NCBI GenBank assembly: GCA_001801055.1
Contig: MGWP01000058.1
Span: 1 to 34,590, forward strand
Length of the DNA: 34,590 nt
Direction: 5' to 3'
DNA from: Gallionellales bacterium GWA2_55_18
GTDB lineage: Bacteria; Pseudomonadota; Gammaproteobacteria; Burkholderiales; Gallionellaceae
Shown here: piece after piece, positions 1-34,590 of the stretch
Layout of the letters: every line of letters begins with the position of its first letter
Numbering within the stretch: the first letter of the stretch is position 1
The notes under the pieces: generated by a model
Databases searched by the model: none
The model's input: only the letters and a program-made list of their open reading frames with translations
Told to the model about the DNA's origin: nothing
Translations under genes and position numbers: made by a program

Positions 1-17
1 TAATTAAATGAACTGGC

Positions 18-323
18 TCAGGGCTTTCTTCTGGGGCGCGATTGTTTGTTCTTGCGCGATTGATGCGCAACGGCCAGCACGATCACTTTCGCAGGTGTCA
101 GCTTGTAGATGATCGAATAGGGAAATGTTGAGAGTACGAGTTTGCGTGTGCCAGCCCTCGTCCAAGGTTTGCCTATCAGGGGAAAGTCTAACAGTCCGTC
201 CGCCGAGTCGGTTATGTATTCGATTACCCGTAACGCTGCTGATGGATTTTCTTGCCCGATAAATGCTTTGATGGCTTTTAAGTTGAAGGTTGCGCGGGTG
301 GCGTACTCAACGCTTCTTAACAT
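18..323 (-). CDS. ParE/RelE-family toxin of a type II toxin-antitoxin pair
   Basis: A 101-residue basic protein with the ParE/RelE layout: an N-terminal helical hairpin (FNLKAIKAFIGQENPSAALR), a central FPLIGKPW loop, then the strands RKLVLSTFPYSIIYKL and KVIVLAVAHQSR. Family members act either on gyrase (ParE) or on ribosome-bound mRNA (RelE), and the sequence does not show which. The ATG at 323-321 lies 17 bases inside the end of the antitoxin gene and has no clear ribosome site, so translation is probably coupled. Family assignment is good; target and activity are unknown. Confidence 0.82.
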   Translation of the reverse strand: MLRSVEYATRATFNLKAIKAFIGQENPSAALRVIEYITDSADGLLDFPLIGKPWTRAGTRKLVLSTFPYSIIYKLTPAKVIVLAVAHQSRKNKQSRPRRKP

Positions 324-543
324 TTTTTACGCCCAGCATTTTTTTTACTTCATCGGCTGAGTGAACTCGCCCGGCATCAGCGTCCGCAAGTCCTGCATCA
401 ACTTCTGCAAGCAACCATTCTTCATAATCTAGACGATCTTTAACGGCTTGTTTGACGATTGACGTAGGTGTTGCGCGTGTGCCAGCGGTGAATTTGTTCA
501 GTCTGTTGAGCAGGGATTGTGGAAGTTCAATTGCATGGTTCAT
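307..543 (-). CDS. Ribbon-helix-helix (CopG/ParD-like) antitoxin
   Basis: A 78-residue protein. I chose the ATG at 543-541 because a GGGGGG run lies just upstream and because the sequence MNHAIELPQSLLNRLNKF starts as RHH antitoxins do: a short beta strand followed by helices, with TRATPTSIVKQAVKDRL as the second helix. A longer reading to 630 is possible but adds residues unlike the family. The acidic tail (LAEVDAGLADADAGRVHSADEV) would wrap the toxin. It precedes and overlaps the toxin gene, the usual antitoxin-first order, and probably represses their shared promoter. Confidence 0.8.
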   Translation of the reverse strand: MNHAIELPQSLLNRLNKFTAGTRATPTSIVKQAVKDRLDYEEWLLAEVDAGLADADAGRVHSADEVKKMLGVKNVKKR

Positions 544-678
544 GGTATGCCCCCCATAAGTTTTATTGCTTGTCTCGAATTTTACACGAAAGAAGATTAA
601 AGTGACCTCCCATAAAGTATTGGGGATCACGGTTAGTCGATAGAATAATCCTAAAAAACAACGTGTCTTTAATCGACC

Positions 679-707
679 TTGCTTGGGAGTAGTTTATAAG
701 CTACACT
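679..707 (+). promoter_or_regulatory. Sigma-70-like promoter for the HigB/HigA-type pair
   Basis: TTGCTT at 679-684 and TACACT at 702-707 are separated by 17 bases. Transcription would start about 713-714, on or next to the toxin ATG at 713. No Shine-Dalgarno sequence precedes that ATG, so the message may be leaderless or nearly so. This rests on motif reading only. Confidence 0.45.
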
Positions 708-712
708 AAACA

Positions 713-1036
713 ATGAGCGAATTGCGCCGGTATCAGCTTGAAGATGACAGCATCCCTGTTACCGAATGGCTGCACGGCTTGCGGGATACGCGGGCGAGGG
801 CGAAAATTGAGGTGCGGTTAAGGCGTGTGTCTGTGGGCAACTTCGGTGATTGCAAACCGGTGGGTGAAGGCGTTTCGGAACTGCGGGTGGATGTTGGAGC
901 TGGTTACCGTGGGCATTACGGAAAACACGGTCAGGCGTCGGTAATTTTATTGTGCGGGGGCGACAAAGGATCGCAGCAGGCCGACATCGCATGTGCCAAG
1001 GCTTATTGGGCGGACTGGAAACGGAGGAATTCATGA
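713..1036 (+). CDS. HigB/Gp49-like (RelE superfamily) toxin
   Basis: A 107-residue protein with hallmarks of the phage Gp49/HigB-like killer family: WLHGLRDTRARAKIEVRLRRV, then GNFGDCKPVGEGVSELRVD, the strand GYRGHYGKHG and the ending ILLCGGDKGSQQADIACAKAYW. Members are ribosome-dependent mRNA endonucleases; that activity is inferred here. The gene is toxin-first, with its antidote overlapping by ATGA at 1033-1036. The toxin start lacks a Shine-Dalgarno sequence whereas the antidote start has GGAGG, which would favour antitoxin synthesis. The pair points away from the ParE pair at 18-543. Confidence 0.85.
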   Translation: MSELRRYQLEDDSIPVTEWLHGLRDTRARAKIEVRLRRVSVGNFGDCKPVGEGVSELRVDVGAGYRGHYGKHGQASVILLCGGDKGSQQADIACAKAYWADWKRRNS

Positions 1037-1365
1037 AAAAAGTGTTGCATGGCTCGGTGCCTCATACCGAGGAAACAATCAAGGAGTTGCGCGCTGACCG
1101 GCAGTTTGCCGTCGAGTATCTGAAGGCGGCGCTGGAGGAGCTGGATGATCCCGACAACCGCGCGGCTGGGCTTTTAGCCTTGCGTGATGTGGCCGAGGCC
1201 TACGGCGGTTTGGGGGCGGTTGCGGCGCAGGCCGGTATCAGCCGTGAGGCGCTTTACCGCTCGTTGTCCCCGAAGGGCAATCCGACGTTGAAGACGCTGC
1301 TGGCAGTGTTGAAGACCGTGGGTATGCGTCTGTCTGTCGAGCCGGAAAATCACGCTCACGCTTAG
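1033..1365 (+). CDS. HigA-like addiction-module antidote, HTH DNA-binding
   Basis: A 110-residue protein. The ATG at 1033 is preferred because GGAGGAATTC precedes it and it overlaps the toxin stop as ATGA; an upstream start at 952 would read through toxin sequence. Residues near 40-100 carry a helix-turn-helix of the putative-antidote family (ALRDVAEAYGGLGAVAAQAG, ISREALYRSLS, GNPTLKTLLAVLKTVGMRLS). It should neutralise the upstream toxin and repress the pair's promoter. Confidence 0.85.
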   Translation: MKKVLHGSVPHTEETIKELRADRQFAVEYLKAALEELDDPDNRAAGLLALRDVAEAYGGLGAVAAQAGISREALYRSLSPKGNPTLKTLLAVLKTVGMRLSVEPENHAHA

Positions 1366-1376
1366 GGCGAAGCACG

Positions 1377-1461
1377 GTAGGATGGGTTAAGCGCAGCGAT
1401 ACCCATCGTTTTTGATGTTGCTGGAATTTGTTGGGTATCGCGGAGCTCCACCCAACCTACC
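1377..1461. repeat. Imperfect palindromic dispersed repeat (family A)
   Basis: The segment opens with GGTAGGATGGGTTAAGCGCA and closes with the near-complement CTCCACCCAACCTACC, with a second inverted pair (GATACCC / GGGTATC) inside. This gives an approximately 85-base fold-back element between the antidote gene and the groE promoter. It resembles REP/BIME-type elements. There is no coding potential of its own. Confidence 0.65.
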
Positions 1462-1528
1462 AAACCTCGCCAAATGGCATTAGGTGCTCCTTCCTTGCAC
1501 CACTGAACAAAATAAACCCCGTCTTGCT

Positions 1529-1558
1529 CTTGAAATTAGGCAGGGCTACCCCTATTAT
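1529..1558 (+). promoter_or_regulatory. groE promoter: sigma-32-like and sigma-70-like hexamers superimposed
   Basis: CTTGAAA (1529-1535), 13 bases, then CCCCTAT (1549-1555) matches the heat-shock sigma-32 pattern. On the same stretch, TTGAAA (1530-1535), 17 bases, then TATTAT (1553-1558) matches a housekeeping promoter. The start point would fall inside the CIRCE element just downstream. This suggests basal transcription, heat-shock activation and HrcA repression acting at one place. Confidence 0.7.
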
Positions 1559-1584
1559 TAGCAGTCGCAGACGGGGAGTGCTAA
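1558..1584. promoter_or_regulatory. CIRCE operator (HrcA binding site)
   Basis: TTAGCAGTC, nine bases, GAGTGCTAA. The known consensus is TTAGCACTC-N9-GAGTGCTAA, so there is one mismatch in the left arm. The position, 59 bases before groES and overlapping the promoter, is typical. The HrcA gene is not in the window. Confidence 0.9.
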
Positions 1585-1642
1585 TAATTATTGGCGCCCC
1601 GCCTTCGTCTTTAATTAACCAATTGATTCAGGAGAACTAAAT

Positions 1643-1933
1643 ATGAAAATTCGTCCTTTGAATGATCGCGTCATCGTCAAGCGTATGGAAGAAGAGCGCA
1701 AAACCGCTTCCGGCATTGTGATTCCCGATGCTGCTACCGAAAAGCCGGATCAGGGCGAAATCATTGCGGCGGGCAAGGGCAAGACTGGCGACGACGGCAA
1801 ATTGCAGGCAATGACCGTTAAGGTTGGTGACCGCGTGCTGTTCGGCAAATATTCCGGTCAGGCTTTCAAAATGGACGGGCAGGAGTATTTGACTATGCGC
1901 GAAGATGACATCATCGGCATAGTCGAAGCGTAA
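1643..1933 (+). CDS. groES: Co-chaperonin GroES
   Basis: 96 residues, the normal length. It begins [20 protein letters not shown], with the mobile loop [20 protein letters not shown] near residues 18-37 and the ending [12 protein letters not shown]. GroES caps GroEL as a heptameric lid during ATP-driven folding in the cytoplasm. The ATG at 1643 follows CAGGAGAACTAAAT. It is the first gene of the groES-groEL operon, controlled by the promoter and CIRCE site upstream. Confidence 0.98.
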
Positions 1934-3703
<1,770 letters not shown>

Positions 3704-3725
3704 CTTTTTAACTTCTGTGCGATCC

Positions 3726-3757
3726 GACAAACCCCGCTTCGGCGGGGTTTGTCATTT
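3726..3757 (+). terminator. Rho-independent terminator of groESL
   Basis: GACAAACCCCGC / GCGGGGTTTGTC is a perfect 12-base stem around the stable loop TTCG, followed by ATTT. The U-tract is short but the stem is very strong. Confidence 0.85.
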
Positions 3758-3776
3758 GGCGCGTTATCGGTATAAT
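3749..3776 (+). promoter_or_regulatory. tRNA-Phe promoter overlapping the groEL terminator
   Basis: TTGTCA (3749-3754) and TATAAT (3771-3776) lie 16 bases apart. The -35 hexamer is formed by the right arm of the groEL terminator. The predicted start near 3783 gives a leader of about 50 bases before the tRNA. Confidence 0.65.
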
Positions 3777-3832
3777 GCGCGGCTTCGTGAATTGGCCGAT
3801 TTACTTGGCTAACGGGAAAATGCGGTAAAAAT

Positions 3833-3908
<76 letters not shown>

Positions 3909-3916
3909 TATAAAAC

Positions 3917-3947
3917 AATGGGTTAGCTTAGTCGCTAACCCATTTTT
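3917..3947 (+). terminator. Terminator after tRNA-Phe
   Basis: AATGGGTTAGC / GCTAACCCATT is an 11-base perfect stem around a six-base loop, followed by TTT and a T-rich tract. It lies directly after the tRNA. Confidence 0.85.
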
Positions 3948-4152
3948 CCTTTTAGTGTAAGCACTATGTAAGCAATCTGTTTCAGGCTTTATCTGACTGG
4001 ATCAGGTTTTTTCCTTGGCATACCCTCATGCACTTCGTCTAGCCAGAGGGGCAAGCCACACGCCGGACTGAATAAATTACAAGGAATTAACGGGCGGATA
4101 AATGTTTTCTGCGAATTTCAGTGTCAATAAGCGTATGGTGGCGCGGTCATTA
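3948..4152. other. Non-coding stretch after tRNA-Phe
   Basis: Between the tRNA terminator and the protease pseudogene I see no gene and no clear regulatory site. I did not find a second copy of the tRNA 3' end that would mark an integration site. The region reads as decayed accessory DNA. Confidence 0.5.
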
Positions 4153-4680
4153 CTATTTCCAGCATTCCACCAGTACTGTCCGCTTGCGCGCTTCCTCGGC
4201 AATATCGGTATTACTTTTTTCGCGTGAGAAAAATCCACCACCAGTTTTGTACGGCACTTTATTGGTATCGAGGAAGGCTTTGACGGTTTGGTCATTGACC
4301 GCAAAATTGACGTTCTGGCCTATCTGTCCGGTCGCCTTCGCCATCTTTGAATCGGACAGCTTTATTGACACCATGCCCACCACGTTGCCCTTCTTGTCCA
4401 TCACAGGACTGTCACTGGAGCCGGGTTGAGTCGGGGCAGTTATTTGAATCTGGTTGTTGTTGCCTAGTCCGGTGAGTGCGCTAAGCGTGCCGGGCGTGAG
4501 ATTGCCACCAAAAGAAAGCGCCTACTCAAGCGGATAGCCAAACACGATGATGTCTTCGCCTTGGCGCAGCTTGCCGAGGTCTGGGTTGAGGCTGGCAATG
4601 TCTTTGGTTTTTCCCGGCAGTTGCAGCAACGCAAGGTCGTTCACGCTGTCTGAAGTAATGGGCACTGGCGTTCCCCCTGA
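4153..4680 (-). pseudogene. Trypsin-like serine protease remnant, truncated and with an in-frame stop
   Basis: Read on the minus strand in one frame, the remnant holds VNDLALLQLPG (the Asp of a trypsin-type catalytic triad), RQGEDIIVFGYPLE, then a TAG stop at 4524-4522, then ALSFGGNLTPGTLSALTGLG, QIQITAPTQPGSSDSPVMDK and KGNVVGMVSIKLSDSKMAKA to the natural end VECWK. The family's S-G-G-P around the nucleophile reads S-D-S-P here, so the oxyanion-hole glycine is lost. The His-containing N-terminal half is missing; similarity stops at about 4680. Three independent lesions make this a pseudogene. The longest open piece (4153-4404) is its C-terminal part. Confidence 0.8.
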
Positions 4681-4766
4681 TTTCCGGTATCCTCGCATTT
4701 ATCTTGCTGGCGCTGGTGACGGTTCCTGTGTTGTATTACGTCACGCCATATAAAAAATTCCAGTAA
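4680..4766 (+). pseudogene. 3' remnant of a membrane-protein gene
   Basis: One frame reads LISGILAFILLALVTVPVLY followed by YVTPYKKFQ and a TAA at 4764-4766. This looks like a last transmembrane helix plus a short basic tail. There is no start or ribosome site for it. It begins where the protease remnant on the other strand stops, so about 4680 looks like a deletion or rearrangement junction. The family is not recognised. Confidence 0.45.
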
Positions 4767-4798
4767 AATCCACGCCAATTTAAAGCAGGGGTTTCATT

Positions 4799-5011
4799 AT
4801 GACCGCAGAACGTATCACTCATATCGTCGCCGGGGCATTCATCCTATTGTCTTTGGCGCTGGGCGTGGAAGATAGCCCGCTGTTTGTGAATAAGAATTTT
4901 TTATGGTTTACCGCTTTTGTCGGCTTGAATCTTTTTCAAAGCGGCTTCACTTCATTCTGCCCGCTGACTCGCATACTCAAGAAATGCGGCATCAAGGACA
5001 GCGCGTGCTGA
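4799..5011 (+). CDS. DUF2892-like small inner-membrane protein
   Basis: 70 residues: a short N-terminus (MTAERITHIVAGAF), a hydrophobic helix ILLSLALGV, a polar turn EDSPLFVNKN, a second helix FLWFTAFVGLNLFQSGFTSF and the ending CPLTRILKKCGIKDSAC. The pattern LNLFQSGFTSFCPLxxILKKxG is characteristic of DUF2892 (the YgaP membrane part). Such proteins often accompany rhodanese domains, and one lies two genes downstream at 6782. Molecular role unknown. The ATG at 4799 follows GCAGGGG. Its stop TGA is six bases before the ATG of the next gene. Confidence 0.8.
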   Translation: MTAERITHIVAGAFILLSLALGVEDSPLFVNKNFLWFTAFVGLNLFQSGFTSFCPLTRILKKCGIKDSAC

Positions 5012-5016
5012 GGAAT

Positions 5017-6801
5017 ATGCTGGCCTCACTGAAGGCTATACGGTTTGGTTGGGCGCACGTCAGCTTGTTTCTGGTCGGGCTGATGTGGGTTTTGCCATTC
5101 TTGCATCATATACATCAATTTCCATTGACTACGTTTTATCAGGAGTGGTGGAGTGCGTTGTTGGGAGTATTCGCCCTCACTTTGTTGGTGGCAAGAGACT
5201 TCTGGCAACAACCAAAAATTCCGCGCGTCGCGCAACTGTCTGCCGGATTGATCGCCATCCTCTTGTTGCAAATGGCATTGCACAAGGTTGCATATGTTGA
5301 CCAAGGCTTGCTATACATTTTGTACCTGTTGTTTGCAGCATTGTTGATGTTGCTCGGGGCAAGGCTACGCACTTGTTTTGGCCTTGAAAAAGTGGCAACC
5401 GTTTTGGCAATTTTTTTGTTGATCGGTGCTGAGTTAAGCGCATTGGCTGGCGTGGTGCAGTATTATCGCTGGAGTACGCTGCTGGATTCTTTGATAGTGG
5501 TAAAGCGCGTATCCCAAGGCGTGTATGGAAATCTTGCGCAGCCCAACCATTTTGCCAATTACACTGCTCTGGGTCTGATCTCGCTGGGCTTGTTGTTTCA
5601 ACAGGGCAAACTGCGGAAGGGCTATGTGGCGATGCTGGCTGTGCCTTTGTTGTTTGTAATGACGCTAAGCGGCTCACGTAGTCCCTGGCTGTATTTGCTA
5701 CTGATGAGTGGCTTGGCATGGTGGGCGGCGCGGCGCGATATGCGGCAACTCCACCTGCTGCGTTACAGCCTGTTGCTGATGCTGGGTTTTGGGTTAATGC
5801 ATTTTATTGTAAAACTACCCTTTATGGCAGGGGCAGCGAGCAGTGTGGATTCCTTGCAGCGGTTATTTGGTGGGGCGGATTCCGGCGGAATTCGTTTGTA
5901 TCTGTGGCACGAATCGTGGCTGATGTTTACCCAATCGCCGTGGATAGGAGTAGGTTTCGGACAGTTTACATGGCATCACTTCCAGTTGTTGCCAATATTA
6001 CAACCGAGCAATATCCAGGGGCTTTATAACAATGCACACAATCTAATTTTTCAGATTGCCGCCGAGGCAGGTTTGGCAGGGTTGCTGGTGTTATTTGCCT
6101 CGCTAGGCGTGTGGTTGCATGGTTTGCGCCGCGTAATGCTGGACACGGTACATTGGTGGGGGTATGCCGCATTGGGTGTGCTAGCGATTCACAGTATGCT
6201 TGAATACCCTCTGTGGTACACCTATTTTGTGGCTATTGCGGCAATTCTGTTGGGCGTGTTGGATGAAACGCACTATCACCTTGAGCTACGGAAGGTTGGA
6301 CGCATATCGTTAGTGGCAATATTACTGCTTGGCTTGATGACTCTGTTACAGCTGCGTAGCGGCTACCAGCAATTAAAAGACACGCTAGCGATACGACCGG
6401 TTTCAGGCAACTCCGTTGATGCTTTTGAGCGCACCCGTGATGGCTTGATGGAGGTGCGCGCTGGGTCTCTGTTATCACCCTATGCCGAGATATTCATAGG
6501 TGGATTAACCGGTGTTAATGTTGAACATCTCGAAACAAAGCTCGCATTGAATGATCGTATCATCCGTTTTATTCCGACGGACGCAATAGCGTATAAACGA
6601 GCCTTTTTTCTTGCGCAGAATAGCCAAATGGAACAGGCTAAGCAGGTCTTGGAGCAAGCTATTTGGTCATATCCAGGGTATGTTATCGGACACCAGCAGT
6701 TAGCCAAACTAGCCGAGAAAGACCCCGCACATTTCGCAGCTCTGCTAGAATTCGCCCTCCAAAAAGAACAGGAGCGCAAGCGTGCAGTTCATCGTCAATA
6801 A
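5017..6801 (+). CDS. PglL/Wzy_C-type O-oligosaccharyltransferase (O-antigen-ligase superfamily)
   Basis: 594 residues from the ATG at 5017, chosen for the GAGGA just upstream; an earlier start would run through the DUF2892 gene. About a dozen hydrophobic helices cover residues 10-470, with a soluble C-terminal region of roughly 120 residues that looks TPR-like (AYKRAFFLAQNSQMEQAKQV). The motif NLAQPNHFANYT at about 172-183 is typical of PglL, and the large periplasmic loop carries NNAHNLIFQIAAEAGL with His341, as in Wzy_C enzymes. PglL enzymes move lipid-linked glycans onto pilins and other proteins in the periplasm; WaaL-like ligation to lipid A is the alternative. The 3' end overlaps the rhodanese gene by 20 bases. 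Confidence 0.8.
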   Translation: MLASLKAIRFGWAHVSLFLVGLMWVLPFLHHIHQFPLTTFYQEWWSALLGVFALTLLVARDFWQQPKIPRVAQLSAGLIAILLLQMALHKVAYVDQGLLYILYLLFAALLMLLGARLRTCFGLEKVATVLAIFLLIGAELSALAGVVQYYRWSTLLDSLIVVKRVSQGVYGNLAQPNHFANYTALGLISLGLLFQQGKLRKGYVAMLAVPLLFVMTLSGSRSPWLYLLLMSGLAWWAARRDMRQLHLLRYSLLLMLGFGLMHFIVKLPFMAGAASSVDSLQRLFGGADSGGIRLYLWHESWLMFTQSPWIGVGFGQFTWHHFQLLPILQPSNIQGLYNNAHNLIFQIAAEAGLAGLLVLFASLGVWLHGLRRVMLDTVHWWGYAALGVLAIHSMLEYPLWYTYFVAIAAILLGVLDETHYHLELRKVGRISLVAILLLGLMTLLQLRSGYQQLKDTLAIRPVSGNSVDAFERTRDGLMEVRAGSLLSPYAEIFIGGLTGVNVEHLETKLALNDRIIRFIPTDAIAYKRAFFLAQNSQMEQAKQVLEQAIWSYPGYVIGHQQLAKLAEKDPAHFAALLEFALQKEQERKRAVHRQ

Positions 6802-7192
6802 TATTCTTCCGATTTCAATTGCGTTGTTCAGCGGCGCCATGCTGCTCTGGTCTGCATTCGGCAACCGTATTCGCGGCATCAAGGAGGTGGATTGCACTGC
6901 TGCTTTGCAGCTCATCAACCACAAAAATGCCTTGGTGCTGGATGTGCGCGATGACGGCGAATACAAGTCAGGGCATATTTTGAATTCCGCACAGATACCA
7001 CTTGGCAAACTCAACGAGCGTGTTGGCGAACTGGAAAAACACAAGGGGCAGCCCGTTGTGGTGGTGTGCCGTAGCGGCAACCGTTCCGGCACGGCTTGCG
7101 CCGCGCTGGGCAAACACGGTTTTACCCAAGTCTACAACCTGACTGGCGGCATAACGGCTTGGCAGAAGGCTAGTTTGCCTTTGAAAAAATGA
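6782..7192 (+). CDS. Membrane-anchored rhodanese-like sulfurtransferase (YibN-like)
   Basis: 136 residues: an N-terminal helix (NILPISIALFSGAMLLWSAF, about residues 7-26) that should anchor it in the inner membrane, then one rhodanese domain with LVLDVRDDGEYKSGHI and the active-site loop CRSGNRS (Cys96). It probably transfers sulfane sulfur; the substrate is unknown. The order rhodanese-grxC-secB-gpsA matches E. coli yibN-grxC-secB-gpsA. It overlaps the oligosaccharyltransferase gene at its start and grxC by ATGA at its end. Confidence 0.88.
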   Translation: MQFIVNNILPISIALFSGAMLLWSAFGNRIRGIKEVDCTAALQLINHKNALVLDVRDDGEYKSGHILNSAQIPLGKLNERVGELEKHKGQPVVVVCRSGNRSGTACAALGKHGFTQVYNLTGGITAWQKASLPLKK

Positions 7193-7449
7193 TGGCAAAA
7201 GTATTGATGTACTGTACCGCAGCCTGCCCGTATTGCGTTCGCGCCGAGCAATTGTTGCTGCGCAAGGGGGTGCGGGAGATTGAAAAGATACGCGTCGATT
7301 TGCAGCCTGAATTGCGTGTGGCAATGATGGAAAAAACCGGGCGGCGTACCGTGCCGCAAATATATATTGGCAGTAAATATGTCGGCGGCTATGACGAGCT
7401 TGCATCCCTCGATCATGCCGGTGAGTTGGCCGAACTTTTAGTAAAATGA
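7189..7449 (+). CDS. grxC: Glutaredoxin 3
   Basis: 86 residues from the ATG at 7189 (a second ATG at 7192 gives 85). The active site CPYC follows MYCTAA, the cis-proline motif RRTVPQIYIGSKYVGGYDEL binds glutathione, and the length fits GrxC. It is a cytoplasmic glutathione-dependent disulfide reductant. Its ATGA overlap with the rhodanese gene indicates a shared transcript. Confidence 0.95.
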   Translation: MMAKVLMYCTAACPYCVRAEQLLLRKGVREIEKIRVDLQPELRVAMMEKTGRRTVPQIYIGSKYVGGYDELASLDHAGELAELLVK

Positions 7450-7482
7450 CACTTTTAGCAACATAACCATAGAGGAAGAAAC

Positions 7483-7950
7483 ATGACTGAAGCAGCCCAA
7501 GAAAACAACCAACCCTTATTCAATATAGAAAAGATCTATGTGAGAGACCTCTCGCTGGAGATCCCGCATGCACCGCATATTTTTCTGGAGCGCGAAAGCC
7601 CGAAAGTCGATGTGCAATTGAACACCCAGACCGAGGTAATTGAAGCGGACGTGTACGAAGTGATGATCACCAATACAGTGACGGCCAAGGTTGGCGAAAA
7701 GGTGATGTTTTTGATAGAAGCCAAACAAGCCGGTATCTTCCGCTTGAGCAACCTGCCAAAAGAAGACATAGAGCCGGTACTGGCGGTGATGTGCCCGAAC
7801 ATCCTGTTCCCATATTTGCGTGAACTGGTTTCTAATATTGCCGTGCGCGCAGGCTTTGCGCCGGTACTGCTCAACCCGGTTAACTTCGATATGCTTTACC
7901 AGCAACACAAGCAAGAGCAGGCACAGGCTGCGGCGACCACCACCCACTGA
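7483..7950 (+). CDS. secB: Protein-export chaperone SecB
   Basis: 155 residues, normal length. Diagnostic stretches are FNIEKIYVRDLSLEIPHAP, VDVQLNTQTEVIEADVYEV, EAKQAGIFRL, CPNILFPYLRELVSNIAVRA and GFAPVLLNPVNFDMLYQQ. The SecB tetramer holds preproteins unfolded and delivers them to SecA. The ATG follows GAGGAAGAAAC. The Gln/Ala-rich tail is usual. Confidence 0.97.
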   Translation: MTEAAQENNQPLFNIEKIYVRDLSLEIPHAPHIFLERESPKVDVQLNTQTEVIEADVYEVMITNTVTAKVGEKVMFLIEAKQAGIFRLSNLPKEDIEPVLAVMCPNILFPYLRELVSNIAVRAGFAPVLLNPVNFDMLYQQHKQEQAQAAATTTH

Positions 7951-7971
7951 TGAAACCGCGATTCTCCACAG

Positions 7972-8418
7972 ATGATTAAACTAGCCAGCTCCATTGTTGT
8001 GGCCGGAACACTGTGTGCCGCCAGCACTGCGTATGCGGCGGATTATGTGTCTGTCGGCGAAAACAGCGCGATACTTTACGACGCACCTTCACTCAAGGCG
8101 AAAAAGAAGTTTGTGGTGAATCGCTATATGCCTTTCGAGCAAGTCGTCACACTGGACAATTGGGTCAAGGTGCGCGACAGCAAGGGTGAGTTGTCATGGG
8201 TTGAGAAGCGCGTATTGAGCAGCAAGCGCTATGTGTTTGCATTGCCGCCGTTGCTGGATGCGCGCGCCGGGCCAGATCCAGGCGCGGCGCGAGTGTTTCA
8301 GGTGCGCCAGCAAGTAGCTTTGGAGCGCCTTGAATCAACTGGCACAGGCTGGGTCAGGGTGCGTCATCAGGATGCAGATGTAGGCTATGTGCGCAGCACC
8401 GAGGTATGGGGCGACTGA
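7972..8418 (+). CDS. Periplasmic SH3-like domain protein
   Basis: 148 residues. A cleavable signal peptide (MIKLASSIVVAGTLCAASTA, cleavage probably after AYA near residue 22) is followed by two bacterial SH3-type repeats: SVGENSAILYDAPSLKAKKK with DNWVKVRDSKGELSWVEKRV, then DPGAARVFQVRQQVALERLE with TGWVRVRHQDADVGYVRSTE. This is the DUF1058/SH3_4 pattern. Such domains often bind cell-wall glycans; the role here is unknown. It lies between secB and gpsA and is followed by a hairpin that may terminate the operon. Confidence 0.8.
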   Translation: MIKLASSIVVAGTLCAASTAYAADYVSVGENSAILYDAPSLKAKKKFVVNRYMPFEQVVTLDNWVKVRDSKGELSWVEKRVLSSKRYVFALPPLLDARAGPDPGAARVFQVRQQVALERLESTGTGWVRVRHQDADVGYVRSTEVWGD

Positions 8419-8432
8419 ATGCCCAATTTCAC

Positions 8433-8507
8433 CGTAGGGGCGCGATTTATCGCGCCCTTTTTGCTGTATCAATAGATTTGTGGAGCGCGATGAATCGCGC
8501 CCCTACG
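8433..8507. repeat. Composite palindromic repeat (family C) before gpsA; first hairpin may act as terminator
   Basis: Outer arms CGTAGGGG (8433-8440) and CCCCTACG (8500-8507) enclose two inner palindromes. The first is GGGCGCGA-TTTA-TCGCGCCC at 8438-8457 followed by TTTTT, a good Rho-independent terminator form. The second is GCGCGATGAATCGCGC. The right end stops two bases before the gpsA ATG, so the element forms nearly all of the gpsA leader. Relatives lie at 9554-9570 and 28765-28829. Confidence 0.75.
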
Positions 8508-8509
8508 AT

Positions 8510-9553
8510 ATGAACATTACCATCATTGGCGCTGGTGCATGGGGAACCGCGCTCGCCATCAGCCTATCCACTTTTCATCGTGTCACGCTGTGGGCGCGCG
8601 ATGCAGCGCAAATCGAGGCGATGCGCGCCACGCGCTGCAACCAGCGTTATCTTCCAGATATTTCTCTGCCTGCTAACCTTGAGCTTAGCGCAAATTTTTC
8701 TGTTGCTTTGGCTGATACCGAGCTGGCAATTATTGCCGTTCCTACCGTTGCGTTGCGCGAGACGCTGGAACAGGTGACATTGTCCAAGCGACATGTATTT
8801 GACGAGTTCAGGGCAGGTCACTTCGACGAAGTCAGGCCAGGTCTTGATGTGGTGTGGGTATGCAAGGGCTTTGAGGCGGAAACGTCACTGTTGCCGCATC
8901 AAGTGGCCGCTGAAGTGCTGCACGAAGGATTCCGCCGCGGTGTGTTGTCAGGACCCAGTTTTGCGCAAGAAGTCGCGCGCGGCCTGCCAACCGCACTGAC
9001 GTTTGCTTCATCTGACGGGGAATTTGCACGCGCCACTGCGCAGATTATGCATCACGCGCGTTTGCGTATTTACGCCTGCAATGATGTGATCGGTGTGGAG
9101 GTCGGCGGCGCGGTTAAGAATGTGATGGCGATAGCCGCCGGTATTTGCGACGGCATGGGGTTGGGCTATAACGCGCGCGCCGCCTTGTTGACGCGTGGCC
9201 TGGCCGAGATAACCAGGCTCGGGCTGAAGCTCGGTGGGCATTCCGAAACGTTGGGCGGCCTGTCTGGCGCGGGCGACCTGATTCTTACGTGTACCGGCGA
9301 TTTGTCGCGCAACCGCCAGGTTGGGTTATTGCTGGCGCAGCAGCGTCAATTACCGGAGATTCTGCAACAGCTCGGGCATGTTGCAGAAGGTGTTTACACG
9401 GTACGCGAGGTGCATCGTCTTGCGCAACGCATGGGCGTTGCAATGCCTATCTGTGAGGCCGTGTATCGCATCCTTTATGACCATATTCCGGTCGCGGATG
9501 CGGTTGCCGAATTATTGAATCGCGCGCCGAATATGGAATTCCAGCAGGGGTGA
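8510..9553 (+). CDS. gpsA: Glycerol-3-phosphate dehydrogenase [NAD(P)+]
   Basis: 347 residues from the ATG at 8510, which begins MNITIIGAGAWGTALAISL with the Rossmann GxGxxG. Further marks are CKGFEAET, SGPSFAQEVARGLPTALTFA, VGGAVKNVMAIAAGICDGMG with the catalytic Lys, and GLSGAGDLILTCTGDLSRNR. It reduces dihydroxyacetone phosphate to sn-glycerol 3-phosphate for phospholipid synthesis. No ribosome site is visible because a palindromic repeat abuts the ATG. Residues about 96-111 (VFDEFRAGHFDEVRPG) look like an extra segment before DVVWVCKGFE, and the DNA there resembles another dispersed repeat (family D). Confidence 0.95.
   Translation: MNITIIGAGAWGTALAISLSTFHRVTLWARDAAQIEAMRATRCNQRYLPDISLPANLELSANFSVALADTELAIIAVPTVALRETLEQVTLSKRHVFDEFRAGHFDEVRPGLDVVWVCKGFEAETSLLPHQVAAEVLHEGFRRGVLSGPSFAQEVARGLPTALTFASSDGEFARATAQIMHHARLRIYACNDVIGVEVGGAVKNVMAIAAGICDGMGLGYNARAALLTRGLAEITRLGLKLGGHSETLGGLSGAGDLILTCTGDLSRNRQVGLLLAQQRQLPEILQQLGHVAEGVYTVREVHRLAQRMGVAMPICEAVYRILYDHIPVADAVAELLNRAPNMEFQQG
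8795..8841. repeat. Family D repeat apparently inserted in-frame in gpsA
   Basis: The DNA reads TTGACGAGTTCAGGGCAGG and then TTCGACGAAGTCAGGCCAGG. Both halves resemble the TTCGACAGGCGCAGGGCAGG copy at 16120-16139. It encodes about 16 residues that appear to be additional to the usual GpsA core, without breaking the frame. The assignment is by eye and needs alignment. Confidence 0.45.
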
Positions 9554-9570
9554 GATTTATCGCGCCCCTA
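9554..9570. repeat. Partial family C repeat between convergent gpsA and trmL
   Basis: GATTTATCGCGCCCCTA is the right half of the element seen at 8433-8507. It fills the 14-base gap between the gpsA stop and the trmL stop, and its final CTA is the TAG stop of trmL on the minus strand. Confidence 0.6.
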
Positions 9571-10032
9571 TGAGCCGTCGCCAAACCCGCATTGTCGCCA
9601 TGCTTCGAATACCGCCACGGCCACTGTGTTCGATAAATTCAGGCTGCGGCTGTGCGGCAGCATCGGCAGGCGCACACGGCGCATGGCATCGAATTGGCCC
9701 AGTATTTCGGCAGGCAGGCCGCGGCTTTCCGGCCCGAATAAAAATGAGTCTCCAGCATGGTAGCGAGTGGCGTGAAATGGTTGCAAACCTTTGGTGGTCA
9801 ACGCAAAAACGCGCGCAGGATCGAATGCCGACAGGCAATCCTGTAAAGTGTCATGTATCTGTAATGCCGCAAATTCGTGATAATCCAGCCCGGCACGGAT
9901 GAGTTGCTTGTCTTCCAGTGTGAAGCCAAGCGGGCCAATCAAATGTAAGTTGCAGCCGGTGTTGGCACACAGGCGGATGATGTTGCCGGTATTGGGTGGA
10001 ATTTCCGGTTGGTAAAGAATTACATTGAACAT
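9568..10032 (-). CDS. trmL: tRNA (cytidine(34)-2'-O)-methyltransferase (TrmL/YibK-like SPOUT enzyme)
   Basis: 154 residues from the ATG at 10032-10030, which gives the canonical start MFNVILYQPEIPPNTGNIIR; a TTG at 10047 would add five residues. SPOUT knot motifs are LFGPESRGLPAEI and VRLPMLPHSRSLNLSNTVAVAVFEAWRQ (its NLSNTVAVAVFEAWRQ part is diagnostic). It methylates the wobble ribose of tRNA-Leu isoacceptors, using SAM. It is convergent with gpsA; in E. coli trmL also lies near gpsA. Confidence 0.93.
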   Translation of the reverse strand: MFNVILYQPEIPPNTGNIIRLCANTGCNLHLIGPLGFTLEDKQLIRAGLDYHEFAALQIHDTLQDCLSAFDPARVFALTTKGLQPFHATRYHAGDSFLFGPESRGLPAEILGQFDAMRRVRLPMLPHSRSLNLSNTVAVAVFEAWRQCGFGDGS

Positions 10033-10069
10033 AAAAATATCCGGCAAGCCTTGTCAGTATCGGGGAAAA

Positions 10070-10107
10070 CGGCTAACTTCTGTACTTGTGTGCTAATTAG
10101 TTAGCCG
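10070..10107. promoter_or_regulatory. Inverted repeat in front of mshE
   Basis: CGGCTAACT (10070-10078) and AGTTAGCCG (10099-10107) are perfect 9-base inverted arms with a 20-base spacer, between the divergent trmL and mshE genes. It could be a regulator binding site or a hairpin. A weak promoter (TTGTGT at 10086, ATAAAT at 10109, 17-base gap) overlaps it. It is the only obvious control site for the start of the msh cluster. Confidence 0.45.
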
Positions 10108-10130
10108 CATAAATTAACCAGGAAGGAATT

Positions 10131-11834
10131 ATGGCTCGCCAAGAGAAAGTTAGCTTGACCGATTTGCTGGTTCAGCAGAGCCTTATATCGCAGGATCAAC
10201 TCAAGTTTGTGCTTGCGGAGCAAATGCGTACCGGGCGCAAACCATGGCGTGTGCTGGTGGATAATGCCTTTGTCACCGAGGAACAGATTGCCCAGATACT
10301 CGCCAAGCATCTCAATATTCCCTACGTCAACCTCAAGTATTACAACATCAACCCCGCGCTGGTAAAACTGCTGCCTGAAAATCAGGCGCGTCGATCCCGC
10401 GCCGTCGTACTGGAAGAGCGCAACCACAAGTTGCTGGTCGGCATGGTTGATCCGACAGACTTGCCTGCATTCGATGAAATTGTGCGCACCCTCAGGCGTG
10501 ACATTGATGTGTCGATAGTCACCGAAAGTAAATTGCTGGAAACCATTGATCGCTGTTACCGGCGCACCGAAGAAATTAGTGGCCTGGCACGCGAGCTCAG
10601 CGAGGATATGGGCGACGACTACGTCGACCTTGCCGCACTGACCGAAAGTGTCGGCACGGAAGAAGCGCCGGTAGTCAAATTGCTGCAGAGCATGTTCGAC
10701 GATGCGTCGCTGGTTCGCGCATCCGATATCCACATCGAACCGCAAGAAGTTATGCTTAGAATACGTTTCCGCATCGACGGCCTGCTGCATCTGCAAACTG
10801 AAGCCGACAACAAAATTGCTTCCGCGCTGGTGCTGCGTCTCAAACTGATGTCCGGGCTGGATATTTCCGAGAAGCGGATGCCTCAGGATGGCCGCTTCCA
10901 TGTGCGTGTGCGGGAACAAAGTGTGGATGTGCGTATCGCCACTTGCCCCACGCAGTTCGGCGAGGCAGTGGTTATGCGTTTGTTGCGGCAAGAAGGCGGC
11001 ATGGTCTCGCTGGACAGATTGGGCATGCCGCCCGATATGCTGAAACGGTTTCGTGAAATTATCCGGCGCAGCAACGGCATGATACTGGTCACCGGCCCGA
11101 CTGGTAGCGGAAAAACCACCACGCTGTATGCCGCGCTTGCCGAAATTAACACCGTGGATCAGAAAATTATCACGGTGGAAGACCCTGTTGAATATCGCTT
11201 GCCCGGCATCAATCAGGTGCAGGTCAATGAAAATATCGATTTGACTTTTTCGGTGGTGTTGCGCTCTGCTTTGCGGCAAGACCCGGACGTAATTTTAGTC
11301 GGCGAAATGCGCGATGAGGAAACAGCACAAATCGGCCTGCGCGCCGCGATGACCGGTCACCTGGTGCTTTCCACCTTGCACACCCGCGATGCGGCGGGCA
11401 CATTATTTCGTTTGGTAGATTTGGGCATGACGCGCTTTATGGTGGCATCCTCGTTGCAATCCATCATTGCACAGCGATTGTTGCGGCTGGTTTGCGAAAG
11501 TTGCAGCGAGCCGCATATTCCCGGCGACCAGGAAAGCGAGTGGCTGAAAGCCGAGGGCGTGCCGCCCGAACAATGGGGCGGGCTGTTGCAGGGGCGCGGT
11601 TGCGCGCATTGCAACGGCACAGGTTACTACGGGCGCAGCGGTGTGTATGAGATGCTGGAAATGAGCCGCGATCTGATTGAGGCAGCAACGCATGACGATG
11701 TTAATCATTTTATGCGCGTTGCAGGCAAGCATATGCGCGGCAAAACTCTTCTCGATCACGCGCTGACGGAGATGAAACAAGGCCGCACCACTGTGGCAGA
11801 AGTGATGCGCATCAGCAACCAGGTAGAGGATTAA
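10131..11834 (+). CDS. mshE: MSHA pilus extension ATPase MshE (GspE/PilB family)
   Basis: 567 residues. An N-terminal MshEN/T2SSE_N domain (about 5-150) is followed by the secretion ATPase domain: DASDIHIEP-like SDIHIEPQEV near 200, Walker A GPTGSGKT at 322-329, QDPDVILVGEMRDEETA with the Walker B Glu near 385-400, His-box TGHLVLSTLHT, and a zinc tetracysteine (Cys455, Cys458, Cys491, Cys494). It powers pilus assembly at the inner membrane. The N-domain lacks the RLG triplets expected of the c-di-GMP-binding motif (see findings). The ATG follows AGGAAGGAATT. It is the first gene of the cluster and is two bases from mshG. Confidence 0.95.
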   Translation: MARQEKVSLTDLLVQQSLISQDQLKFVLAEQMRTGRKPWRVLVDNAFVTEEQIAQILAKHLNIPYVNLKYYNINPALVKLLPENQARRSRAVVLEERNHKLLVGMVDPTDLPAFDEIVRTLRRDIDVSIVTESKLLETIDRCYRRTEEISGLARELSEDMGDDYVDLAALTESVGTEEAPVVKLLQSMFDDASLVRASDIHIEPQEVMLRIRFRIDGLLHLQTEADNKIASALVLRLKLMSGLDISEKRMPQDGRFHVRVREQSVDVRIATCPTQFGEAVVMRLLRQEGGMVSLDRLGMPPDMLKRFREIIRRSNGMILVTGPTGSGKTTTLYAALAEINTVDQKIITVEDPVEYRLPGINQVQVNENIDLTFSVVLRSALRQDPDVILVGEMRDEETAQIGLRAAMTGHLVLSTLHTRDAAGTLFRLVDLGMTRFMVASSLQSIIAQRLLRLVCESCSEPHIPGDQESEWLKAEGVPPEQWGGLLQGRGCAHCNGTGYYGRSGVYEMLEMSRDLIEAATHDDVNHFMRVAGKHMRGKTLLDHALTEMKQGRTTVAEVMRISNQVED

Positions 11835-11836
11835 CC

Positions 11837-13093
11837 GTGGCGGTATTTGCCTACAAAGGACGTAATGGCCGTGGTGACCTGATTCAGGGTTCGTTGGAAG
11901 GCGATGACAGTAATGCGGTTGCGGATCATTTGATGAATACCGGTGTTACGCCGCTCGAAATAAGGGAAATTCGTGGCGCAAAAGCAAAAACCGGCGATGA
12001 AAAAACCGGTAGCGCGTATGAACCGGCCTGGCTAAAACGTCTTAACGAAAAGCCCATTACCCAAAAGGATTTGATCCTGTTCAGCCGCCAGATGCATACC
12101 TTGCTTAAATCTGGTGTACCAATCATGCGCGCGCTGACTGGCTTGCAGGAGTCAACCCAGAACCAGAGTGTCGCGGCGATGATTCAGGATCTGCGTGAAA
12201 GCCTGGATAAAGGCCGCGAACTGAGTGTCGCGTTGCGCCGTCATCCCAAAGTGTTTTCGCTGTTCTACATCAGCATGGTGCAGGTCGGGGAAATGACCGG
12301 CACGCTGGATGAGATTTTTATCCGGTTGTATGACTATTTGGAATTTGAGCGCGATATGCGGGAACGCATCAAGGCGGCGACACGCTACCCGATGTTTGTG
12401 ATAATAGCGATGGCAATTGCTATTGTGATCATAAATATATTTGTGCTCCCTACTTTTGCCAAGGTGTTCCGCGGGCTTAATTCTGAATTGCCGGTCTTGA
12501 CCAAAATGCTGATGGGCTTTTCTTCCTTTATGATTAATTACTGGCTGCTGATGTTGGCGGCGCTGATCGTCGCAGTGGTGGGTTTTCATTTATACATCAA
12601 CACATCTGGCGGACGGTATAAGTGGGACAAGCATAAATTTAAATTGCCGCTGGCCGGAAATATTATTTTTAAATCCACTTTGTCACGTTTTGCGCGCAGC
12701 ATGGCGCTCTCTTTCAGGAGCGGCATGCCGATTCTGCAAGGGTTGAGCGTGGTTGGCTTGGTGGTAGATAACGTGTTTATCCGTAGCCGCATCGAGCAGA
12801 TGCGCGATGGTGTCGAGCGCGGCGAGAGCATCTTGCGTACCGCAGCCGCTGCCGGGGTATTCAGCCCGGTGGTGTTGCAGATGATCGCCGTCGGCGAAGA
12901 AACTGGCGACTTGGACGGGTTGATGTTCGAGGTTGCCAACATGTATGAGCGCGAAGTCAAATATGAAGTCGAAACTCTCAGCGCGAGGATTGAACCGATC
13001 CTGATTGTATTTCTGGCTGCACTGGTGTTGATTCTCGCTCTCGGCGTCTTCCTGCCGATGTGGGATCTTGGTAAGGCGGCATTGCACAAATGA
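11837..13093 (+). CDS. mshG: MSHA pilus inner-membrane platform protein MshG (GspF/PilC family)
   Basis: 418 residues from a GTG at 11837, supported by AGAGGA upstream and two-base spacing from mshE. Two T2SSF domains (about 65-190 and 270-395) each contain the pattern FSRQMHTLLKSGVPIMRAL or FARSMALSFRSGMPILQGL. Three transmembrane helices are visible: FVIIAMAIAIVIINIFVLPT, the MINYWLLMLAALIVAVVGF segment, and ILIVFLAALVLILALGVFL. It couples the MshE motor to pilin polymerisation. The stop overlaps the next gene as ATGA. Confidence 0.95.
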   Translation: MAVFAYKGRNGRGDLIQGSLEGDDSNAVADHLMNTGVTPLEIREIRGAKAKTGDEKTGSAYEPAWLKRLNEKPITQKDLILFSRQMHTLLKSGVPIMRALTGLQESTQNQSVAAMIQDLRESLDKGRELSVALRRHPKVFSLFYISMVQVGEMTGTLDEIFIRLYDYLEFERDMRERIKAATRYPMFVIIAMAIAIVIINIFVLPTFAKVFRGLNSELPVLTKMLMGFSSFMINYWLLMLAALIVAVVGFHLYINTSGGRYKWDKHKFKLPLAGNIIFKSTLSRFARSMALSFRSGMPILQGLSVVGLVVDNVFIRSRIEQMRDGVERGESILRTAAAAGVFSPVVLQMIAVGEETGDLDGLMFEVANMYEREVKYEVETLSARIEPILIVFLAALVLILALGVFLPMWDLGKAALHK

Positions 13094-13707
13094 GGGCTAT
13101 CAGAGGACAGAGGACAGAGGACAGAAGGCAGAGGCTCTGTAGCGGCTTCGCCGCGATTATTCAACGACCCGTGCGGAGCGCGGACAAAAATCTGTTTTCT
13201 GCCCGTGGTTTCAGCCTGTTCGAGCTGGTTGTGGTCATTTGCATCGTTGCGGTGCTGATGAGTATATTTCTCAGTCGCGCACTATATTATCAGGAGCAGG
13301 CCGAAAAAACGGCTATGGAAGGAGTGGCAGGCGCTATACAAACTGCGCTGATCATACAATACGGGCGAATCTTGACACGTGGAAAAGCAACCGATGTGAC
13401 GTGGCTGGCAAAAGACAACCCGATGAACTGGTTGCAACAAAAGCTCGATAATTATGCCGGTGAAATTTACGATCCAACACCGTTGACCGTGGAGCCGGGT
13501 AGCTGGGTTTTCGATCTGAATTCGCGCGATTTGATTTATGTCCCGCGCGTTGTCAATAACTTCAAGCCCGGCAAAGACGGCAAGCAATGGATACGCTACC
13601 ACGTTGTTGTCCAATATGAGCCACCGCGTCTGCCATCGTTGCAGAATGCGCCACCTGAACTGACTGGTCTACTATTCGAGCCGACCGAGCCTTATGCGTG
13701 GTTCTGA
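13090..13707 (+). CDS. Prepilin-like protein in the mshF/mshB position, with a repeat-derived leader
   Basis: 205 residues. The type IV prepilin signature is ARG-FSLFELVVVICIVAVLM with cleavage after Gly40 and Glu at mature position 5. The mature part has a TGSWVFDLNSRDLIYV-like core (PGSWVFDLNSRDLIYVPRVV) and is likely a minor pilin. The ATG at 13090 overlaps the mshG stop (ATGA). The 40-residue leader is unusually long, and DNA 13101-13203 coding for residues about 5-38 is a copy of the composite family E repeat, ending just before the prepilin site. A GTG near residue 28 is an alternative start but lacks a ribosome site. I cannot say which msh letter it corresponds to. Confidence 0.75.
   Translation: MRAIRGQRTEDRRQRLCSGFAAIIQRPVRSADKNLFSARGFSLFELVVVICIVAVLMSIFLSRALYYQEQAEKTAMEGVAGAIQTALIIQYGRILTRGKATDVTWLAKDNPMNWLQQKLDNYAGEIYDPTPLTVEPGSWVFDLNSRDLIYVPRVVNNFKPGKDGKQWIRYHVVVQYEPPRLPSLQNAPPELTGLLFEPTEPYAWF
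13101..13203. repeat. Composite family E repeat, copy 1 (inside a prepilin leader)
   Basis: The left arm is tandem AGAGGACAG-type units (13101-13135), the centre is the palindrome GCGGCTTCGCCGC (13142-13154) plus GTGCGGAGCGCGG, and the right arm is TCTGTTTTCTGCC (13191-13203). It lies in-frame between the start codon and the prepilin cleavage site. Confidence 0.7.
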
Positions 13708-13725
13708 CAAATTTTACTGCCTGAC

Positions 13726-14349
13726 ATGGCTGAATATATGACCGATAACTTGCTCAATATGCTTTTATGGAGAGACTTGGCAATCTTCTTGCTGATATGC
13801 GCCCCGGTGGGGGTGGTTGTCAGTTTGTTGCTGATTGCCAAACCGCAATTTATGGAGCGCCTCAACCGCGTGGCGAACCGCTGGGTAACGGCGCGCCGTT
13901 TAAATCAATTTCTGGATCAGAGCATCAGTATCGAGCACTGGTTTTATCGGCATCATCGCGCGTTTGGTGCGACTGTCATGCTGGGCTCCTTATATATCTT
14001 CATCTATTTCGGCATCCTGTTCGATAAGGTATACGCGTTGCAGCACTTGAACTGGAAAATCCTGCCCAAGCTGATGGACGGATTGCTTGACGCCTTGGTG
14101 TTGAGTTCGCTGACTGGCGCAGTCACCGCGTTTATGGTTGGGTTGTTTTTATGGTTGCGCCCAAGCCTGTTGAAAGGCATAGAAGTCGAAGCTAACCAAT
14201 GGATATCTTCGCGGCGTGCGATCAAGATACTGGAAGTGCCGCGCGACCAAGTTGAGAAATTTGTCGCGCGCCATATGCAACGAGTTGGCTGGTTGCTGTT
14301 GCTGGGAAACATCTACTTGTTTTTTTTAACTTTTCATCTCTTGATGTAA
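13726..14349 (+). CDS. Membrane protein of unknown function with duplicated halves
   Basis: 207 residues with four hydrophobic helices: LAIFLLICAPVGVVVSLLLI, FGATVMLGSLYIFIYFGILF, ALVLSSLTGAVTAFMVGLFL and VGWLLLLGNIYLFFLTFHLL. The two halves look homologous: PQFMERLNRVANRWVTARR then HHRAFGATVMLGSLYIF against PSLLKGIEVEANQWISSRRA then HMQRVGWLLLLGNIYLF. The conserved N-x-W-x-(T/S)-x-R-R signature lies on the cytoplasmic or periplasmic side of helix pairs. I do not recognise the family. Its place between the prepilin-like gene and the pilin array suggests a pilus-linked role, which is inference. ATG at 13726 or 13738; no strong ribosome site for either. Confidence 0.75.
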   Translation: MAEYMTDNLLNMLLWRDLAIFLLICAPVGVVVSLLLIAKPQFMERLNRVANRWVTARRLNQFLDQSISIEHWFYRHHRAFGATVMLGSLYIFIYFGILFDKVYALQHLNWKILPKLMDGLLDALVLSSLTGAVTAFMVGLFLWLRPSLLKGIEVEANQWISSRRAIKILEVPRDQVEKFVARHMQRVGWLLLLGNIYLFFLTFHLLM

Positions 14350-14682
14350 CCCACTCGCTTGCGCGTGGTTTTCATCAATCTCAATGTTGCTACCTAATTG
14401 TTCGCGGTGAGCCTTTGACAGCGCCAGTGTGCGTCCTGCTGATTTTTCGCAAAAAAACCTAAAGTTTTCCAGAATCTTTCCGATAACCCTAACGACTGCT
14501 ATTGGATAAGCCCGGTATCTTAGGAGTTAACAAAACAGTTGCATTATCGTTATATAAGGTGTAGCGTAATGTCGCTAGTTAAAAATCTTGCTGCGGCAAG
14601 GGGTTGGCTGGTGAAGTAAAAGTGAAGCATTAATATATCGTTTTAAGTCGGGGCTGCGGCCTCAAAACTAAGGAGAACTAAA
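14350..14682 (+). other. Leader/promoter region of the first pilin gene
   Basis: 333 bases without a gene. From about 14530 onward the sequence is clearly homologous to the region before pilin 2 (15278-15430): shared blocks ACAGTTGC, TTATCGT, TTGCTGCGGCAA, TTGGCTGG, CGGGGCTGCGGCCTCAAAAC and the ribosome site AAGGAGA. TTGCAT with TAGCGT 17 bases later is only a weak promoter candidate. I could not find a sigma-54 site with correct GG-N10-GC spacing here. A promoter is likely, given the array's independent leaders and terminators. Confidence 0.5.
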
Positions 14683-15114
14683 ATGAAACAACAATCTGGT
14701 TTTACATTGATTGAGTTGATTATGGTGATCGTGATCCTAGGCATTCTGGCGGCTACCGCAATGCCGAAGTTCAGTGATTTGGTCAGCGAGGCGCGTGTTG
14801 GCAAGCTTAGTGCCATGAAGGCTTCCATGCAATCTGCGGCTCTCATGGCGCACGGTCTGCAATTGGCCCGAGGTGTCGCATCAGATGTAACTGTGACGGT
14901 TGACGGGGGTACGACGATAGCCATGCGAAATGGTTATCCGGATGATACTTCAACGGGCATTATCGCGGCGGTTGATATTTCCGATTACGTTGATAATTTT
15001 ACTAGCTCCAGCGGCGTATCGGCTGATGCGGCTCATCCTCTTTGCAATGTTTCTTATGTCAATGCCAATCCGCCAGTCTATACGATGAATTCTGATCCCG
15101 CTGATTGCGATTAA
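14683..15114 (+). CDS. mshA: MSHA-type major pilin, copy 1
   Basis: 143-residue class IVa prepilin: leader MKQQSG cleaved before FTLIELIMVIVILGILAATA, with Glu5 of the mature protein. The C-terminal half has GGTTIAMRNGYPDDTSTGII and a disulfide loop of 20 residues between Cys in HPLCNVSYVN and the Cys near the end (ADCD). It polymerises into the pilus shaft after cleavage and methylation by a prepilin peptidase not in this window. It has its own ribosome site (AAGGAGAACTAAA) and a downstream hairpin. Confidence 0.9.
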   Translation: MKQQSGFTLIELIMVIVILGILAATAMPKFSDLVSEARVGKLSAMKASMQSAALMAHGLQLARGVASDVTVTVDGGTTIAMRNGYPDDTSTGIIAAVDISDYVDNFTSSSGVSADAAHPLCNVSYVNANPPVYTMNSDPADCD

Positions 15115-15166
15115 TAATTAACTAGCCGTGCACGTGGCATTGCATATTGTGTAGCTATTTGATGAG

Positions 15167-15188
15167 AAGGGGAGGCTTGCCTCCCTTT
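15167..15188 (+). terminator. Hairpin after pilin copy 1
   Basis: AAGGGGAGGC and GCCTCCCTTT form a 10-base stem with one G-U pair and a TT loop, followed by CGCATTTTT. It lies about 50 bases after the stop codon and is probably a terminator. Confidence 0.65.
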
Positions 15189-15430
15189 CGCATTTTTGCG
15201 GGGAGCGGCAGGTCGAAATAAAAAGGCATCTTTGTTGAACAGCTGCGGTTGGTAAGCTCGATACTCGGGGCTTTAACCAATACAGTTGCTTTATCGTAAT
15301 CCAGGTGTACGGCGATGCTGCCTGTTAATAAAACATTGCTGCGGCAATGAATTGGCTGGCAAAGCAGAAGTAATATCTCGTTGTATCGCTTTAATCGGGG
15401 CTGCGGCCTCAAAACTAAAGGAGAGCTAAA
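15189..15430 (+). other. Leader region of pilin copy 2, homologous to that of copy 1
   Basis: No gene is seen. The last roughly 150 bases repeat the leader of copy 1 (see 14350-14682) with scattered differences, so the duplicated unit includes upstream control sequence and the 3' flank as well as the pilin gene. Confidence 0.5.
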
Positions 15431-15862
15431 ATGAAACAACAATCTGGTTTTACATTGATTGAGCTGATTTCGGTGATCGTGATTCTGGGCATTCTGGCGG
15501 CTACTGCGGCGCCGAGGTTCAGCGATTTGGTCAGCGAGGCGCGTGTTGGCAAGCTTAGCGCCATGAGGGCTTCCATGCAATCTGCGGCCATCATGGCGCA
15601 CGGTCTGCAGTTGGCCAGAGGTGCCGCATCGAACGTAACTGTGTCGGTTAGCGGGGGTACGACGATAGCCATGCGAAATGGATATCCGGATGATACTTCA
15701 ACGGGCATTATCGCGGCGGTTGACATTACCGATTACGTTGATAATTTTACTAGCTCCAGCGGCGTATCGGCTGATGCGGCTCATCCCCTTTGCAATGTTT
15801 CTTATGTCAATGCTAATCCGCCGGTCTATACGATGAATTCTTCGCCCGCTAATTGCGATTAA
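15431..15862 (+). CDS. MSHA-type major pilin, copy 2
   Basis: 143 residues, nearly identical to copy 1. Differences are mostly conservative: SVIVI for MVIVI, AAPRF for AMPKF, MRAS for MKAS, AASNVTVSVSGG for VASDVTVTVDGG, SSPANCD for SDPADCD. The leader MKQQSG and the cysteine pair are kept. The repeat distance from copy 1 is 748 bases. It is preceded by AAAGGAGAGC and followed by a perfect 15-base hairpin. Confidence 0.9.
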   Translation: MKQQSGFTLIELISVIVILGILAATAAPRFSDLVSEARVGKLSAMRASMQSAAIMAHGLQLARGAASNVTVSVSGGTTIAMRNGYPDDTSTGIIAAVDITDYVDNFTSSSGVSADAAHPLCNVSYVNANPPVYTMNSSPANCD

Positions 15863-15905
15863 TAATTAACCGTACACGTGGCGCCGCATATTGTGTAATT
15901 GTTTG

Positions 15906-15941
15906 ATGCGAAAGTGAGGCAAGCCTCACTTTCGCATTTTC
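15906..15941 (+). terminator. Terminator after pilin copy 2
   Basis: ATGCGAAAGTGAGGC and GCCTCACTTTCGCAT form a perfect 15-base stem around AA, followed by TTTT. It is strong and, being nearly symmetrical, could also work in the opposite direction. Confidence 0.85.
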
Positions 15942-16194
15942 GCTGGTGGTGGTAAGTCGAAGTGAAATGCCTAATTGTTAAATAGCAGGAGGATAGAGCC
16001 TTTGTTTGGAGTTTAATAATCATGGATTGCGCTGTAAGGTGACGATGCATGCGAGAGGTTCTGTTGACATTGACTGGGTAACACTTGGGTGGAGTGGGCT
16101 ATGCCCACCATGTCGTGCCACTTCGACAGGCGCAGGGCAGGATTAGCCCGACTTGCAATTTGGTTCCGGCTCGTCCGGCTTAGGAGAGTTACTG
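15942..16194 (+). other. Leader region of pilin copy 3, with a family D repeat at about 16118-16146
   Basis: No gene is supported. The stretch GCCTTTGTTTGGAGTTTAAT resembles GCCTCTGTTTGGGGTTTGAT before copy 4, so copies 3 and 4 share leader ancestry distinct from copies 1 and 2. Near the end, ACTTCGACAGGCGCAGGGCA is a short dispersed repeat of family D. AGGAGAG precedes the pilin ATG. Confidence 0.45.
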
Positions 16195-16638
16195 ATGGAA
16201 CAGCAATCTGGTTTTACATTGATCGAGCTGATTATGGTGATCGTGATTCTGGGCATCCTGGCGGCCACAGCAATGCCGAGGTTCAGTGATTTGTCCGGTG
16301 AGGCGCGTATTGCCAAGATTAATGCCATGAAGGCTGCCATGCAGTCTGCGGCTACCATGGCGCACGGAATGCAATTGGCTCAAGGTACCAACCCGAACTC
16401 GGCTGTGACGATTAACCAAGGTTTGACGACCATCAGTATGGTGAATGGTTACCCGCAAGCTGCTTTTGGCGGAATTCTCTCTGCGGTTGAAACTTCCGAT
16501 TACTACACGGGTGCGTGGAGCACCAGCGGAGTATCGGCTGATATGGCTCATATTGCTTGTGCCGTTTCTTATGTGGAAGCCGCCGTCGTCGGCACACCAA
16601 ACTATATAATGCATTCTGCACCCGCTGATTGTAGTTAA
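16195..16638 (+). CDS. MSHA-type pilin, divergent copy 3
   Basis: 147 residues from the ATG at 16195 behind TTAGGAGAG (a TTG at 16153 would give an improbable leader). The prepilin leader is MEQQSG and the mature N-terminus FTLIELIMVIVILGILAATA is the same as in the others. The C-terminal half is different: TNPNSAVTINQGLTTISMVN, AFGGILSAVETSDYYTGAWS, then CAVSYVEAAVVGTPNYIMHS and a terminal Cys. This is the outlier of the four and may display a different surface. Confidence 0.9.
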   Translation: MEQQSGFTLIELIMVIVILGILAATAMPRFSDLSGEARIAKINAMKAAMQSAATMAHGMQLAQGTNPNSAVTINQGLTTISMVNGYPQAAFGGILSAVETSDYYTGAWSTSGVSADMAHIACAVSYVEAAVVGTPNYIMHSAPADCS

Positions 16639-16850
16639 TAATGTGCGTAGCTAAGGCGGAATCATTAAACAAGGGGCGGTTGATGCCTCTGTTTGGGGTT
16701 TGATGTTCATTAGGTTGCTGTACTGTGCGCCTGTTTGCGAGAGATTTTGTTGTGCATTGGCTTGGCAAGCGAAGTAACGAGGCTGAGGCCTTGATGTTAT
16801 CCCCGCATCGGTTGGGGATTGGTTGAGCATATACCTTGGGAGAGTTGATA
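16639..16850 (+). other. Leader region between pilin copies 3 and 4
   Basis: 212 bases with no gene. It shares blocks with the leader of copy 3. The partial inverted pair AAACAAGGGGC / GCCTCTGTTT (16668-16701) is too weak to call a terminator. GGGAGAG lies before the copy 4 start. Confidence 0.4.
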
Positions 16851-17282
16851 ATGAAACAGCAAGTTGGTTTTACATTGATCGAACTGATAATGGTGATCGT
16901 GATCCTGGGCATCTTGGCGGCCACCGCCATGCCGAAGTTCAGCGATTTATCCGCCGAGGCGCGTGTCGGAAAGCTTAATGCCATGAAGGCTGCCATGCAG
17001 TCTGCGGCTACCATGGCGCACGGTATGCAATTGGCTCAAGGTGTCGCATCGAACGCAACTGTATCGGTTGAAGGGGGTACGACGATAGCCATGCGAAATG
17101 GATATCCGGATGATACTTCAACGGGTATTGTCGCGGCGGTTGACATTACCGATTACGTTGATAATTTTACTAGCTCCAGCGGCATATCTGTTGATGCGGC
17201 TCATCCGCTTTGTAATGTTTCTTATGTCAATGCCAATCCGCCGACCTATACGATGAATTCCGCAGCCGCTAATTGCGATTAA
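16851..17282 (+). CDS. MSHA-type pilin, mosaic copy 4
   Basis: 143 residues from the ATG at 16851 behind GGGAGAG. The first half matches copy 3 (SDLSAEAR, NAMKAAMQSAATMAHGMQLA), including DNA such as AATGCCATGAAGGCTGCCAT. From about codon 66 onward it matches copies 1 and 2 (GGTTIAMRNGYPDDTSTGIV, DYVDNFTSSSG, CNVSYVNANPP). The switch lies near 17031-17050. This is what a recombination or gene-conversion product would look like. It keeps the leader MKQQVG and the cysteine pair. Confidence 0.9.
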   Translation: MKQQVGFTLIELIMVIVILGILAATAMPKFSDLSAEARVGKLNAMKAAMQSAATMAHGMQLAQGVASNATVSVEGGTTIAMRNGYPDDTSTGIVAAVDITDYVDNFTSSSGISVDAAHPLCNVSYVNANPPTYTMNSAAANCD

Positions 17283-17420
17283 CAATGCGCAAGATGCGCA
17301 AGCCCTGCGTAAGGCGGATGCCATAAAGCCAGCACTATCCAAGTGGGATGTGAAATTGGTGCGGTGTAGCGTTATTTGTCGCATCCTCGCTTGATTTGTC
17401 GGCAAAGTTTATGCGGATAT

Positions 17421-17448
17421 GGGGAGGCTCGGCCTCCCCTGTTTTTTT
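17421..17448 (+). terminator. Terminator after pilin copy 4
   Basis: GGGGAGGC and GCCTCCCC pair around TCG, then TG and seven T. A classic Rho-independent form closing the pilin array. Confidence 0.88.
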
Positions 17449-17514
17449 GTTGCGGCTACCGGTTTTTGATACACTGCAACCCCTCTGAATTCAGTTTTTG
17501 ATAGGGCATAGGGC

Positions 17515-18078
17515 ATGCGGTTGAGTTCCAGCCAAGTCGAAGCAAACAAGCGGGAAACCGGACATTTTTTCGGCGCTCAGGCTAAGATATGGCTGTCCGG
17601 TTCGCGCGAGGATAAACATCAGCATGGCTTTACCTTGGTCGAACTGATTATGACAATCATCATCATCGCAATATTGGCGGTGGTGGCTGCTCCCCGATTT
17701 ACCGATAGCGACGCATTTCAATCACGCGGTTTTGCTGATCAGGTGCAAGCCACATTGCGCTATGCGCAGAAAGTGGCGATTGCAAAAAGGCGCTATGTTT
17801 GTGCGGATTTTCCTACTGCCAGTAGCGTCAAGCTGACGTATGACCCGACTGCGCCCAGCATCACACATACGACCATGGCCGCCTGTCCGGGAGGGAGCGC
17901 ACTGACCAGCCCGAGCGGGGATTCCTATCCAATTAGTAGTGACAGGGCATTGTTTTTCACTACTCCTTCCGCGTTTTATTTCGATGCATTGGGTAAACCC
18001 AGCATTGCCCAGATAATAACCATCAGCAATGTGCCAGCCAACATCGCCATTGAAGCCGAGACCGGCTATGTGCATTAA
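17515..18078 (+). CDS. mshC: MSHA minor prepilin MshC-like (GspH/FimT type)
   Basis: 187 residues. The prepilin site is HQHG-FTLVELIMTIIIIAIL, cleaved after Gly38 with Glu5 present, then AVVAAPRFTDSDAFQSRGFA and RYAQKVAIAKRRYVC, as in GspH/FimT-like minor pilins. Position after mshA fits mshC. The 38-residue leader is long; ATG 17515 is the only ATG in frame and has just GGGC upstream, so the true start is uncertain. It follows the array terminator, so a separate promoter is expected. Confidence 0.82.
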   Translation: MRLSSSQVEANKRETGHFFGAQAKIWLSGSREDKHQHGFTLVELIMTIIIIAILAVVAAPRFTDSDAFQSRGFADQVQATLRYAQKVAIAKRRYVCADFPTASSVKLTYDPTAPSITHTTMAACPGGSALTSPSGDSYPISSDRALFFTTPSAFYFDALGKPSIAQIITISNVPANIAIEAETGYVH

Positions 18079-18079
18079 C

Positions 18080-18178
18080 CAGAGGGCAGAGGACAGAGGG
18101 CAGAGGGTCGCCTTGGCTGCGCCGAGCAGTTGCATAGTGTGTTGCGTGCAGCGCACACATATTTCTCCTCTGTCCTTT
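18080..18178. repeat. Composite family E repeat, copy 2
   Basis: Left arm CAGAGGGCAGAGGACAGAGG and following units (18080-18107), a central GC-rich part with GTGTGTTGCGTGCAGCGCACAC, and right arm TTTCTCCTCTGTCCTTTGC (18162-18180). It fills the gap between mshC and the nucleotidyltransferase gene. Confidence 0.65.
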
Positions 18179-18189
18179 GCTTATACAAA

Positions 18190-18684
18190 ATGTACATGAA
18201 CATGTTCGGCTTGATCGAAATGTTGTCTGTGACGAAGATCGAATTTGTTTTGGTGGGCGGCCTTGCGGTAGCGCTGCACGGTTATCAGCGGGTCACGATG
18301 GATGTGGATGTTGTGCTGGCAATGGATGAAGGAAATTTGCAGCGATTTATTTCTATAGCCAAAGCTTCCGGCTTGCGTCCGACGATTCCCGTGGAGATTG
18401 AATCACTGACCAATCCGAAATTGATCGAGCAGTGGCATCGCGAAAAAGGCATGTTGGCCTTCAGCCTGCGTGGCCCGCAGGCGATGGCAACCGTGATGGA
18501 TATTCTGGTCAAGCCCGTGATTCCATTCGATGCCTTGCGGGACGATGCGGTGATGGTTGATGTTGGCTCGATCAGTATTCCAGTTGCATCAATCGAACAC
18601 CTGATCGCGATGAAAACGGGTACTGGGCGCAGTAAGGATTTAATTGATATCGAAGAGCTGCGAAAAATTCAGGCACTAAAATGA
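18190..18684 (+). CDS. Nucleotidyltransferase-fold protein (AbiEii/DUF6036-like)
   Basis: About 164 residues from ATG 18190 (ATGs at 18196 and 18202 also fit; earlier sequence is repeat DNA). The fold signature is FVLVGGLAVALHGYQRVTMD then VDVVLAMDE, i.e. GG, then T-x-D-x-D, followed by IPVASIEHLIAMKTGTGRSK with D-LIDIEEL at the end. This matches the minimal nucleotidyltransferase family that includes AbiEii-type toxins, whose members transfer NMPs. It is not a known pilus gene. The stop overlaps the next gene as ATGA, suggesting a two-gene cassette. Function here unknown. Confidence 0.72.
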   Translation: MYMNMFGLIEMLSVTKIEFVLVGGLAVALHGYQRVTMDVDVVLAMDEGNLQRFISIAKASGLRPTIPVEIESLTNPKLIEQWHREKGMLAFSLRGPQAMATVMDILVKPVIPFDALRDDAVMVDVGSISIPVASIEHLIAMKTGTGRSKDLIDIEELRKIQALK

Positions 18685-18947
18685 CGATTGCGGAGAAAAA
18701 TTATTTTTTGTTGCAGGAAATCGAGGCGAATCGCAGATTCCTCTTGATGGTCTATCAGCAAAACCCAAAATTGCTGGAACGTGCCGATGCCCGGATCAAA
18801 CAGTTGTTTGAGGTGCAAAATCTGATGGCACCACTTGATCGCGGTGATGCGAAAGAGAAGCCCCGGCTTCTCTCGGATGTGGAAAGCGCATGTCGGGTCA
18901 CCCCCGTCGGTGCTGAGCCTCCTGAGGTATCGAAGGGCGAACCATGA
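18681..18947 (+). CDS. Small protein of unknown function, partner of the nucleotidyltransferase gene
   Basis: 88 residues. The helical part MTIAEKNYFLLQEIEANRRF then LLMVYQQNPKLLERADARIK (about 1-50) has no motif I recognise. The tail PVGAEPPEVSKGEP is encoded by 18904-18944, which looks like a family D dispersed repeat (complement of TTCGATACCTCAGGAGGCTC), so the natural C-terminus may have been replaced. It overlaps the nucleotidyltransferase gene upstream and mshD downstream, both by ATGA. Confidence 0.6.
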   Translation: MTIAEKNYFLLQEIEANRRFLLMVYQQNPKLLERADARIKQLFEVQNLMAPLDRGDAKEKPRLLSDVESACRVTPVGAEPPEVSKGEP

Positions 18948-19555
18948 AGCCGCCGATTGAACCAAAAATGGAGAGGCTTTCCTCGGATTTATATCGTTCC
19001 CACGCTCCGCGTGGTAATGCAGCCATACCGCCCGCGCGCAGCGCGGCCAAGAATCTGTCTTCAGCCTTCTGTCTTCAGTCCTCCGAACGCGGCATCAGCT
19101 TGATCGAGCTAATTATGTACATCGTTATTGTCAGCGTAGCGATGGCTGGCATCTTGCAGGTATTGAATACCAACACCACATTCAGTGCCGATCCTTTCGT
19201 TAAAAAACAAGCCAGAGCGATTGCCGAGTCGTTACTGGAAGAGATTGAACTGCATATTTTTTCTAATTCAGGATTTACGCCCGCAATTCCCGGTAGCCCT
19301 ACGCGCGCGGAACGTACCAGTTTTGATGACGTTATGGATTACAACGGTTTTGCCACAAGTGGCGTGTATCCGGCGAATGATGATGGCACAGCAGCGGTCG
19401 TATCCGGCTTGGCAGATTACAACGTGACTGTTGCTGTAGCGGGTGTGGCATGGGACAACATAACCAACGTCAGCGCGGTGCAGATCACTGTGACAGTGAA
19501 TAATCTAAATGCAAGCCAGGTTGTAGAAGCAATTGGCTACAGGGTGGACTACTAA
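18944..19555 (+). CDS. mshD: MSHA minor prepilin MshD-like
   Basis: 203 residues. The prepilin site is SERG-ISLIELIMYIVIVSVAM, with cleavage after Gly50 and Glu5 kept; the mature part includes AGILQVLNTNTTFSADPFVK and RAIAESLLEEIELH, as in MshD. The 50-residue leader is far longer than usual: DNA from 18992 to 19085 is repeat-like (CGTTCCCACGCTCCGCGTGG, then CTGTCTTCAG units) and ends 12 bases before the cleavage site. The ATG at 18944 overlaps the upstream stop. Likely a minor pilin at the tip. Confidence 0.82.
   Translation: MKPPIEPKMERLSSDLYRSHAPRGNAAIPPARSAAKNLSSAFCLQSSERGISLIELIMYIVIVSVAMAGILQVLNTNTTFSADPFVKKQARAIAESLLEEIELHIFSNSGFTPAIPGSPTRAERTSFDDVMDYNGFATSGVYPANDDGTAAVVSGLADYNVTVAVAGVAWDNITNVSAVQITVTVNNLNASQVVEAIGYRVDY
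18992..19085. repeat. Composite repeat, copy 3 of family E right arm joined to another palindrome
   Basis: CGTTCCCACGCTCCGCGTGG (a palindrome around GCTCCGCG-type bases) is followed by GCGCGCAGCGCGG and then the right arm CTGTCTTCAGCCTTCTGTCT (19057-19076) and CAGTCCTCC. The left arm is absent. All of it is translated as part of the MshD leader. Confidence 0.6.
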
Positions 19556-20439
19556 TGCGCGTGCATGGACAATCCGGTTTTACCCTGACCGAGATAATCA
19601 TGGTGATCGTCATCACCGGCATTTTGGGCAGTATGGCGGCGGTATTTCTCAGGGCTCCCGTGCAGCAGTACCTGGATATAGGGCAGCGCGCAGACCTGAC
19701 CGATATTGCGGACCTCGCGCTACACCGCATGACAAATGATATCGGAACCGCCGTGCCAAGCAGTGTGCGTGTCGCAGGCATTGCCCCGATTTATCTTGAA
19801 TTTTTGCCAACCAAGGATGGGGGGCGCTATCGTGCAGTGAGTAGTACGCCTGATGTTTGCGCAGGGGTTGCAGGGAATGCAGGGAGCGGCGCGTTGGTAT
19901 TTGATGGTGCCGACACCTGTTTCGAAATTCTCGGCCCGGCGGTTTCATTTGTTGTTGATGATCGAATTGTGGTGGGGAGTACGCAACCTGGTGGTAATCC
20001 TTATGACACTGCGGCGACAGGCATGTTGCGTAGATACGCTGGTGCAGCGGGAGCTCAGGTGAGCGCTGTTATAGATTCCGGCTTTCCGCTTGCGGCTACG
20101 GATACGAGCCAACGTTTTGAAGTGGTTCCGGTTGATCAGCGAGCGGTAACTTACGCCTGCATAGGGACGCTCGGGACTTTGGATACGAATGGAGATGGGC
20201 AGGGCAAGCTGGTGCGCTACTGGAATTATGGATTTAATTCTGCGCAAGTTGCGCCTCCTGTTGGTGGTTCGAGCGCGGTGCTGGCGAACAAGCTTTATAC
20301 CTGCGGTATAGTCGTCGACCAGAGCCGTGGGTTGATTGCCAATACGCTGCAATTTGCCCGGGCCAGCGAAGTCATCAGTCTTTACCAGGAAATTCATGTG
20401 CATAGCTCGCCAACAATCCATGTCCATAACACGCCATGA
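19555..20439 (+). CDS. mshO: MSHA minor prepilin MshO-like
   Basis: 294 residues. A short leader MRVHGQSG precedes FTLTEIIMVIVITGILGSMA, with Glu5 present, then AVFLRAPVQQYLDIGQRADL and LTDIADLALHRMTNDIGTAV, the usual MshO/GspJ-like order. The start overlaps the mshD stop by one base (TAATG) and the end overlaps mshP by ATGA. Probably a minor pilin in the tip complex. Confidence 0.88.
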   Translation: MRVHGQSGFTLTEIIMVIVITGILGSMAAVFLRAPVQQYLDIGQRADLTDIADLALHRMTNDIGTAVPSSVRVAGIAPIYLEFLPTKDGGRYRAVSSTPDVCAGVAGNAGSGALVFDGADTCFEILGPAVSFVVDDRIVVGSTQPGGNPYDTAATGMLRRYAGAAGAQVSAVIDSGFPLAATDTSQRFEVVPVDQRAVTYACIGTLGTLDTNGDGQGKLVRYWNYGFNSAQVAPPVGGSSAVLANKLYTCGIVVDQSRGLIANTLQFARASEVISLYQEIHVHSSPTIHVHNTP

Positions 20440-20921
20440 TTGAAAAGACAGAGGGTATTACCCACTTATCGCAGATGAGCTCCACTGAACATGGCTTCAG
20501 CCTGGTTTCAGCCATTTTTTTGCTGGTAGTGATAGCCGCGCTGGGCACATTTGCCGTCACGCTTTCCACTACCCAGCAGCAAAGCGCCGCGCTGGATGCG
20601 CTGGGGTCGCGCGCCTATCAGGCGGCGCGGGCAGGGGTAGAGTGGGGTGCGTTTCAAATAACGCAGTCAGCAGTTCCCAGCGTGGGCAATGGAGTCGCTC
20701 TGGCGTGTCAGGGTGGTACAACCCTCTTGACGCCGCCAGCATTACCGGCAGCGCAGCTGTCAGTATTCAGCGTGGGTGTTACATGCAGTGCCTCTCAAGT
20801 TGCTGGCGATACTTTGAATTGGGTGTATGAACTCACCTCGACAGCTTCGGGTGTGAACGGTGCCAGCCCCGGCTCGCCGGACTATGTCGAACGAAAGATA
20901 CGTGTAACGATAGCGCAGTGA
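20436..20921 (+). CDS. mshP: MSHA minor pilin MshP-like, lacking Glu5
   Basis: 161 residues. The site EHG-FSLVSAIFLLVVIAALGTF has the Gly-Phe junction but Ser instead of Glu at mature position 5, a trait of tip-type pseudopilins such as GspK. The following LDALGSRAYQAARAGVEWGA matches PilX/MshP N-termini. ATG 20436 overlaps mshO by four bases; an in-frame ATG at 20475 gives a more normal 7-residue leader. Confidence 0.82.
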   Translation: MIEKTEGITHLSQMSSTEHGFSLVSAIFLLVVIAALGTFAVTLSTTQQQSAALDALGSRAYQAARAGVEWGAFQITQSAVPSVGNGVALACQGGTTLLTPPALPAAQLSVFSVGVTCSASQVAGDTLNWVYELTSTASGVNGASPGSPDYVERKIRVTIAQ

Positions 20922-20942
20922 GCAGGTTTGATAATACCCGCC

Positions 20943-21113
20943 ATGAGCCAAATCGAAGGGCGTAGCGTGTCCAACGAAAAGGCGGAGCTAATGGGTAATT
21001 TGGGTTCAATTTTACCTATGGGGGGGTGCACTGCTTGCGTAGAATGCGCATTGTGTGTTTCAAGATGCACAATGCCGCATAAATTTATTGACTCATGGAA
21101 TATTGTAAATTGA
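20943..21113 (+). CDS. Possible small cysteine-rich ORF (uncertain)
   Basis: A 56-codon frame from ATG 20943 ends with GGCTACVECALCVSRCTMPH, five cysteines regularly spaced by two or three residues. There is no ribosome site, and no family is recognised. It fills the gap between mshP and mshI, where mshQ might be expected in other species. The cysteine pattern recalls Fe-S or zinc ligands, but this may be chance. Confidence 0.2.
   Translation: MSQIEGRSVSNEKAELMGNLGSILPMGGCTACVECALCVSRCTMPHKFIDSWNIVN
21048..21075. promoter_or_regulatory. Inverted repeat upstream of mshI
   Basis: GCATTGTG (21048-21055) and CACAATGC (21068-21075) are perfect 8-base arms 12 bases apart. TTGACT at 21091 follows, but no good -10 lies at the correct distance. 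It could be an operator or hairpin at the head of the mshI-mshN genes. Confidence 0.4.
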
Positions 21114-21126
21114 CTAGACGCCAAGT

Positions 21127-22083
21127 ATGAATATCCAGTTTATCTCTTCGTTGTTTAAGTCAAGAAGACGCGGCTCTGGCTGGCTGGCGGTTGTTTTTGG
21201 CAAGAATGGGGTTCATCTGTCGAAAATCGAGTCGAAAGGCGCGATGCCGCATGTGGTGCGCTGTGAATATCACGATATGCGCCCAGTGTCTGCCGTATCG
21301 CTGGGAAAGTTGCGGCGAGCGGAAAAGATAGGAGCCTGCGATTTTATTACATTGCTGGCTCCGAGCGAATATCAAATGCTGATGGTTGAGACTCCCAATG
21401 TTCCCGCGAATGAGTTGAAGACGGCGGTGCGCTGGAAGATAAAAGATAGCCTGAGTTACCATGTGGAGGATGCCACGATAGATGTGTTGCCTATTCCTGC
21501 GGGTAAGTCTGGCTCGGAAAAGGCTCGGTCTGTGTATGTGATTGCCGCGTCCAATATTACTATCAAGAAGCATATTGCCTTGTTCGAACAGGCGAAAATT
21601 AACCTAGGTATGATTGATATTCCAGAAATGGCGCAACGCAACATCGCTTCGTTATTTGAGCAGGGCGATCAAGCTTTGGCAATGCTGGCATTTGATGAGA
21701 ACGGCGGCTTATTGACGTTTACAGCAGGCGGTGAGTTGTATTTATCGCGCTTCATGGAGATCAATGTTGGACAGTTGTTGGATGCCAGCGAAAGCCTGCG
21801 CAAGCAATACCGCGACCGTGTGGAGTTCGAGTTGCAGCGCTCGCTGGATTACTTCGACAGCCAATTTAGTTACTTGACTGTCGATCGCGTACTGGTTTGC
21901 GTGCCGGATAATACCGGTTTGGTGGAGTTTTTGGCGGGTAAGATTGACACTAAAGTGGAGAGGCTGGACTTGTCGCAAGTAATGGATATCAGCGCAGTAC
22001 CCATGCTTGCCGATAGTGAATTTGTCGCGCGAGCTTTGCCGTCATTGGGTGCAGCCCTGCGCCCGGAAAGGCGGGCGCGATGA
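21127..22083 (+). CDS. mshI: MSHA biogenesis protein MshI (PilM-like)
   Basis: 318 residues, actin-like ATPase superfamily in the PilM/MshI manner: GSGWLAVVFGKNGVHLSKIE, FITLLAPSEYQMLMVETPNV, ELKTAVRWKIKDSLSYHVED, then SLDYFDSQFSYLTVDRVLVC near 240. It is a cytoplasmic protein that pairs with the PilN-like product downstream. The start ATG 21127 has a poor ribosome site. It ends with an ATGA overlap. Confidence 0.88.
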   Translation: MNIQFISSLFKSRRRGSGWLAVVFGKNGVHLSKIESKGAMPHVVRCEYHDMRPVSAVSLGKLRRAEKIGACDFITLLAPSEYQMLMVETPNVPANELKTAVRWKIKDSLSYHVEDATIDVLPIPAGKSGSEKARSVYVIAASNITIKKHIALFEQAKINLGMIDIPEMAQRNIASLFEQGDQALAMLAFDENGGLLTFTAGGELYLSRFMEINVGQLLDASESLRKQYRDRVEFELQRSLDYFDSQFSYLTVDRVLVCVPDNTGLVEFLAGKIDTKVERLDLSQVMDISAVPMLADSEFVARALPSLGAALRPERRAR

Positions 22084-22712
22084 GCCAGCAAATCAACCTG
22101 CTCAATCCGCTGTTAAAGAAACAGCGCGATTTTCTTTCGCTGCGAACCATGGTGCAGGCTTTGGGTTTTATCATTGCCGGATCATTGTTTTTTTATGGCT
22201 ATGCGTTTTATCAGGCGAGCCAGCTTACTAAACAATTTGAAGAAAACAACCAGCGATATAATGCCGATCAAGCGCGCTTGGCGAGCTTCGCCCAGGAATT
22301 TTCGCCGCAGTCGGCCAATGAGTTGGTGCAGGCCGAGGTATCAAGGCTGGAAAAGGAACTGGATGAGCAAAACGAATTGATTGCTGCATTAAAGCCGGGT
22401 GCGAAAGGCAGCCTCACGGGTTTTTCGGAATATATGAGGGCTTTTTCCCGCCAGGTTGTGCAGGGTTTGTGGTTGACCGGTTTTAAGGTGGTCGGCGATG
22501 GGGTGGAAATCAGCTTGAGCGGAGGGGTATTGAACCCGGAATTGCTACCCACTTACATTCAACGCTTGGGTAAGGAGCGCATCATGCATAACAAGACCTT
22601 CTCTGCCTTGCAAATTCAGGTCGGTACCGGAAGAGGGATGGACTCCGGATCGCCGCCGCGTTATGTGGAATTCATACTGCATTCGACACCGGGTGGCGAG
22701 GTTAAGAAATGA
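22080..22712 (+). CDS. PilN-like assembly protein (second MshI-type gene)
   Basis: 210 residues. The N-terminal motif QQINLLNPLLKKQRDFLSLR is the PilN signature (INLLP-type) that docks into PilM/MshI. One transmembrane helix (FIIAGSLFFYGYAFY, about 29-45), a coiled coil (about 50-100), then a periplasmic domain. It links the cytoplasmic ring to the alignment complex. It overlaps mshI by ATGA and lies seven bases before mshJ. Confidence 0.85.
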   Translation: MSQQINLLNPLLKKQRDFLSLRTMVQALGFIIAGSLFFYGYAFYQASQLTKQFEENNQRYNADQARLASFAQEFSPQSANELVQAEVSRLEKELDEQNELIAALKPGAKGSLTGFSEYMRAFSRQVVQGLWLTGFKVVGDGVEISLSGGVLNPELLPTYIQRLGKERIMHNKTFSALQIQVGTGRGMDSGSPPRYVEFILHSTPGGEVKK

Positions 22713-22719
22713 GGCTTGA

Positions 22720-23376
22720 ATGAAGCATTATTGGGAGTTGGTGCAAAGTAAGGTAGAGGCAATGCCTTTGCGTGAGCGCTTGATAATGTTTGTTGCGATA
22801 GCTTTTGCGATAATTGCCATGACCAGCGTGATGTTACTGAATCCTCTCCTGAAAAAACAGAAGGAGTTGTCGACTAGATTGGCTCAGCAGCAAAGCCAAA
22901 TGAAAGAGCTGCAAGCGAAAGTGCAGGAAATTTCTCAAGCCAGAAAGGACGATGAGCATTCGCCGCTGCGAATAAAGGTGGCACAACTCAAGCAGCAAGT
23001 GGAAGCGCAAAGGGAAAATATACAAGGCCGACGCAATCATTTGGTTGATCCAGATAAAATAGTAAGCCTGCTGGAACAAGTTCTGAATAAAAATAGCAGG
23101 TTGCAATTAGTCGCGTTGGAAACTTTACCGGCAGATTTGGAGATGGAGCCAACCAGGAAAAATAATTCCGGGCAGAAGCAAATCTTCAAGCACAGTATAA
23201 AAATTACTTTGCGCGGAGGTTACCTGGATTTGTTGCAATACCTCACTGCAGTGGAGAAAGCACCGGTGCAGATGTATTGGGGTGATGCAAGTTTTAGTGT
23301 GGACAAGTATCCGGATGGAGTGCTAATTTTAACATTGTATACTTTGAGCTTGGATAAGGTATGGCTGAAGGTATGA
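22720..23376 (+). CDS. mshJ: MSHA biogenesis protein MshJ (PilO/GspM-like)
   Basis: 218 residues: a short cytoplasmic tail, one helix LIMFVAIAFAIIAMTSVMLL (about 21-40), a coiled coil (LLKKQKELSTRLAQQQSQMK and beyond, about 44-105) and a ferredoxin-like periplasmic domain (SIKITLRGGYLDLLQYLTAV, APVQMYWGDASFSVDKYPDG). It forms the inner-membrane alignment complex with the PilN-like protein. GAGG precedes ATG 22720. The 3' end overlaps mshK by 16 bases. Confidence 0.87.
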   Translation: MKHYWELVQSKVEAMPLRERLIMFVAIAFAIIAMTSVMLLNPLLKKQKELSTRLAQQQSQMKELQAKVQEISQARKDDEHSPLRIKVAQLKQQVEAQRENIQGRRNHLVDPDKIVSLLEQVLNKNSRLQLVALETLPADLEMEPTRKNNSGQKQIFKHSIKITLRGGYLDLLQYLTAVEKAPVQMYWGDASFSVDKYPDGVLILTLYTLSLDKVWLKV

Positions 23377-23888
23377 TGATCAGAGGACGGAAGGCAGAGG
23401 ACAGAGGACAGCGGTTTTGTCGCGGCTACGCCGCGCAGCCTTCCAAAGCGTATCGCGCAGCGACACACAATATTCTGTCTTCTGTCTTCTGTCTTCTGAT
23501 GACTGTCTTCTGTCTTCTGTCTTCTGCCCTCTGCCAAGCCGAGGATTTACCCGATCCTACCCGCCTACCGGCCATTATTATTCCCGTAACGGCGATGTGG
23601 GGGAAGCCGCCGCCAGGTTTGCAATCCATTATTATTTCCAAAGTCCGCCGTGCCGCAATTATTGACGGTGAAACTGTCGAATTGAGGGGTAAACATGGTG
23701 ATGCTACATTGATTGAGGTAAGCGAAACTGGCGTAGTGTTGCAGGGAGCACAGGGGCGTCAGGTGTTGACGCTGTTTCCCGATGTGCAAATTATGCAAAA
23801 AGAAATTCAGGCTACGCCCAAATTGTCCGAAAAGGAGGGCGGGTTAGCGCAAAAAACTGAGCTGAAAGCACGCAAGGAGCGTAAATGA
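23361..23888 (+). CDS. mshK: MSHA biogenesis protein MshK-like, with a repeat-encoded signal segment
   Basis: 175 residues from ATG 23361 (ATGs at 23373 and 23376 also possible). The conserved part starts about residue 60: DLPDPTRLPAIIIPVTAMWG, SIIISKVRRAAIIDGETVEL, GVVLQGAQGRQVLTLFPDVQ. This is the PilP/MshK type, a periplasmic link to the secretin. Residues about 1-36 come from the left arm and palindrome of a family E repeat, and residues 37-58 (ILSSVFCLLMTVFCLLSSAL) from its right-arm tandem units. That hydrophobic stretch is the only candidate export signal. The end overlaps mshL by ATGA. Confidence 0.8.
   Translation: MAEGMMIRGRKAEDRGQRFCRGYAAQPSKAYRAATHNILSSVFCLLMTVFCLLSSALCQAEDLPDPTRLPAIIIPVTAMWGKPPPGLQSIIISKVRRAAIIDGETVELRGKHGDATLIEVSETGVVLQGAQGRQVLTLFPDVQIMQKEIQATPKLSEKEGGLAQKTELKARKERK
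23380..23534. repeat. Composite family E repeat, copy 4 (most complete)
   Basis: Left arm of AGAGGACGG / AAGGCAGAGG / ACAGAGGACAG units (23381-23410), palindrome CGCGGCTACGCCGCG (23421-23435), and a long right arm of CTGTCTTCTG units (23476-23534) interrupted once by ATGA. Left and right arms are partial inverted complements. The entire copy is translated in MshK. Confidence 0.75.
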
Positions 23889-25615
23889 GAGTTTCGATAG
23901 GGTTGTGTGCCGGTCTGCTGCTGTTGGCGGGCTGTGCTGCACCGACTGCTCGAAATCAGACAGCGGATGCTATTCGGCGCGAAATGAGTCATGCCGTGCA
24001 GGATAGCGTCAGGCCAAGCAGGATGGATGAGGTAAATAACGCCTTGCTGCCGCCGCTGACGATGAGTCTGCCCAAGATAGGCAAGCCGCAGGAAACAAAA
24101 TTCGATTTAACCGTCAACGACACGCCGGTCGGGCAAGTGTTTATGGCGATTGTGTCTGGCACGCGCTACAGTATGCTGTTGCATCCGGATGTTAGCGGCA
24201 GCATCTCCCTGAATTTAAAGGATGTGACGGTATTTGAAGCGCTCGAAGCGATTCGCGAGGTGTATGGCTATGAGTACAAGCTTGATGGTTCGCGGATATA
24301 TATCCAGCCACTAGCCTTGCAGACGCGACTATTTCAGGTGAATTATCTGACTGCGACGCGAGCAGGTTCGTCATCACTATCGGTGCAATCGACGTCAGGC
24401 GGCACAAGTAGCACAAGCAACCCAAGCAACCCAAGCAACCCAAACAACCCAAACAACCCAAACAACCCAAACAACCCAAACAACCCAAACAATACCGGTA
24501 GTACGAGCAGCTCGGGTGGGACTGGCAGCAGCAATGTCACCATGACAACCAATACCAGAGCCAATTTTTGGTTGGAATTGGAAGCTTCGTTAAAAGCCAT
24601 AGTTGGCAATGAGCCGGGGCGTAGCGTGGTACTCAATTTAATGTCCGGGGTGATCGTGATTCGCGCCATGCCTAACGAACTAAAGAGCGTGGCCGCTTAT
24701 CTGAAGGCTTCGCAGATTTCGATTGAACGCCAAGTCATACTGGAAGCCAAAATTGTTGAGGTGCAGTTGAATGATAATTTTCAGTCTGGCGTAAATTGGG
24801 GCGTATTCAAGCGTAATCCCAATAGCCGCGTCGTCTTGGGGCAAGTGTCACCAGGTGGTTCGCTTACTACAAATGGCGGAGCAATGACGAACGGAACGGT
24901 AAACCTTAGTGCTGCTGGAGCTATGTCAGTTGCACAAGGATTAAGTGGAGCTACGGGAGCATTATTTGGCCTAGCGTTTCAGACCGGAAATTTTGCCGCC
25001 ATGTTGGATTTTCTGGAAACTCAAGGTAATGTGCATGTGTTATCCAGCCCACGCATCGCAACCGTAAATAACCAAAAGGCTATTTTGAAAGTTGGCACAG
25101 ATGAATATTTTATTACTGGCTTTACAAGCACACCGGCTACGACAACAAACAATGTAACGACAGCTGGCACGACTACCGCAACTTATGCCCCAATGTTTTC
25201 AGGAATTGCATTAGACGTGACGCCGAGCATCAACGAGAACAACGAAATCATTTTGCATGTGCATCCGTCGGTAAGCCAGATATCCGAAAAAAACATAGCG
25301 GTAGCCAGTGGTGGAACAGTTCCGATGGCATTAACTTCAATTTCTGAAACAGATAGCATCGTGCGTGCTCACGATGGTCAGATCGTAGTGATCGGCGGAT
25401 TGATGCGCCAAGCAACATTTGACGATCAATCCGGCCTGCCGGGTTTGCCCAAGATGGTGTTCGGGCAAACCAAAAAGCGTACCGAAAAGCGCGAGTTAAT
25501 TATTCTGCTAAAACCCACTGTGGTGGATAGCGACAGGGATTGGTCGGAAGACATCATGCAGAGTCGAGATCGCTTTAACGGACTGCTGAAATCGCCCGCA
25601 AACACCCAACCATGA
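23885..25615 (+). CDS. mshL: MSHA pilus outer-membrane secretin MshL
   Basis: 576 residues. Lipoprotein signal MRVSIGLCAGLLLLAGC with lipidated Cys17; N-domain of STN type (FDLTVNDTPVGQVFMAIVSG, SISLNLKDVTVFEALEAIRE, about 70-140); a low-complexity linker with eight Asn-Pro-x triplets at about 179-203; a second N-domain; and the secretin barrel region VHVLSSPRIATVNNQKAILK through IVVIGGLMRQATFDDQSGLP and RELIILLKPTVV. It forms the multimeric pore through which the pilus leaves the cell. The linker is encoded by a 9-base tandem repeat. Confidence 0.95.
   Translation: MRVSIGLCAGLLLLAGCAAPTARNQTADAIRREMSHAVQDSVRPSRMDEVNNALLPPLTMSLPKIGKPQETKFDLTVNDTPVGQVFMAIVSGTRYSMLLHPDVSGSISLNLKDVTVFEALEAIREVYGYEYKLDGSRIYIQPLALQTRLFQVNYLTATRAGSSSLSVQSTSGGTSSTSNPSNPSNPNNPNNPNNPNNPNNPNNTGSTSSSGGTGSSNVTMTTNTRANFWLELEASLKAIVGNEPGRSVVLNLMSGVIVIRAMPNELKSVAAYLKASQISIERQVILEAKIVEVQLNDNFQSGVNWGVFKRNPNSRVVLGQVSPGGSLTTNGGAMTNGTVNLSAAGAMSVAQGLSGATGALFGLAFQTGNFAAMLDFLETQGNVHVLSSPRIATVNNQKAILKVGTDEYFITGFTSTPATTTNNVTTAGTTTATYAPMFSGIALDVTPSINENNEIILHVHPSVSQISEKNIAVASGGTVPMALTSISETDSIVRAHDGQIVVIGGLMRQATFDDQSGLPGLPKMVFGQTKKRTEKRELIILLKPTVVDSDRDWSEDIMQSRDRFNGLLKSPANTQP
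24419..24490 (+). repeat. In-frame 9-base tandem repeat in mshL
   Basis: Eight copies of a 9-base unit: two AACCCAAGC-type, then six AACCCAAAC-type, encoding Asn-Pro-Ser or Asn-Pro-Asn. Changes in copy number would keep the frame and only lengthen or shorten the linker. Confidence 0.9.
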
Positions 25616-25616
25616 T

Positions 25617-25803
25617 TCAGAGGGCAGAAGACATAACCAATGACTTGGCTGGCGTTGTTTGCCAGCCTAGTCAGATGGCTGGTAGTTTTATCAGAAAACA
25701 GAAGGCAGGCGGTTGTGTGCCGCTACGCGGCACGCTCCGGAGAATTGCGCGGCACAGCCGCGACAAAGCCTCCGTTTTCTGTCTTCTGCCTTCTGTCTTC
25801 TGA
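25617..25803. repeat. Composite family E repeat, copy 5, between mshL and mshM
   Basis: CAGAGGGCAGAAGACA (25618-25633), a second left arm AAAACAGAAGGCAGG (25695-25709), palindrome GTGCCGCTACGCGGCAC (25716-25732), and right arm TTTTCTGTCTTCTGCCTTCT plus GTCTTCTG (25774-25801). The right arm touches the mshM ATG. Confidence 0.7.
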
Positions 25804-25804
25804 T

Positions 25805-26758
25805 ATGTATCTACAGCACTTTGGCCTGCGCGAAGCCCCTTTCACTTTAACCCCCGACACCAGCTTCTTTTTTGCCTGCTCAAGCTATCAGGAAGCGCTG
25901 AATACCTTGTTGGTGGCGGCGCGTAACGGCGAGGGCTTTATCAAGATCACCGGCGAGGTGGGAAGCGGTAAGACGATGTTGTGCCGAAAATTCCTGTCTG
26001 CGTTGAACCAGGGGCGCCAATCGACCACGTTGATCGGCACACAGGATCAAAGCATTGCCATAGCCCCTGCCACGCGCTTCATTACGGCGTATATTCCCAA
26101 TCCCTATCTGGAGCCGCGCGCATTGTTGCAGGCCTTGGTGGAAGAATTTCGGCTGCCGGTAGGCAAGGATGCCGACCAGCATCAGTTGTTGAAGGCGTTG
26201 ACGGGTACGCTGCTGGAATGCGCGCGCAATGGCCCGCGCGTTCTGGTATGTCTGGACGAGGCGCAAGCCATGCCGCTGGAAAGCATCGAGGTGCTGCGCT
26301 TGCTGACCAATCTTGAAACCGAGAAGCGCAAGTTGTTGCAGGTGGTGCTGTTTGGACAGCCGGAGCTGGACGAGCATTTGAGCCACCATTCAATTCGCCA
26401 ACTGCGCCAGCGTATCAGTTTTCAATATGACCTGAAAGGATTGCGCAAGGATGAGCTGGAACGTTATTTGCGCCATCGTTTGGCAGTGGCCGGGTTTTCC
26501 GGCGAAACGCTGTTCAGCAAAAAGGCTATCAGCAAAATGCAACGCATTACACGCGGCACGCCAAGGCTGGTCAACATCGTAGCGCACAAGGCATTGATGC
26601 TGGCGTTTAGCGAGGGTCGGTTGCAAGTGTCCGTCAAGCATATCCGTGACGCCGCCGCCGATACGCCGGAAGTGTACCCGGATTGGCAGCCCTGGATGAT
26701 CGTCGCTTTGCTGGTAATAATGGTGTCATTGGGTGTGGCCTGGATGGTTTTGCAATGA
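25805..26758 (+). CDS. mshM: MSHA biogenesis AAA ATPase MshM (ExeA/GspA-like)
   Basis: 317 residues from ATG 25805, which gives the canonical start MYLQHFGLREAPFTLTPDTS; a longer frame from 25640 would add 55 repeat-encoded residues. Walker A GEVGSGKT at 50-57, Walker B VLVCLDEAQ with Asp151-Glu152, and TRGTPRLVNIVAHKALMLAF in the lid. A C-terminal helix IVALLVIMVSLGVAWMVL anchors it. ExeA-type ATPases assist secretin assembly. There is no ribosome site before 25805, only repeat sequence, so either reinitiation or the longer frame is used. It overlaps mshN by ATGA. Confidence 0.9.
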   Translation: MYLQHFGLREAPFTLTPDTSFFFACSSYQEALNTLLVAARNGEGFIKITGEVGSGKTMLCRKFLSALNQGRQSTTLIGTQDQSIAIAPATRFITAYIPNPYLEPRALLQALVEEFRLPVGKDADQHQLLKALTGTLLECARNGPRVLVCLDEAQAMPLESIEVLRLLTNLETEKRKLLQVVLFGQPELDEHLSHHSIRQLRQRISFQYDLKGLRKDELERYLRHRLAVAGFSGETLFSKKAISKMQRITRGTPRLVNIVAHKALMLAFSEGRLQVSVKHIRDAAADTPEVYPDWQPWMIVALLVIMVSLGVAWMVLQ

Positions 26759-27915
26759 GTGTCATTAATCAGGTTCTGAATCAAATTGAAAAACGCGGTG
26801 GGCAGGGGTTGGCCGGGCAAAGCCTGGTGCGCGCCGTTCCGCCGAGGCGCGATATGCGCAAGCTCAGGATCGTGTTGCTGGTTATGGGCGCGGTACTGGC
26901 TATCGGCTTCATGGCATGGCAATGGCAACAGTCAAAAAAACGGGTCATTGCGCCGACGAGCAATGTCCAGGTTAAACCCGTTACGGTTATTGCCGCTCCG
27001 GCATCCGGCACTATGGGTGAGCCGATGGTTGAAACACTTGCGTCTGCATCGCGGTTGAGTTCGGAATTGAGCGCTGTTTCGTCACCTTCCTTTTCTGAGG
27101 AAAAAAATAACTCTGCCGAACCGGCTAAACCTTCAGGCCTATCAACCAGGCCATTACTAAGCCCGCACAGCTCACCGGTTGGACAGGCCACTACCGTACC
27201 GACACGACCGTCGAACGAATCCAGTAAGCCGTCACCAAGCCGTCGCGGTACATCGACCCCGACTCGTACTATTACATCGGAAAGGCCGCTGGACGAGTCA
27301 GACGAGCCGATGCAAATGCAAGGTGGTTTGCCGAAGAAGCAAATCAGCCCGGCACAACAAGCGGAAGCGGAATTTCACAAGGCGTCCGAATTGGCGCAAC
27401 GGGGAAGTATCTCCGACGCCCTGGCGGGATATGAGGCGGCATTGCGCCTGAATCCGGGGTATGACAAGGCACGGCAGGCTCTGGTGGCATTGCTGCTGGA
27501 AAGCAAGCGTGGTACAGATGCAGAACGGATATTGCACGAGGGGATAAAGAACAGGCCGGAACAGGTGGGTTTTGCCATGTTGCTGGCGCGCTTGCAAGTG
27601 GAACGCGGCGCGGTTGGTGAAGCCTTGGCGACGCTGGACAAATCGTTGCCGTTTGCTAGCCAACAAGCCGATTATCAGGCTTTCCTCGCGGCATTGCTGC
27701 AACGCCAGAATCGCCACAATGAAGCGGTCGCACATTATGAAATTGTGCTGCAACTCGCTCCGAACAATGGTATTTGGCTGATGGGTTACGGCATTTCCCT
27801 GCGGGCGGTGCAACGCAACGCCGAAGCAAAAGACGCGTTCAAGCGCGCGCTTGAAACGCAAATGCTCAGCCCGGAATTGCGGGAGTTCGTGCAGCAAAAA
27901 CTCAAGGGGCTTTGA
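26755..27915 (+). CDS. mshN: MSHA biogenesis TPR protein MshN
   Basis: 386 residues from ATG 26755 (overlapping the mshM stop), beginning MSVINQVLNQIEKRGGQ as MshN proteins do. One helix IVLLVMGAVLAIGFMAW near 40-57, a Ser/Pro/Thr-rich linker (about 85-195), then four or five TPRs (EFHKASELAQRGSISDALAG, GYDKARQALVALLLESKRGT and on). Likely periplasmic, helping assemble the pilus base. It is the last gene of the cluster; no clear terminator is seen in the 72 bases before convergent comF. Confidence 0.9.
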   Translation: MSVINQVLNQIEKRGGQGLAGQSLVRAVPPRRDMRKLRIVLLVMGAVLAIGFMAWQWQQSKKRVIAPTSNVQVKPVTVIAAPASGTMGEPMVETLASASRLSSELSAVSSPSFSEEKNNSAEPAKPSGLSTRPLLSPHSSPVGQATTVPTRPSNESSKPSPSRRGTSTPTRTITSERPLDESDEPMQMQGGLPKKQISPAQQAEAEFHKASELAQRGSISDALAGYEAALRLNPGYDKARQALVALLLESKRGTDAERILHEGIKNRPEQVGFAMLLARLQVERGAVGEALATLDKSLPFASQQADYQAFLAALLQRQNRHNEAVAHYEIVLQLAPNNGIWLMGYGISLRAVQRNAEAKDAFKRALETQMLSPELREFVQQKLKGL

Positions 27916-27987
27916 GAGGCAGAAAACATCGGTGCAACTGTGCCGTAAACGAAACACAAAATAGAGGCAAATAAAAACCGCCTTTTG

Positions 27988-28713
27988 TTACCCGCTTCTT
28001 GAATGCGGCAACGTTCGCGCCACCACCCATGCACTAACTCTGTCTGCTCCACGTTTTTGCACCGCTCCGGCAAGTGCGTTCAGGCTGGCTCCGGTGGTCA
28101 GCACGTCATCCACCAGAGCGACGTGCCTGCCGGTTAGATCCGCATCGCAGCAAAATGCATCGCGCATGTTTTTTTTGCGTTCCTTCCACGGCAGGGCAGA
28201 TTGTGGCAGGGTATCGCGCACGCGCTGGCATGCATTGGGCAACAGTTCGATGCCCAGTCCACACGCGGTTTTGGCGGCGAGCAGTTGCGATTGATTGAAG
28301 CCGCGTTCGCGCAATTTGGCCGGATGCAGCGGCATCGGGATGATGCAGTCGGGCAATTCGGTCTTATCAATGCGGTGCGCCAACTTTTCCGCAAAGGCGT
28401 ATGCCAGAGCGAGCTGTTCGCCGTATTTCATTGCCTGGATCAGCTTGTCGAGCGGGAAGGTATAGCCGAATACGGCGGTGGTGTGGGCGAATAACGGCGG
28501 ATGTTTCAGGCATTGTCCGCATATTTCGCCGGTCGGGGTCGGCAGGGCGCAGCTTGGGCAATACGCCGCGTCGAGATAGGGCAGGGTATCGTCGCATGCC
28601 GCACACCACAACCCCTCGCGGCTCATGCTGCCGCATAGCACACAGGGCTGCGCGGGCAAAAAGTGCTTAATTTCTGCGCTAATGTTCAAAATAACATTGC
28701 GTAAAATTGACAA
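27988..28713 (-). CDS. comF: ComF family phosphoribosyltransferase-like protein
   Basis: 241 residues. Zinc-ribbon CVLC...CAAC and CPSC...CGQC (about 24-75), then a type I phosphoribosyltransferase domain with VALVDDVLTTGASLNALAGA as the PRPP loop. ComF is needed for DNA uptake in some transformable bacteria. The start appears to be TTG at 28713-28711 with AAAGGG seven bases upstream; no in-frame ATG lies earlier. It is convergent to mshN and divergent from bioB. Confidence 0.9.
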   Translation of the reverse strand: MSILRNVILNISAEIKHFLPAQPCVLCGSMSREGLWCAACDDTLPYLDAAYCPSCALPTPTGEICGQCLKHPPLFAHTTAVFGYTFPLDKLIQAMKYGEQLALAYAFAEKLAHRIDKTELPDCIIPMPLHPAKLRERGFNQSQLLAAKTACGLGIELLPNACQRVRDTLPQSALPWKERKKNMRDAFCCDADLTGRHVALVDDVLTTGASLNALAGAVQKRGADRVSAWVVARTLPHSRSG

Positions 28714-28932
28714 ATCATTGCCCTTTCAAGGATGATGCGCCGTTTTCGTTTAACCCGAATTTACCGTAAGGGCGCGATTTATCGCGCCCTTTGGTTGCGG
28801 GGTCAGGACGCGATAAATCGCGCCCCTACAGTATTGCACTATTGATTGGAAAATGGAGTTATTCCATTTCTAAATTAAAAGTGCGATGTCGTGATTATCG
28901 TCGTTTCAAAATAGAATTGGAATCAAACCACT
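28714..28932. repeat. comF-bioB intergenic region with a family C palindromic repeat (28765-28829)
   Basis: CGTAAGGGCGCGATTTATCG leads into GCGCCCTTTG, and after a short gap GACGCGATAAATCGCGCCCC-TAC closes it. This is the same composite as at 8433-8507. Downstream, AT-rich sequence before the bioB ATG may hold its promoter, but I cannot pick convincing hexamers. No BirA operator is recognised. Confidence 0.65.
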
Positions 28933-29928
28933 ATGAGTACCCAAACCATAGAATTCATCCGCCCCACCAAGCAGGCTACCACTCCGCAACGCTGGAGCGT
29001 GCCCGATGTGGAAGCTTTGTTCAAGCTGCCGTTCGCCGATCTGCTGTATCGCGCACAGCAGACTCACCGCAAACATTTTGACCCGAATGCGGTGCAGCTA
29101 TCCACCTTGCTGTCGATCAAGTCCGGTGGCTGCACCGAAGATTGTGGCTATTGCCCGCAATCGGCGTTTAATTCCTCTGGTGTGGAAGACCGGCAAATGC
29201 TTGCTGTGAGCGCAGTGGTGGAGGCCGCGCGCGCCGCGCAACAAAAGGGCGCCGGGCGTTTCTGCATGGGCGCGGCATGGCGCGAGCCGACCGATGAGGA
29301 TATGGAGAGCGTGGTGGAGATGGTCAAGGCGGTGCGCGACTTGGGCATGGAAACCTGCGCCACGCTGGGCATGCTGAACGACGAACAGACCGAGCAACTG
29401 CGGGCCGCCGGGCTGGATTATTACAACCACAACCTGGACACTGCGCCGGAGTTCTACGGCAACATCATCAGCACGCGCGACTACCAGGATCGGCTGGATA
29501 CGCTGGAGCGGGTACGCAAGGCGGGGATGAACGTATGCAGCGGCGGCATCGTCGGCATGGGCGAGAACCTGACGCAGCGCGCCGGGCTGATCGCGCAACT
29601 GGCCAACATGGATCCTTACCCGGAGAGTGTGCCGATCAACAACCTGGTCAGGGTGGAAGGTACGCCTCTGGCACAAGCGGAGGAGCTTGACTCGCTGGAT
29701 TTCGTGCGCACCATCGCGGTGGCGCGAATCACCATGCCTGCGGCGCGTGTGCGGCTCTCCGCCGGACGGCAGCAGATGTCCGATGCGGTGCAGGCATTAT
29801 GTTTCCTCGCTGGCGCAAACTCGATCTTCTATGGTGAGCAATTGCTCACTACTGGCAATCCGGATGTTGAAGCGGATCGAGCCTTGCTCGATAAATTGGG
29901 TATGTACCCGTCTACCGATAAACAATAA
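28933..29928 (+). CDS. bioB: Biotin synthase
   Basis: 331 residues. Radical-SAM cluster ligands Cys67, Cys71 and Cys74 in [13 protein letters not shown], then [68 protein letters not shown] and [20 protein letters not shown] with the Arg of the [2Fe-2S] site. It inserts sulfur into dethiobiotin. Full length. No other bio genes are nearby. Confidence 0.97.
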
Positions 29929-29969
29929 GGCTATTTCCGGTATGGCAGAGGTTTTTTTAGAAGTACTCT

Positions 29970-30422
29970 TTAACTCTGCTCCCAAGGCAACCCAGCCGCC
30001 CTCCACCCGCCGACCGTGTTGCGGTGCTCGTCGGCATCCATGTCGCCCTCGAAGCCTTCCAGCACGTTGTAGCAGTCGCTGTAACCGGCCTGCGTGGCAG
30101 CCGTGGCGGCGTGGTGCGAGCGCGCCCCGCTACGGCACATAAAGAGTACTAAAGCCTCCTTGTCTAATTGCTGTTCGAGCTGGGCGATGAAATGCGGATT
30201 GGGTTTCATGCCGGGGTAGGTTACCCATTCGATTTCTGCGGCGCCGGGTACGCGCCCTACCCAATCCAGCTCGGCGCGACTGCGCACATCCAGCAACTTG
30301 GCTCCGGGAGCGGATTGCAGAATTTCATAGGCCTCGTCCGGATACAGCGTCCCCTTATAGGGCAGATTCATTTCCTTGGCACGTTGTTGTGCGGCTTGCA
30401 GAATGGCGGTGATTTTTCCCAT
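29970..30422 (-). CDS. Rhodanese-domain sulfurtransferase
   Basis: 150 residues from the ATG at 30422-30420 (MGKITAILQAAQQRAKEMNL), with AAGAAAG upstream; longer frames run into intergenic DNA. One rhodanese domain: AKLLDVRSRAELDWVGRVPG, EIEWVTYPGMKPNPHFIAQL and the active-site loop CRSGARSHH with Cys96. Soluble, with no signal. It is divergent from the cation transporter gene. Physiological acceptor unknown. Confidence 0.88.
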   Translation of the reverse strand: MGKITAILQAAQQRAKEMNLPYKGTLYPDEAYEILQSAPGAKLLDVRSRAELDWVGRVPGAAEIEWVTYPGMKPNPHFIAQLEQQLDKEALVLFMCRSGARSHHAATAATQAGYSDCYNVLEGFEGDMDADEHRNTVGGWRAAGLPWEQS

Positions 30423-30503
30423 ATCGATTCTTTCTTTTGAATGTAAGGGTGCGGCGGATGTAGAATTGCCCCCGCACCATGATCGCATACTAGCGCAACC
30501 GAA

Positions 30504-31694
30504 ATGAAAAATCACGCACCTCCTCAGCAATCCAGAGCGGACATCGGGGCTTTCGAGCCAACCAATCCGGAGCGTTTTGCCGCCGCGCAGAAGAGTACCT
30601 GGGTGAGCATCGTTATCAATTTGTTATTGACGTTTTTTCAGGTGGCGGGTGGATTTTTCGCTCACTCGCAAGCCTTGATGGCTGATGGTTTGCATTCCCT
30701 GTCGGATTTGCTTTCCGATGTATTGGTGTTATATGCGAACCGTCACGGCAACCGCCACGCCGATGCCAACCACCCTTATGGCCACGCGCGGGTGGAAACC
30801 GCCGCAACGCTTATCCTGGGGGCTTTTCTTGCTGCGCTCGGCGCGGGGCTGCTGGTGGCTGCCGCAATGCGCTTGCAGCAGCCCGATGCGTTGCGGGCTG
30901 TAAACCCGCTGGCTCTCGCTATCGCGGTTATCGCCCTGATTGCCAAAGAAGGAATGTTCCGTTACATGCTGGCGGTAGCCAAGCGGGTTCGTTCGCAGAT
31001 GCTGGTGGCAAACGCATGGCATGCGCGTTCGGATGCGGCATCTTCATTGGTGGTTATCGTCGGGATTGTCGGCAACCTGCTGGGTTATACCTTTTTTGAT
31101 TTGCTTGCCGCTGCGGTGGTGGGGGTAATGATCGCGCATATGGGCGGGAAACTGGCTCTGGAGGCGATGGCGGAACTGATCGATACCGGCTTGGATGAGG
31201 AGGAGGTCGATGCAATCCGGCAAACCTTGCTCAATACCCACGGTGTGCGAGGGTTGCATGAGTTGCGTACCCGCAAGATGGCGGATAATGCGCTGGTCGA
31301 TGCGCACATTGTGGTTGACCCCAAGATCAGTGTGTCGGAGGGGCATCACATTGCCGAATCGGCGCGTTATGCCGTGCTCAACAAGCATCACGTGATGGAT
31401 GTGATGGTGCATATCGATCCGGAGGACGACATGCAAGCTAAATCCAACGCACATTTGCCGGGACGTCCCGGCCTGCTGGCGCACTTGGCGGAGAGGCTGG
31501 GAGATGCGAGCTTGACGAGCAACCGTGTGGTGTTTCATTATCTGGATGGCAAGGTGGATGCGGAGATATATCTGGCCGCTGTCCGGCAACAGCCCGAGCA
31601 GGCTGATGCGTTGCAGGCACGTTGCGATGAACTGGTGCATGATGATGAATTATTCCGCGCCATTCATGTTCATCGCAGTCATGCGCAAAACTAG
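30504..31694 (+). CDS. Cation diffusion facilitator family transporter
   Basis: 396 residues. Transmembrane helices include VSIVINLLLTFFQVAGGFFA, then the CDF metal motif ADGLHSLSDLLSD (Asp/His ligands), a second at ANAWHARSDAASSLVVIVGI, and a cytoplasmic domain with VDAHIVVDPKISVSEGHHIA and VMDVMVHIDPEDD. CDF proteins export divalent metals such as Zn, Fe, Co or Mn by proton antiport; the metal cannot be told. The extra C-terminal 90 residues (after HIDPEDD) exceed the usual length, like FieF/MamB-type variants with added domains. Confidence 0.88.
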   Translation: MKNHAPPQQSRADIGAFEPTNPERFAAAQKSTWVSIVINLLLTFFQVAGGFFAHSQALMADGLHSLSDLLSDVLVLYANRHGNRHADANHPYGHARVETAATLILGAFLAALGAGLLVAAAMRLQQPDALRAVNPLALAIAVIALIAKEGMFRYMLAVAKRVRSQMLVANAWHARSDAASSLVVIVGIVGNLLGYTFFDLLAAAVVGVMIAHMGGKLALEAMAELIDTGLDEEEVDAIRQTLLNTHGVRGLHELRTRKMADNALVDAHIVVDPKISVSEGHHIAESARYAVLNKHHVMDVMVHIDPEDDMQAKSNAHLPGRPGLLAHLAERLGDASLTSNRVVFHYLDGKVDAEIYLAAVRQQPEQADALQARCDELVHDDELFRAIHVHRSHAQN

Positions 31695-31758
31695 TGCATA
31701 AATAGCTTGCGCCGCCCATTTTTGGTGCAAATATTTTGCGCGCTGCATGGCGGGCTTA

Positions 31759-31807
31759 TGGCACAATGCCAGCCTGCCGTGCGTGAAAAATTGGCACGCT
31801 TCGTGCG
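31759..31807 (+). promoter_or_regulatory. Sigma-54-like promoter sites for glnA (two candidates)
   Basis: TTGGCACGCTTCGTGCGT at 31791-31808 has GG (31793-31794) and GC (31805-31806) exactly ten bases apart, near the TGGCACG-N4-TTGC consensus. A second candidate, TGGCACAATGCCAGC, has GG at 31760-31761 and GC at 31772-31773. NtrC-driven sigma-54 control of glnA is established in relatives. Full NtrC palindromes are not clear; GGTGCAA at 31721 might be a half-site. Confidence 0.65.
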
Positions 31808-31876
31808 TATTGAATTCCGGTTTCTGCTTTACCGGCTATATTAATTTCATTTTTCGTATTCTTGGGGGAGAAAGTT

Positions 31877-33292
31877 ATGTCGATGTCGGCAAATGATGTG
31901 TTGAAGATGATTAAAGACCGCGACGTTAAGTTCGTGGATTTCCGTTTTACCGATACGCGCGGCAAGGAGCAGCATGTCGGTGTGCCCGCCAAGTATGTAG
32001 GCATGGAAAAGTTCGAAGAAGGCCATGCGTTTGATGGCTCCTCCATTGCCGGCTGGAAAGGCATTCAGGCGTCGGACATGCTGCTGGTGCCGGATCCGGC
32101 GACGGCTTACCTCGATCCGTTCATGGACGAAAATACCCTGGTGATCACCTGTGACGTGATTGAGCCGACCGACGGCAAGGGTTATGACCGCGATCCGCGT
32201 TCCATCGCGAAGCGCGCCGAGGCTTACCTGAAGTCCAGCGGTATCGGCGACACGGCTTATTTCGGCCCGGAGCCGGAGTTCTTTATTTTTGATTCGGTGA
32301 ACTGGCATGTCGACATGTCCGGCTGTTCTCTCAAAATCAACTCCGAAGAAGCCGCCTGGGCAACCGGCGAGAAATTCGATGGTGGCAACACCGGGCATCG
32401 CCCCATGGTAAAGGGCGGCTATTTCCCGGTTCCACCGGTCGACAGCCTGAACGATATCCGCGCCGCGATGTGCCTGGCGCTGGAAGACATCGGTATCGAA
32501 GTCGAAGTGCATCACCACGAAGTGGCGACCGCCGGGCAATGCGAAATCGGCACCAAGTTCAACACCCTGGTGCGCCGCGCCGACCAGACCCAAGTGCTGA
32601 AATACGTCGTGCATAACGTCGCGCACCAATACGGCAAGACCGCGACCTTCATGCCCAAGCCCATCGTTGGCGACAACGGCTCCGGCATGCATGTGCATCA
32701 ATCGATCTGGAAGGACGGCAAAAACCTGTTTGCGGGTAACGGTTATGCGGGCCTGTCCGAGACCGCGCTGTACTACATCGGCGGCATCATCAAGCACGCC
32801 AAGGCGCTGAATGCGATCACCAACCCGGGCACCAACTCCTACAAGCGTCTGGTTCCGCACTATGAAGCGCCGGTCAAGCTGGCCTATTCGGCGAAGAACC
32901 GCTCCGCGTCGATCCGCATCCCCTATGTGCAAAGCGACAAAGCGCGCCGCATCGAGACCCGTTTCCCGGATCCGACCGCGAACCCGTACTTGTGCTTTAC
33001 GGCGTTGATGATGGCTGGCCTGGATGGCATCCAGAACAAAATCCACCCCGGCGACCCTGCCGACAAAAATCTGTATGATTTGCCGCCGGAAGAAGATGCA
33101 AAGATCCCGACCGTGTGTGCGTCGCTGGATGAAGCGCTGGCGCATCTGGACAAGGATCGCGAGTTCCTGACGCGCGGCGGCGTGTTCTCCAACGACTTCA
33201 TCGATGCCTACATCGCCCTGAAGATGGATGAGGTCAACCGCCTCCGCATGACCACGCATCCGGTTGAGTTTGATATGTATTACAGCATTTGA
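31877..33292 (+). CDS. glnA: Type I glutamine synthetase
   Basis: 471 residues from ATG 31877, seven bases after GGGGGAG; ATG 31883 (MSANDVLK) aligns best with the E. coli start. Signature segments: [52 protein letters not shown]-type [40 protein letters not shown] and the adenylylation loop NLYDLPPEE with Tyr400 (Tyr398 from the second start). It makes glutamine from glutamate, ATP and ammonium. Adenylylation by GlnE is expected. ntrB lies downstream. Confidence 0.98.
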
Positions 33293-33311
33293 TCACATAA
33301 TGCAGAAAAGC

Positions 33312-33336
33312 AAAACGGGGCGCAAGCCCCGTTTTT
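33312..33336 (+). terminator. Terminator after glnA
   Basis: AAAACGGGGC and GCCCCGTTTT pair perfectly over ten bases around GCAA, followed by another T. It separates glnA from the DUF4124 gene and ntrB. Confidence 0.9.
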
Positions 33337-33408
33337 CATGAGCGGTAAATTTGTCTGTGCCTGGCGCTTGCCCTATACTTGCTTGTGCCAATTTGCAGGA
33401 GGAACATG

Positions 33409-33882
33409 ATGAAACTTGGATGCTTGCTAGGAATTTTGTGTCTCAGCCCAGCTTTGGCGCAGGCGGAGATTTACAAGAGTGTCGATGCAGATGGCCATGT
33501 TACTTATTCCAGCACACCCATCAAAGGCGGCAAGAAGATTATTCTCGAGCCGTTGCCTACCATGGCTCCACTGGCGCGCGCGCGGCCTGCCGCTTCGCCG
33601 GAAGGCTTTCCAAAAGTGGATGGCACGACGCAGAGAGGGCGCGATGACACGCGCCGCAAAATCCTGCAAGACGAATTGGACTCCGAGCAGAAATTGCTCG
33701 AAGAATCCATGCAGCGCTTGAAGGAGGGGGAGGCCAACCCAGAAGTTTACAAAGGCCAGGGCGGAAAAACCTACCGCAACGTAGCGAAATACGAAGAAAA
33801 AATCAAGCTACTGAACGAGCAGGTCGATTTGCATCAAAGAAACATCGAAGCGCTGAAAACCGAGCTGTCCAAACTCAAGTAA
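33409..33882 (+). CDS. Secreted DUF4124-domain protein
   Basis: 157 residues from ATG 33409, which sits six bases after AGGAGG (ATG 33406 is three bases away). Signal peptide MKLGCLLGILCLSPALAQA, then the DUF4124 motif EIYKSVDADGHVTYSSTPIK GGKK and a Pro-rich stretch, ending with a long coiled coil (QDELDSEQKLLEESMQRLKE, then KYEEKIKLLNEQVDLHQRNI). Periplasmic. Function unknown; genes like this often sit between glnA and ntrB in betaproteobacteria. Confidence 0.85.
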   Translation: MKLGCLLGILCLSPALAQAEIYKSVDADGHVTYSSTPIKGGKKIILEPLPTMAPLARARPAASPEGFPKVDGTTQRGRDDTRRKILQDELDSEQKLLEESMQRLKEGEANPEVYKGQGGKTYRNVAKYEEKIKLLNEQVDLHQRNIEALKTELSKLK

Positions 33883-33897
33883 GCCCATTTTTCTGGC

Positions 33898-34590
33898 ATG
33901 TATTCTGCTTTGCATGAACGTATGCTCGAATTTCCTTATCTTACCCTTGAACATCTCGCCACAGCGGTCATCCTGCTGGATGGAGAGTCGCGTATCGTTT
34001 ACATCAATCCGGCAGCAGAAAACCTGTTTGACGTGAGCGGCAAAAATTTGTTTGGGCATGAGATGCCGCAAGTATTTACCCATACCGGGCAATTGGCCAA
34101 TGCGATACAGCAAGCGATTCATAACAACGCCAGTTATATCGAGCATGATCTGACGCTGGGCACGCCCGTGCATGGCAAATTGCAGTTACGCTGCACTGCT
34201 ACTCCATTGCAATTTTCCAACGGGCATGGCAAGGATGCTGCACCTGATGGTGAAACCCGTCATGCCAGTTCCCCTGATGGAGCTACTAGCCATTCCACTA
34301 GGTTGTCAAAGAACGACACCCAAGTCGCTGTTTATCCCGCAAGCGGGCGAGGAGGCGAACGAGAGAGGCAATCTTCAATCCCTGCGGACGATGGGGCAAA
34401 CGAATCGTTGCGCAAGCTTCGTTATAGCTGTTATTTGCTGCTGGAATTTCACCCGATGGACAGGACGCTGAAGCTGGCACGCGAAGAGCAGATGCTGGAC
34501 CAGACACAGGCTAACCGCCTGCTGCTGCGCAACCTCGCGCACGAGATCAAGAACCCGCTCGGCGGCATACGCGGCGCGGCGCAATTGCTC
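33898..34590 (+). CDS. ntrB: Nitrogen-regulation sensor kinase NtrB (5' part; runs off the window)
   Basis: 231 codons are present. A PAS domain (HLATAVILLDGESRIVYINP, AAENLFDVSG, about 15-105) is followed by the dimerisation helix LAREEQMLDQTQANRLLLRN and the H-box NLAHEIKNPLGGIRGAAQLL with His215. NtrB phosphorylates NtrC when nitrogen is short, driving glnA. Residues about 106-176, between the PAS end TATPLQ and YLLLEFHPMDRTLKLAREEQ, are extra relative to the normal short linker and are hydrophilic and low-complexity; part of this DNA matches a family B repeat. The ATG at 33898 has no strong ribosome site. Confidence 0.9.
   Translation, partial: MYSALHERMLEFPYLTLEHLATAVILLDGESRIVYINPAAENLFDVSGKNLFGHEMPQVFTHTGQLANAIQQAIHNNASYIEHDLTLGTPVHGKLQLRCTATPLQFSNGHGKDAAPDGETRHASSPDGATSHSTRLSKNDTQVAVYPASGRGGERERQSSIPADDGANESLRKLRYSCYLLLEFHPMDRTLKLAREEQMLDQTQANRLLLRNLAHEIKNPLGGIRGAAQLL
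34334..34352. repeat. Family B palindrome core within ntrB
   Basis: ATCCCGCAAGCGGGCGAGG shares the CCCGCAAGCGGG core and flanking CGAGG with the complement of the groES-groEL element at 1971-1990. It lies in-frame in the extra NtrB linker. Confidence 0.5.

Follow-up and report, generated by a model that had tools for sequence, protein, structure and literature searches.

Among the enterobacterial RU repeats, the 168-bp RU-2/YAPL element of Yersinia is described as a MITE, and the accessible parts of that work also report predicted signals in YPO2495 and YE2643 (Delihas, 2007, PMC2759123; review, PMC2229807). Rickettsia palindromic elements (RPE; Ogata, 2000, as presented in PMC2229807) are palindromic repeats that lie in frame within conserved protein genes. 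Heptameric repeats were found in Xanthomonas and Nostoc (GGGNATC; Rehm, 2015, PMC4692102) and in Beggiatoaceae (TAACTGA; MacGregor, 2015, PMC4679880). In the accessible text they are proposed as G-quadruplex or regulator sites (PMC4692102, PMC4679880), and the reverse of TAACTGA is noted to give the repeating heptapeptide LSVISYQ (PMC4679880). The element analyzed here resembles RU-2/YAPL as a palindromic repeat with ORFs and predicted signals (PMC2759123, PMC2229807), the RPE in its in-frame insertion in conserved proteins (K, DUF3108, RuvX, M3 peptidase, CheA and others) and the heptameric repeats in its dispersed 7-mer arrays near stop and start codons. It differs from all three as far as the accessible portions of these papers describe them: RU-2/YAPL occupies few loci and is without 7-mer arms, whereas the present element was found with nine protein families in several species and has arms that are readable in every frame; the RPE, which were compared by description and not by sequence, are presented without 7-mer arms or a signal-peptide role; and the heptameric repeats are presented without a signal-peptide role or the inverted arms around hairpins that the present element has. 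REPINs are dispersed and non-autonomous and contain two inverted GC hairpins; the present element shares these features, but lacks their GTAG tag and carries additional 7-mer arms. In Nostoc, small dispersed repeats are found inside heptameric arrays.

The window, a stretch of 34,590 nt from Gallionellales bacterium GWA2_55_18 (contig MGWP01000058.1), contains an msh cluster, whose secretin and ATPase domains were the ones checked by domain search; the names MshK, MshL and MshM are presumed from gene order. A scan of the window with the arm pattern CAGARGRCAGARGRCAG (up to 2 mismatches) gave 22 matches, all within 13101-25802, where 0.02 are expected from shuffled sequences. The five copies noticed in a sequence-only reading of this DNA were all recovered (Table 1). 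That reading ascribed the same build to them, with copy 3 listed as a right arm only. Copies 4 and 5 are the two composites (both arms present) of the window, copies 1 and 2 have weak right arms, and copy 3 is a right half.

Table 1. Repeat copies and associated ORFs in the window.
Feature	Coordinates	Strand	Description
Copy 1	13101..13203	+	left 7-mer arm 13101-13131, hairpin core, degenerate right arm
Copy 2	18080..18178	+	hairpin core, short weak right arm
AbiEii-like nucleotidyltransferase ORF (18130-18684) and small ORF (18681-18947)	18130..18947	+	between copies 2 and 3
Copy 3	18992..19085	+	right half: hairpin and right arm 19055-19085
MshK-like ORF	23361..23888	+	N-terminus up to QAEDLPDPT encoded by copy 4; hydrophobic segment VFCLLMTVFCLL
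Copy 4	23381..23533	+	left arm 23381-23411, core 23412-23474, right arm 23475-23498, extra right array to 23533
Second core type	25618..25691	-	minus strand AAAACTACCAGCCATCTGACTAGGCTGGCAAACAACGCCAGCC...GGTTATGTCTTCTG; flanked on either side by directly oriented 7-mer units
Copy 5	25692..25802	-	full composite; core orientation opposite to copy 4

Copy 1 lies inside a pseudopilin-like ORF (13090-13707) and makes its leader ahead of RGFSLFEL, while copy 3 lies inside a second such ORF (18944-19555) and supplies its leader KNLSSAFCLQSSERGISLIEL. The N_methyl matches of both ORFs were under the Pfam cut-off of 21.2 bits, with 17.2 bits for the first and, barely under it, 21.1 bits for the second. 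Copy 2 starts straight after the stop of a pilin-like gene (17515-18078), and the junction that corresponds to the interval between copies 2 and 3 measures merely 13-235 nt in 12 of the 14 species having it. Copy 4 occupies the J-K junction, and copy 5 stops 2 nt short of position 25805, where the MshM-like ATPase gene has its ATG. The second core itself (25634-25691) differs from the main core; its sequence was also seen adjoining other copies of the element.

In the element, which is about 100-150 nt long, inverted arms of the 7-mer (CAGARGR)n flank a core that measures about 62 nt and contains two GC hairpins. Among the matches listed there are at least 54 composites, with arms of 17-94 nt and cores of 36-94 nt; these and the 29 solo arms were taken from the first places listed per genome, so that the counts are minimum values. 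A common centre was confirmed by an alignment of 33 cores (two from the window) over 68 columns with a mean column identity of 73%, the 33 having been chosen among 43 of fitting length and the ten omitted being mostly more divergent. The idea that outer units are special in having T at position 5 was dropped, as this T was found in 16 of 108 outer and 29 of 358 inner units of the listed composites (p=0.06).

The genome itself contains 62 arm matches (up to 1 mismatch), which were combined into 20 arm sites spread over 11 contigs; two of these sites may belong to a single stretched copy (L034 980-1225), as its opposite ends. The proposed restriction to the msh cluster thus holds within the window but not genome-wide, as 15 of the 20 sites lie outside the window. 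The window is nevertheless dense in them: with 2% of the bases, it has 5 of the 20 sites. Arms were detected in 21 of the 61 genus genomes examined and strict composites in 11 of these 21. In an order-wide draw of 300 genomes, only five of them members of the genus, a composite was present in one, the window's own. The element often spans the gap from the stop of one gene to the start of the next: a stop codon lies no more than 10 nt upstream of the arm's purine end in 9 of 29 cases in this genome (other end, 0/29), 34 of 177 in the named genomes (9/173) and 5 of 47 in viral contigs (1/46). Copies were observed at corresponding sites in several species, and a check for empty sites in relatives, as the sequence-only reading had advised, was positive. 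The L-M junction is filled in 5 of 21 species and short (11-30 nt) in 13, while two species have a 91-nt stretch that looks like a decayed element and one has another insertion. Terminal inverted repeats, short size, the lack of an internal transposase gene, many copies, a patchy presence in the genus and junctions with and without the element bear out the MITE-like dispersal suggested earlier.

As anticipated from the inverted complementarity of the arms, the copies are predicted to fold back, with z-scores of -9.0 and -8.2 for the two full copies of the window (copies 4 and 5) and of -2.6 (-2.55) and -3.8 for the two weaker ones (copies 1 and 2). For three full copies, the values were between -8 and -10. 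Such stable folds, the stop-to-start position and the occupation of corresponding sites in several species might also be explained by a structural RNA element in operons (acting in mRNA stability, attenuation or translational coupling) that is kept for its hairpin, the overlap with coding sequence being incidental. We regard this as somewhat unlikely. In an Rfam search of the window a tRNA was the sole match and the element had none, and the number of pairs within the core hairpins in which both partners had changed was not above shuffles (3 vs 2.2), only the covariation score being slightly raised (0.100 vs 0.087, a value reached by 10 of 500 shuffles). Moreover, the L-M site is short in most species, and the missing native leaders and the unit bias described below would be left unexplained.

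Movement of the element was addressed by several comparisons. For a target-site duplication, the best 2-bp match was present in 16 of the 54 listed composites compared with 10.5 in shuffles (2 of 200 reach this value), which is not significant since it is the best of 100 combinations of offset and length. The outer flanks of the listed composites are AT in 43 of 108 cases. Where arms of the fetched loci stand further apart, no autonomous partner sharing the ends was seen between them; 22 wider or odd pairs were listed, and the genes of three inspected (the window pair, L271 with phage genes, and L233). Mobilisation as a REPIN by RAYT (Y1 transposase) would agree with the two inverted GC hairpins of the core and with the presence of Y1_Tnp in 51 of the 61 genus genomes searched for it. 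This origin is very improbable and was largely refuted, as 7-mer arms were present within about 2 kb at none of the 20 Y1_Tnp loci retrieved (a sample from a set with more than 100 others), whereas 8 of the 20 bear, by reading, GTAG-tagged hairpins instead. The sequence-only reading also considered a minisatellite, which is correct for the arms, being tandem 7-mer arrays of varying unit number. That the whole element arose by local expansion through slippage, with no mobility, is quite improbable: arrays of widely differing length, direct arrays without an inverted partner in many phyla and runs of at least 20 units in G039 are compatible with it, but the same alignable core with inverted arms occurs at unrelated genes, and the reversed composite pattern matched 0 of 21 genomes. 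Taken together, the element is probably a non-autonomous, MITE-like palindromic repeat whose arms replaced native signal peptides in exported proteins.

The consensus 7-mers have no stop codon in any frame and, since the unit length of 7 is not divisible by 3, all frames yield the identical repeated peptide. The pyrimidine strand CTGTCTT encodes the hydrophobic heptapeptide LSSVFCL, and the purine arm a charged peptide (QRTEDRG or QKTEDRR). On the hydropathy scale used in the computations, CTGTCTT ranks 55 of 1612 stop-free cyclic 7-mers and its complement 1599. With the same peptide in each frame and a stop-free consensus, an element positioned at a gene's 5' end can, whichever way round it lies and in every register that leaves the core open, supply a charged and then a hydrophobic stretch; these would correspond to the n-region and h-region of a Sec signal peptide. 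The element has settled in intergenic gaps and, unlike most such repeats, is compatible with translation; in exported proteins it has probably displaced the original signal peptide but left the native cleavage region in place, most clearly in DUF3108. In the window it would thereby give the MshK-like protein its apparent signal peptide and the two pseudopilin-like ORFs their leaders. The sequence-only reading had missed this coding use at gene 5' ends.

Among the matches listed, an arm forms the predicted h-region in 18 cases from nine families (MshK-like, DUF3108, DUF4390, FlgI, FlgH, FliO, FliP, EnvC-like and ApbE), 13 of them in composites and 5 beside solo arms. FlgI, FlgH, FliP, FliO and EnvC are proteins with signal peptides, and for eight of the nine families a Pfam match was obtained in at least one member. 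All three registers are used (8, 6 and 4 arms), and the best 12-residue hydropathy of the 18 arm leaders ranges from 2.05 to 2.95. By reading, the array is the main or only hydrophobic segment ahead of the mature protein in these exported families; in FlgI, DUF4390 and EnvC of G013 the segment lies partly outside the array.

The right arm of copy 4 apparently codes for the signal peptide of the MshK-like protein. The ORF has in-frame ATGs at 23361, 23373, 23376 and 23499 and matched no Pfam family. Across 22 species the J-K junction has an arm-encoded h-region in 7, a degenerate one in 4 and neither in 11, and relatives without the element there have other leaders on K. Cleavage sites of K, judged by eye, are poor in some species (LNA, LEA). 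On the K tree 6 changes are required, without significant clustering of the state (free, 67/500 shuffles; arm, 119/500); gain and loss are inseparable because the leaders there are not clearly homologous. In 31 species sampled for DUF3108 (the 30 best-scoring loci and G013, of 59 genomes with a match, so that distant ones are missing), 10 have an arm leader, 20 have other leaders and one, G008, is ambiguous, having been flagged by a loose pattern and set aside by hand. Arm-encoded and other DUF3108 leaders overlap in hydropathy. A single origin at DUF3108 was rejected, as the tree needs 5 changes (AU p 3e-70, G008 counted as free). The filled species thus do not form one clade, which exchange between species could also have caused; parallel gain and such exchange would both fit the distribution of the element.

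The share of Phe-coding units was 0.75 in the 18 signal arms and 0.38 in 36 others of the same orientation aimed at genes without a cleavable signal peptide (p=5.4e-5, with copies of related species being non-independent), the signal arms having been picked by reading, through protein family and not Phe content. By family the bias persisted (9 vs 20 families, p=0.003), and relative to the opposite arm of the same element the share was higher in 11 of 13 signal arms and tied in 2. High shares were also found in the non-signal families UppS (0.83) and MotA (0.75), and arms aimed at genes without a signal peptide outnumber the signal-encoding ones twofold. A neutral insertion as in the Rickettsia RPE, at ends, loops or linkers where the peptide is tolerated, would have no export role, and hydrophobicity would simply follow from the codons. 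This reading is in line with purine arrays that run in frame through an M3 peptidase, an AcrB-like protein and CheA and with N-terminal extensions on RuvX and Gph, and since several of these proteins (RuvX, Gph, M3 peptidase, CheA) are cytosolic, plain tolerance explains part of the copies. As a general account it is unlikely, because in nine exported families the hydrophobic sequence ahead of the mature protein comes, by reading, mainly or wholly from the array and the Phe-unit bias of the signal arms is absent from arms aimed at other genes.

Beyond the replacement of native signal peptides, we tentatively propose that the arm may act as a frame-neutral, portable signal-peptide cassette, which might spread partly through the export signal that it supplies to exported proteins, whatever its orientation or register; native signals of flagellar, pilus and envelope proteins would then have been overwritten on repeated, independent occasions, with selection on the protein tuning the units. 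Partial precedents are known; the repeated exchange of signal peptides for frame-neutral arms appears to be new. Searches of open-licence PubMed Central papers gave the precedents cited here and nothing on such replacement by 7-mer arms. If true, it would provide a concrete, repeated route from dispersed non-coding repeats to working targeting signals of core proteins of flagellar rings and export gate, pili and cell envelope, for which element-free relatives serve for comparison, and would suggest why 7-nt units, with the same peptide in each frame, thrive at gene starts. Gene starts in such genomes are likely misplaced by gene callers.

At the upstream ATG, QMT was observed in 9 of the 18 signal ORFs; at DUF3108 this is mostly a CAGATGAC stretch.

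Copies of one repeat were present at all five places in the msh cluster where the sequence-only reading had put it, and the 22 matches of the arm pattern in the window all fell within 13101-25802 (0.02 expected). In a full copy, 7-mers (CAGARGR)n make up the left arm, two GC hairpins lie in a core of about 62 nt, and the right arm, as had been proposed, repeats the left one in reverse complement. Both arms are present in two of the window copies; the right arm is weak in two others, and the fifth is a right half. The predicted fold-back of the whole element agrees with z-scores of -8.2 to -10.0 for three full copies that were folded (two of the window's and one in locus L035), and the common centre with a mean column identity of 73% across 33 aligned cores, chosen from 43 whose length fitted, the ten omitted being mostly more divergent. 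In the aligned cores, pairing was found in 96% of cells for the two hairpins and in 76% for the stem closing them. Compensatory pairs in the core hairpins showed no excess (both sides changed 3 times vs 2.2 in shuffles), and the covariation score was slightly raised (reached in 10 of 500 shuffles).

Coordinates of the repeats and neighbouring features in the window
Position	Feature	Observation
near 13101, 18080, 18992, 23381 and 25692	copies of the composite repeat	
25618-25691	second repeat type	reads ATGAAACTACTAGCCATTCGACTAGGCTGGCAAACAACGCCAGCC in relatives; arms often adjoin it
14670-17300	four related pilin-like units in tandem	spaced 656-764 nt; 68-91% identity to the first over 300 nt
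18130-18947	AbiEii-like nucleotidyltransferase ORF and small partner ORF	flanked by two element copies
24405-24500	nine-nt repeat CCAAACAAC	within the secretin gene
8431-8507 and 28762-28833	other dispersed palindrome GGGCGCGATTTATCGCGCCC	inverted pairs; unrelated to the element

Confinement to the msh cluster held within the window and failed genome-wide: the 62 arm matches at up to one mismatch in the organism's own assembly (1.69 Mb, 71.5% complete) were grouped into 20 arm sites, 15 of them outside the window. The reversed arm pattern, which gave 15 matches there, is a weak control because a reversed 7-mer array is itself nearly a match; the composite pattern control gave none in 21 of 21 genomes. 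Judged by neighbours, 13 of the 20 sites fall among genes for motility, chemotaxis or pili (msh 5, fliO-fliR stretch 4, pilD, motA, motB and cheA; FliO and FliP named by likeness to locus L330), which gives the impression of an excess. Within the genus, arms occurred in 21 of 61 genomes and strict composites in 11 of those 21. An order-wide draw of 300 genomes, five genus members included, had one positive, the window's own. Among the named records listed, the composite was found in Gallionella and Nitrosomonadales MAGs (L149, L170, L199); Accumulibacter, Azonexus and Zoogloeaceae records had, by reading, one hairpin with arms flanking or adjoining it, and direct 7-mer arrays occurred in many phyla; this survey covered 80 loci among the matches listed. 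A second 7-mer family, GGATNCN, was present in 27 of 61 genus genomes (0 control matches); it is common in G028, G029 and G040, where CAGARGR arms do not show, and accompanies them in some others (G010, G013, G044, G050). By eye, G040 and G018 have inverted arrays of GGATNCN-type units at one shared junction, G-N1.

Whichever frame is read, a stop-free 7-mer array encodes one heptapeptide: CTGTCTT yields LSSVFCL, ranking 55 in hydropathy among 1612 stop-free cyclic 7-mers (CTGTCCT, 149), and its complement gives KTEDRRQ (rank 1599). In a set of 54 composites and 29 solo arms, drawn from the first places listed per genome, the arm formed the hydrophobic segment of an exported protein in 18 cases from nine families: the MshK-like protein, DUF3108, DUF4390, FlgI, FlgH, FliO, FliP, EnvC-like M23 and ApbE (one or two members of each Pfam-scanned, the others named by likeness; MshK-like without a Pfam match). 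All three registers are used (8, 6 and 4), and in FlgI, DUF4390 and one EnvC the segment lies partly beyond the array. Pilin-type leaders also derive from the element in the pseudopilin-like ORFs N1 and O1 of the window, whose N_methyl matches are under the cut-off, in PilX and, via the second core type, in PilW; in G016 the second repeat type gives the PilW gene its start codon and leader. By eye, a CTGTCYT array is an apparent signal peptide in Omnitrophota (L171, MLFVALLVCLLSSVFCPLTHAEG) and Opitutia (L184, MKRFTLLFSVLCLLSSGLLAQ) MAGs.

Where the gene encodes no cleavable signal peptide (MshM, FliR, PilD, MotA, MotB, GpsA, MreC and others), the preceding arm commonly ends immediately upstream of the start codon. 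Of the scored units, the Phe-encoding CAGAAGA accounted for 0.75 in signal arms (n=18), against 0.38 in 36 like-oriented arms at 20 non-signal families and 0.32 in 79 others (signal vs non-signal arms, p=5.4e-5; 9 vs 20 families, 0.003); the signal arms had been selected by reading, and related species contribute copies that are not independent. Two non-signal families also had high shares (UppS 0.83, MotA 0.75). In 13 two-armed elements, CAGAAGA was more frequent in the signal arm 11 times and equally frequent in both arms twice. Such a bias suggests that selection acts on the protein.

At the J-K junction the right arm leads directly into the conserved mature-protein start AEELPDPTRPP (in G000, ...NILSSVFCLLMTVFCLLSSALC|QAEDLPDPT), and in the window's MshK-like gene no in-frame ATG, GTG or TTG follows within 20 codons of the arm. 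Across 22 species, 7 leaders are arm-encoded, 4 have a degenerate form and 11 are of another kind, such as MMRNFFHTTLTLTMVLFSVAANAEEL in G048. The DUF3108 gene matched in 59 of 61 genomes; among 31 inspected (the 30 best-scoring plus G013), in 10 the arm serves as h-region and is fused to a retained c-region (SAFAA or PALAA, for example), the leaders of 20 are different, mainly of the MKWYLQALAWLMLCAAI type, and G008, flagged by a loose pattern, was ambiguous and set aside. A single clade of the ten arm-bearing genes was rejected (five changes on the protein tree, AU p 3e-70), a result compatible with either repeated replacement or interspecies exchange. Taken together, the element is a MITE-like repeat, and its 7-mer arms probably act as frame-neutral coding sequence for signal peptides; export, the translation starts and mobility are inferred.

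In the own genome, 9/29 arms had their purine end within 10 nt past the stop of an ORF of at least 100 aa, compared with 0/29 for the opposite end; the figures were 34/177 vs 9/173 in named genomes and 5/47 vs 1/46 in viral contigs, a contrast partly built in because the other end of composites faces the core. At random places, a stop of this kind lay no more than 60 nt away in 68/520, 518/4520 and 150/1160 cases, respectively. The L-M junction of the msh cluster in 21 species measured 11-30 nt in 13, and held the element in 5, a 91-nt stretch that looks decayed in 2 and another insertion in 1. Among the five, the left arm is worn in G059, and in G041 the core has the opposite orientation, which implies either inversion of the core or two separate insertions at the site. 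The outer flanks are AT in 43 of 108, and no target duplication was significant after allowing for the number of tries. Solo purine arrays are read in frame as charged stretches of an M3 peptidase, an AcrB-like protein and CheA in the own genome (loci L036, L039 and L040), and RuvX and Gph have element-derived N-terminal extensions; the element is thus generally tolerated inside proteins, like Rickettsia RPEs.

An origin as REPIN/RAYT was largely refuted, as 0 of the 20 Y1_Tnp loci inspected had 7-mer arms; by reading, 8 of them had GTAG-tagged hairpins of their own. The Rfam scan of the window gave a tRNA only, and none of the loci inspected showed an autonomous partner. Earlier articles describe predicted signal peptides derived from a MITE, chiefly YPO1552 (Delihas, 2007; PMC2759123; also PMC2229807), heptamers in Xanthomonas and Nostoc that lie close to stop and start codons (Rehm, 2015; PMC4692102) and the reverse of TAACTGA encoding repeating LSVISYQ (MacGregor, 2015; PMC4679880). 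For recurrent signal-peptide replacement by 7-mer arms, no precedent was found in the open-licence PubMed Central literature. At the G059 junction corresponding to 18130-18947, a stretch resembling the small ORF adjoins an arm.
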